Shown here piece after piece: positions 1 to 40,998 of a stretch of DNA of 40,998 nucleotides. The translations under genes and the position numbers were made by a program. The DNA is from a virus: positions 1-40,998 of the IMG/VR virus record IMGVR_UViG_3300021559_000004. One strand, 5' to 3'. Each line of letters opens with the position of its first letter. The stretch's first letter is position 1. The notes beneath the pieces are model-generated. The model did not search any database. It had not been told where the DNA came from and was given only the letters and a program-made list of their open reading frames with translations.

Positions 1-127
1 CGGCGAATCAGGCAGGATCCGCGCGATGAGGCTATAGCGATTCTGACGATTTGTAATTGGAGTGTTGCCCAGGCGTACCGAATCGTTGGACAGATGTTAG
101 ATCACGATGCGAAGGCGAACCAGCCAT
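1..127. repeat. Terminal direct repeat, left copy (circular junction)
   Basis: Bases 1-127 are identical to bases 40872-40998. The overlap length of 127 equals a common maximum assembler k-mer, so it most likely marks closure of a circular contig rather than a biological terminal repeat. The unique circle is then 40,871 bp. A coding frame runs through the join without interruption, which supports true circularity. Confidence 0.9.
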
Positions 128-192
128 TCTGGCGAGCTGTGAGCGAGTGCATCGACATAATCCGCGCCGGCAAAGAGGAGTGGACCGTATGA
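1..192 (+). CDS. Small membrane protein crossing the junction, C-terminal part
   Basis: Continuation of the frame that begins at 40731; codon 48 starts at base 1. This part is soluble and helical. Its stop (190-192) overlaps the ATG of the next gene at 189 (ATGA). Function unknown. Confidence 0.75.
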   Translation, partial: RRIRQDPRDEAIAILTICNWSVAQAYRIVGQMLDHDAKANQPFWRAVSECIDIIRAGKEEWTV

Positions 193-368
193 ACGGCGAA
201 GATTTTACAGCCGAGGAGTTGGCCCTATACGAAAAATGGCGCCGCTACGAGCTACTTGCAACGTTCATGCTGTCCCACGGACACCGAGACAGTTTTTTCT
301 ATGAACACGTTTCGCATGTCGCGACTATGTTGCTGATTTTGGACATTGTGCAGAAGCGGACACCATGA
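189..368 (+). CDS. 59-residue hypothetical protein
   Basis: Starts at the ATG overlapping the previous stop, and its own stop overlaps the start of the next gene, so it is translationally coupled on both sides. An acidic N-terminus is followed by a helical region with several His and aromatic residues and a hydrophobic stretch (about 45-54) too short to be a confident membrane span. No recognisable domain. Confidence 0.65.
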   Translation: MNGEDFTAEELALYEKWRRYELLATFMLSHGHRDSFFYEHVSHVATMLLILDIVQKRTP

Positions 369-562
369 CTCAGCATTTCACCAAAAACACGGTTGCCGCC
401 AGTTTCTATTGCAACAAATGCGGCCGGACGACAATGCACCGGATAGACGACGGCCGCAAAGGTCCCTGTCTCGAGTGCATCAAGCTACTCGATGACAAAC
501 ACAATGCGAAGGATCCTCAGGCAGATGCGAACCGTATTCAACAATCCAAGCTATTCGAGTGA
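365..562 (+). CDS. Zinc-binding mini-protein with C-terminal clamp-binding motif
   Basis: 65 residues. Two CxxC pairs (CNKC near residues 16-19 and CLEC near 35-38) with a His between them make a small zinc ribbon. The protein ends QSKLFE; QxxLF fits the pentapeptide by which bacterial proteins dock on the beta sliding clamp, and its position at the extreme C-terminus is typical. Two other genes nearby (1112-1420 and 1599-1949) end the same way. Role inferred: an accessory factor at the host replication fork. The start is the ATG in an ATGA overlap. Confidence 0.7.
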   Translation: MTQHFTKNTVAASFYCNKCGRTTMHRIDDGRKGPCLECIKLLDDKHNAKDPQADANRIQQSKLFE

Positions 563-800
563 GCCCAAAACGCCGCTTGACGTCCCATGCCGCGGATGCG
601 CCGCTCTACCTGGAGAAAAGTGCCGTTTGATTGCGAACCGGACCAGCGTACGCGCCGATATCCGAGCCGGCAAGGTCCCCGGCGTAATGGTTCGGAAAGA
701 TCTCAACTACTTCCACGACATGAGACGAAGAGATTTGAGACGCGCACAAATTGACTTTGCAAAATTGGAGGATTGGCGCCGACGCTATGCCCACCTTTAG
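492..800 (+). CDS. Phage zinc-finger-like protein (CxxC-GEKC)
   Basis: Up to 102 residues. The central segment PCRGCAALPGEKC resembles the small phage zinc-finger module usually written C-P-x-C-x(3-5)-G-x-x-C followed by basic residues. The rest is highly basic and helical. The start is uncertain: ATG 492 lies inside the previous gene, and ATG 525 would give 91 residues; neither has an ideal ribosome-binding site. The C-terminal 14 bp overlap the next gene. Probably nucleic-acid binding. Confidence 0.55.
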   Translation: MTNTMRRILRQMRTVFNNPSYSSEPKTPLDVPCRGCAALPGEKCRLIANRTSVRADIRAGKVPGVMVRKDLNYFHDMRRRDLRRAQIDFAKLEDWRRRYAHL

Positions 801-1110
801 AGCGGGAACGCACATAAATACAGACTTCGCCAGAGCCGCCGGCCGCTACAAGCGGATCCGGATCAGCGCCGGCAAGCACCGCGGGGAATACGTCGACAAG
901 CTGATACTCGAGGCCAAGCTAGGCCGGCCCCTGGCGCCAGGCATGACCGTCGAGCATCAGAACGGCGACACGTTCGATTTTGGCGTTTGCGGATCAAATT
1001 TGATCGAAGTTACCAAGCCGGAAAATTCCAAGCGCCGCGCCCAACGCCGGCGAGATCCGAAAACCTATTACGAACAGAATCCCGGCGCCGTCCCGCCGGC
1101 GAGTGCCTGA
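787..1110 (+). CDS. HNH endonuclease
   Basis: 107 residues from ATG 787. The core reads YVDKLILEAKLGRPL, then VEHQNGD (His57, Asn59), then NLIEVT and an Asn/Lys-rich end. This is the usual order of the short phage HNH homing-type nucleases (beta-beta-alpha metal fold that cleaves DNA). A GGAGG lies at 767-771, somewhat far from the ATG. Such proteins may be free-standing homing nucleases or take part in DNA processing; nothing here distinguishes these. Confidence 0.8.
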   Translation: MPTFRAGTHINTDFARAAGRYKRIRISAGKHRGEYVDKLILEAKLGRPLAPGMTVEHQNGDTFDFGVCGSNLIEVTKPENSKRRAQRRRDPKTYYEQNPGAVPPASA

Positions 1111-1111
1111 T

Positions 1112-1420
1112 ATGTGCCAAAAGATCAAACTCCCCGGCGGTGGTATCGCGATCGTTTGCGGAGGCCCGAAGTTTCACGAGTTGGCGCCCGACCTATTCAT
1201 TTGTAAACAGTGCGGCAAGCCGGCCGCTTTCCTCTGTGATTGGAAAATGCCGACGATCACCATAAGCGGATTGAGCCTTGTATCCGGCACGTGTGACGCG
1301 CCGATGTGCCCCGAGCATGCGTTACAGGTCGGACCGAAAAAACACCTGTGTAGCGAGCACCAGGCTGCATGGGAGATCTGGAAACAGAAGCACAACAGAC
1401 AAGGGAGCCTATTCGCATGA
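1112..1420 (+). CDS. Cys-rich multi-zinc protein with C-terminal clamp-binding motif
   Basis: 102 residues from ATG 1112; an in-frame GTG at 1103 is possible. It holds a CxxC knuckle (CKQC), a lone Cys, a C-x4-C pair and a terminal C-x2-H, about eight metal ligands, like B-box or FYVE-type cross-braced fingers but not assignable to either. The C-terminus ends QGSLFA, a second QxxLF clamp-binding candidate. It is followed directly by a coupled gene. Confidence 0.65.
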   Translation: MCQKIKLPGGGIAIVCGGPKFHELAPDLFICKQCGKPAAFLCDWKMPTITISGLSLVSGTCDAPMCPEHALQVGPKKHLCSEHQAAWEIWKQKHNRQGSLFA

Positions 1421-1602
1421 ACCGACCGCCGCGGACGTACAGAGAAGCCTTCGAATGGTTGCTTACTGAGCTCGAGCGGATCCAATTAGAACTCAAGTAC
1501 GAAAACGATTGGAGGTACAAGTTAACCCAACTGGCCAGAAAGATGGCCGAAAACATTGAACTGGCCGAGAACGTCGAGAGGCACAAGCACAAGCAGAAAT
1601 GA
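1417..1602 (+). CDS. 61-residue helical protein
   Basis: The ATG overlaps the previous stop (ATGA). Almost the whole protein is predicted helix with heptad-like Leu/Ile spacing (about 15-50), ending in a His/Lys-rich tail. Probably a small coiled-coil partner protein. No family recognised. Confidence 0.65.
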   Translation: MNRPPRTYREAFEWLLTELERIQLELKYENDWRYKLTQLARKMAENIELAENVERHKHKQK

Positions 1603-1949
1603 CCCTCATGATGCAAAAGATTGGCCAGGACGCCGCGCGCCGTTGTGACGCGAGATGCTATCACGGCAAATCGAAGGCGTGTCGCTGCATCTGTGGCGGA
1701 AAGAACCACGGCGCCGGCCTGCAGAAAGCTTTGAACAACGTTCGAGACTATTTTGCCCCGCGACTCGAGGATGCGGCGAAACACGCATATTCGGATGCCA
1801 CCACACCGGGATTCTTTCAAATCCCGTTTGAGATCCCTAAGCGGATCCGCGAGCTGGCCAGCTTGCGCCGGCGCCGTGATCGCGAGCGATTGAATCAGCG
1901 TGAGCTATTCCGGCGGCCGTTGCCGGCACAAAAGGAGTTGTTCTCGTGA
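1599..1949 (+). CDS. Phage Cys/His-rich protein (CxCICGGxNHG family) with clamp-binding tail
   Basis: 116 residues, ATGA-coupled at its start. The segment CYHGKSKACRCICGGKNHG matches a motif I know from hypothetical proteins of many phages and plasmids; it looks like a metal site but has no known function. A long basic helical middle follows. The protein ends QKELFS, the third QxxLF C-terminus in this operon, and there is an internal NQRELF shortly before it. Confidence 0.7.
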   Translation: MTLMMQKIGQDAARRCDARCYHGKSKACRCICGGKNHGAGLQKALNNVRDYFAPRLEDAAKHAYSDATTPGFFQIPFEIPKRIRELASLRRRRDRERLNQRELFRRPLPAQKELFS

Positions 1950-2455
1950 GAATGGGAATCGGAGGTCATCACAGACCAAAAGGACTTTTCGATACCTGGC
2001 TAACAGGCCGTGAAATTTTGCGAGAATTAGGCACTTTTGATCTTGACCCATGCGCAGCGCCCGAGCCGCGCCCGTGGGTAACCGCCAGACAGCATATTGT
2101 TTTGCCTGAAAACGGACTCGAGGCCGACTGGACCGGCAAACGAGTCTGGCTCAATCCGCCATATCATCGCGACGTCATCACATTTTGGCTCGAGAAGATG
2201 GCGCGCAATTGTTCCGGTATCAGCCTAGTTTTCGCAAGAACGGAAACCGATGCTTGGCAACGTTGGATTTGGCCATTCGCGACGGCCGTGCTTTTCATCC
2301 GTGGCCGCCTCAACTTTTATCTTCCGGATGGAACTAGGTCCGGTCACAACAGCGGTGCTCCGTCAGCGCTGATTGCTTACTCATTGGAAGATGCGAAGAT
2401 TTTACGCGCCAGTAGCATACGCGGTGCACTAGTCGAGAACGTCAGTTTGCAGTGA
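1946..2455 (+). CDS. dam: Phage DNA N6-adenine methyltransferase (Dam type)
   Basis: 169 residues. GTG 1946 is preceded by AAGGAG at 8 bp and overlaps the previous stop (GTGA). FDLDPCA near residues 31-37 and LNPPY (69-73) are the SAM-binding and catalytic (DPPY-type) motifs of the phage DNA N-6-adenine-methyltransferase family. The product would methylate adenine in DNA, most often in GATC, protecting viral DNA from host restriction or marking it. GATC-containing hexamers are conspicuously frequent in this genome. The sequence specificity is inferred from the family only. Confidence 0.85.
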   Translation: MRMGIGGHHRPKGLFDTWLTGREILRELGTFDLDPCAAPEPRPWVTARQHIVLPENGLEADWTGKRVWLNPPYHRDVITFWLEKMARNCSGISLVFARTETDAWQRWIWPFATAVLFIRGRLNFYLPDGTRSGHNSGAPSALIAYSLEDAKILRASSIRGALVENVSLQ

Positions 2456-2468
2456 TAGATTCGGAGGC

Positions 2469-3041
2469 ATGCGAGCGTTGATCTACGCCAGGGTGTCGAC
2501 AACCGACAAGGAACAAGATCCGCGGCCGCAACTCCGCGAGATGACCGAATTTTGCGGTTTCAGACGTTGGTCTGTTGCTCTCGAGGAAGTAGATCAGATC
2601 TCGAGCGCCGAGGAACGCCCAGGTTGGAAACGGATCCTGGCGGCCGCTCGGGCTCGCAAAGGTGACGTTGTGCTGTGCCGGCATTTCGACCGCATAGCCA
2701 GAAGCACGAAAGAGCTGCTCGAGCTGCTAGACGAATTCCGCGCGCTAGGCATTGACTTCATCAGCCTGAATCAGCAAGTGGACACAACCACGCCCCACGG
2801 CAAACTGATGTTCACCATCATCGCCGCGGTTGCGGAGTTTGAGCGCGCCATGACTCGCGAGAGAGTGAAGCTAGGACTTGCGGACGCCAGGCGCCGCGGA
2901 CAGAGGTTAGGACGGCCGCGCGTCGACGCCGACGTCGAGAAGATCCGTATGCTGTGGCAATCCGGCGTCACTGGCAACGAGATCGCCAGGCAGATGAACA
3001 TTTCCCCGTCCAGTGTGCGGAGGATCTTAAAACGACTCTAA
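2469..3041 (+). CDS. Small serine recombinase (resolvase/invertase family)
   Basis: 190 residues, ATG with GGAGG at good spacing. The start LIYARVS places the catalytic serine at residue 10. RHFDRIARS is the conserved DRxxRS element, and the segment PHGKLMFTIIAAVAEFER leads into the long E helix. A C-terminal helix-turn-helix (about 148-190) ends LRRILKRL-like. The length and order match Hin/Gin/Tn3 resolvase types, which invert or resolve DNA between short sites. Possible roles are dimer resolution of the circle or switching of a segment; no inverted pair of sites was found by eye. Confidence 0.88.
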   Translation: MRALIYARVSTTDKEQDPRPQLREMTEFCGFRRWSVALEEVDQISSAEERPGWKRILAAARARKGDVVLCRHFDRIARSTKELLELLDEFRALGIDFISLNQQVDTTTPHGKLMFTIIAAVAEFERAMTRERVKLGLADARRRGQRLGRPRVDADVEKIRMLWQSGVTGNEIARQMNISPSSVRRILKRL

Positions 3042-3152
3042 TGCGCCAAAAACCCTGTCTTCACGTTGTCGCTAAGTGACTGAAAACAGGCCGCCCTTTT
3101 TTTCGGGTTTACTGGCACCAAAATCACTTGTTTTTGGAGCGGAGGCAACAAA

Positions 3153-3425
3153 ATGTCGGGAGGATCTTGGGATTACGCATTTACGACGTTTCATGGAGTT
3201 GCTGACCGACTCGCGCTAGACCAGGATCCGTTGCGTGTCGCACTTGGCGCACAGATCAAAAAAATTGCCCTGGCAATGCAAGCGATCGAATGCGCCGACT
3301 CAGGCGATAGTTCCAAAGCGAACGAAGTACTCCCCATAAAAGAAGCGTTGAAGCTGCGCACCCACATCGCGAAGGACATCGCCGCAAAACTGAGACTCGC
3401 GGCCGATACCCTCGAGAAAGAATGA
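3153..3425 (+). CDS. SGGSWDY-family hypothetical protein
   Basis: 90 residues with a good GGAGG before the ATG. The opening MSGGSWDYAF is the hallmark of a small protein found in many phages and plasmids, with a helical body and a conserved I-E-x-x-D-S-G-D-like segment, here IECADSGDSS. The function is not known. It follows a 110-bp gap that contains a T-rich tract and a short CCAAAA/TTTTGG hairpin, so a new transcript may start here. Confidence 0.75.
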   Translation: MSGGSWDYAFTTFHGVADRLALDQDPLRVALGAQIKKIALAMQAIECADSGDSSKANEVLPIKEALKLRTHIAKDIAAKLRLAADTLEKE

Positions 3426-3451
3426 TTCGCCCCCGAGAGGAGCACCCCAAC

Positions 3452-3637
3452 ATGATTGTCCGCATCAGCGTCCACATCACCGCCGAACCAAAAGACAGCG
3501 CCCACGGGAACTATGGATCCATGAATTTTGATGAAGAAGCAACATTGCCATCCGGCAACTTCGATCTAGTTTCTAAGGTATTCACGCGCTGCCATGATCT
3601 TTTAGACGTCTTGCGCCGCGAACATCCCCGCAGATGA
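3452..3637 (+). CDS. 61-residue hypothetical protein
   Basis: ATG 3452 is chosen because GAGAGGAG lies 9 bp upstream. An earlier ATG at 3422 in an ATGA overlap would add ten residues. The sequence is mixed alpha/beta with no motif. It is coupled to the next gene by ATGA. Confidence 0.6.
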   Translation: MIVRISVHITAEPKDSAHGNYGSMNFDEEATLPSGNFDLVSKVFTRCHDLLDVLRREHPRR

Positions 3638-3858
3638 GACGCCCGCTAATGAGACGCCTGAAACTGCGCGTTACCCTAAATTCGGATGCCGTCACCGTCA
3701 TGGAACGGTTGGCCCTTGTGCCGTGGGAGACACGCGCCGAACTTGCAAAGCAGACCGGTCTTTCCCGCATTCGAGTGAACCTGGCACTATCGAAGCTCGA
3801 ACATCTTGGACTCGTTGAAACCTTCGCGAAAATAAAGACGCCAACGGGAAAGCAATGA
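3634..3858 (+). CDS. Winged-helix DNA-binding regulator
   Basis: 74 residues, ATGA-coupled. The stretch ETRAELAKQTGLSRIRVNLALSKL (split here only for description) is a helix-turn-helix with the A-x3-G-L-S signature, followed by a wing (LVETFAKIKTPTGK). It resembles the MarR or IclR N-terminal module. It likely binds an operator in this genome or modulates host transcription. No effector domain is present. Confidence 0.7.
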   Translation: MRRPLMRRLKLRVTLNSDAVTVMERLALVPWETRAELAKQTGLSRIRVNLALSKLEHLGLVETFAKIKTPTGKQ

Positions 3859-4058
3859 TCGATCACATCCGATTCGTTGTGCTCGCCTGGCGCGGTTACC
3901 GGAACGCGATGAAAACCGGCCGGCCGTTCTACGGCGCCATCGTTTCGCATGGCGTCCCACAAACATGCTTTTACGTCGCGACTGGCCGCGAAGCCTGGCG
4001 CGTGAGTCAAACAGCAATCGAACAATGGAAGGAGAAAACATCATGGCCAGGCCGATAG
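3855..4058 (+). CDS. 67-residue hypothetical protein
   Basis: ATGA-coupled at the start; its last 16 bp overlap the next gene. Basic and aromatic, with no metal or membrane motif. Not recognised. Confidence 0.55.
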   Translation: MIDHIRFVVLAWRGYRNAMKTGRPFYGAIVSHGVPQTCFYVATGREAWRVSQTAIEQWKEKTSWPGR

Positions 4059-4231
4059 TCTGTGACCGCTGCGGAGTTAAGCAAACCAAAGAAGAACAAA
4101 CCGGCCGCGTTGCAAATGATTGGACCAGCGTCCAAGTCAACGGCAATCCCGAAATCTATGATCTCTGTGCGGCCTGTTCACCACTCCTTTGGCCGTTACT
4201 CGAGCCGCCGGATCCGGAGCCAGCCGCATGA
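4043..4231 (+). CDS. Zinc-ribbon mini-protein
   Basis: 62 residues. ATG 4043 has AAGGAG 8 bp upstream. Two CxxC pairs (CDRC near residues 8-11 and CAAC near 45-48) form a zinc ribbon, and the C-terminus is Pro/acidic. Probably a nucleic-acid or protein adaptor, one of about a dozen such Cys-rich mini-proteins in the plus-strand operon. Confidence 0.65.
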   Translation: MARPIVCDRCGVKQTKEEQTGRVANDWTSVQVNGNPEIYDLCAACSPLLWPLLEPPDPEPAA

Positions 4232-4590
4232 GCGAAACAATCGAAGGCCGCGCCTATCTCTACAACTTCGATTTCCTGAAGTTTCGCGATCGAGCCGAGG
4301 AGACTATCAGGCCTGTCAACGTTTTCCACTGTCAAGGTGTTTGCTGGAAGTTTCGTTACAGCGGATGGATCCACCTTTATATCAATGGCCGATTGATCAT
4401 CAGTCTTTCGACCGATCACTTTCCAAACTCGGCATCCGAAGTGAATGCGTTTCCCCTGGCGATGCCGTTGAGAATGAATGTCGATGACGCCGTGTGCGTC
4501 GAAGTGATGGACATTCAACCGCGTTGGTTCCGTTGGTTTCGCCCCAACACCGCATACGTCACGCTCGAAGGTTTAGAAGAATGTCCCTAG
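4228..4590 (+). CDS. 120-residue hypothetical protein
   Basis: ATGA-coupled at 4228. Rich in alternating hydrophobic and aromatic residues, predicted mostly beta, with two Cys residues in CQGVC. No recognisable family. It overlaps the following gene by 10 bp. Confidence 0.55.
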   Translation: MSETIEGRAYLYNFDFLKFRDRAEETIRPVNVFHCQGVCWKFRYSGWIHLYINGRLIISLSTDHFPNSASEVNAFPLAMPLRMNVDDAVCVEVMDIQPRWFRWFRPNTAYVTLEGLEECP

Positions 4591-4871
4591 TCATTTTGCA
4601 AAAGCCGCCCCGCGGCGAACCGTGCAACAGATGTGGCGTTTGTTGCACTCGCGAATTGTGCGCCATCGCTATGGGAATCTTTCGACCTGGCGCCGGCGAC
4701 TGGTATCCCCACTCAGATGAGTGGGCCGGACCCTGCCCCGCCCTCGAGCCGGCGGAGAACGGGCAAACGGCATGCGGAGTTTTCGCCCATCCGGAGCGGT
4801 ACATCATTGCGGACAAGGAAACAATCGCAGAGCGGTTGACGATCGGCCGCGGATGCCTGGCGCCGGACTAG
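4581..4871 (+). CDS. YkgJ-like Cys-cluster protein
   Basis: 96 residues from ATG 4581. The N-terminal PCNRCGVCC (C15, C18, C21, C22) is the defining Cys cluster of the YkgJ/UPF0153 putative zinc- or iron-chelating family, followed by further Cys residues including the pair in GPCPAL and CGVF. The family's biochemical function is unclear; an Fe-S or zinc centre is suspected. Last gene of this coupled run, before a promoter at about 4885. Confidence 0.7.
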   Translation: MSLVILQKPPRGEPCNRCGVCCTRELCAIAMGIFRPGAGDWYPHSDEWAGPCPALEPAENGQTACGVFAHPERYIIADKETIAERLTIGRGCLAPD

Positions 4872-4884
4872 CACCACGGTACTA

Positions 4885-4913
4885 TTGACCACTCGCCGCG
4901 CGGCCGTTAGAGT
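4885..4913 (+). promoter_or_regulatory. Sigma70-type promoter of the secreted-protein gene
   Basis: TTGACC (4885-4890), a 17-bp spacer, then TAGAGT (4908-4913). The predicted transcript starts near 4920, just before the GGGGAGG ribosome site and ATG 4938. The spacing is ideal and the hexamers are good, so this gene can be expressed on its own. Confidence 0.6.
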
Positions 4914-4937
4914 TGTGCGCGTCCCCGGGGAGGAACA

Positions 4938-5690
4938 ATGAAAAGAAAACTCTTTTCGCTAGCGATCGCACTTTTCGTTTGCGCTCTCGAGTGCCGTGCT
5001 GAGTTACCACGAGACGCAAAAATGTATATCGAGCCTTTCGATCAGTTCGATACTTATCTAGGCGCCGCATTTTCGAAAAAACACGTGCCAGTCGTTTTGG
5101 TGAGCACCGCGGACCAGGCGGATTTGCAACTTTCCATCCTGAGTGATGGGGAGCTGATCACGGGAGTGCGCGTAGAAGGTCACGAAAAAGAGATTCTTTG
5201 GACGTACCTATTTCCAAAACCCGTACGATCAGAAATGAAATCCGCCGAGAAATGCGCTGGCCAGCTAAAGCATCAGTTCCCTTTGTCTCCCGACGAACTC
5301 GCGCGTCGCGAACAACACCGAGCCGCCGCGGCCGCCGCATCGCAAGCAAGTGCCGAACCGCAAACGATCTGTAACGGCAATTTCCCCATTCGCGCGGGAA
5401 GCTATTTATATTTTCCGTTTCAAATTGATGGCCCACAGACTGTCCGCGGAAGTTTCGAGGTTGCCGGCGGATCCGGAAACGATATTCAGGTAGTTGTCGG
5501 TCCGCGCTCTGAGGTCCTGAATTGGTTGAACGGTCACGGTGGAAACATCAGCTATGCATCCGACAAACTCACATCGGGGAATCTCAATGTCGCATTGACG
5601 GACCCGGGCGACTATCTGCTGGCGTTCAGCAATAGATTTTCGGTTGTATCGGCTAAGAGCGTGTCCGCAAACGTGCAACTAGCGCCCTAG
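4938..5690 (+). CDS. Secreted protein with C-terminal GOLD-like beta-sandwich domain
   Basis: 250 residues; GGGGAGG precedes the ATG. A classical signal peptide (KRK, then a hydrophobic core, ending near residue 21) is followed by an unassigned alpha/beta region. A Gln/Ala-rich linker (about 122-137) leads to a beta-rich C-terminus of the kind found in emp24/GOLD-like extracytoplasmic domains (about 145-250). It has its own promoter and converges on the late operon. The stop shares a CTAG with that of the opposite gene at 5687. Not an obvious virion or replication protein, so it may be a cargo gene altering the host envelope; that role is inference. Confidence 0.7.
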   Translation: MKRKLFSLAIALFVCALECRAELPRDAKMYIEPFDQFDTYLGAAFSKKHVPVVLVSTADQADLQLSILSDGELITGVRVEGHEKEILWTYLFPKPVRSEMKSAEKCAGQLKHQFPLSPDELARREQHRAAAAAASQASAEPQTICNGNFPIRAGSYLYFPFQIDGPQTVRGSFEVAGGSGNDIQVVVGPRSEVLNWLNGHGGNISYASDKLTSGNLNVALTDPGDYLLAFSNRFSVVSAKSVSANVQLAP

Positions 5691-6271
5691 CGATTCATCA
5701 GCCAGGCGATCGCAGCCACGCCGGCGATCACTCCCACAACAACAACGCCGGCGGACACCGGCGTAACGTTCGCCTCGAGACTGGCCGCGGAGAGATCCGG
5801 AAACCAGGAAGAAGTATCCACACCTGGCACGAGTGCCGGCGCCGTCGACGGTGGCGGTGGAGGCGACGGTGCAGAGTATCCGCCGGCGAGGCCTAAGACT
5901 TTCGAGACATAGCCCATGACGGACGTGGGAATCGATGCCCCCGAGCTCACATTGCCCGGGCCCCAATTGTAGGCCGCGAGTGCATCCGACCAATTCCCGA
6001 ACTTGTCATAAAGATCTTTCAGGAACGTGATCCCGCCCTTGATGTTGCCGGATAGATCCGTCGGATCCACACCCAGGCCGGCGGCCGTCGCCGGCATGAG
6101 CTGAAAGACTCCGAGAGCGCCTTTCGGACTCGTGACAACGTTGCCGTTGGGAAGCCATTGCGAGATCCCGCTTTCAGTTTGAGCAACTCCAAGCGCAATT
6201 TCCGGAGGAACGCCCTGCGCGGCCGCTTCCGCGGTGATCAGATCTCGCAAATTGACGTCACCAAGAGCCAT
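5687..6271 (-). CDS. Tail-anchored lytic transglycosylase (SLT domain)
   Basis: 194 residues. The SLT fold is clear: AQTESG with catalytic Glu33, GALGVFQLMPATA (about 51-63) and ALAAYNWGPG (about 97-106). It cleaves the MurNAc-GlcNAc bond of peptidoglycan. A Pro-rich linker leads to a C-terminal membrane span (about 172-190) ending in NR, so the enzyme is tail-anchored like several other proteins of this block. It is the last gene of the late operon and probably opens the cell wall for DNA entry or cell exit. The ribosome site is weak. Confidence 0.88.
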   Translation of the reverse strand: MALGDVNLRDLITAEAAAQGVPPEIALGVAQTESGISQWLPNGNVVTSPKGALGVFQLMPATAAGLGVDPTDLSGNIKGGITFLKDLYDKFGNWSDALAAYNWGPGNVSSGASIPTSVMGYVSKVLGLAGGYSAPSPPPPPSTAPALVPGVDTSSWFPDLSAASLEANVTPVSAGVVVVGVIAGVAAIAWLMNR

Positions 6272-6300
6272 GTCAATTTATCTGGTGTAGAATTCCACGC

Positions 6301-6447
6301 ATGCAATGGTGGCATGTTCTCATAGCTTGTTTCATGTTCGGCTGGTGGATCTACTGGATCTTCGTCGCCGATGAGAAGCCGCCGAAACTTCCGCCTGGCG
6401 AATACCGCATTGACAACTCCAACGACGATGACACATTGACTCCCTAG
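6301..6447 (+). CDS. 48-residue membrane protein, holin-like candidate
   Basis: A plus-strand gene inside the minus-strand late block. The N-terminal half is a Trp-rich membrane span (about residues 3-22), followed by a Pro-rich and then acidic cytoplasmic or periplasmic tail. Its stop shares a CTAG palindrome (6444-6447) with the stop of the opposite spike gene, as at 5687 and 15623, which argues that it is real. Its start lies 29 bp from the divergent transglycosylase start. A small membrane protein beside a wall hydrolase could be a holin or spanin-like factor; this is inference. Confidence 0.55.
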   Translation: MQWWHVLIACFMFGWWIYWIFVADEKPPKLPPGEYRIDNSNDDDTLTP

Positions 6448-8636
6448 CTCGTCGCCGGCGTCCACGTGTGGTAGTACACAATCAAACGAATTGCGCCGGC
6501 ACCCGGATTCACGTTTGTTGTCACCCGCACCGAAGCTGCTGCAACCTGTCCCATCGTCCCCGCCGTTGCGCTAGTCCACGGCACCATGCAGATGCCGGTT
6601 GTTCCTGCTGTCAGCGTGCTTTGTGCCGCACAAAATCGCGCGGCCGTTGTTGAATCGCCAATGGTGAAATTCGCCGCTGTGGTGATAGTCGTCGTGATCC
6701 GATAAACGACAGCATCGATAACGGCCGTGGCCGGAAGGCAGTTAAGGCCACTGTTAGTAGTGGTTCCAGCTACAGATAACGTCGTTGGGGCGAATGCAGT
6801 TTCGCACGGCGCCGCGGCATTGATGATGCTCGTTCCGAAGGTGTTATCGGTGCTTGAAACTACGCAATTGTTGCAGAGGCCTAGTCCTCCCGCCCCGACG
6901 ACTGTCTGATTGTTGAATTGCGTTGCGCTTCCAGGTCCTGACCCCGAGCCAATCCATGTGTTGAAGCTGCCAGTCACATTCGCATTCGCAGGAGTCGCCG
7001 TATAGCCCGCAACGAAGCCGATGCCGGTGTTATCGTTTCCACCGTTGTTGCTTTGCAGTGTGCGGGCCCCCATCGCCACGTTACGATTACCCGCCACGTT
7101 GTCTCGCAGGGTATCTTCTCCAAAAACATCGTTGTTGGTTCCAGTTGTGTTGCTCAACAAAGAAAGGGAGCCGAATGAAGAATTCAGCCCAGTGGTGTTT
7201 GCTGTTTGTGACTGGTTCCCGAATGCGCTCGCTTCGGTGGTTGTATTGCCTGCCAGAGCATGCCATCCGACTGCCGTCACATTACTTACGCTTGTTCCTG
7301 CGCCTTGAGCATTCGCGCCGATTGCTACGTTGTCGCTCCCAGTGGTGATAGAGCCCAGCGCATTTCCGATTGCAATGTTGAAGTTCCCCGAGGTCAGGGA
7401 AAAAAGACTGGATTGCCCGATGGTGATGTTGAAGGTCCCTGATGTGAGCGAGAAAAAACATTCCAGGTTGGAGGCATTCACGCACACGTTGTTCGTGCCA
7501 GTCGTAGTCGTTACGCCCTGCGTTGTGCCGGTACCCAACAACAGATTGAAACTGCCACCCGTCGGCGCCCTGCCAAGAGTCGTGTTGTTGTTCGTGACAC
7601 TTAAGACCTGTCCACTCGCAGCTCCATTGAATCCGATGGCATTGAGGCCATTTGTAAACAACGTTCCAAAAGACTGCGTCGCTCCGGTTGTCGTGTGATC
7701 TTGGACGCGCAGGCCAACAAAAAGACCTATCGGGCCAGATTGAACGTTCGATGCGGCTAGAAAATCATCCGCCTCAGTCGCAGTGCCAGCTGTGTTAGTA
7801 ATCCCCCCATCGACGCCGATAAGTACTGAAACAGTTCCGGTGCTATTATTTTGGCCCACACCAAATAGGCCTACCTGTTGAGTCACCGTTCCGGACCCAG
7901 TGAAGATGCCTGTAAATGCAGCCCCCTGATTTGTGCTCGTCCCGGTGCTTGAAGTAGTCGCCACTAACCCTGTGACTGTCGGGGCAAAGGTTAGATTCGC
8001 ATTGCCTTGAATTGCATTGACGCCAGAGCCGAAAGCTATCTGCGATGCTGCGATCGATCCGCCGATGGTTCCACCGCCGCCAGGCGTCGAGAGATCCGCA
8101 ACTTGTATGCCATTTTGACGCAAGATCAGGTGACTAACGCCGGCCGATTGCGGTTCATTTTGGAGAGTCAGAACTAGGTTCCCGATGTTCACCGGATTCA
8201 CGGTGTAAGCGCCGGTTGAATTGGAAGTGTCCGCGATCGATGAGCCCGTTTGCGCCGTCGCCACTGCGCACGCGCACGCGCCGGTAGGAGGAATACTCGA
8301 GAGAGTTTTTAGAACATCAACCGAGATCGCGCCGATCGGATACGTGGGAAAGATGTTGATGAAATTTGATCCGGACAAAATACCTGGCGCGCGAGTTACG
8401 ATGAAGGGCCCCGCCGGCGAGCTCGCCCCCACGGTGTAATTCGCCACAACCCAATAGAAAATTGTTTGATTCCCCGGATTCCCAGAGATCGAGAAGCTTG
8501 GAGCCGGAGCCGGAGCCGGCGAGTTGATCAACGGCATGATCACTTGCGGCGTAGTCACCGGAGGCGGCGTTTGTTGCGGAAACAAGGAAGAAGAAGCCAG
8601 CAATAAAAACATTCCGATGGATTTTTGAAGTCTCAT
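6444..8636 (-). CDS. Secreted spike/fibre-like protein with beta-roll repeats
   Basis: 730 residues from ATG 8636, with GAGGAG 5 bp upstream (ATG 8639 and GTG 8642 also possible). It has a signal-peptide-like N-terminus, then a Pro-rich stretch. A domain of about 170 residues is shared with the upstream gene (8646-10025). A long Gly/Asn/Thr-rich region follows, with repeats of the type G-x-x-N-x-x-I-G-x-x-A (e.g. GSDNVAIGANA), like the YadA-head left-handed beta-roll of adhesins and phage fibres. A compact beta C-terminus ends it. Likely a trimeric receptor-binding spike or an exported adhesin. Confidence 0.75.
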   Translation of the reverse strand: MRLQKSIGMFLLLASSSLFPQQTPPPVTTPQVIMPLINSPAPAPAPSFSISGNPGNQTIFYWVVANYTVGASSPAGPFIVTRAPGILSGSNFINIFPTYPIGAISVDVLKTLSSIPPTGACACAVATAQTGSSIADTSNSTGAYTVNPVNIGNLVLTLQNEPQSAGVSHLILRQNGIQVADLSTPGGGGTIGGSIAASQIAFGSGVNAIQGNANLTFAPTVTGLVATTSSTGTSTNQGAAFTGIFTGSGTVTQQVGLFGVGQNNSTGTVSVLIGVDGGITNTAGTATEADDFLAASNVQSGPIGLFVGLRVQDHTTTGATQSFGTLFTNGLNAIGFNGAASGQVLSVTNNNTTLGRAPTGGSFNLLLGTGTTQGVTTTTGTNNVCVNASNLECFFSLTSGTFNITIGQSSLFSLTSGNFNIAIGNALGSITTGSDNVAIGANAQGAGTSVSNVTAVGWHALAGNTTTEASAFGNQSQTANTTGLNSSFGSLSLLSNTTGTNNDVFGEDTLRDNVAGNRNVAMGARTLQSNNGGNDNTGIGFVAGYTATPANANVTGSFNTWIGSGSGPGSATQFNNQTVVGAGGLGLCNNCVVSSTDNTFGTSIINAAAPCETAFAPTTLSVAGTTTNSGLNCLPATAVIDAVVYRITTTITTAANFTIGDSTTAARFCAAQSTLTAGTTGICMVPWTSATAGTMGQVAAASVRVTTNVNPGAGAIRLIVYYHTWTPATS

Positions 8637-8645
8637 CATCACTCC

Positions 8646-10025
8646 TCAGGTTCCCGCCACTACGACCCATGACGTTCCGTTGCAATAGATCTGATCATGA
8701 TGCGCCCCGCCGCCCGTCACAACCGTTCCGTTGGTTGCTGATGTGGCATCAGTGATTGAGCCCGTGCTTCCATCGTAGGTTGCGCTGCACGCAGGTAGCG
8801 CCGAGAACGCTTGAGTCCCAAACCGCAATTGCACGCCAACCGTTTGCGCATCAATCTCGATTCCAGCATGTCTGGTAAGCGTTCCGCCGGTACTAGGCGC
8901 GTAAACATGAAAGGTCATATCGTTTGTGTTGGTTCCACTCGTGGAACCACTCATCGCGATGATGCCTTCGTTCAGAGCGGTAGTGTTGCCGGTAGCGTTT
9001 ACGGCTAGACCGAAGATTGCGCGCCTGGTGCCGACTGTGGGAGTTGACGAATTTTCCCAGGCTTGCGCGTAAAATGCGCGTTCTTCCGTTTCAGAAAGAT
9101 CGGATGCAACTAGAGCTGAGATCCCAACGCCCAACGTGCCGGCGACGAAGTTTGTCGGACGCGCTTCGACAGAAAGGCCGGCAGTAGCACCTGAACTCGT
9201 TCCCGCTCGCACCTGCTGCAGAATACGCGATCCGATGCAGCCATAAGGCGGATTGACGGTGATGGGCACCGTCGCAGAGCCACCGCAATTAGCGGGGTTT
9301 GGAAATACTTGCGCCAGCATGCCAATGGTGCTGGTGAGCGGACTGCCACCTTGGCCGAACTGGATTTGTGCCGCCGTGGCGGTGATCGTAGAGTTGCCGA
9401 GAGTGTTCGTGCCCGTCCAAACGGGAATGAAATTTGCTGTGCCTGATCCGCCGACTGTCCCCGTACCGGCAACGGAAAGATCCGCGACCAGAGTTCCGTT
9501 TCTCATCCTCAATAGCAAATGACTCGAGCCAGACCCGACTACTTCATTCGTTAGGTACAACATGAATTGCGTAGGATCGAGAAGGCTAACGGTGTATGGA
9601 TTGAGCGAGTTTGATTGAAAATTGACAACGCCGGTTGTTACGCCGGTTGCGATCGCACACCCACACGCGCCCGATGGTTGCAGCGCCGTTTGCGTCGCCA
9701 GAAAATCGACCGTGACGCCGCCCGTTGGATAGTTCGCATAGATGGCCAGGTAGTTTTGTGCAGATAGAACAGTCGGTGCATTTGTGACCACACCGAGTAA
9801 AACCATTACGGAACCGATTTGATAGTTGCTGACTCCCCAAATGAACCAGACACCGTTACCAGGCTGCCCGATCACCTGAATATTCGCGCCGGACACCGGC
9901 ACCGCGTTTAAGCCGTAAACAGGGAACTCGAGCCGCGACGTGGAGACTTGGGGAGACACCGGCGGATTCTGCGCCGAGGCGAAAGCGGCGAATAAACATA
10001 AGATCAGAGCACACTTATGTTTCAT
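8646..10025 (-). CDS. Secreted spike-like protein, paralogue of the next gene
   Basis: 459 residues from ATG 10025 (GAGG nearby). A clear signal peptide (MKHK, a hydrophobic core, ASAQ). The next ~180 residues align by eye with the N-terminal domain of the 730-residue protein downstream: GNGVWFIWGVSNYQIG, CGCAIATG, YTVSLLDP, SHLLLRMRNG and LVADLS each have a counterpart there. The C-terminal region is different, beta-rich and Thr/Gly-rich. The two genes are nearly touching. Probably one of a pair of alternative or hetero-oligomeric host-attachment proteins. Confidence 0.75.
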   Translation of the reverse strand: MKHKCALILCLFAAFASAQNPPVSPQVSTSRLEFPVYGLNAVPVSGANIQVIGQPGNGVWFIWGVSNYQIGSVMVLLGVVTNAPTVLSAQNYLAIYANYPTGGVTVDFLATQTALQPSGACGCAIATGVTTGVVNFQSNSLNPYTVSLLDPTQFMLYLTNEVVGSGSSHLLLRMRNGTLVADLSVAGTGTVGGSGTANFIPVWTGTNTLGNSTITATAAQIQFGQGGSPLTSTIGMLAQVFPNPANCGGSATVPITVNPPYGCIGSRILQQVRAGTSSGATAGLSVEARPTNFVAGTLGVGISALVASDLSETEERAFYAQAWENSSTPTVGTRRAIFGLAVNATGNTTALNEGIIAMSGSTSGTNTNDMTFHVYAPSTGGTLTRHAGIEIDAQTVGVQLRFGTQAFSALPACSATYDGSTGSITDATSATNGTVVTGGGAHHDQIYCNGTSWVVVAGT

Positions 10026-10033
10026 AATCCGCC

Positions 10034-10885
10034 TCAGGTACTCGAAATTGTGGCGTATGAAACCGTGACCAGCGCCGTTGCGCCTGAGTTGTTGGTAAAA
10101 CACGGTTGCGTCAACTGATTCGGAATCGGAGACCGTTGAGGGAGCGGAACAACGACGGGCGCCGTCAACGTCGAGGGAATGCTCATCGACCAGGATTGAA
10201 CCCCCGAACCGGTCGAGCACAAGGTGGGAGGCGTCACCCAATTGAAATTGACATTGCCACCGGTAGGAGCTGCAGTGTAGGAGATCGTAAAACCACAAAA
10301 CACAGTGATTTGATTCGGAGCCGCCGCCAGCACCCCGACCGTGTTAGTCCCGCCAGTTGGGAAAGCTGAGCTTACCTGTTGATCACAAACCGGTGGAGGA
10401 GTAGGACCGTTAGAACTGATACCAGCCGGAACGGGATGCACTGGCGCCGCGGAAGCGGTGTAGTTGATCGTTGTGTTACCGCCGGCCGTCGTCACCACTC
10501 GAGCACGCAAATTCGGATAGTACCCGCCAACCACGATCGTGTGAGGACACCCGCTGTCGGAGTTGTATTGCGCCGTCTGTAAGGGCAAAAACGTCGTAGT
10601 GCCCTGAGGTTCCCATTCCAGATCGACCGAACCGATGAAGTTGGAGTTACAAACCGTGAGGATGTTTGTGCCCTGGCCGATATCGCGCAAAATGTTACTT
10701 GCCGCCGGAACGGCTTGATTCGTGAATAGCCTGATGCTGTAGGTCGCGATTTGCGTTGTTGCCGGCGCGCCTTGTGCCTGGACTCGCCAGTTAGACACAC
10801 CCACAATCGCTGCAATCAAAAGAAACAGCAGCATCACAACGGCGATCACCTTTGCAAAGGTTGATGCAGTTTCGCGAGATCCCAT
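10034..10885 (-). CDS. Membrane-anchored two-domain beta-sandwich protein
   Basis: 283 residues; GGGGAG 8 bp before ATG 10885. A cytoplasmic N-terminus, one membrane span (about 12-31), then two similar beta domains separated by a Pro-rich linker (about 155-167). Each has an ILTVC/ITVFC strand and ends in a run of Thr/Ser/Val strands. Possibly a virion membrane protein carrying a vertex or spike base. No named family. It lies directly upstream of the spike genes. Confidence 0.65.
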   Translation of the reverse strand: MGSRETASTFAKVIAVVMLLFLLIAAIVGVSNWRVQAQGAPATTQIATYSIRLFTNQAVPAASNILRDIGQGTNILTVCNSNFIGSVDLEWEPQGTTTFLPLQTAQYNSDSGCPHTIVVGGYYPNLRARVVTTAGGNTTINYTASAAPVHPVPAGISSNGPTPPPVCDQQVSSAFPTGGTNTVGVLAAAPNQITVFCGFTISYTAAPTGGNVNFNWVTPPTLCSTGSGVQSWSMSIPSTLTAPVVVPLPQRSPIPNQLTQPCFTNNSGATALVTVSYATISST

Positions 10886-10889
10886 GAAC

Positions 10890-11516
10890 TTAACTCCCCG
10901 AGGATAGAGATTGTTTTATTGGATAGGTCCAACCGTCGAAGCTTGCGGCCGTGCCGGATCCGCCCGGAGGTTGAAGGTTGGGAGATCCGTCCGGCAATAG
11001 TGCAGGAACTTCCACCGTCACCTGAAATATGTCATTAGCGACGCCTACCAGGACAACAGATAAAGGCGTCGCGAAGGTTCCCACCTGTGCCGTGAGTTGA
11101 TTGAGGCCGCGGATGCCGGCGCCGTTTCTTGTCACGCGCCAAATCACCTGGCCGGTGAAATCGGGAGGATTGCCGCCAATGTGCACGATCGACAAAGCGC
11201 GGATCACCGACATGAGACCGATGCCAACAACGAACGTGATCACCGGCACTTGTCCGAGGCCAAGAGTGGGATACGGCACCGCGGGATTCGCCAGGTTGCC
11301 CGTGAGCGGCGTAACCCGAAACGGAGTGTTATCCGCCGGCGGATTGTAGAACGAGAGATCCGGATTGATGTAGGCCGGCGTAGTGTTGATCAACCTGGCG
11401 CGCGCATCGATCGTCATCTTTTGATCCCAGGTCCACGGCATGTCCGGCAAACTTGGTAACAAAGGTTTTTTCGGACCGCGCGACAAACTCGAGTTGTCAC
11501 CCAAACGAGATCTCAT
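10890..11516 (-). CDS. Beta-rich structural protein (capsid candidate)
   Basis: 208 residues; ATG 11516 overlaps the previous stop (TAATG). After a basic N-terminus the protein is Pro- and beta-rich, with hydrophobic strands such as VPVITFVVGIGL and LSVVLVGVA. It may be a short jelly-roll protein or a minor capsid/vertex component. Sits in a run of similar-sized beta proteins. The assignment is by context. Confidence 0.55.
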   Translation of the reverse strand: MRSRLGDNSSLSRGPKKPLLPSLPDMPWTWDQKMTIDARARLINTTPAYINPDLSFYNPPADNTPFRVTPLTGNLANPAVPYPTLGLGQVPVITFVVGIGLMSVIRALSIVHIGGNPPDFTGQVIWRVTRNGAGIRGLNQLTAQVGTFATPLSVVLVGVANDIFQVTVEVPALLPDGSPNLQPPGGSGTAASFDGWTYPIKQSLSSGS

Positions 11517-11737
11517 TAACTCACCCCAACCACTCTCACGCCGATTTGCACGCCGGCGCCGATCAGGAATCCCGTTGCCGGTGCCAGGTACGGTCCGAGA
11601 GGCCCCGTGTCGCACTGCTCGCCGCAGATCAGAGGTTTCGAGATCACCATCATGATCAGAGCCCCGATCGCGCCCGCCGCCAAGGTTGAGCCCATATCAG
11701 GCCCGTGATGCGGATTGCGCCGTTTACGACGTTGCAT
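11516..11737 (-). CDS. Small membrane protein with N-terminal RRNP motif
   Basis: 73 residues. Starts KRRNP after a run of basic residues. Two hydrophobic spans (about 17-33 and 49-69) are separated by a loop with two Cys residues. The start overlaps the end of the transglycosylase gene. Likely a virion membrane protein; the RNP motif recurs in other late proteins. Confidence 0.65.
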   Translation of the reverse strand: MQRRKRRNPHHGPDMGSTLAAGAIGALIMMVISKPLICGEQCDTGPLGPYLAPATGFLIGAGVQIGVRVVGVS

Positions 11738-12170
11738 AATGCCCCACCCGCGCGATCACCTGATTCCCGTAGTCCGGATTTCCCCCGCCGTTGTAGGAGA
11801 GCAAGGAAGTTTCCGGATCCGTGTGGGTCTCAAAACACCTTTGCAGCTTGCGACACCCGTAATCCACTCCCACATCCGGATCACAGAGCTCCGTCAGGAA
11901 GCGGCCGCCGAACCCATGTTCTATCGCGACCAGGCCCATCACCTGCATCAGCCCGAATGACGTCGCGCGCGTGATCTCTTGCGTTGTGGGCTTGTCAGGA
12001 ATCACCGGCCTTACGTAATTACGTAAAAACGCCGGTTCGAACCGCACCGCCCAGGTACACCAGTCGCTTTCCTGCTCACAGACCGCCGCGACGATAGCCG
12101 GATCCAGCCCGTACTTCCGCGCCCATTTCGTGACCAGCAAAAGCCGAGTTTGAACCGTCGACAGATCCAC
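11724..12170 (-). CDS. Lytic transglycosylase (SLT-like), virion-associated
   Basis: 148 residues from GTG 12170. EQESDW holds catalytic Glu34, SFGLMQVMG is the second SLT motif, and LLSYNGGG the third. It contains several Cys residues that could form disulfides and has no signal peptide or membrane span. It would cut peptidoglycan glycan strands. As the second such enzyme in the genome and flanked by structural genes, it is probably packaged in the particle for genome delivery. Confidence 0.85.
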   Translation of the reverse strand: MDLSTVQTRLLLVTKWARKYGLDPAIVAAVCEQESDWCTWAVRFEPAFLRNYVRPVIPDKPTTQEITRATSFGLMQVMGLVAIEHGFGGRFLTELCDPDVGVDYGCRKLQRCFETHTDPETSLLSYNGGGNPDYGNQVIARVGHYATS

Positions 12171-12176
12171 AAGGCC

Positions 12177-12719
12177 CTATGCGAATTCGCCGCCCCACAA
12201 CACAATTTGCGCTTGCAGGAAATAGTTGCCGGTATTCTGAATGTCCACCTGCAGCGAATCGCCGTTCAGCACTAACGACGGTTCTTTCAGCAGATACGGA
12301 TTTTGTGCCGAGCCGGCGCCCTCGAGATCCGCGATCCCCTTGTTGAACATTTGAAAAATCTTGTCATCGTGCTGATGCAGGATGTTGAAGAGATACGCCG
12401 GTGATTTGATCGTTTGTGTCAGAGCCGTTGTTGTCGCCGGCACTACCACGGCCGTGGCGACGATCGCCCACGGGATAAAGTTTCTCTGCAGGACGAGGCT
12501 TACATCTGACTCTTGATACGGCGCGATTACGTTCGTCCCAGGATTGAACCCGAAATCGAACACTTGAGCTTTTAGCGCCAGGCCCTCAACCGGCAAATCC
12601 CGATCGCGCGGTAGGAACAAATTATTGTTCATGCCGCGTTGCCCGAGCAGATACGGGGAAAGCATACGCAACGGACTCCTGCCACCGGAAAGAGAGCGAA
12701 TCAGGTAGTTACTTGGCAC
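12177..12719 (-). CDS. Structural protein (capsid candidate)
   Basis: 180 residues; GTG 12719 with AGGAGGG about 8 bp upstream overlaps the previous gene. An extended Arg/Pro-rich N-terminal arm is followed by beta-rich sequence (FIPWAIVATAVVVP, SLVLNGDSLQVDIQNTGNYFLQ). The C-terminal strand pattern is common in small jelly-roll proteins. A short capsid or vertex protein is the most likely reading. No family match made. Confidence 0.55.
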   Translation of the reverse strand: MPSNYLIRSLSGGRSPLRMLSPYLLGQRGMNNNLFLPRDRDLPVEGLALKAQVFDFGFNPGTNVIAPYQESDVSLVLQRNFIPWAIVATAVVVPATTTALTQTIKSPAYLFNILHQHDDKIFQMFNKGIADLEGAGSAQNPYLLKEPSLVLNGDSLQVDIQNTGNYFLQAQIVLWGGEFA

Positions 12720-12897
12720 CGCCGCCGCCCTCCTTCTCTTCTTTCAATTTCACTGATGCAGGTTGATGTAGCAATCGAACTGAAAAACCATTCGCCCGTA
12801 AAAGCTTCATCAGCCGCTCTGCAAATTCCAGATTGTGAGTGGCGACGAGAGCGACATGCATGCCGCCTTCCCCAACATCCAACATGAAAGACGACAC
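12709..12897 (-). CDS. 58-62 residue hypothetical protein
   Basis: GTG 12897 or ATG 12885 are possible starts. A small alpha/beta core (HVALVATHNLEFAERLMKLLRANGFSV-type Rossmann-like pattern) ends in a Lys/Glu then Gly-rich tail. Embedded between capsid candidates and overlapping the next gene. Function unknown. Confidence 0.55.
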   Translation of the reverse strand: MSSFMLDVGEGGMHVALVATHNLEFAERLMKLLRANGFSVRLLHQPASVKLKEEKEGGGGAK

Positions 12898-12917
12898 GGA
12901 CGCGCCCCTGCGTTCAC

Positions 12918-13586
12918 TTACTCGCCGTCTAGTTCGACTCCCTTGAATCCAAGCCGAATTGTGTTGGCGACGTTATACGCAATGTTCGCGTTGTTGGCAC
13001 CCTGATAGTTGATCGAGAGAGTCAGCGTGTTTTGATTCCCGACCGACAAAACGGTGTAGGTGACACCGCCGATCGTGATTGCCGCACTTACCCAGGACGA
13101 GCCAGGGACAAACAGACTCCCGCTCACCCATGTGACGGTAGGACTTCCGTTGGTGACTCCCGCGAAACCGAATCCGCCGCCCAGATCTGTGACGGTTCCA
13201 AGAATGTTCGAATTCTTGTTGAACCGGAATGGAGTCAGCAGAGGCATCGGATTTTGCGCCGTGCCCCAAAGGTTCGAGCTGTGCACCGGTTGGTTTGAAA
13301 ACGGCCGCTGATCTCTCGAGTCAGAGATTTGCGCCGTAAACGGGAACGTAGAGACGGCAACCGCCATCATCCAGCGAAACGGCCGATTCAGAACTTGAAC
13401 CGACTGCGCTTGTAGTGTCGCCTGGCCATTGACCGCGAGCGGCCCCAACTCATACGTAAATTCGCGCCCGGGATTGAATTCGGCACCCGAGCCATCGCAC
13501 AAGGGACACAACGCCGGCGTTTGCCCGTCCTTGCCGTAAACCATTCCGGAGCCGTTGCAAGCCGAGCAGGTTTTTCCAGCAGCCAT
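12918..13586 (-). CDS. Structural protein with N-terminal DnaJ-type zinc finger
   Basis: 222 residues from ATG 13586. The N-terminus has CSACNGSG and CPLCDGSG, the CxxCxGxG pair that forms one zinc site in DnaJ. The remaining ~185 residues are beta-rich with Gly/Asn/Thr turns. The protein sits directly after the main capsid candidate. The fold is plausibly a second single jelly-roll capsid protein with a zinc-binding arm; the fold is inference. The fusion of a chaperone-type zinc site to a virion protein is unusual. Confidence 0.6.
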   Translation of the reverse strand: MAAGKTCSACNGSGMVYGKDGQTPALCPLCDGSGAEFNPGREFTYELGPLAVNGQATLQAQSVQVLNRPFRWMMAVAVSTFPFTAQISDSRDQRPFSNQPVHSSNLWGTAQNPMPLLTPFRFNKNSNILGTVTDLGGGFGFAGVTNGSPTVTWVSGSLFVPGSSWVSAAITIGGVTYTVLSVGNQNTLTLSINYQGANNANIAYNVANTIRLGFKGVELDGE

Positions 13587-13617
13587 ATAATCGGCACCCT
13601 TTCATGGTGAAGCGATT

Positions 13618-13642
13618 GGCCACCGTCACCGGGACGATGGCC
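13618..13642 (-). other. Intercistronic hairpin
   Basis: A ten-base arm pair with one mismatch and a 5-base loop, lying between the two main capsid candidates in the 102-bp gap. No T-tract follows in the minus direction, so it is more likely an mRNA stability or processing element than a terminator. Confidence 0.45.
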
Positions 13643-13688
13643 ATTCGCCAGGAAAAGAAACCACACACCAACAACAAACCGCCGCGCG

Positions 13689-14423
13689 TTACTGGACCTG
13701 GCGCGTCAGAATGCCGTCGAGATGAACCACGATCGTGGCGCCGACACCCGCGGGATTCGTCGAGTTGGCCGCGAAGTTGAAGGCCACGTTAGGCGTCAAC
13801 GTGACGTTGAAGTTTTCGCCGTATCCGATGATCACGGGCTTGTTCAGGCCGTAGACCGCTCGAGGATCAGGAATCCCGTTCGACGTCGAGAACAGCGGAG
13901 CCGAGCCGGCCGGCGCCGTGCCGACCTGAGCCGCGGCCGTGACGATCGCGCCCATGCCAGCCGTGAGCACCGCAAGCGGACACTGAAAGAACGGTTTCAG
14001 GCCAACCGTGAGGGTATAGCTCACGTTCAGCATGAGGTTGTTCAGATCCGCCGGCACCGTGTTGTTCGAAATGAAAACCTTGAGCGCCGTGACGGTGAGT
14101 GTCTGAGGAAATGGGAGCTGGCCGCCCGTGCCCTGCAGGTTGGTTGCGTTCAACAGTTTCGTTCCAGAAATCGGAGTCTGGAAGTAAACCGTTGTCGCCA
14201 TCGCGGCCGCTTGCGCGAAGCTGGCGGAATCGTAGTAGGTCCAATCGATCACATCGATCTGACCAGGTACGCCCGGGTTTTGATGACGCTGGCGGATCGG
14301 ACCGAGGCCGCGCTTTGAAATCCGGTCGAGAGTGCGCGCGTTGCGTTCCACCGCACGCCGGTTGATCCTGTCGAGAACATTGCGCCCGACCAAGGAAACC
14401 GAAGTCTGCATTTCGTGAGTCAT
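13689..14423 (-). CDS. Putative major capsid protein (single jelly-roll candidate)
   Basis: 244 residues. ATG 14423 follows a very strong GAGGAGAAG ribosome site and stable upstream hairpins, as expected for an abundant product. A basic Arg-rich arm (1-47) is followed by a beta-rich body: TVYFQTPISG, LTVTALKVFIS, LMLNVSYTLTVGL, VIIGYGENFNVTLTP and IVVHLDGILTR look like successive jelly-roll strands. The size suits the single jelly-roll capsid proteins of sphaerolipovirus-like phages. The identity is inferred from fold pattern and context. Confidence 0.55.
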   Translation of the reverse strand: MTHEMQTSVSLVGRNVLDRINRRAVERNARTLDRISKRGLGPIRQRHQNPGVPGQIDVIDWTYYDSASFAQAAAMATTVYFQTPISGTKLLNATNLQGTGGQLPFPQTLTVTALKVFISNNTVPADLNNLMLNVSYTLTVGLKPFFQCPLAVLTAGMGAIVTAAAQVGTAPAGSAPLFSTSNGIPDPRAVYGLNKPVIIGYGENFNVTLTPNVAFNFAANSTNPAGVGATIVVHLDGILTRQVQ

Positions 14424-14436
14424 TGATTTCTTCTCC

Positions 14437-14489
14437 TCGAGTACTACTCGAAAATTTCGGAACCGATCGCCGGCGGACGCGCCGCCGGC
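14437..14489 (-). other. Pair of strong hairpins before the capsid gene
   Basis: 14469-14489 is a perfect 8-bp GC stem (GCCGGCGG/CCGCCGGC) with a 5-base loop. 14437-14451 is TCGAGTA-C-TACTCGA. Both lie in the 100-bp leader between the upstream membrane-protein gene and the capsid candidate, just before its ribosome site. No good T-tract follows the first stem, so RNA processing or 5' protection of the capsid mRNA is more likely than termination. Confidence 0.5.
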
Positions 14490-14525
14490 GACTCATTCAA
14501 AAAGCACAAAGCACCCGCGCCCCGA

Positions 14526-15119
14526 CTAGGAACGTGGTGAGCTGCGAACCGCGCGAGCAGGAGCGCCAGCAGCCGCGGCCGCCATTGCACCCGCGCCGCC
14601 AGGCACAGGAGCCGGCAACGCCGGTTGAGCGTAGGACCAGCCCGGCACCGGGTAGATGCCCGTCTGATACTCACCCAGGCCGGCAAAATCCGGATCCCCG
14701 AGGCCACTCATGGACGGTTGTGAGCCCGAGACCTGTTCTTGGAAGATGCGCAGCACAACCGCGGATGCGCCGCCGGCGACAACGCCGGTTGCGACTTCGC
14801 GGCCCAGGAACTTGGCAGTGACCCAGCCGAGAGCCACGGCGACGGCCGCCATGACCGCATAGCCGGTTGCGCCCGTGTTCTTGTCCTGCAAGATCAGTTG
14901 TGTTGCGTACTTCGTCGCGAGAGTGCCACCGGCCGCGCCGAGCGCCAGCTTGATCAATTCGGTAGCGGAGTAGCCGGCGATTGACGGATTCCGACCATTC
15001 CCACGCCGGCGGAAGCTGTGCCGTACGCGACGAGCTTTGAAAGGATTGGAACGATGCGCACGCCGCGCGGAGGCACGACGTGACGAGCGATGACGACGAC
15101 TCTTCTTCGGATTCGCCAT
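14526..15119 (-). CDS. Basic-tailed multi-span membrane protein with YPVPGWSY motif
   Basis: 197 residues from ATG 15119 (CAGGAG upstream). The first 50 residues are Arg/Lys/Ser-rich with three NP motifs (ANPKK, SNPFK, RNPSI). About three hydrophobic segments follow (about 56-70, 83-100 and 105-125). The C-terminus has two GLG turns, then GEYQTGIYPVPGWSY, a motif shared with the product of 22676-23314, and an Ala/Pro-rich end. Probably a virion membrane protein with a DNA-binding tail. Confidence 0.65.
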   Translation of the reverse strand: MANPKKSRRHRSSRRASARRAHRSNPFKARRVRHSFRRRGNGRNPSIAGYSATELIKLALGAAGGTLATKYATQLILQDKNTGATGYAVMAAVAVALGWVTAKFLGREVATGVVAGGASAVVLRIFQEQVSGSQPSMSGLGDPDFAGLGEYQTGIYPVPGWSYAQPALPAPVPGGAGAMAAAAAGAPARAVRSSPRS

Positions 15120-15311
15120 AAGGTAAAGCACTCCTGAGTTTTGGCGCCGTGACCGGCGTGATTTTTTGTGCGGATTCGAAACGCGGAGCGTGCGAACTGT
15201 AGGCACGATGCGACTCCCGACAAAAGTTTTCTTTGGGTTATCACTCCGGAGGATTGCTAGGCGGGAAAATGCAGCTCTAAAAACAAAATCCCCACGCGGC
15301 AACTACCGCAG

Positions 15312-15331
15312 TGGGAGACTGTGAAGCACGG
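15312..15331 (+). repeat. Shared control box, copy 1
   Basis: TGGGAGACTGTGAAGCACGG. It matches 18 of 20 positions with 26063-26082 on the minus strand. Both lie in gene-free control regions at the head of minus-strand late operons. Likely a binding site for a virus regulator. Confidence 0.6.
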
Positions 15332-15371
15332 CAAAACTTATCAAAGCGATACTCTCACGAGGCCCCACGAG

Positions 15372-15395
15372 TGTCAACCATTACAGAAGTAATGG
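15372..15395 (-). promoter_or_regulatory. Late promoter -35 with adjacent operator dyad
   Basis: Reading on the minus strand, TTGACA occupies 15377-15372, preceded immediately by a perfect 7-bp inverted repeat CCATTAC-AGAA-GTAATGG (15378-15395). A -10 element 17 bp further on is poor (GAGTAT). A perfect -35 with a bordering dyad looks like an activated promoter for the capsid operon that starts at 15119. Confidence 0.45.
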
Positions 15396-15464
15396 AGTCA
15401 GAGGCTTAGCAAGTTAGCTTGCAGCGCTAGTTACCTTGCGGGTCCGGTTGCTGCACTATAACGT

Positions 15465-15479
15465 TATAATGCGCGAATG
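15465..15479 (+). promoter_or_regulatory. Leaderless promoter with palindromic -10
   Basis: TATAAT at 15465-15470 is the right arm of the palindrome TATAACGTTATA and sits 6 bp before ATG 15477, so transcription would begin at or next to the start codon. No clear -35 is seen. The dyad could serve as an operator. Confidence 0.45.
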
Positions 15480-15626
15480 GTTGAGCTCGCAGATTTGTTG
15501 CCGCCCGTTTTTAAGCGGCCACTCCGTCACATTCTGAAACGACGAAACCGCCGGCGCCGGCGTGAGATGATCGCAAGAAAATCCCGCAAGACCTGTTACA
15601 GCACACGCCGTCACAACAGACGCTAG
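15477..15626 (+). CDS. 49-residue Arg-rich protein on the opposite strand
   Basis: The N-terminal 20 residues are amphipathic (LADLLPPVFKRP); the rest is nearly half Arg/Lys, including a run of six arginines in seven residues, suggesting nucleic-acid binding. The start is leaderless behind TATAAT. The stop shares CTAG 15623-15626 with the opposite gene's stop, the same arrangement as two other convergent pairs here. Perhaps a small DNA-binding regulator or antisense control of the late block. Confidence 0.5.
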   Translation: MVELADLLPPVFKRPLRHILKRRNRRRRREMIARKSRKTCYSTRRHNRR

Positions 15627-15901
15627 CTATTCGGTGGAAAATCTCCCTGATCGTAATCGAGCAGTTTCAAATAAACATGCCAACCGCATCCGCGGCCTGG
15701 ATCACATTCAGGAGTATGAAAGAACGAAGCCGTTACAGTTCCATCCGCGTGGACATGATGTAATCCGAGTCCACAAAAATAACCGCAGTTACAGCGGATG
15801 ATTGGCTTGAGAGTTTTCCCATCCTTGTCTCGCACAGAGAACCAGGCCGGATAACCTTCGACAAAATCAAATTTGTGATCTCCCCGCGGAATCTCCGTCA
15901 T
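15623..15901 (-). CDS. Cys/His-rich zinc protein
   Basis: 92 residues, ATGA-coupled to the gene upstream. The centre holds CNCGYFC, then HHVH, then CDPGRGC and HV, giving several metal ligands in about 45 residues. It has an acidic N-terminus and no signal peptide. Not assignable to a named zinc-finger class. Confidence 0.65.
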   Translation of the reverse strand: MTEIPRGDHKFDFVEGYPAWFSVRDKDGKTLKPIIRCNCGYFCGLGLHHVHADGTVTASFFHTPECDPGRGCGWHVYLKLLDYDQGDFPPNS

Positions 15902-16557
15902 CGAACAAACCCCGCGGCGATCGATCCGAGTTTGGCACCGACGTCCAGCAATGCCATGCCGATTCGTTTCGCCAGGCTAGGCGGCCGCGTCAAACGGTGC
16001 ACGGCCGTTTCAATATCCGCGGTTGCGTGATCCAGATGCGCCGTACCATCCGCCACATTCTTGCTCGAGAGCTCGAGGCCGGCCGCGGCCGCGTCGACGT
16101 GTTCCGCGATTTGTGAAATCGCCGGATCATTCAACCTGGCTGTGAGTGTTTCGGATGTGTGTTGAAACGAAGCGAGAACATTTTGCATGTCAACAGTAGT
16201 CGACAACACACCGCGATCGAGATCCGGAATCAGATGATCGTTCACACTTCGATCTAGGCGCGCCGTGAGCTGGCGAAGATCCCGCATCCCTTTCGCGCTT
16301 TCCTGACTCGTCTTGTTCCAATAAGTTCTTTCTTCCTGAGAGGCGAGCTCGAGTTGTGACGTTGCCGCGGTGACGTGATCGATCGCACCGGCGAGTTGTT
16401 GTGAGCGCGCGCGCAGATCCGTCAGGATAGGATTGACGCCCTCGAGAGTGTGAGCAGTTTGCATCGCGACGTTATGCACGTCCCGAGTAATCACGATCGC
16501 GCAAATTGCCAGCGCCAGGAGAGCCACGGAGGCCGCCCCCTGCAGAACCGTTTTCAT
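15898..16557 (-). CDS. Membrane-anchored coiled-coil protein
   Basis: 219 residues. One N-terminal membrane span (about 7-25), then a long helical region (30-190) with frequent Ala/Leu heptads, and an amphipathic or short hydrophobic C-terminus (about 197-217). It resembles membrane-tethered MCE- or DUF948-like coiled coils, with no catalytic motif. AGGGG precedes ATG 16557. Could form a fibre or channel stalk across the periplasm during DNA delivery; that is speculative. Confidence 0.7.
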   Translation of the reverse strand: MKTVLQGAASVALLALAICAIVITRDVHNVAMQTAHTLEGVNPILTDLRARSQQLAGAIDHVTAATSQLELASQEERTYWNKTSQESAKGMRDLRQLTARLDRSVNDHLIPDLDRGVLSTTVDMQNVLASFQHTSETLTARLNDPAISQIAEHVDAAAAGLELSSKNVADGTAHLDHATADIETAVHRLTRPPSLAKRIGMALLDVGAKLGSIAAGFVR

Positions 16558-16572
16558 GACAGGCCCCTAGAC

Positions 16573-16605
16573 AAAAAGGCCGGCGCCGAGGAAGCCGACG
16601 CCGGC
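16573..16605 (-). terminator. Rho-independent terminator (minus strand)
   Basis: GCCGGCG/CGCCGGC stem (16579-16605) followed in the minus direction by CCTTTTTG. It lies after the gene at 16642-17052 and before that at 16557, so it would attenuate transcription inside the late block. Confidence 0.6.
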
Positions 16606-16613
16606 GAGTGGGC

Positions 16614-16632
16614 GGTTGTGGGAGGCACAACC
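16614..16632 (-). other. Second intercistronic hairpin
   Basis: GGTTGTG-GGAGG-CACAACC, a perfect 7-bp stem with a 5-base loop, immediately upstream (minus sense) of the terminator at 16573-16605. Perhaps an RNA stabiliser for the upstream message. Confidence 0.45.
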
Positions 16633-16641
16633 AAGAAAAAT

Positions 16642-17052
16642 CTATTGTGCGACCGGTGCAGGACTCGGTTCCGCAGCCGGCGCCGTCACCGCAGCCACCG
16701 CGGTCGATTGCTTTGCGCGCAACAGGCCTACGACTAACTCGATACCCAGGTTGATCGTGTGCGTTGCGAACTGCTTTCCATCCGCCGCCAGGTCTTTCAC
16801 GATTTGATCAAATGCAGCCGAGCGCTTCTGATCTCCAGCGGCCGCCGTCCCGTCCACCTGCAAGGTTTCGGCCGCGGTGATTGCATCCTGAAAGATCTTC
16901 AACACATCCTCATGCATGAGCGCGGAGATGTCGTTTTCGGCCGCTTGCACAGCATCCGCACCGAAAACTTTGACCAGAAACGTATGAGCCGAATGCCCGG
17001 TACCCTCGATTACTTCAATCGTGCGACTGAAAAAACTTCCAAGTTTCGACAT
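16642..17052 (-). CDS. Hypothetical helical protein
   Basis: 136 residues; GGGGAG before ATG 17052. Mostly helix with scattered acidic residues. A hydrophobic segment near 103-118 could associate with membrane. The Ala/Pro-rich C-terminus resembles a flexible tail. No family recognised. A terminator follows it. Confidence 0.65.
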   Translation of the reverse strand: MSKLGSFFSRTIEVIEGTGHSAHTFLVKVFGADAVQAAENDISALMHEDVLKIFQDAITAAETLQVDGTAAAGDQKRSAAFDQIVKDLAADGKQFATHTINLGIELVVGLLRAKQSTAVAAVTAPAAEPSPAPVAQ

Positions 17053-17121
17053 GCCTTTGACTCCCCTTCGCGAAAATTAATTTGTGTTACGCCCGAAATC
17101 GTACCTGCCTGGCGCCGGCGC

Positions 17122-17577
17122 CTAAGGTCCCTTAGGTGGTTCGCCGCCCGTTTGCGGCATGTTTGTATTCATCGCCGGCCCACCTGCGACGCCCGCAAAA
17201 CCAGCGATCGCAATATTTCCCGTGTTGATCGGCGGTGCCGGCGGCGCCAGGTCCGCCATTTCGACACGGAGCCCGGGGAAGTATCCGAAGAACTGATACA
17301 ACGCTCCGTTGACCGCGTAGCCGGAAGCGCCGGCGATTGCATGCGAACCGACCGTAAAGCCGGCCGCCTGAATCTTCGCGGCGAATGTATTGATCATGAA
17401 TCCATACGCCAGGCCAGAGAAAAACGCTCGAGTTGCCAGGTTTACCCACTGCGCTTTAATCCACAGCTTGAACCCCGCCCACCCGTCAAGCCCGTTGGTT
17501 TTCGACTTGATCGAGTTTTGCGCCTGAGCCGCGACAAACAACAGCCATGCGACCAAATAAAGTGTTTCATTCAACAT
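17122..17577 (-). CDS. Multi-span membrane protein
   Basis: 151 residues; GGAGGGGG upstream of ATG 17577. An N-terminal hydrophobic segment (2-19), a second near 49-64, and Ala/Gly-rich segments around 70-100, then a Pro/Gly-rich tail ending in GEPPKGP. Likely inserted in the virion or host membrane. No recognisable family. Confidence 0.65.
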   Translation of the reverse strand: MLNETLYLVAWLLFVAAQAQNSIKSKTNGLDGWAGFKLWIKAQWVNLATRAFFSGLAYGFMINTFAAKIQAAGFTVGSHAIAGASGYAVNGALYQFFGYFPGLRVEMADLAPPAPPINTGNIAIAGFAGVAGGPAMNTNMPQTGGEPPKGP

Positions 17578-17596
17578 AAGGGGGCCCCCTCCAACC

Positions 17597-18514
17597 TTAC
17601 CGACTCGAGATCATCATCACGTTCGCATCCGCATTGTGCTCTGTGATGAGGCCGCCGACCAGGTAAGGCCAGGCCGGCGTACTTGTGCTATCGATCAACA
17701 TGAACAACTGATCGCCGGCCGCATCCTGGCGAACGTCAAACATCCGGACCGGCGTGCCCGCTTGCTCTCGTTGCTCTTCGCTGAGATCGACAACGAAACT
17801 GAAGATCGGACCGACCGCGGCGACCGGACCATTCCGCGGATCCGGCAAGAGCGCATTGACGTGCGGATCGATCTTTTGTTCTTTCGTGATCGATTTGCGC
17901 TGAAACCCGTGACACTCCGTACACCGACCGACCAGGAAATCTGTACTCCCACCCTTGAGGCCGGTTGAGTAGCGCGTTTGCCCTTTGCAGAACGAGCACA
18001 CGATTTGCCCCGAGCCCTTACACATCACGCATTCAACCTTCGGGTAAATCGCGCCATGCCCCTGGCACTTGTTACACTGCGGATCAAATTTTCCGATCTT
18101 CGCGACGCATTCGGGACAGACTTCCGCCGGTCCGAGAGTGTATCCACTCCCACCGCAACCGACGCCCTCACAAATCTTTCGGCCGGACTCATTGCAGACG
18201 TGGCAGCCATGCAGACATGCCGGACAGAACTCCTCCGTTTTTTCCGTAAGTGCCGGCACCCCTTCCCATGGTGTGAGCACGATCAACTTTTGGAGATCCG
18301 CTTTCTTCTCGAGATCCGTCATGTATCCGACGGTGGGCCCGGTTGGAACGTTGTTCGACACCGGAAAACGCAAAGCGCCGGCGAAAGTTTCGATCAAGGA
18401 AATGGAACCGAGAACAATAAACTGGCCCCGGCGATGAGCTTGCAAACGTTCCTGCATCATGGCCAGCAATTCGGGATTTACTTGCTTTCTAACTCGCGGC
18501 ATTCGTTTAGTCAT
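17597..18514 (-). CDS. DnaJ-type multi-zinc protein
   Basis: 305 residues; AAAGGA 8 bp before ATG 18514. A basic start and ~90 residues of mixed sequence are followed by a Cys-rich centre (about 97-205): CPAC, CHVC, CEGVGCGGSG, CPEC, CNKCQGHG, CVMCKGSG, CSFCKGQT and CTECHGF. These CxxC-x-G repeats are the DnaJ central zinc domain in type, but no J-domain is present. The C-terminal 100 residues are alpha/beta (MFDVRQDAAGDQLFMLIDS). It may act as a folding factor for capsid proteins or be structural. Confidence 0.7.
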   Translation of the reverse strand: MTKRMPRVRKQVNPELLAMMQERLQAHRRGQFIVLGSISLIETFAGALRFPVSNNVPTGPTVGYMTDLEKKADLQKLIVLTPWEGVPALTEKTEEFCPACLHGCHVCNESGRKICEGVGCGGSGYTLGPAEVCPECVAKIGKFDPQCNKCQGHGAIYPKVECVMCKGSGQIVCSFCKGQTRYSTGLKGGSTDFLVGRCTECHGFQRKSITKEQKIDPHVNALLPDPRNGPVAAVGPIFSFVVDLSEEQREQAGTPVRMFDVRQDAAGDQLFMLIDSTSTPAWPYLVGGLITEHNADANVMMISSR

Positions 18515-18551
18515 GTTGGGAATCCTTTGGGTAACTTGGAATGACGCGATT

Positions 18552-20828
18552 CTAATTGACGATGCCCTCACGTTTGACGACATACTCACCGCCGGCCAGT
18601 TGTAATCGGTGATTCGTTTTGTCGTAGATGAGCCGCGGTTGAGTGCCGGTTTCTTCCCCGAAATGGTGCCAATAGTCAACCGGCGCAAACTTGTGGAAAT
18701 CCTTTCGAGTCAAGTACTCGATTCGATAGACAAACCCGAGATCCGCCGGATCCTTCCCCGGATCCGATCGCAACTTACCCAAATACCGATCGATGTTTTG
18801 ATTTCCCCCGATGATGAACAATTGAGTGCCGCCAGGTTCGCCGGCCACGTCCGGCGCCGAGTTTATATCGAATTCAATATGCTCAGACCAGGCATCCGGA
18901 TGCTCACTTTCGGGTTTGTCCCCAACCCTGCCTTTCCACCTTTCGATGAACTCGCCAACAGTGAGAGATATCAGCTTGCCGAGCTGCCAGAGGTTCGGAT
19001 GCTCATTGTAAGGATCGATTAAAGCCACTTCGCGGACTTTGGTCCGTTCTGATGGTGCGCCGTGGAATTCTTCATAAGCCGCATCCGCGGCCGCCTTGTC
19101 GTCGTTGTCCTCGAGATCCGGATTCCGCCGCGGACCGATGCGACCGGCTCGGCGCAACTCAGAAAGCAGAATCGCTTTAGCCTGTACGGTTTTACGTACA
19201 CGCCGGCCGCTCGAGCTGCGCAGCCGGCCGGAGCGAAATTCCGGCATGATATCCGCCGGCGGATTTTTCGACTGAGCTTCTTTCTCGAGCTTCTGTATGG
19301 TCCTCATGTGGCGATCCCACGATTTGAGATCCATACGCTTCGCCGCTTGCTGTGCCGCGCGTGTTGCCTTTGCTATGATCCGCCGCAAAGATTTTTGCTT
19401 TGCACCGACGTTGCCCCACTCCATTGAGTTGCGCCGTGGATGAACTAACGCATGTTCGGCCGGCGTCATGACACGCTCTTCCGCGATAGAATCGATCAGA
19501 GCATAGGCCGCTTCCTCAGAGACAACACGCATCCCCGCGGTGCGTCCGTCCGGATAGACCACCTTCCAAAACTTCGGCCCAGACCGTTTGATCTTGAAAC
19601 CGCGATACGGAATAGAGCCGCGTTTTCCCGAGTGCATCACCTTGCCGTCAGGCCCGATGAACGGCCGCGACGGGTTTCCCATTGACCCCAACGATGTATT
19701 GAGGCCCGTTTCTCGTTTGAACACATCGCGAAGATCTTCGGCATAAACGTCCGACTGTGAGGCGATCGGTTCAACCTTTGTGCCACGCATCTTGAAGAAC
19801 TCGAGAGTGTATGTGTCGGAGGCGTCCAAGGTGATTTTTACGAGGTTGACCCCGTGCCTGGCAAAGTTAGACGGCAATTTGAAACGAAGCGAGTTGCCAG
19901 AGCTGACAAAGTTTTTCGCGCCCGTCATCACCCTGAATCTGGATCCGCCTAGCTGCTCGAGGATCACACTCGCGATCGAATTACGCGGATTACGTTTACC
20001 GTGTTTCATTTGCTCCGCAAGTTTTTTGACTTCTGCAAATTGGTGAGCGTTCAGCTTGTCGAATGATCCCGCCCCGTAGAGTTGTGTTGCCGCTTCTTTG
20101 AGGTATGCAGGAGCGCCACTTTTCAAAGTCGCTGCTAGTTCTCCCACTCTGGAGAGCTCACCAGATGTGAGCGCCTTGAAAGTTTTGTGTGGGTAGAGCT
20201 GAGCCAGCGCGCGTTTCATCAGCGGATCATCGCCCGGGTTTCGATATCCGCGCCGCCACCAGATCTCTTTTGCAAACTCCTCACGTTTTGCTTTAGGAGT
20301 TTCGTGGATGACTCGCCCCGCTGCATCATGAGCGCCGCGGACGTGTTCGACGCCCGCTTGAACGTATTGCGCGAGATTCGTTGCCCCGGGATTTTTTGAT
20401 ATCACTGCTCGAGCTTGTTTGATTGCCTTCAGTTTAGGCATCCGTTCCGTAAAATGAACGGTCCGCCCATCCTCGAAAACTACCTTTGTCGCTTTCCGGA
20501 TCCGCCGGCCGGATGACGTCTTGAGCTGATAGAGCTCCACTCGAGGATTCCGCGGATTGTACTGTCGAGTGCGAACGCCAATGCCAGCCGCCGCCATAGC
20601 CTTACCCCTCTTTGTGTTGCATGACTTACAAGCCGAGACCAAGTTGCGGCGATCAAAGTTTGATTCGTCGCCGTCTTTGTGATCCCAAACGTATTGACGT
20701 GCACGAGTTGTCTTGCACCAATGACAGCGCCGCGGAGGCGGCCCCATCATCGAATTAGCCCGATACCGTTTGGCGCGATCGCTGATCTCGCCCACCGGTT
20801 TACGAAATCTGAGGCCGGTTGAACTCAT
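18552..20828 (-). CDS. Large composite protein: HNH domain, helical repeats, MTGAKNF-type domain
   Basis: 758 residues, ATGA-coupled to the Fis-like gene. Residues ~34-76 form an HNH nuclease core (CHWCK, DHKDGDESN, NLVSACKSCN). Two ~34-residue helical repeats (LAQLYPHKTFKALTSGEL and TQLYGAGSFDKLNAHQF) follow near 200-275. Next is a domain starting GSRFRVMTGAKNF, which I know as a frequent uncharacterised phage module with a DTYTLEFFKMRG core. A YRGFKIKRSGPKFWKVVY beta unit and a mixed C-terminus end it. Basic RNP/RRNP/KNP linkers separate the blocks. Possibly a processed polyprotein or a packaging nuclease. Confidence 0.65.
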   Translation of the reverse strand: MSSTGLRFRKPVGEISDRAKRYRANSMMGPPPRRCHWCKTTRARQYVWDHKDGDESNFDRRNLVSACKSCNTKRGKAMAAAGIGVRTRQYNPRNPRVELYQLKTSSGRRIRKATKVVFEDGRTVHFTERMPKLKAIKQARAVISKNPGATNLAQYVQAGVEHVRGAHDAAGRVIHETPKAKREEFAKEIWWRRGYRNPGDDPLMKRALAQLYPHKTFKALTSGELSRVGELAATLKSGAPAYLKEAATQLYGAGSFDKLNAHQFAEVKKLAEQMKHGKRNPRNSIASVILEQLGGSRFRVMTGAKNFVSSGNSLRFKLPSNFARHGVNLVKITLDASDTYTLEFFKMRGTKVEPIASQSDVYAEDLRDVFKRETGLNTSLGSMGNPSRPFIGPDGKVMHSGKRGSIPYRGFKIKRSGPKFWKVVYPDGRTAGMRVVSEEAAYALIDSIAEERVMTPAEHALVHPRRNSMEWGNVGAKQKSLRRIIAKATRAAQQAAKRMDLKSWDRHMRTIQKLEKEAQSKNPPADIMPEFRSGRLRSSSGRRVRKTVQAKAILLSELRRAGRIGPRRNPDLEDNDDKAAADAAYEEFHGAPSERTKVREVALIDPYNEHPNLWQLGKLISLTVGEFIERWKGRVGDKPESEHPDAWSEHIEFDINSAPDVAGEPGGTQLFIIGGNQNIDRYLGKLRSDPGKDPADLGFVYRIEYLTRKDFHKFAPVDYWHHFGEETGTQPRLIYDKTNHRLQLAGGEYVVKREGIVN

Positions 20829-21034
20829 TCCGCTTTCGCCATCTTGGCGAGTTTCTTGTACAACGTCGCCCGGGAGATCCCAAGCCGAGTTGACGCCAGA
20901 TCCACATCACCGCCGCATAAGATCATCGCCCGTGAAATCTCATCCCGTTCAACATCGGCCAGCCGGCGAACAAGGAATTGCGGATTGTCATGCAAAACCG
21001 CGATCGTGCGCCATGCTTGTTTCGAGCTGAGCAT
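20825..21034 (-). CDS. Fis-like helix-turn-helix protein
   Basis: 69 residues; GAGGGG before ATG 21034. The C-terminal 40 residues match the HTH_8/Fis type: DEISRAMILCGGDVDLASTRLGIS then RATLYKKLAKM, the same pattern as NtrC C-termini. Fis-type proteins bind and bend DNA. In the late operon beside the basic protein at 21047, a role in genome condensation or late-gene control is likely. Confidence 0.75.
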   Translation of the reverse strand: MLSSKQAWRTIAVLHDNPQFLVRRLADVERDEISRAMILCGGDVDLASTRLGISRATLYKKLAKMAKAE

Positions 21035-21046
21035 TGCCCCTCGCGG

Positions 21047-21682
21047 TTATCGCGATTTGATTTGTACTCGTTTCCCCGTCACCCTGGCCAACGCGCGCGC
21101 GTACTTCTTAAGTTGCGTCGACGTCATGGCGAACGGAGGCCGGACCATCCGCGGAGCTCGAGGCGGATTCCGTCGATTCCGCCGGCGCGGGCGAGACGTT
21201 ACACGCTTGCGCCGCGGCCGAGGATTCACCGCCCTCCGTTTCGTCCGCTTTACCTTGCGAGCCCGAGGACGATGCGCATTTTTGCGCTTACGCGAATTTT
21301 TCTTTCGCCGGATTTTGTTCCAATACTTCCGAAGGCCGGCCGGCATCTTGTTTCGTTTCTTCTTCCGTTTCTTCTGCATTGCTTTCGCCCTCACACGCGG
21401 ATTCTTTTTCCCCAACCGTTTCAGCGCATCACGTAACTGCGAATCGAAATCGGATCCACTCGCGGCCGCGGCCGCCCGTTTTGCGACTGACTTGTCATAG
21501 CCCAGGTTCACCAGAGCCGAAACCAGATCCGCGCGATCGCCTTCCCCCACAGAAATTGACCGCGCGGACCGTTTTCCCGACCGTTTCGCCGGAACTCTAG
21601 ATCTCCGATAGATCTCAAATCTCGGTTCGTCTTTTGGAGCTGGACCGAACCCGAAATAAATATTCTTTCGTCGCTTCCTCAC
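21047..21682 (-). CDS. Very basic protein with RuvA-C-like helix bundle
   Basis: 211 residues from GTG 21682 (GTGA overlap). Residues ~50-92 (RADLVSALVNLGYDKSVAKRAA) resemble the RuvA C-terminal / UBA-like three-helix module. The following 90 residues are more than one third Arg/Lys, with KKNP, VNPRP and RRNPP motifs, ending in a short helix. A DNA-compacting core protein fits the composition; binding to a partner through the UBA-like module is inference. Confidence 0.65.
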   Translation of the reverse strand: MRKRRKNIYFGFGPAPKDEPRFEIYRRSRVPAKRSGKRSARSISVGEGDRADLVSALVNLGYDKSVAKRAAAAASGSDFDSQLRDALKRLGKKNPRVRAKAMQKKRKKKRNKMPAGLRKYWNKIRRKKNSRKRKNAHRPRARKVKRTKRRAVNPRPRRKRVTSRPRRRNRRNPPRAPRMVRPPFAMTSTQLKKYARALARVTGKRVQIKSR

Positions 21683-21885
21683 ATCCCCATCCGCTTATAC
21701 GTGGCAGCCAGGAAACGCCGGCCTAGATCGCGCCAATCTTTCGCACAAATCCACACTCCGCATTGATTGCACCAACGGCACGGTTTCGTACTGTAATCGT
21801 GATCCAAGACGCGGCAAACTTCACAGACCGCCATCGCTTGACCATTCGCCGGCGTACGGCCGGCCGTGCCCACGGTTTCAATCAT
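21679..21885 (-). CDS. Small zinc-finger protein (CxxC, CxxCxxC)
   Basis: 68 residues from ATG 21885, with AAGGGG upstream; GTG 21888 is also possible. CEVC, then CRWCNQC and WICAKD give at least five Cys ligands, followed by a helix RRFLAA. Similar mini-proteins occur in many uncultured phages, in my recollection, always without known function. Confidence 0.65.
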   Translation of the reverse strand: MIETVGTAGRTPANGQAMAVCEVCRVLDHDYSTKPCRWCNQCGVWICAKDWRDLGRRFLAATYKRMGM

Positions 21886-21894
21886 CACCGCCCC

Positions 21895-22362
21895 TTAGCG
21901 TCGAGCGAAAAACCACAAACCCAGACCGCCGGCCGCAATCCAAAGCCAGGTCGGAATTCCCATAGGTCCGACTGGAAGATTTGCCGCGGTGATCGTCGCC
22001 ACATCCTGAGGTACAAGCGCCTTCTGCTGATCCGCCATTTGTTGAGCGACTTGCGCAGTTGTTGAATCCGCCCCGTAGTAATAGGCCGCATTGTCGGCAA
22101 CGTTTTGAATTTTCGCCTGGCCGGACTGAATCATTGCCTGGCGATTCGCACAAGTGATATCCCACGGATAACATCCCTCAGAGATGCCACCGCCGGACGA
22201 AACCCAATTCCAGAGAAGATCAGTCGTTGTGAGATCAGCGCCCCGCGGCGTAGGGGCAGGAGTCAACGCAGCAGGCAGTAAGTTGTAAAGAATATCGAAC
22301 TGACCGAGGCCGCGGAGACCGCGAGCTCTGCGCGCCGGCAATGGTGCGACTGTCATGTACAT
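21895..22362 (-). CDS. RGLG-leader tail-anchored membrane protein
   Basis: 155 residues. The N-terminus RRARGLRGLGQF is the Arg/GLG leader seen in several neighbours. A Thr/Ala/Gln-rich middle follows, with two Cys in CYPWDITC. The C-terminal membrane span (about 134-152) ends in FFARR. Predicted virion or envelope protein anchored by its tail. Confidence 0.65.
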   Translation of the reverse strand: MYMTVAPLPARRARGLRGLGQFDILYNLLPAALTPAPTPRGADLTTTDLLWNWVSSGGGISEGCYPWDITCANRQAMIQSGQAKIQNVADNAAYYYGADSTTAQVAQQMADQQKALVPQDVATITAANLPVGPMGIPTWLWIAAGGLGLWFFARR

Positions 22363-22366
22363 AGAG

Positions 22367-22669
22367 TTATTCCGCCCTGGCCGCTTTTAGTTCACGCTCG
22401 AGCGCCGCAACTCGTTCTTTCTTCGCGCGACGCTTACGCACTCCCTTTTTGTATGACGCCACTCCTTTTTTTCCGACCTTCATCACCAGCACGCCGGCAA
22501 TGATCAACAGCATCACCATGACAACCGGCGAGAATCCGGTTGTCGACGTCGACGCCGGCGCCGGACCGCTCAAGGCGCTCAACAAATCCGTTGACGTCAC
22601 ATCGCCGAGGACTCGAGGCACCCGCCGCGGAGCTCGCGCCAGCGCCGCCGGCCGCAAATCGATATACAT
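22367..22669 (-). CDS. Membrane protein with basic C-terminal helix
   Basis: 100 residues. Arg-rich leader (APRRVPRVLGDV), a short Ser/Thr region, one strong span (about 47-64), then a Lys/Arg-rich helix with heptads to the end. Related in layout to its neighbours but with a longer inside tail, which could touch DNA. No family known. Confidence 0.65.
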   Translation of the reverse strand: MYIDLRPAALARAPRRVPRVLGDVTSTDLLSALSGPAPASTSTTGFSPVVMVMLLIIAGVLVMKVGKKGVASYKKGVRKRRAKKERVAALERELKAARAE

Positions 22670-22675
22670 GCGCGA

Positions 22676-23314
22676 TCACCGTTTCGCCGCAAAGGCCAAC
22701 AACGCGAGAAGGCCGCCACCTAACACCAGGTAGGACGGCAGCCCGAAGATTGTCCCCGATAGAAAACCGGAAACCGGATTCGCCGCTTGATATTGCGCAG
22801 CCGCTTGCTTCACGATCGCCGGCGCATTCGGCAGAGCAGCCGCGGCGAGCAACGTTGCCGGGCTTACCGTTGGCAACGGGATTCCTGGCGTTTGTGCAAG
22901 CTGTGCGAGCTGCTGACTCGAGATCATCGAGCCGCCAGGCGAGGCCGGATATTCGGTGACCACCGGCGCCGCGATCGGTTGACCACTGGTGCCAGGCATG
23001 CCAGGCCCCGGCGTCAGGACGGATCCCGTTCCCGTTGCGGACGTGGGGAGATTCGTCAGTAGCCCCGTGCCCGTGGTTGAATTGTCGAAAAAATTGATGT
23101 TGTCGGAGAGATAATCCGTGCCATCGCCGAGGCTCTTTCGTCCGCACCTGGCGCCGCCGGCCGCAGGAGGCATCAAAGGCGCGTCCGGCGAGTAAGACCA
23201 ACCTGGCACCGGATAGTAACCGTCGTTATATTCTCGCAGCCGTGCCGATCGAACGCGCCGCATCATCCTGGCGCCGCCGCCACGCGATGCCGGCGCCCCT
23301 AGTGTCACGATCAT
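22676..23314 (-). CDS. Tail-anchored membrane protein with YPVPGWSY motif
   Basis: 212 residues; AAGGGG and GGCGG before ATG 23314. Leader RRVRSARL, then REYNDGYYPVPGWSY, which matches the end of the 14526-15119 product. A long low-complexity Thr/Ser/Pro region leads to a C-terminal span (about 192-209) ending AFAAKR. The shared motif suggests that the two proteins bind a common partner. Confidence 0.65.
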   Translation of the reverse strand: MIVTLGAPASRGGGARMMRRVRSARLREYNDGYYPVPGWSYSPDAPLMPPAAGGARCGRKSLGDGTDYLSDNINFFDNSTTGTGLLTNLPTSATGTGSVLTPGPGMPGTSGQPIAAPVVTEYPASPGGSMISSQQLAQLAQTPGIPLPTVSPATLLAAAALPNAPAIVKQAAAQYQAANPVSGFLSGTIFGLPSYLVLGGGLLALLAFAAKR

Positions 23315-23318
23315 GTGA

Positions 23319-24035
23319 TTACCGCCCCTTTCGCATCATCAAGAACAGCCCCGCACCGCCGGCGACTAACAGCCAGCCCATACCGGAGAGAGGCCCATAT
23401 TGCGTACTGAAGAAATCCGTTGTCGCTACCGGCGCCGGCGCCACCGTTGTCGTGGGCACCGAGCTCGCCGCCGAAGTAGCCGAAGGCAGGGAAGAAACTG
23501 AGCTATACGGCAAAGTGCTCGCAATGACTCCGGACTGCTGAAGCAACGCGAATTGTGACGGAGTGAGCGCGGCCGGATTCGATTGATACACCTGCATCGC
23601 TGTGGCAACGTCCTGAGCGGTGTAGCCGGATCCCTGACCCGAGACACTCACCGGCGGATTCCAACCGCCCCACGGAGGCGTAGAAGGGCCCCACTGAGGT
23701 GGAAATGACACCGGCGTCGACGGCGAGCCCGTGCACGGGCCCGGCGTATAGCAAGGCGGACCGCCGCGCGTACGCGTTTGTCCTGCGGGACAATTTGCCA
23801 CCATGATTTGCGGACAAGCCACGATCGGGCCCCCGTTTTGAAACACGTTGGGCAGCCTGAGATTTGTGAAGGTGGGCGACCTGAACCACGTAACCGGATT
23901 CGGAGGAGTCAACCCCAACGCCGGCACATTCGGCCCACACACCCGATTGCCGTACATATCCACATTGCAGACATCCGACAAACCGCGGAGGCCACGAAGG
24001 CCGCGCGGATTTTGAGGCACTAGAACGGCATACAT
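23319..24035 (-). CDS. RGLG-leader tail-anchored membrane protein, Pro-rich
   Basis: 238 residues. Leader NPRGLRGLRGLSD. Next is a Pro/Gly/Cys region with about six Cys (CNVDMYGNRVC, ACP, NCP, PC, PCTG) that could be disulfide-bonded outside, a Gln-rich helix, and a Ser/Thr/Ala linker. The C-terminal span (about 217-233) ends in MMRKGR. Consistent with an extracytoplasmic virion protein anchored by its tail. Confidence 0.65.
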   Translation of the reverse strand: MYAVLVPQNPRGLRGLRGLSDVCNVDMYGNRVCGPNVPALGLTPPNPVTWFRSPTFTNLRLPNVFQNGGPIVACPQIMVANCPAGQTRTRGGPPCYTPGPCTGSPSTPVSFPPQWGPSTPPWGGWNPPVSVSGQGSGYTAQDVATAMQVYQSNPAALTPSQFALLQQSGVIASTLPYSSVSSLPSATSAASSVPTTTVAPAPVATTDFFSTQYGPLSGMGWLLVAGGAGLFLMMRKGR

Positions 24036-24060
24036 GAGTCACCCAACCTTTTCCACGAAT

Positions 24061-24984
24061 TCACATCTTTTGCACAACGTAATAAGCGCCAACACCGAGC
24101 AGCGCCCAGATCAGCCAGGACGACGAAGATCCGCCAACGCCGGATCCGCCAAGCCCAAGATCAGCCGCCAGGCCGCCGACAGCCGCGGCCCCGGGAGGCG
24201 TATACGTCAACGTGTAAGAACTCCGAGCTGTTGCCCCGTAACCAGAGGCCGAGACGTTGCAAGCTGTAATCGTCCCGCCGTTCGGATTCGAAAAAACCTG
24301 AATCGCTTGCAAGATCGTCGGATAAAGATCCTGGCACCCAACACAACAACCGGCCGTGCATGAGCTATCACACTTCGGACCGTGAGGAGATCCGGTACAC
24401 GGACCGCCAGGATTCAACGTTCCATCCCCACAGGCCGCCCCGCCCTTGCTGCCATCTTTCCGACCTGGCCCCGTTTGGTACGGCGCCATATTCGACCACC
24501 AAATTTGCAAGAGTTGCTGACAAGCGGTGATCGCATCCGACGCCGCGAGCTGACCAGAATTCGCCGCCGCGAAAATCGCTTTGAGACTGCTATCGAATGC
24601 CGGCAAGAATTCATTGACGGCCGCGTTTTCGGTTTTTGCTCCCTTCGCTCGAGCAGCATGCGACGCCCAGATCCCCGCGATCGCACCGGCAATTGCGCCA
24701 ATTCCTGCGCCGATGGGACCGCCAAACATCAGCCCCATGCTTGCGCCTTGCGTAGCCGACAGCAAAGCGGACGATGCCGTACCCCCGCTAGGCGAGACCG
24801 TCGCCGGACCGATCAAGGTCCACGGTCCGAGATTGCTCCCAGCACTGGCGCCTAAATCCCCGAGTTGATGCCCACGCAACCGCGCATCGCGATAAAGCCG
24901 GCGACGAGATGAGCGGCCGCGAGCACCAGGCGCCCCAAGACTGATCGGCGCCAACCTTGACGGATTTGCCAGCGAATAAATCAT
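24061..24984 (-). CDS. Tail-anchored membrane protein with glycine-zipper and Cys cluster
   Basis: 307 residues; TAATG overlap with the gene upstream. Leader with NPSR, RRR and LRGHQLGDLG. A glycine zipper span (GGPIGAGIGAIAGAIAGIW, about 88-106), a helical part, and a Cys-rich stretch (CDSSC, CCVGC) follow. Then a Gly/Ser-rich linker and a final span ending VVQKM. Glycine zippers often form oligomeric membrane pores, so a DNA-injection channel is conceivable. Confidence 0.65.
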   Translation of the reverse strand: MIYSLANPSRLAPISLGAPGARGRSSRRRLYRDARLRGHQLGDLGASAGSNLGPWTLIGPATVSPSGGTASSALLSATQGASMGLMFGGPIGAGIGAIAGAIAGIWASHAARAKGAKTENAAVNEFLPAFDSSLKAIFAAANSGQLAASDAITACQQLLQIWWSNMAPYQTGPGRKDGSKGGAACGDGTLNPGGPCTGSPHGPKCDSSCTAGCCVGCQDLYPTILQAIQVFSNPNGGTITACNVSASGYGATARSSYTLTYTPPGAAAVGGLAADLGLGGSGVGGSSSSWLIWALLGVGAYYVVQKM

Positions 24985-25364
24985 TAGCGACGAAACGCAA
25001 GTACGAGAAGAGCGACCCCGCCGATCAAAACGATCGGATTGCTCAACAGCCCGGTTAACGACGTCCCGAACTGACTACTGAGGCCAGGAATTGAGCCAGA
25101 CGGATAGAGACCAGGCGCGCCGGCGAAACTTGTGACCGAGGACGCGCCCGTCATCGGATTCACGATCGATGAGTACATGGGAGGAGTCACCGCGACTTTC
25201 GCCACCGACCCCGCGGTTTGAATGCCCGTGCTGATGATCTGGCTCCAATCGATGCCGTCATCACCCATTCCGCGCAACCGACGCATCCGACGCTGCGCAA
25301 TCGATGACGCTCGAGGTCGCCCGAGGCCCCGCATTCTTGGTTGAGGTAATACAACTTCGATCAT
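24984..25364 (-). CDS. RGLG-leader tail-anchored membrane protein
   Basis: 126 residues; GAGGGT before ATG 25364. Leader contains MRGLGRPR and RRLRGMGDDG, a duplicated RG(L/M)G unit. A Ser/Gly/Thr-rich body and a C-terminal span (about 107-123) ending LAFRR. Smallest of the family. No enzyme motif. Confidence 0.65.
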   Translation of the reverse strand: MIEVVLPQPRMRGLGRPRASSIAQRRMRRLRGMGDDGIDWSQIISTGIQTAGSVAKVAVTPPMYSSIVNPMTGASSVTSFAGAPGLYPSGSIPGLSSQFGTSLTGLLSNPIVLIGGVALLVLAFRR

Positions 25365-25374
25365 GTCGTTACCC

Positions 25375-26004
25375 TCACTTGTTCATCACGTACTTGCCGG
25401 CGACGAGCGCCAGGCCGAGATACAACAACGTTGTGCCAATGCCCAGGCCTGCGGATCCGGCCGGCCGCGAGGATCTCACTTGTTGCCGGCGTAAATTCGG
25501 AGGTTTCCACCCGGGATAGGAAGTTTGCACGGTCGAATCAACAGCGAGCCAACGCCCCGTGCCTTTCTGTTTCACTTCCACAAAAACGTGAGAAAAACTG
25601 TCGTCCGGATCTCGAGCCGTCGAAATCGTGTTGAATCGAGTTTCGAAGCCCAGCGATTCAAACATCGCAGCGAGCAACGTGGAATGATCGTCACAGTCGC
25701 CGGCGCCGAGCTGCAGCGTGACTTGCGGAGTTTGCAGAGTTTCCGCGAACTCGCCGCGGAACTCGATATTCTCTTTCGCCCAGCGGAAGATCGAAGTTAT
25801 TTCATCCATGCCGCGGCCAACACCGCGGACCGCTTCGAGTGCCGCCGCGCGAACGGTGGGAGAGCCGACGCCCTCACGTCCGAACGTGATCGACTGCATC
25901 ATTCGGACCGTCGCAGTGATCCCACGATCACCGTCGCCGATCCGGAATTTTTTCATGGAGAGACTACTGCGAGAGGATGCCGCGGATTGGGAGGTAGGCG
26001 CCAT
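25375..26004 (-). CDS. Membrane-anchored transglutaminase-like cysteine protease
   Basis: 209 residues. GAGDCDDHS with Cys104, SHVFVEV with His139, and WLAVDST with Asp156 give the complete triad of the transglutaminase-like superfamily, many members of which are proteases or amidases. The C-terminal span (about 186-204) ends KYVMNK, so it is tail-anchored like the proteins encoded next. First gene of the late operon. A maturation protease for the RGLG-leader proteins is an attractive inference. The ribosome site is poor. Confidence 0.75.
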   Translation of the reverse strand: MAPTSQSAASSRSSLSMKKFRIGDGDRGITATVRMMQSITFGREGVGSPTVRAAALEAVRGVGRGMDEITSIFRWAKENIEFRGEFAETLQTPQVTLQLGAGDCDDHSTLLAAMFESLGFETRFNTISTARDPDDSFSHVFVEVKQKGTGRWLAVDSTVQTSYPGWKPPNLRRQQVRSSRPAGSAGLGIGTTLLYLGLALVAGKYVMNK

Positions 26005-26062
26005 GTCTCACGGGAGTGCACATCACTTTTGAATCTCCCACCTGAGAAACGGCTTGACGTGA

Positions 26063-26082
26063 CCGTGCTTCTGAGTCTCCCA
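26063..26082 (-). repeat. Shared control box, copy 2
   Basis: On the minus strand TGGGAGACTCAGAAGCACGG, differing at two positions from the copy at 15312-15331. It lies about 60 bp upstream of the first late gene. Confidence 0.6.
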
Positions 26083-26246
26083 ACCCAAACACAATACGCC
26101 CGAGACGTTTTCGAGTGGGAGACTCAAAACTAAGGGCCGAATACGACTCGTAAGAGGATCCGGCCCGAAATTGAGGACGCTATCGCGTCAACTCATGAGC
26201 GAAATCATCACCGATGACATGCCCGAGAACAAGGAAAAAGGCGGCG

Positions 26247-26270
26247 TTACAGTACGAAACCTTACAGTAC
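26247..26270 (+). repeat. Tandem 9-bp operator-like repeat
   Basis: TTACAGTAC twice, with starts 15 bp apart. The second copy runs into TATAGG. A candidate operator or promoter element for the plus operon; no function shown. Confidence 0.4.
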
Positions 26271-26428
26271 TATAGGGCGCGATTATCGGCGCTAAATCTG
26301 GCACGAATCGGCGGTGTATCTGCAATTCTCTGCGAAACAAACCAGATACGAGCCAGATGACGTTACTAACGAGCCATCCGCCACGTTTTACATTGACTTA
26401 GATGTTTAAATCACTCAGTTTATGAGAC

Positions 26429-26803
26429 ATGCACGCAGCGAGGAACGTTGTACCCATCCCGCTAGACGAGATCGAGCGGATTTTAGTCGCTCGCGCGGTG
26501 CCGGACTTCACCGGCAACGTTTTGATCGACGTGCGCGTGCTTCCCACCGCCGGCCATGAAGTAGAATTCTCAGCGGAGACTGAAACCCATCTTGCATTGA
26601 ACCGAAGCGAGGAGATCTCCCAACCGATCGTCACCAACGATCGCGTCAACAAAGTGCGGCGAGTGCTCCGCGAAGTGGAAACTAAATTTGTTCTGAGAGC
26701 CGATGTGATCGGAATTCGCGCCAGTTTTGTCAAAGGCGAGCTCCGATCCTTCAAACTTTGTGAGGTTGAGAAGAATGAACGCACAGCAGATTCGATCCGC
26801 TGA
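26429..26803 (+). CDS. Hypothetical alpha/beta protein
   Basis: 124 residues from ATG 26429. The N-terminus has PIPLDEIERILVARAVPDFTGN, with regular strands to follow (VLIDVRVLP, EVEFSAE) and a basic helix near the middle. No family recognised. First gene of the rightward operon; its ribosome site is poor. Its end overlaps the next start by 29 bp. Confidence 0.6.
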   Translation: MHAARNVVPIPLDEIERILVARAVPDFTGNVLIDVRVLPTAGHEVEFSAETETHLALNRSEEISQPIVTNDRVNKVRRVLREVETKFVLRADVIGIRASFVKGELRSFKLCEVEKNERTADSIR

Positions 26804-27209
26804 ATTCGAAAGCGATACCGGTGAGTGGGAATCGGCGAAATGGCTGCAAGAACAGGCCGCGCAACTGGCCGAACAAACGGAGCTCCAACGCCAGGCGCTC
26901 GAGATCGCCCAGAAAAATTACGAGTTGTACGAGAAGGACTCGCAGAGGAAAAATTTGCAGCTTGACCAACTCACGGCCGCGCAAACGGTCCTCTCGGATT
27001 CGATCGCGAAAGGTCCGCCGATGCCGGTCCGGATCCTGCCCCCGGATGATCCCGAGACGCCGCAACATCTAGGCTGCATCGTCCGCATGCCGGACGGTTC
27101 GCATTCGGTTGTCAACAACGCCGGCCAGTTCTCACCGCTCGAGCCCGACCAGGCAAATTTGATCCTGGCGAACTTGCAGGGACCAGATTCGGAAAGGACC
27201 CCGAACTAA
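26775..27209 (+). CDS. Coiled-coil protein
   Basis: 144 residues from ATG 26775, with GAGG/GAGAAG upstream. Residues ~15-72 form a Gln/Glu/Leu-rich coiled coil. The C-terminal part is a compact beta segment (LGCIVRMPDGSHSVVNNAG). Function unknown. Confidence 0.65.
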   Translation: MNAQQIRSAEFESDTGEWESAKWLQEQAAQLAEQTELQRQALEIAQKNYELYEKDSQRKNLQLDQLTAAQTVLSDSIAKGPPMPVRILPPDDPETPQHLGCIVRMPDGSHSVVNNAGQFSPLEPDQANLILANLQGPDSERTPN

Positions 27210-27210
27210 C

Positions 27211-27471
27211 ATGCGAGCTAACATGGCCGCCAATGACGCCACGATCGCAGCGCAAATGCTCGCCCTCAATGTGGACGTGTCAACCGTACTCATTGAGAGC
27301 ACACAACTCACCGCTTGGATGGTTCAGATCACCGTCAGGGACAACAACGGCTTAACGTTCTCATGGATGATGACCCCGGAGAACGCGCGGGAGATTGGGA
27401 AACACATCCGCGACCAGGGCAGCGAAGCCGCGTTAAAAATCTTGCCGGCGCCGAAACGCATACTCTCATGA
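27211..27471 (+). CDS. 86-residue hypothetical protein
   Basis: Begins right after the previous stop (ATG 27211, or ATG 27223). Mixed strands then a helix (ENAREIGKHIRDQGSEAA). Coupled to the next gene by ATGA. No recognisable motif. Confidence 0.6.
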   Translation: MRANMAANDATIAAQMLALNVDVSTVLIESTQLTAWMVQITVRDNNGLTFSWMMTPENAREIGKHIRDQGSEAALKILPAPKRILS

Positions 27472-27767
27472 CTGAGCTGGATGTAATCTTCGAAAAGTTT
27501 TGGCACTCTGGCACCGTGCCGGCGTTCTTTCGCACGGACAAGGTAAAGGCAACCGCACGCCTGGCGTTTGATCGCCTTTGCGTCGACCTGGCGCAATTCG
27601 CCGGTAAACCCAACACAATCAAGACAGTGATCGCGGTTCACAAAATCGGCCGCATGTTACAGGCTGCCCAGGTGATCGCGCAGGATCCCGAGCCGGATCC
27701 GGAGGCCGTGACCGCGGCCGTCCAACAAATCCTCGAGAGACTCCAGAAGGAGCACCCAACTACATGA
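27468..27767 (+). CDS. 99-residue helical protein
   Basis: ATGA-coupled at both ends. All-helical, with an acidic Pro-rich linker (DPEPDPEA) before the last helix. No motif recognised. Confidence 0.6.
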   Translation: MTELDVIFEKFWHSGTVPAFFRTDKVKATARLAFDRLCVDLAQFAGKPNTIKTVIAVHKIGRMLQAAQVIAQDPEPDPEAVTAAVQQILERLQKEHPTT

Positions 27768-28192
27768 AAGTTTCACGCGCCCCACTTGCTCTCCCCATTC
27801 CTGTAGGTATAGCCATCCTGTTTTGCTTTTCACTACTCGCCCAGGACAAACCGTCGGCGGATAACAAAACGCCCGAGCTCGAGCCGGCGAAACGAATCGA
27901 GATCCTCACGCTTTCCAATCAGCGCCATCTAGCGCAAGAGGAGATCGACAGAATCCAGATTCAGTTTCTTGCGAACCAGGTGAACTCGCAAAGCAATCTC
28001 TCGAGCACACAACAGCGCATGACGGTGATCCAAGACCAGATCGAGAAGGCGAAGAAGGAACTCACCTACGATCACGATAAATTTGATCTAGATCCAGACA
28101 CCGCGACGTTACGCGCGAGGCCGACGCCAGGGAATCCGACCGGTCCGCCGGCGCCAACGCCACCGGCCGGCGAGAAAGCGAAAACGAAATGA
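27764..28192 (+). CDS. Exported coiled-coil protein
   Basis: 142 residues. A signal peptide or membrane anchor (about 10-27, ending SLLAQ), then a helical coiled coil (about 45-100) and a Pro/Lys-rich C-terminus. This arrangement is common in periplasmic coiled-coil proteins of Acidobacteriota, from memory. Probably acts in the periplasm. Confidence 0.6.
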   Translation: MKVSRAPLALPIPVGIAILFCFSLLAQDKPSADNKTPELEPAKRIEILTLSNQRHLAQEEIDRIQIQFLANQVNSQSNLSSTQQRMTVIQDQIEKAKKELTYDHDKFDLDPDTATLRARPTPGNPTGPPAPTPPAGEKAKTK

Positions 28193-28425
28193 CGTTCGAA
28201 GAGTTTTTCTCAGCGAACTACAGAGACCCAGCTGTCGATAAGAAAACTCAGAAAGTGTTACGCGAGATTGCCCGGTCCGCACAGGCCGCATGCTGGAATG
28301 CGGCGATCGATGCGGCCGCGCATTGGATTGCCGGGCCCGACAAAACCACAGAGCAAAGCGAACTGATGCGCAATGCACTCATAGTCACGCCGATCGATGG
28401 CGTGATGCAAAAGCTTTCGCAGTAG
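28189..28425 (+). CDS. 78-residue helical protein
   Basis: ATGA-coupled at the start. All-helical with a conserved-looking ACWNAAIDAAAHW helix. Last gene before a strong terminator. No family recognised. Confidence 0.6.
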   Translation: MTFEEFFSANYRDPAVDKKTQKVLREIARSAQAACWNAAIDAAAHWIAGPDKTTEQSELMRNALIVTPIDGVMQKLSQ

Positions 28426-28471
28426 AGTTCCCAACAATCCGCGCAGTCTAACAGCGGACACCCGACACCGG

Positions 28472-28530
28472 CCCCGCTTCGAAACGAATGTAAATATATT
28501 TACATTCGTCCTCGAGGCGGGGTTTTTATT
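28472..28530 (+). terminator. Strong bipartite terminator with 24-bp perfect palindrome
   Basis: Outer arms CCCCGCTTCGA / TCGAGGCGGGG (28472-28482 and 28512-28522) pair with a single G-U. They enclose an AT-rich perfect palindrome (28485-28508) and are followed by TTTTTATTT. The outer stem plus T-tract is a classical Rho-independent terminator for the 26429-28425 operon. The inner palindrome could also be a protein-binding dyad. Confidence 0.8.
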
Positions 28531-28552
28531 TGCTACCAACCCAAGGAGCGTT

Positions 28553-30028
28553 ATGACCCGTAGAAAATCAGCCGCCGCGGTTGCAGTCGAAGAGAATGCA
28601 ATCGAAGAGAATTCAATCCTCTCACCGATCGAGGTTCCCGAGCAGGAACGTGATGCCTACTGGAATGGACTTTTAAGCGATCTCGATTTGTTGCGTGCAT
28701 CGATTGCAACCATCGAATTTTTCCCGCTACTCCGAGCACTCCCGCGCGCGTTGTGGGAGAAACGAGTGTTGGTTTATCTCTATCGCACGTCGCCCAAGGT
28801 GAAGAACCAGGCCGGCGATCGCGCCTACATCGAGAAGATCTCGAGGCCGTTTGATGAGGATTACATCAAGGAAAATCACGGAGGCGGATCCTATATCGCT
28901 TACCTGAATCTTGATCGTGAAACGCAGTTGAAACAAACGAGTTTCTCGGTTGACGGATCTCCCAAGTTGCTTCCCGGTCAAACCATAGTCGACCAGGCCG
29001 GCAACGTTTTGCCGATGCCGCAGACGCCGGCCGCGGCCGCTCACAGCGAAGCGAGCCAGGTGATCGCGGCCGCCGGCGAAGTACAGCGCGCCAGCATGGA
29101 GACATTGAGCAAAGCCGCGGATGATGCCCTCGACCTGCAGAAGAGAGTTTTCGAAAAGAGTGCCGGCCTGTTACCCAACGCGCGCGAAGATAAAATGCTT
29201 GAGCTTCTATTGACCAGAGCACTCGCGCCGGCGCCCGATCCGATGCTTGCCGCCATCACGATGATGGAAAAAATGGATAGCATTATCGCGCGCCGGATGC
29301 CAAAAGAAGAAAACGAGCACAAGGAACCGGCAACACCGTTGAATGAAACCCTGCAAACCGTGGAGCTGCTCACGGGGAAGAGCATGCCGGATCTCATGAA
29401 GAACCGCGGAGGCGGTGACAGCGGTCCGGATTGGATCAGCGCCGCGATCTCAGCCGCAACCAGGTTGATTGATAACTTGCCGGCGATCATTCAGAACATC
29501 GGCGCAAATCAGGAACGCGCCTTTGCGCGCCAGGTGGAGATTGCACGGATCCGCGCCGGCCAACTTCCCCCTGCAGCGCCGCCCACCGTCGACGCCGTAG
29601 CAGTTCCGCCGGCGCCAGCGAACGGCATGCCAGGCAATCGCGTCGCCCCACCGCCGGTTACAATGTTCACCAGCCCCGAGCCGGCCGTCCCGACCAACGG
29701 CGCCGCAGATCCGATGCAATCGATTCCCTTAATCGTCAAGTTTGTGCGCGAGAAGTTTGACGCTGGATATTCAGGCCAGGCCGTCGCCCAGGCGCTCGAC
29801 GTTCTCTTCCCACTCTTTTTGCAACAGTTTGGGCCCGTTGTCTTGAACGAGCAGGAGTTTACGAAGTTTCTCACCGGCGTTCCCGACCTGGCGCCTTGTC
29901 TCATGTCGCCCGACTGGCCAGAGTTCCGCGCGGAGTTTACCCAATTCATTGCGGATGAGCTCTCGGAAGATATCGGAAACGAGGCAGGGACTTCGAAGCC
30001 CGTGACAATGCCAGCCGCTACCGCGTGA
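28553..30028 (+). CDS. Large hypothetical protein of phage type
   Basis: 491 residues; AAGGAG 5 bp before the ATG. The N-terminal ~120 residues are alpha/beta with EKRVLVYLYRTSPKV and ISRPFDEDYIKENHGGGSYIAYL, a pattern I associate with an uncharacterised protein common in environmental phages. The middle (about 150-330) is helical and Ala/Glu-rich, and a Pro-rich linker (about 345-395) precedes a helical C-terminus. The size and acidic helical centre would fit a scaffold or internal protein, but this is a guess. Confidence 0.65.
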   Translation: MTRRKSAAAVAVEENAIEENSILSPIEVPEQERDAYWNGLLSDLDLLRASIATIEFFPLLRALPRALWEKRVLVYLYRTSPKVKNQAGDRAYIEKISRPFDEDYIKENHGGGSYIAYLNLDRETQLKQTSFSVDGSPKLLPGQTIVDQAGNVLPMPQTPAAAAHSEASQVIAAAGEVQRASMETLSKAADDALDLQKRVFEKSAGLLPNAREDKMLELLLTRALAPAPDPMLAAITMMEKMDSIIARRMPKEENEHKEPATPLNETLQTVELLTGKSMPDLMKNRGGGDSGPDWISAAISAATRLIDNLPAIIQNIGANQERAFARQVEIARIRAGQLPPAAPPTVDAVAVPPAPANGMPGNRVAPPPVTMFTSPEPAVPTNGAADPMQSIPLIVKFVREKFDAGYSGQAVAQALDVLFPLFLQQFGPVVLNEQEFTKFLTGVPDLAPCLMSPDWPEFRAEFTQFIADELSEDIGNEAGTSKPVTMPAATA

Positions 30029-30037
30029 GAGGTAAAA

Positions 30038-30295
30038 ATGAGTCTGTTATCGCTGATACAAACCGGACTGAGCGAACGTGAATGGGAGAACTTGTGGGCC
30101 AAGCTCGTGAGTTCTCCACAGTTTCAAGTGGCAGCTCTCGCAACTGGATTCGAGCAATGGAAAGCTGATGTGATCGCAGAAGGGAAAAACCGCCAATTCA
30201 TTGAATACGCATACTCAGGCAAGCGTATCAGCCTGAAAAAAGGAATCGCTCAGGTAGTTCGTGAGATGAAACAGGATGCGGAGCCTACCGTGTGA
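30038..30295 (+). CDS. 85-residue hypothetical protein
   Basis: GAGAGG before ATG 30038. Helical and basic, with paired Trp residues near the N-terminus (REWENLWAKL). Unknown function. Follows the large gene with a 9-bp gap. Confidence 0.6.
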   Translation: MSLLSLIQTGLSEREWENLWAKLVSSPQFQVAALATGFEQWKADVIAEGKNRQFIEYAYSGKRISLKKGIAQVVREMKQDAEPTV

Positions 30296-30492
30296 AAGTT
30301 TCGCCTTGTTTTCGCCAGGTGAACGCCTTAGCTTTGCAGTGTTACCTGTTCGACGGACTCAACTCGTGTGATTTACGAAGATTGGAGGTCGCGGAGAATC
30401 GCCAGAGCCATTTGCGGACCGTTTCGACTTGGGGAGTTGTTTCGAAAACGGGCGCCGATGAAAACAGGAGGCGGCCGGCAACCGTCCCGTAG
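30292..30492 (+). CDS. Doubtful short coding region
   Basis: GTG 30292 overlaps the previous stop (GTGA), which is the only support. The 66-residue product is without pattern, and its end runs into a strong hairpin at 30477-30498. Another frame (30368-30556) is equally poor. I keep it as a low-confidence entry because coupling is so common here. Confidence 0.25.
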   Translation: MKVSPCFRQVNALALQCYLFDGLNSCDLRRLEVAENRQSHLRTVSTWGVVSKTGADENRRRPATVP

Positions 30493-30792
30493 GTTGCCAG
30501 CCGCTAGGGGTCCAACCGTAAGCTGGAGGTTCCTGCAGGAACATACCACACCCTGAAAATTTCAACAGCGATGCACAGACTTTATGCGTTTTTGCACATG
30601 TAATCCGCTGCTTATTAACACGGTTTTCCAAAGGACATTCACTGATGCGTAAGGCTTTGCAGGAAATTTCAACAGAAAATCCTGCTCCTATACTGCTACT
30701 ACTGCTGTATATCTCTTACCTACAGCCACATAGTTCTCTTTTTCTTTTTGTACGACTTTTTCTTTTTCTCTTGTGCTACACTCCGCGGCCGA
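30477..30792. other. Structured non-coding region, possible origin or RNA
   Basis: About 300 bp with no convincing gene. It contains a hairpin GGCAACC-GTCCCGTA-GGTTGCC (30477-30498), a perfect 14-bp palindrome GTTCCTGCAGGAAC (30529-30542), and a 12-bp direct repeat AAATTTCAACAG at 30557-30568 and 30664-30675. A pyrimidine-rich tract then precedes a -10 TACACT at 30777-30782. Repeats, AT-rich character and dyads fit an origin or a structured RNA; neither is shown. Confidence 0.35.
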
Positions 30793-31113
30793 ATGAACAC
30801 ACCGATGCCGTTACAAATTTCGTGGGCCCTCGAGCTCGCCCGGGAGTGGGACTCGGAAACGTGTCCGGCATGCAGATCCGGCAAGTGGGCTCACCATCCG
30901 TTTTGCCGGCATTGTTCAATTCGGTTGCAACGTCTTGGGCTCATGCGCCGATTCAACCGCCTGGCCGGCCGCAAAGCCGCCGTGATCATCTTCCGCAGCG
31001 ACCTGCAGCGTTATTCACATTGGTGGACGCGCTACTATGACCTGTGCCGTGACTATCTCATCGTGAGCTCGAGAGAGCGAAAGGACCGTAATGGACGAAC
31101 AAGCGAAGTTTGA
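30793..31113 (+). CDS. Zinc-finger protein behind a near-leaderless promoter
   Basis: 106 residues from ATG 30793. CPAC (near 21-24) and CRHC (near 34-37) with intervening His form a zinc knuckle, followed by a very basic RRFNRLAGRK segment and a Trp/Tyr-rich end. A TACACT -10 lies 10 bp before the ATG. Probably a DNA-binding regulator. The end overlaps the next gene by 23 bp. Confidence 0.6.
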   Translation: MNTPMPLQISWALELAREWDSETCPACRSGKWAHHPFCRHCSIRLQRLGLMRRFNRLAGRKAAVIIFRSDLQRYSHWWTRYYDLCRDYLIVSSRERKDRNGRTSEV

Positions 31114-31690
31114 AGGTTGGGCAATCGTTGAACTCTTCGGCCATGCACGCGAGGCCGGCCACATCACAACCGCCTATTTCGGAACCGCCGCCATGTTCCG
31201 CGTCGACGTCCCCGATCTGCCCGAGCGTGAAGTTACTTTGCTCAGGCCCGAATACATCGATCAAGGAAAAGAGTGCGTGATGTGTCCGGCCGGATCCAAG
31301 ATCTCACGTGCCGCCGTTCCTGGCCGTACTCGTTTCGTTTCTCCTGGCGCCATCTACGCCATGAATCCGTGCGACGAGGCCGCCGTATTCAAAGCGCTCG
31401 AATCGATGGTGCACCGCGACGTCAAAATCATCGAGCTCGCACCGCGGCCGAATCAACTAATGATCCGGCGCCGGCAAGACGAAGAGGAAAACGAAAGCAT
31501 CGAATCGGAGTTTGAGCGCAAAGGAACAATCATCGGCGAAGGCCCAGAGGAACCGGAAGAGGACGAAGAGGACGAGCTGCCCCTTGCCGCCGCGTGTAGA
31601 TCACCCAGGAATCATTCAGTGATTTGCAATTGCAAAAATACTGGCGAAGTTATCGCCCTGCCCGCCACGGATCCGGTGCACATCTCATGA
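31091..31690 (+). CDS. Conserved hypothetical protein (FEGWAIVELFGH type)
   Basis: 199 residues; AAAGGA before ATG 31091. FEGWAIVELFGHAREAGHITTAYFG then RVDVP and a final GAIYAMNPCDE belong to a family I recognise from plasmids and phages of soil bacteria, with no known activity. Two Cys pairs lie at the middle. An extended Glu/Asp-rich segment (about 130-163) is followed by a Cys-containing end. Coupled to a 28-codon gene by ATGA. Confidence 0.65.
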   Translation: MDEQAKFEGWAIVELFGHAREAGHITTAYFGTAAMFRVDVPDLPEREVTLLRPEYIDQGKECVMCPAGSKISRAAVPGRTRFVSPGAIYAMNPCDEAAVFKALESMVHRDVKIIELAPRPNQLMIRRRQDEEENESIESEFERKGTIIGEGPEEPEEDEEDELPLAAACRSPRNHSVICNCKNTGEVIALPATDPVHIS

Positions 31691-31773
31691 GCCCCAAGGT
31701 GTTAGAGCCTTTAATCTTGTGCGTCATTCCCGCCGCGCTTATCTTGTGGTTTCTTTGGAGGCGCAAGTCATGA
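31687..31773 (+). CDS. 28-residue single-span membrane peptide
   Basis: ATGA overlap with the previous stop. The product is one hydrophobic span (residues ~6-24) with an acidic residue before and WRRKS after it. Layout is typical of tiny phage membrane peptides. Function unknown. Confidence 0.5.
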   Translation: MSPKVLEPLILCVIPAALILWFLWRRKS

Positions 31774-31777
31774 GGCA

Positions 31778-31791
31778 GTTACCGCGGTAAC
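31778..31791. promoter_or_regulatory. Perfect palindrome GTTACCGCGGTAAC
   Basis: A 14-bp perfect dyad between the end of the plus operon and the convergent integrase gene. Candidate operator or recombination arm site. Confidence 0.4.
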
Positions 31792-31932
31792 TTGGATTGT
31801 GTTACCCGCGTTCCATAGACTTGCAGGATGGGCAACAACAACCAATTACGGTTGTTGCCGGCAGATCCCCACAACTCCGAGCAATACACCGGCGAGCTGA
31901 TCGAATCTCTCATCGAGATCAGCGAACGCGCC

Positions 31933-33045
31933 CTAGTGCTTTTTGATGATGAACAACGCCGCGCCACTCTTCTGCGGCGCTTTCTTCGCGAGCGCGTCGA
32001 CTGCCTCACGCATGGTTCGCATGCGGATATGCGAATAGCGTTTCAACATGGCGTTAGAGATATGGCCGGCGATCTCGATAACGGTTCTCTCGCTGACATT
32101 CTCATCCTCGAGCAACCGCGTGATGGCATGATGCCGCAAATCGTACATCCGCAAACGTGGGAGGCCGGCCGCGGTCCGAAGCTTCTCCCAGGATCCGCGC
32201 CAACTAGAAATCGGCCGCGTTGGATCAAAACCCTTTTGACCGTTGCGCGCGCGATGCGGCAACAAATAGTGGTCCGGTTCAACGCAGCCTAGTTCCCGCG
32301 CGCGCAGTTCTAACTGTCTCAGTGCCCAGGCCGCCGGTTCGTTCAGCGGAATCATGCGGATGCGGTACTGATTTTTCACGCCCTCTTGAATGTGAATTTG
32401 TGGCGGATTCGTTTCCACGTCACGCAAACGCAAATGCCGGATCTCGCCAGGCCCGGCGGTTGTGTTCGCGGTGAGCAAGCTGCACCAATAGGCCAACTTC
32501 CACCGCGGATTCGAAGATGCAACGCGAAACAATTTCACTTCTTCATCCGCGGTGAGCGCACATCCCGCCTTAGGTCGCGGCAACGGCAACGGATGATAGT
32601 GCGCCTCGATCTCCTTCCAGAGACCGGCACGGCCGAGAATTTGTGAGAGCGTATTTAATTCGTGATTGATCCGCGACGGACCGGCGCGACGGTTCCAAGG
32701 AGCGGCGCCGGCCGCGCGCATTTTCTGATACTGCTCAAAGTGTCCTATGTGGATCTCTGCCAATCGCAGCGAAGAAAAGAAACCGGTGAGTGTACGGATG
32801 CACTGTTCGTAATCGCGGATGGTGCCTACACTGATGTGGTTCCGATGGGAGCTCAACCAAACCGGGGCAGCCTCACAAAACCTCAGAGTCCCAAGGAAAT
32901 TCGGATCGACCATGCGCGAACGTGCCCGATCACACGCCGGACAATTGATGTGACCAGGCGAGTGTTCTACTTCTGCAGGGGGAGGCGCAGAGGCGAGAAC
33001 TTCGAAACGGCCGCCGAATCCTATACCGGTGACTGGTTTTTTCAA
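31933..33045 (-). CDS. int: Tyrosine recombinase (phage integrase)
   Basis: 370 residues from TTG 33045, with AGGGA 8 bp upstream. An N-terminal CPAC pair and arm region, a SAM-like core-binding domain (about 55-150), then the catalytic domain: Arg203 (GEIRHL), Lys224, YDLRHH with Arg304, GH at 327-328 and Tyr337 (KRYSHI). The usual His of the HxLR box is Tyr301, as in some phage integrases. It would join the circle to the host chromosome. Nearby palindromes and a tRNA half are consistent with an adjacent attP. Confidence 0.92.
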   Translation of the reverse strand: MKKPVTGIGFGGRFEVLASAPPPAEVEHSPGHINCPACDRARSRMVDPNFLGTLRFCEAAPVWLSSHRNHISVGTIRDYEQCIRTLTGFFSSLRLAEIHIGHFEQYQKMRAAGAAPWNRRAGPSRINHELNTLSQILGRAGLWKEIEAHYHPLPLPRPKAGCALTADEEVKLFRVASSNPRWKLAYWCSLLTANTTAGPGEIRHLRLRDVETNPPQIHIQEGVKNQYRIRMIPLNEPAAWALRQLELRARELGCVEPDHYLLPHRARNGQKGFDPTRPISSWRGSWEKLRTAAGLPRLRMYDLRHHAITRLLEDENVSERTVIEIAGHISNAMLKRYSHIRMRTMREAVDALAKKAPQKSGAALFIIKKH

Positions 33046-33167
33046 TTTCTACATCCCTTTGTTACAGATTCGGAACAACAGAACTGCAAATGCGGGACAT
33101 TCGCAGCGCGAGCGCAACGGTAACACTCGCTCTCTAACTAACTGCTGTTACAAAAGCCGAACAAAAC

Positions 33168-33202
33168 GAATGCGTCGCGCATTCTTACTTCTCCCGGGAG
33201 AA
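33168..33202. promoter_or_regulatory. Two adjacent palindromes upstream of the integrase
   Basis: GAATGCG-TCG-CGCATTC (33168-33184) and the perfect 14-mer TTCTCCCGGGAGAA (33189-33202), 120-160 bp upstream of the integrase start. They probably bind the integrase regulator or an excisionase. The rest of the 315-bp gap (33046-33359) shows no other clear element except the promoter at 33325. Confidence 0.5.
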
Positions 33203-33324
33203 TAGTCCAGCGCAAAATGACGAACTTTTGTGAAAATCTTGTGCGTTTCCAGTTGAAAGGGAAAATAAACGGACTCAAACCCCGCGCCGTTACTGAGGTT
33301 CCGCCATATCCCCCATTTTTGCCA

Positions 33325-33352
33325 TTGACGCGACTATTTGGCGGTGTACACT
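33325..33352 (+). promoter_or_regulatory. Sigma70-type leaderless promoter
   Basis: TTGACG (33325-33330), a 16-bp spacer, TACACT (33347-33352), then 7 bp to ATG 33360. The transcript would begin at the start codon. The -10 TACACT also precedes the 30793 gene. Confidence 0.6.
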
Positions 33353-33359
33353 CGCACCC

Positions 33360-33530
33360 ATGTCAGTAACGTCAGTCAACGCGGTTCACAAGTGCAGATG
33401 TAAGGTTTGCGGCCACAAATGGGAGAGTAAGGGCCCTGAAATCCCTTTGCGTTGCGCCGGTTGCAAATCGCCGTATTGGAACCGCAAACGCGCCAAGATC
33501 AACTCAGTGATTCGTTCTGAGGCAGAGTAA
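33360..33530 (+). CDS. 56-residue zinc-ribbon protein, leaderless
   Basis: Starts at the ATG 7 bp after a -10 element. CRCKVCGHKW and LRCAGCKSPYWNRKR form a two-CxxC zinc ribbon of the type common in phages and mobile elements (C-x-x-C-G-x-x-W ... C-x-x-C-x-S-P-Y-W). Basic C-terminus. Likely a nucleic-acid-binding regulator of the lysis/lysogeny region next to the integrase. Confidence 0.75.
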   Translation: MSVTSVNAVHKCRCKVCGHKWESKGPEIPLRCAGCKSPYWNRKRAKINSVIRSEAE

Positions 33531-33588
33531 GTAAATCCAGATCCGACCAATGCGATAATTGGATTACAGCAAAAGCTTGTTGAACTAA

Positions 33589-33660
33589 GGGCCCATAGCT
33601 CAACGGTTAGAGCAGCAGACTCATAAGCTGATGCTGTAATTTTCGAGAATCAGAGCATTG
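33589..33660 (+). tRNA. tRNA-Met(CAT) 5' half, likely attP core
   Basis: Acceptor strand GGGCCCA, TA, D-arm GCTC-AACGGTTA-GAGC, and anticodon loop CTCATAA (CAT at 33622-33624) are textbook. From the anticodon stem on, the match fails: only three of five stem pairs form, there is no proper T-arm and no TGGGCCC to close the acceptor. It is not a complete tRNA. The sharp end of similarity at the anticodon loop is what a tyrosine-integrase crossover in a host tRNA-Met gene would leave. Confidence 0.55.
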
Positions 33661-33696
33661 GACGGATCCAACGGATTAGATCCGGGGGAATCCGTA

Positions 33697-34110
33697 ATGC
33701 GCTGGCTAAAAGTAGTTCCTGCAGTTCTTTTCGCGTCCCTTTGCTGGGGACAGGAAGCCACCACAACCGATCGCGCTTTGCTCGCCATCGATGGCGCCGT
33801 CAAAGTCGCCGATTTTTACTTCACCACTCAAAACACCGCCCTTCAGACGGTCTGCAAAACAAACACACCTTGGGGTAGCTACTGCTATTCCGGCTATGGA
33901 AGCGAGTCAAATCCCATCGTCCGCCCGTTTGTAACCCACGGCCGGCCGCTGGCCGCTGGCTACTTCGCTGGCTGTTTTGTGCTTGATGCCGTGCTATCGC
34001 ACGAGCTGCGCAAGCATGGCCATCCGAAGATCGCGCGCGCCGTGGTTCTCTTCGGGATTGCCGACAACGGCATCGCCGCCGCGATGTCCGTGCACGGGAG
34101 TTTCCAATGA
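33697..34110 (+). CDS. Exported or membrane protein
   Basis: 137 residues; GGGGGA before ATG 33697. A signal peptide (cleavage near CWGQ), several Cys residues, and two further hydrophobic stretches (about 85-103 and 115-128). No family recognised. Coupled by ATGA to the next gene. Confidence 0.65.
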   Translation: MRWLKVVPAVLFASLCWGQEATTTDRALLAIDGAVKVADFYFTTQNTALQTVCKTNTPWGSYCYSGYGSESNPIVRPFVTHGRPLAAGYFAGCFVLDAVLSHELRKHGHPKIARAVVLFGIADNGIAAAMSVHGSFQ

Positions 34111-34520
34111 GTGTCTATTGGATCTCAGTCCACAAACTTTTAGACCACAAGGCGCAATGGCCAGAGGACTTCGAACTAATCCAGCGTGTCGAAGTTGATC
34201 GACCAGGCGGCGACCTTAAGGCCGAAAATGTGTTTCAGTTGTGTCGCGAAATCGAGGCACAAACCAATGCCGCGGTTGACGACACCGACTTATTCGCTCG
34301 AGCCATCACCGCGGACCTGATTCGGTGGAAACGCGATCACTTCTGGCCAAACGGTACAGCACAAACGTTTGGGGAGCTCGCATTCGTTCAATCTTGGAAC
34401 CCTCCGATACTCGGAATCCCGTTTGTGTGCTCCGTCACAGACCGCGGAATTCCAGAGCTGAGCGAAGGTATGCGCGTCAAGATGCGCGAGGCCCTCGAAA
34501 AATTGGAGGCCGCGCGATGA
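34107..34520 (+). CDS. 137-residue hypothetical protein
   Basis: ATGA-coupled at both ends. Mixed alpha/beta, Asp/Trp-rich; no metal or membrane motif. Not recognised. Confidence 0.6.
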   Translation: MSVYWISVHKLLDHKAQWPEDFELIQRVEVDRPGGDLKAENVFQLCREIEAQTNAAVDDTDLFARAITADLIRWKRDHFWPNGTAQTFGELAFVQSWNPPILGIPFVCSVTDRGIPELSEGMRVKMREALEKLEAAR

Positions 34521-35083
34521 AAGAACAAAAAATCTTAAATCGCAAATTCCTGCCCACACGACTACCGCTGACTTTCACTTGCTTCATGTATCTCTTCCTC
34601 GACAAGTTCCATGCCGCTGGATGGATGAAAGGAGCAGGTTGGACGTTTACGGGTCTACTTTGGGGAGCTGCCATCGTTGCAATTTGGCACGAAAAACCTG
34701 TGACACCAGAGGAGCTTTTCAAATCTGAATCCGGCCAGGCGATAGCGGAGTTCGCGGTCCTGCTACCCATTTTCGTTTTAGTGGGCATGATGTTGGTCGA
34801 TATGCAATGGCTCACGCGGGATGCCGCCGCGATCGAGTACATCGCGAACGAGAGCGCACGATGTGAGGCGATCAAATCCGGCGCCTGTCCTGTCGTGAAA
34901 GATTACGCCAGGAACCTAGCCGCGAATCTACGCCTCAGCACAGACAGCCACCTGCAGATCTCCGCGCCATCCTGCAGCGAAACCAAGTGTGACGTTTCGA
35001 TCGATTATCAGTTCAAACCTTTAGGCGCATGGTTCCCGGCGATCACGATTCACAGAACCGGCACCGCAGCGGTGGCCCCATGA
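34517..35083 (+). CDS. TadE-like pilin-domain membrane protein
   Basis: 188 residues, ATGA-coupled. Two hydrophobic segments in the first 57 residues. Then SGQAIAEFAVLLPIFVLVGMMLVDM (residues 72-96, described not quoted in full elsewhere) and a following helix NESARCEAI match the TadE/TadG minor-pilin motif: Glu at the fifth position of a hydrophobic pilin helix. Two Cys pairs lie in the C-terminal beta part. TadE-like proteins belong to tight-adherence pili, so its presence in a virus is odd. Confidence 0.65.
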   Translation: MKEQKILNRKFLPTRLPLTFTCFMYLFLDKFHAAGWMKGAGWTFTGLLWGAAIVAIWHEKPVTPEELFKSESGQAIAEFAVLLPIFVLVGMMLVDMQWLTRDAAAIEYIANESARCEAIKSGACPVVKDYARNLAANLRLSTDSHLQISAPSCSETKCDVSIDYQFKPLGAWFPAITIHRTGTAAVAP

Positions 35084-35505
35084 CGCCAATCCGCGAAAAG
35101 AAATCTTGGAATCATCAGATCGCGCCGTTGCCGTACATCCACAACACCGCCGGCGAACCGAGGCAATGCACGGTTGCCCACAAATGCCGCGACACCGCGC
35201 ACTATGCGGTTTCTTACAACTACGTGAGCGGCCGGCGCGGCCGTGTGACTAGGAATGAGCGAACCGCGTGCAACTATCACGCCGAGAAGTTTTGCCGCCG
35301 GCATGAGATTCCCGTTTTTCCGGCACATCCCAATCTCAGGGAACACAAGTGGCACCCGCATGAAGCGCTCGAAACCCTTCAAATGTGCGCCCACTGTTCT
35401 CACACTCGCACTCTCACTAACCCCGGTGATTCCCGCTGGCCGATCTACAGACACGAACACGATCTAACGTTTTGCAGATCTCTCAGGGAGGACATCGCCC
35501 AATGA
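35080..35505 (+). CDS. Cys/His-rich zinc-binding protein
   Basis: 141 residues, ATGA-coupled. CTVAHKC, CNYH, CRRH and CAHCSH provide several metal ligands. The rest is basic. Probably binds zinc and nucleic acid. No named family. Confidence 0.6.
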   Translation: MTPIREKKSWNHQIAPLPYIHNTAGEPRQCTVAHKCRDTAHYAVSYNYVSGRRGRVTRNERTACNYHAEKFCRRHEIPVFPAHPNLREHKWHPHEALETLQMCAHCSHTRTLTNPGDSRWPIYRHEHDLTFCRSLREDIAQ

Positions 35506-35741
35506 TCACAATCGATGGAACGTTACTCGCCGGCGTCTGGATAGCAATCCTCGTACTGCTGGCCTACGACGTCATCTTTACGCCAGCGCCAGCGATCATC
35601 TATGCCGCATTGATCGCGTTCATTCTCCTGGCCATTGCCGGCCTGTCCTGGCGCCGTTATTGTCGCCGGCAACTGCGCAGCATGGACGAAGAACAAATGC
35701 GCCGGACCGCACGCCACTATGGCCAGAAAGACGGTGAGTGA
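35502..35741 (+). CDS. Two-span membrane protein
   Basis: 79 residues, ATGA-coupled. Two membrane spans (about 8-24 and 29-48) are separated by a short Pro-containing turn, followed by a basic and then acidic C-terminal tail. Topology resembles some small holins but the context is not lysis. Function unknown. Confidence 0.6.
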   Translation: MITIDGTLLAGVWIAILVLLAYDVIFTPAPAIIYAALIAFILLAIAGLSWRRYCRRQLRSMDEEQMRRTARHYGQKDGE

Positions 35742-35978
35742 ATGACCTACTTGATCGCACAGAATGACGATCCCGAATTGTTGGAATGGTTGGCAAAGGC
35801 GAACCAATTCGGCGGAAGTTTTATTTCCTCGATCGCGCGTGCTGGCCTAGTCGCGGACCATGAGAACTATCCGCTGATCCGTCCCCTGCTGATCGAGATG
35901 CGCAAAAAGTATCCCGCCTACGAGCCCAGCGACGCAGTGAAGCAGGAAGTCCGTCAGAAGGCTCACTACCAAGGCTGA
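35742..35978 (+). CDS. 78-residue hypothetical protein
   Basis: Begins immediately after the previous stop. The opening LIAQNDDPELLEWLAKA and ADHENYPLIRPLL are helical. I recall similar small proteins in mobile elements but cannot name the family. Function unknown. Confidence 0.6.
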   Translation: MTYLIAQNDDPELLEWLAKANQFGGSFISSIARAGLVADHENYPLIRPLLIEMRKKYPAYEPSDAVKQEVRQKAHYQG

Positions 35979-35999
35979 TTTCGAAACGGAGGTTTGAAA

Positions 36000-36578
36000 G
36001 TGGACTCGAGCAACTACAGCTATACCGTTAGCCTCTCCGATCGCGAACGCGCCGCGGTGATCTTTGCCCTTGGCAACATCTTTCCACATCTAGTCGATTC
36101 GCCAGGCGGATTCTTTTTGGCGCGTCCGGAATTTTTGAATCTTTCGAAACGGATCATGGAGATGCGGCCCGATGGCCAGGCCGCCCGTTCAATGTCCGGC
36201 ACCGCGGCCGCTCAGGCGATCGCGAGCCGGCCAACGCCGCCGGCACAGTCCTCCCCGGAAATGCCGGCGGCCGTTGAGCTCAAGGACCGTTGGCAAAAGA
36301 GCACGAAAGGAATTGAGATTCCGTTTCCAGAAGGTTGCGCAAAGATCGAAGCCGTGATTTTCAAGATCGAAGACGCGCCGCCGAGAAACGACAAGAACAG
36401 GCCGCGGAAAAAAGTGACGTGGGAAGTGGGAGCGCCGCAAGGCGGCCGCGGTTATATGGATGCGTTTTGTTGGGACATCGATCTATTCCCGTTCCTGGCC
36501 AATCGCATCAAGCAACGCACCACGTTCTATATCGTTCGGGCCGGCCAGTACACAAACTTTGTAGGCATTCACGCCTGA
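36000..36578 (+). CDS. Hypothetical protein with C-terminal alpha/beta domain
   Basis: 192 residues from GTG 36000, GGAGG 7 bp upstream; the TTG at 35994 is too close to it. An N-terminal helical part, a Pro/Ala linker (about 70-90), then a beta-rich domain (PFPEGCAKIEAVIFKIED, KVTWEVGA, TTFYIVRAG). Could be single-strand-DNA or protein-binding. Not identified. Confidence 0.6.
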   Translation: MDSSNYSYTVSLSDRERAAVIFALGNIFPHLVDSPGGFFLARPEFLNLSKRIMEMRPDGQAARSMSGTAAAQAIASRPTPPAQSSPEMPAAVELKDRWQKSTKGIEIPFPEGCAKIEAVIFKIEDAPPRNDKNRPRKKVTWEVGAPQGGRGYMDAFCWDIDLFPFLANRIKQRTTFYIVRAGQYTNFVGIHA

Positions 36579-36589
36579 GGAGGCTACCC

Positions 36590-36958
36590 GTGTTAACCCG
36601 CCAGGAAGAAACCGCCGGAATCAGCCGCAAGGCCCTCGAGACTCTCAACCGATTAAATGCAACTCCCAACACAAACGGCAACGGCAAAGGATCCGCCGCG
36701 GTGAAACGTACGCGATCGGTTGCGGAGATCATTTCCGGATGCATCGCCAACCGCGTGATCGATACGCCCATGCGCCAGGTCGACATTCTCGAGCGCGTGA
36801 ACCACGGAGACATTGTGATCCGAGATACAGCCTTCGAAATGCACCGCGCTACCGTGACCAGCATTTTCCTCAGCTATCACGAAGCCGCCGCCCTGTCGAA
36901 AGTGCTCGCCGATCTCGAGCCGCGCCAGGAGATGACCGCGACCGTCACGAAAGGCTGA
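36590..36958 (+). CDS. 122-residue hypothetical DNA-binding-type protein
   Basis: Starts at GTG 36590 with GAGGAGG 7 bp upstream. A basic, low-complexity first third, then helices MRQVDILERVNHGDIVIRD and HRATVTSIFL, which look like a helix-turn-helix region. The gene ends 3 bp before the packaging ATPase gene, so it may be its partner. Confidence 0.55.
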   Translation: MLTRQEETAGISRKALETLNRLNATPNTNGNGKGSAAVKRTRSVAEIISGCIANRVIDTPMRQVDILERVNHGDIVIRDTAFEMHRATVTSIFLSYHEAAALSKVLADLEPRQEMTATVTKG

Positions 36959-36961
36959 TAA

Positions 36962-38716
36962 ATGACTCTCCCCGTTCCCGCAAAGGTTTTCCGGAAAGGT
37001 CACACGGTTGTTCTTGGAAAAACCGGATCCGGAAAATCTTCGGTGTTGCGCTTGATCACCGAGAACCTGTTAGGCGACGACAAACGAGTCTGCATTGTCG
37101 ACCCTAAAGGCGATTGGTGGGGACTCAAGAAATCCGGCGACGGCAAGAGCGCCGGTTTTCCCGTGATTGCGTTTGGGGACTTCAAAGAGCCGCGCGCGAC
37201 GGATGTGCCGATAAACCAGCACAGCGGGAAAGAAGTTGCGCAGTTGATCGCCACCGGCAACCGGCCATGCATCATCGGATTCCGCGGTTGGATGGTTTCG
37301 CACATGATCCGGTTTTGGCTGGACTTCGCCCAAACCTTGTTCAATCAAAACACTGGCGAGCTCTACGTTGTCATCAGTGAGGTTCAGAACTTCGCGCCCA
37401 AGGGGAAGATCTTCGATCCGGAGGCCGGCAAGTGCCTTCACTGGACGAACAAGATCCTGAGCGAAGGCCGCGGCCTAGGACTCACGTTCTTACTCGATTC
37501 CCAACGTCCACAAAAGGTCCACAACGACACCCTGGACAATTGCGAAACCTTGGTTGCAATGCGCGTGGTGCATCCGCGATCGCGTGAGGCGATCGAGGAA
37601 TGGATGGACGGCGCCGGCGATCCAGCGAAGGCGAAAGAGATTCTCGCGACACTCTCGCAGATGAAAACCGGAGAGGCGTACGTGTGGAGCCCGGAAAACA
37701 ATTTCGGACCGACGCGCGTTCAATTCCCGATGTTCGAAACTTTCGACTCATTCGCCCCGCCGCAATCGCAAAAGCATGTGAGCAACGCCGGTTGGTCAAC
37801 GGTTGATCTCGAGGCAGTCAAGGAAAAGCTTTCGGCCGTAATCGCAGAGCACAAGGCCAACGATCCGAAAGAGCTCAAGGCCGAAATCGCCAGGCTAAAG
37901 GCCGAGGCCGGCAAACTCCACGCCACAAACCGGCACGTTGCGACTGTGAACCCGTCGAAACAGGAGCTCGAGCGCGCATGCGCCGCGGCCGTCCGGACCG
38001 CCACCGCCCCGCTACTCGCGCGCATCGCATCGATTCGAAAACAGGCCAGACAAGTCACCGTCTGGATTCAGTCGTCCACAGGTTCACTTTCTCGAGCCGC
38101 CGCGGCATTAAGCGAAGAGGCGAATATTGAGGCACCCGAGATCCCGCACCATCAAGTTGTTGTACCCCCACCGCAACACCCGCCGACAAACCGGCCGCAG
38201 ACTGCACCGCGGCCGGCGCCGGCGGTGAGCTCTAGCCCCGCGGATCCGGATGCTGATACGGCGATTTCCCCTGGCATGCGCAAGATCCTGGCCGCGGCCG
38301 CACAATTCAACGGCATTGATCCGGAGGAGCTCACCACGATCACCGGATACAAGGCCACATCCCGCAACGAATACACCGGCCGTTTGATCCGCGCCGGCCT
38401 GGCCGAGAAGCGATCGGACAAGAAAATCTATCCCACGGCCGCCGGCATGGACGCGCTAGGCCAGGACTACGAAGCACTGCCCACCGGCCAGGCCCTTTAC
38501 CAATGGTGGAATGCCAGGCTTCCAGAAGGCGAGCAAAAGATTCTCAGGCATCTAGTTGAGGCCGCGGCCGGCGCCGACGTCGACAAAAACGAACTCAGCG
38601 CGGCCGTGGGCTACAAATCCACTTCCCTTAATGAGTACATCGGCCGTTTATCACGCCGGCGCCTTGTGGTGAAAGGATCCGGCACCGTCAAAGCAAATGA
38701 ATCCCTATTCGGATAG
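36962..38716 (+). CDS. HerA/FtsK-type ATPase, probable genome-packaging motor
   Basis: 584 residues. Walker A GKTGSGKSS at 19-27, a Walker B-like LYVVISE (134-140) with Glu140, and SEGRGLGLTFLLDSQRPQ (168-184) carrying the arginine and glutamine typical of HerA-type motors. The usual Asp before Glu140 is Ser. A coiled coil (about 300-320) and a Pro-rich linker lead to two tandem winged-helix repeats near 437-500 and 518-575, each with GYK(A/S)TSxNEYxGRL. HerA-FtsK ATPases pack DNA in tailless internal-membrane phages; with no terminase here, this is the best packaging candidate. Confidence 0.8.
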   Translation: MTLPVPAKVFRKGHTVVLGKTGSGKSSVLRLITENLLGDDKRVCIVDPKGDWWGLKKSGDGKSAGFPVIAFGDFKEPRATDVPINQHSGKEVAQLIATGNRPCIIGFRGWMVSHMIRFWLDFAQTLFNQNTGELYVVISEVQNFAPKGKIFDPEAGKCLHWTNKILSEGRGLGLTFLLDSQRPQKVHNDTLDNCETLVAMRVVHPRSREAIEEWMDGAGDPAKAKEILATLSQMKTGEAYVWSPENNFGPTRVQFPMFETFDSFAPPQSQKHVSNAGWSTVDLEAVKEKLSAVIAEHKANDPKELKAEIARLKAEAGKLHATNRHVATVNPSKQELERACAAAVRTATAPLLARIASIRKQARQVTVWIQSSTGSLSRAAAALSEEANIEAPEIPHHQVVVPPPQHPPTNRPQTAPRPAPAVSSSPADPDADTAISPGMRKILAAAAQFNGIDPEELTTITGYKATSRNEYTGRLIRAGLAEKRSDKKIYPTAAGMDALGQDYEALPTGQALYQWWNARLPEGEQKILRHLVEAAAGADVDKNELSAAVGYKSTSLNEYIGRLSRRRLVVKGSGTVKANESLFG

Positions 38717-38726
38717 GAGTTGCGTA

Positions 38727-38930
38727 GTGAGAGTGCGAGTCACTTATTCCCATTGTTCGATCTACGTAGTAGGCGCAGAGATGCAATGTCCCTTATGTCA
38801 GACAACGGTTTTTTCCGGAGAGTGCCACCAATGCAGCAAACCGAAAAACGATCAGCCGGCGAAGGTCATCACCATCCCCCGGGATATGAACGTCCAAGGC
38901 ATCGCCCAGACCCGCCGCCAAAAGAATTGA
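38727..38930 (+). CDS. Zinc-ribbon mini-protein
   Basis: 67 residues from GTG 38727 (AGGAG 7 bp upstream). CPLC and CHQC give one zinc site in the middle. Basic C-terminus. Possibly a partner of the ATPase gene just before it. No named family. Confidence 0.55.
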   Translation: MRVRVTYSHCSIYVVGAEMQCPLCQTTVFSGECHQCSKPKNDQPAKVITIPRDMNVQGIAQTRRQKN

Positions 38931-38941
38931 GGCCAATCACG

Positions 38942-39208
38942 ATGGAAGATCTCGAGAGCGCAGTTACAGAGGCACAGTATCGAGTCTGTCTCGAGCACTT
39001 GCGCGGAGTGAAGTGCCCGACGTGCGACGCGCCGAAATTTGCTTATCACTGCTTTGACCGCCGGTGTTACTTCGCGTTGCCTGATGACATGCGCCAGCCC
39101 CTTTGGATTGATCGCACAACGCCCGACAACCTGGCGAAATGGGTTCGCGCCTACCTGGCCGCGAAGGCGTTTCTTCGCGAGATGGGAAGGGAGAACATCT
39201 GCGCATGA
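38942..39208 (+). CDS. Cys/His-rich mini-protein
   Basis: 88 residues from ATG 38942; an in-frame TTG at 38927 overlaps the previous stop and could be used. CPTC, HC and RRC with Phe/Tyr-rich surroundings suggest a zinc site, followed by a helix. Coupled to the next gene by ATGA. Confidence 0.55.
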   Translation: MEDLESAVTEAQYRVCLEHLRGVKCPTCDAPKFAYHCFDRRCYFALPDDMRQPLWIDRTTPDNLAKWVRAYLAAKAFLREMGRENICA

Positions 39209-39372
39209 GATTCCGAATCGTGGAGTTTTGGCAGACGACAGAAGAAGAGCAACTGGATTTCTTTAAGCGCATCGAGGCAGTCGCTAAGACGTATGCCGAT
39301 TCCGGAGCGAAGATCATTTCGCTTTCGTTTCCCGACGCGGTAATAGGCCGCCTATTTATTCAAGAGAACTGA
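39205..39372 (+). CDS. 55-residue alpha/beta protein
   Basis: ATGA-coupled. A beta strand FRIVEFW, a helix EEEQLDFFKRIEAVA and a strand KIISLSFPDA form a ferredoxin-like half-domain. Not recognised. Confidence 0.55.
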   Translation: MRFRIVEFWQTTEEEQLDFFKRIEAVAKTYADSGAKIISLSFPDAVIGRLFIQEN

Positions 39373-39377
39373 CCAAC

Positions 39378-39815
39378 ATGCAAGGCGTCGACGCACTCAT
39401 TCCGAAACCGAGCTACGCCAATTTCGCCCACGGGCCGGAGTTCCAATTCTCCGTGCCGTTGGTTCCGCCATCCGTGAACCACTACAAGATGCCGCGGAAG
39501 CAAGGCGGGTTTTTCATTACGAAAGAGGCCCAGGCATTCATTGACGCCGTTTGCATGATCGGCCGGACCGCCGCGCCGCGGTTGCCGATCCCGGGCAAAT
39601 TCTATGCCGTCACGATGACCGTTTACGTTTCCCGCAAGAAGTTTCTCCGCGGTGACTCCGACAACATGGAAAAGCTTTTATTCGACGCACTCACCAAGGC
39701 CGGACTAATCACAGATGACCGCTATGTCACCCGTCACCAACACAACCGTTTTCCCGTGGAGCTGGCCAGCCAGGAGCGGACCGCTTACACGATCTCAGGA
39801 CGCGAGGAACCATGA
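39378..39815 (+). CDS. rusA: RusA-like Holliday junction resolvase
   Basis: 145 residues. VPLVPPSVNHYK, KEAQAF, and RGDSDNMEKLLFDAL then AGLITDDRYV carry the acidic catalytic residues of RusA (Asp93, Asp95, Asp113/114 here). RusA-family nucleases cut Holliday junctions in phage recombination or packaging. Length is normal for the family. The ribosome site is weak. ATGA-coupled to the following gene. Confidence 0.85.
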   Translation: MQGVDALIPKPSYANFAHGPEFQFSVPLVPPSVNHYKMPRKQGGFFITKEAQAFIDAVCMIGRTAAPRLPIPGKFYAVTMTVYVSRKKFLRGDSDNMEKLLFDALTKAGLITDDRYVTRHQHNRFPVELASQERTAYTISGREEP

Positions 39816-40306
39816 CGAAAAAGAACGAGGTTCGCATCATTCATGAAACCGAAGAACCGGAAGCGCCGGCGAAACGAACGATCAACACGCTCGAGTTTCT
39901 CTCAGTCCCCTACACCGATCCCGAGTTACTCAGATTTGCCGAAGCCATCGCCAGGCACACGATCGAGAAGGAGAAGCAAGAGGAGCAATTCGAAGTTATC
40001 AAGCTGGATTTCAAACACAAGATCGAATCGCTAGACGCCTCTATCCGCGATCTCACCCGCAAGATCACGAAGCGCGCCCACTATGAAAACGTCGATTGTT
40101 TTTACATGCTCGAGAGCCCCACGGAGCGCGAGAAAACTTTGGTCCGCCGCGACACGGGCGAAGTCGTTCGCGTGGTTCCAATGGATCCCCACGATTACCA
40201 GGATCCTTTGCCGACTGTCCTAGCGCCGGATCCCGTCGACAAAACCGATTCGTTCTCTCTGGCAGCGCCGGCCAACGGCAAAGCGGATCAAGGAAGGCCG
40301 CAATGA
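39812..40306 (+). CDS. Coiled-coil phage protein
   Basis: 164 residues, ATGA-coupled at both ends. A charged N-terminus, a coiled coil (about 45-90), then a short beta hairpin with RRDTGEVVRVVPM and an acidic, Pro-rich end. The arrangement reminds me of uncharacterised proteins in phage early regions; the function is unknown. Confidence 0.65.
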   Translation: MTKKNEVRIIHETEEPEAPAKRTINTLEFLSVPYTDPELLRFAEAIARHTIEKEKQEEQFEVIKLDFKHKIESLDASIRDLTRKITKRAHYENVDCFYMLESPTEREKTLVRRDTGEVVRVVPMDPHDYQDPLPTVLAPDPVDKTDSFSLAAPANGKADQGRPQ

Positions 40307-40434
40307 CCAAAGCGCAACAAATCGCGTTCGCAAACCCGTGTGCGCGAGGAGAAGAGACAGTCGCAGACAAGTTTTGGCGCGGCATGAAGCATAAGGGCGA
40401 GTTGCTCTCAGTCCTGTTGACTGTGAACAAGTGA
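40303..40434 (+). CDS. 43-residue protein ending in an in-frame TGA
   Basis: ATGA-coupled. The reading frame stays open beyond the TGA (40432-40434, followed by C) to 40734, and the downstream part looks protein-like without a start codon before 40516. So this may be the first part of a 143-residue readthrough product or of a gene broken by one substitution. Confidence 0.5.
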   Translation: MTKAQQIAFANPCARGEETVADKFWRGMKHKGELLSVLLTVNK

Positions 40435-40515
40435 CTCGATTTCGCCGGGGGTCGCCCGGTATGGCACGCATCGGTTGCGGTTCTCAACCGAAAGCATGAG
40501 GCCATTCGCGCCGCG

Positions 40516-40734
40516 ATGTTGACGAACAGCCGGCGGCGTCTCGTCGTTGAGTTTGCAAAAGCCGAACTTGTGGGCGTCGGGCAGTTGCCGAGCCGGGTTG
40601 AGCAATTCGAGGTTGCGTTTCACTATCGCCGAGCATTGACCGACGAGGAAATTGCCGGCCTTCCGCTCAAATGGTGCGAAATTCCAGCGGTTGACCTGGC
40701 GGGACACGGGAAGGTCATCGAAGAGAACACATGA
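40516..40734 (+). CDS. 72-residue hypothetical protein, possibly 5'-truncated
   Basis: The first usable in-frame start after the upstream TGA is ATG 40516. Residues upstream of it in the same frame (RPVWHASVAVLNR) and the part FEVAFHYRRALTDEE match a phage protein pattern I know (WHxSVxV then HLRRxLSxEE). The true protein therefore probably begins earlier. ATGA overlap with the next gene. Confidence 0.5.
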   Translation: MLTNSRRRLVVEFAKAELVGVGQLPSRVEQFEVAFHYRRALTDEEIAGLPLKWCEIPAVDLAGHGKVIEENT

Positions 40735-40998
40735 CTATGCATCCCCTTGCCGGATTACTTAGCGCATTCATGGCCGGCGCCACTTTCGCCACCGCTACCG
40801 CGATCGCCGTTCGGATCCGGATATCACGCGCCGGCCGAAACGATGCCCAACGCTACGACGATCCCGTTTTGCGGCGAATCAGGCAGGATCCGCGCGATGA
40901 GGCTATAGCGATTCTGACGATTTGTAATTGGAGTGTTGCCCAGGCGTACCGAATCGTTGGACAGATGTTAGATCACGATGCGAAGGCGAACCAGCCAT
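40731..40998 (+). CDS. Small membrane protein crossing the junction, N-terminal part
   Basis: The ATG at 40731 overlaps the previous stop as ATGA. The frame continues across the circle join and ends at base 192 of the window, giving 110 residues. The N-terminus (about residues 5-28) is a hydrophobic Ala/Leu/Ile-rich segment followed by Arg residues, consistent with one membrane anchor. The remainder is charged and helical. No family recognised. Translational coupling to both neighbours places it in the long plus-strand operon. Confidence 0.75.
   Translation, partial: MTMHPLAGLLSAFMAGATFATATAIAVRIRISRAGRNDAQRYDDPVLRRIRQDPRDEAIAILTICNWSVAQAYRIVGQMLDHDAKANQP
40872..40998. repeat. Terminal direct repeat, right copy
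   Basis: Exact copy of bases 1-127; see that entry. Removing one copy gives a single continuous reading frame from 40731 through the junction to 192. Confidence 0.9.

Follow-up and report, generated by a model that had tools for sequence, protein, structure and literature searches.

A circular viral genome points to a tailless, jelly-roll-based virus family in Acidobacteriota without a conserved packaging motor

Background

What kind of particle is encoded by a circular viral genome that carries a HerA-like ATPase, but in which no head or tail gene of a tailed phage is recognised? The question is raised by IMG/VR record IMGVR_UViG_3300021559_000004, positions 1 to 40,998 of which were analysed here as one stretch (the window; feature coordinates throughout are those of the window). 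The original prediction described a large tailless virus, perhaps of a new lineage, probably with an internal membrane, and with a jelly-roll capsid and a HerA-type motor. In a survey of Acidobacteriota viruses, 98% of the viral units were assigned to Caudoviricetes (PMC11924767). No paper describing the present virus group was found in a literature search.

Results

Gene content of the circular genome

An exact 127-bp direct repeat was found at both ends of the window, giving a circle of about 40.87 kb, as had been claimed. When 70 ORFs were scanned against Pfam and PHROG, matches were observed for a HerA/DUF87 ATPase, Dam methylase, resolvase, RusA, tyrosine integrase, a Fis-type HTH protein, a transglutaminase-like protein, a TadE-like protein and two SLT transglycosylases (Table 1). 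Terminase, portal, capsid, tail-tube and baseplate families were not found among the matches listed, and the only head or tail families there were lytic, spike or fibre domains (in one scan the best 25 of 37 families were listed, the remainder being weaker than 2e-5). The sole nominal 'terminase' PHROG match was the HerA protein itself, which is also the only credible Walker-A protein of the window. The predicted lack of terminase, portal, tail-tube and baseplate genes therefore held among the families listed, including for TerL and portal, for which an HMM search had been proposed as a check. The HerA ATPase, the two transglycosylases and the tandem beta-rich proteins (10890-14423, with orthologues in 10-12 of 12 relatives) are also present as described. 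About ten membrane proteins had been noted; hydrophobic C-terminal anchors do occur, in six or seven proteins of the module described below.

Table 1 Features of the window, with strand and supporting evidence
Feature	Coordinates	Strand	Evidence
(a) 244-aa protein, the most conserved of the module	13689..14423	-	12/12 relatives; 82% identity in G001
(b) zinc-finger N-terminus and beta domain homologous to (c)	12918..13586	-	11/12 relatives; hhalign
(c) 180-aa beta protein, homologous to (b)	12177..12719	-	10/12 relatives; hhalign
(d) predicted single jelly roll (internal Met chosen as start; ORF opens at 11615)	10890..11516	-	AF2, Foldseek, profile match to P23-77 VP16
Arg/Lys-rich N-terminus and hydrophobic glycine-rich part	14526..15302	-	11/12 relatives
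Spike/fibre-like repeat protein, signal-peptide-like N-terminus	6444..8642	-	PHROG virion structural/tail spike matches; 8/12 relatives
Second spike-like protein, Sec signal peptide (FAAFASA|QNPP)	8646..10028	-	Conservation and signal-peptide rule
Spike-associated protein, predicted exported	10034..10885	-	Conservation and signal-peptide rule
SLT transglycosylase with C-terminal membrane anchor	5687..6271	-	Pfam SLT 8.2e-17
Second SLT transglycosylase	11724..12170	-	Pfam SLT 4.8e-10
Transglutaminase-like protein with C-terminal anchor	25375..26004	-	Pfam 4.2e-12; 8/12 relatives
Small proteins with basic N-termini, several with a membrane anchor at the end (members 22676-23314, 23319-24035, 24061-24984, 24984-25364)	21895..25364	-	
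Two conserved module proteins (Cys-rich, 17597-18688; HNH/YahA-like, 18552-20828)	17597..20828	-	
Conserved 491-aa protein adjoining the module	28553..30028	+	8/12 relatives
HerA-like ATPase	36962..38716	+	Pfam DUF87 3.8e-8; 3/12 relatives
Tyrosine integrase, common to G810 and G811	31933..33045	-	

Relatives and the conserved virion module

Twelve relatives were collected, consisting of six IMG/VR contigs, three Acidobacteriota proviruses (G295, G479 and G517) and three acidobacterial contigs of 3-11 kb (G440, G447 and G650), the last of which could be free virus. Two of the IMG/VR contigs are circles of 41-43 kb (G001 and G813). Most other IMG/VR scans returned G001 as the only relative, or none, and bacterial genomes searched with protein (a) alone gave no match. 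A two-sequence profile of (b) then reached the acidobacterial genome G295, in which the gene order is the same as in the window. G479, G517 and the three short contigs were added with a three-sequence profile of (a), and five further IMG/VR contigs (G810-G814) with a profile of (d). The bacterial relatives are assigned to Acidobacteriota since the genomes searched were those of the phylum to which a Bryobacteraceae genome belongs; the relatives are mostly MAG contigs.

The relatives have in common a virion module of about 20 kb, running from 26004 to 5687, whose gene content and order are kept across free contigs and integrated copies; in the circle G001 (42.7 kb) synteny extends over the whole module. 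Replication genes are not common to the relatives and are exchanged between family members. For example, G813, closed to a circle by a 119-bp repeat, has a different replication set (DNA polymerase A, DEAD helicase, Sak4 and a sigma factor). It gave no HerA match, and no terminase or tailed-phage hallmark was present among the best 25 of its 34 families. The traits of Caudoviricetes (large terminase, portal, HK97-fold capsid and tail genes) were thus seen neither in the window, as judged by the Pfam/PHROG scans and the Walker-A search, nor among the families listed for G813. Protein (a) was found in every relative, (b) and the basic protein next to (a) in all but one, (c) and (d) in all but two, and the spikes, the transglutaminase-like protein and the 491-aa protein each in eight; in these counts presence or absence is informative, whereas the E-values are inflated by iterative profile building.

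Integration and hosts

Chromosomal genes flank the copies in G295, G479 and G517 at both sides, and truB lies near one end in all three. The G295 provirus (27.1 kb) is bracketed by 18-bp repeats. A single dif-like XerCD site is present in the region of G295 and in that of G479, and in each case the bracketing repeats fall on it (ATTTTACATAA-TATACG-TTATCAGACGT and ATTGTACATAA-TATGTG-TTATCGGACAC, respectively); the spacer and XerD arm are kept in the right copies, and no integrase was recognised within either provirus. These two relatives therefore have the features of dif-integrating elements. The window has a tyrosine integrase instead, as do G810 and G811, and G517 shows a 67-bp repeat (at 124811 and 156157) in place of a dif-like site.

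Candidates for the shell

Proteins (a) to (d) were compared with known structural proteins by sequence and profile, and (d) also by predicted structure. Protein (a) is the best predicted candidate for the main shell protein, and hhalign shows (b) and (c) to be homologues (E-value 3.6e-12). When (a)-(c) were aligned with known MCPs using hhalign, the scores were not better than those of shuffled controls. Profile searches against PDB sequences gave chance or zinc-finger matches only, and tblastn of the capsid candidates tested against 50,697 phage records gave nothing meaningful.

For (d), an AF2 model built from seven sequences had a mean pLDDT of 72.7 and a pTM of 0.63, with a confident beta core. 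The Foldseek search against PDB gave weak matches (E-values 1.5e-3 to 1e-2) to HCIV-1 VP7 (6h9c_D), SH1 VP7 (6qt9_h), P23-77 VP16 (3zn5 and 3zn4) and an HHIV-2 chain (6h82_b, TM 0.61 by target length). A search with the SH1 VP7 sequence confirmed 6h9c_D and 6qt9_h as VP7; chains K, M and I of 6h9c, which are similar in length, are presumably also VP7, and 6h82_b is assigned as a VP9-type vertex protein solely from the similar length of the VP9 chains of SH1 and HCIV-1. C1q/TNF-like and phage-spike jelly rolls stand beside VP7/VP16 in the same list, and the best matches in a viral library were mostly tail or uncharacterised phage proteins. When the profile of (d) was compared with about 45 known structural proteins, P23-77 VP16 ranked first (E-value 5.6e-4), the IN93 homologue of VP16 third and SH1 VP7 fourth, with the best shuffled control at 0.027.

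There is thus good support from the model for (d) as a jelly roll, and modest support for its link to single-jelly-roll viruses. It is a candidate small capsid or vertex protein, and this evidence does not separate these roles from that of a spike. With E-values between 1e-3 and 1e-2 and mixed folds among its Foldseek matches, (d) may be a spike. The structure prediction proposed for the products of 10890-14423 gave, for (d), a jelly roll with weak matches to P23-77 VP16. The broader claim of a tailless, jelly-roll-based virus of a new lineage is likely correct: a module with no recognised tailed-phage hallmark recurs in 12 relatives, (d) is predicted to be a jelly roll and has small major capsid proteins of sphaerolipoviruses and P23-77 among its nearest structures, and for the tested capsid candidates no relatives by sequence appeared among the 50,697 phage records.

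Membrane anchors and export signals

A hydrophobic C-terminal anchor is present in six or seven proteins of the module, among them one of the two transglycosylases and the transglutaminase-like protein, and in most cases basic residues follow it. By a home-made rule, not SignalP, a signal peptide was called in nearly all large repeat proteins at the module end, both in the window and in seven relatives, and many of these peptides have an A|Q cleavage site. The first spike protein of the window (6444-8642) failed the strict form of this rule, and no signal peptide was called in (a)-(d). From the tail-anchored proteins a virion membrane is plausible, and the Sec signal peptides of spikes across the family suggest assembly at the cytoplasmic membrane; both readings are drawn from these anchors and signals. 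The basic protein next to (a) may possibly link DNA and membrane.

The HerA-like ATPase

The HerA gene lies outside the conserved module, among early genes, and is found in three of the 12 relatives (G001, G814 and G479). It is absent from the complete circle G813 and from the bracketed provirus G295, in which a P-loop packaging protein was not seen, and is thus a replaceable accessory. HerA homologues are widespread in viral contigs, most of which have in common with the window only HerA and a few small early genes. The best annotated match, MW202482, has annotated terminase, portal and tape measure genes; among the other HerA-bearing contigs, a large terminase gene occurs in G009 and G015, and a tape measure gene in G006.

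It could be argued that HerA packages the genome in the way of the FtsK/HerA-type ATPases known from PRD1, PM2 and sphaerolipoviruses, with other ATPases serving other members. HerA is the only P-loop ATPase of the window and recurs in three relatives, G517 carries a P-loop protein that is similar in length and unrelated, and tblastn gave weak matches to tailless Vibrio phages of 14 kb (Vinavirales), whose matched gene is annotated as encoding a DNA packaging protein. We consider this unlikely in view of the position of the gene among early genes, its absence from G813 and G295, and the occurrence of homologues in phages that encode a terminase or a tape measure protein. The most likely role of HerA is in replication or DNA processing, as a gene that tailed phages also carry, and not as the conserved packaging motor. 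The same observations led us to reject it as proof of a tailless motor, and the 'HerA-type motor' of the original prediction is not supported as a family trait.

Comparison with known viruses

SSIP-1 is circular like the window and of similar size (43,788 bp, about 43.8 kb). It is tailless, has an internal membrane and is grouped with the two-MCP viruses. SSIP-1 also has a virion ATPase (gp40), which sets it apart from the window family. When (a)-(d) were aligned with 17 SSIP-1 proteins using hhalign, no score was clearly above shuffled controls, and no homology of these proteins to those of SSIP-1 was thus detected. A size above that of known membrane phages had been offered as a sign of novelty; this is refuted by SSIP-1, which is larger than the window, and SH1 has 30.9 kb, so genome size was rejected as proof of novelty.

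Among Sphaerolipoviridae and Matsushitaviridae (SH1, HCIV-1, HHIV-2 and P23-77; Helvetiavirae, Singelaviria), the small major capsid proteins VP7 and VP16 resemble (d) by Foldseek and a weak profile match, and several small beta proteins in tandem and a transglycosylase are also alike. No BLAST-level similarity was observed for the proteins tested. The core genes of sphaerolipoviruses encode two MCPs, a membrane protein and a packaging ATPase (PMC5332951). The window family differs in having no conserved packaging ATPase, a core trait of Helvetiavirae, and in spikes with signal peptides. As for the two single-jelly-roll MCPs of Helvetiavirae, one jelly roll is predicted here, (d), along with the pair (b) and (c), which are homologous by sequence.

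PRD1/PM2-type viruses (Bamfordvirae, including the tailless Vibrio prophages) are likewise tailless, with a transglycosylase, membrane proteins and, in some, an FtsK/HerA-type ATPase. Their genomes are 10-15 kb; in the window no double-jelly-roll capsid was recognised, and (b) and (c) are separate homologous proteins. Against PRD1 P3, PM2 P2 and the FLiP MCP, no profile of (a)-(d) went beyond shuffled controls except for a weak match of (d) to FLiP (rank 5, E-value 0.022). The Tunturi viruses have Acidobacteriota hosts, as does the window family, but all five isolates are tailed (PMC11924767). MW202482 resembles the window in its HerA-like gene and differs in its annotated tailed-phage genes.

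Discussion

We regard it as reasonably probable that the window holds the entire genome of a tailless, temperate virus from a new lineage infecting Acidobacteriota, with a shell of beta proteins and a HerA protein that is not its conserved motor. The rank of the lineage is probably that of a family.

A tailed phage with a terminase, portal and capsid too divergent for HMM detection would be in line with the many HerA-sharing contigs that are tailed phages. No match appeared among the families listed for the circle and for G813, the window has no second credible Walker-A protein, and the genes of the module are of the wrong sizes for a portal, tape measure or HK97 capsid; we find this reading highly improbable. 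The element might also form an enveloped or budding particle or a non-virion surface structure, with the beta proteins as a membrane scaffold, and be a mobile plasmid or integrative element instead of a classical icosahedral virus. Sec-exported spike-like proteins, tail anchors and the lack of a conserved packaging motor would agree with this. The beta proteins are of cytoplasmic type and include a capsid-like jelly roll, the spikes match virion-protein PHROGs, and transglycosylases, which are typical of virions, are present. These points make it quite improbable.

For the tailless virus that we prefer, the shell would be built from several small beta proteins, with (a) as the main one, (b) and (c) forming a pair of related partners, and (d) serving as a jelly roll of the small capsid or vertex type, on a plan as in the two-MCP single-jelly-roll viruses P23-77 and SH1. 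The tail-anchored proteins and the basic protein would be part of a membrane that lies within or surrounds the particle. Spike proteins would be exported by Sec and then meet the particle at the cytoplasmic membrane, and the transglycosylases may open peptidoglycan on entry or exit. The genome would be kept as a circle, and integration would rely on its own integrase or, in certain relatives, on the XerCD system of the host acting at dif. A more speculative and rather doubtful proposal is that jelly-roll viruses of Acidobacteriota have no dedicated packaging ATPase, that their Sec-exported spikes are added at the cytoplasmic membrane, and that a basic membrane protein gathers the DNA. If true, motor-free filling and Sec-exported spikes would be features found in neither case in the known tailless dsDNA phages compared.

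Tails are found on all virus isolates so far described from acidobacteria. What is seen here seems to be a previously unrecognised tailless family, also integrated in chromosomes of soil acidobacteria, with a shell of small jelly-roll proteins and no conserved DNA-packaging motor. Two questions become testable, namely whether packaging of a circular virus of about 40 kb can do without a conserved motor, and what the reason is for the export signals on its spikes. The module profiles offer a means of finding a tailless group that surveys of acidobacterial viruses miss in a main soil phylum.

Domains of window proteins

In the window, the PHROG 9437 domain, which is common to many large tailed phages (some copies are annotated as YahA-like), is joined in one protein to an HNH-like N-terminus. 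The RuvA C-terminal/UBA-like domain adjoins an extremely Arg/Lys-rich tail, and a similar pairing is found in the provirus-carrying chromosome G295. An RGLG/RGMGD-type N-terminal motif recurs in several small membrane proteins (window 21895-25364), occurs in relatives too, and is possibly a processing or sorting signal. No counterpart of the TadE-like protein was found in the relatives; it could have a role in host attachment or superinfection.

Domain matches in window proteins
Feature	Window position	Residues	Match
PHROG 9437 domain	18552-20828	284-380	1.3e-26
RuvA C-terminal/UBA-like domain	21047-21682		8.6e-7
TadE-like pilin-type protein	34325-35083		1.9e-5 (Pfam)

Comparison with relatives

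The complete circle G813 (L120-L122) shares the virion module of the window and differs in its replication set (DNA polymerase A, DEAD helicase, Sak4 and sigma factor). In the 929-aa HerA homologue of contig G814 (L109:6026-8815), an intein-like insertion (GKTGCHRKGQGILMYDG...) appears to interrupt the P-loop region.

All three acidobacterial proviruses (G295, L081-L084; G479, L091-L093; G517, L094-L096) lie near truB. As two of them end at dif-like sites and one is flanked by 67-bp repeats, this locus looks like an integration hot spot.
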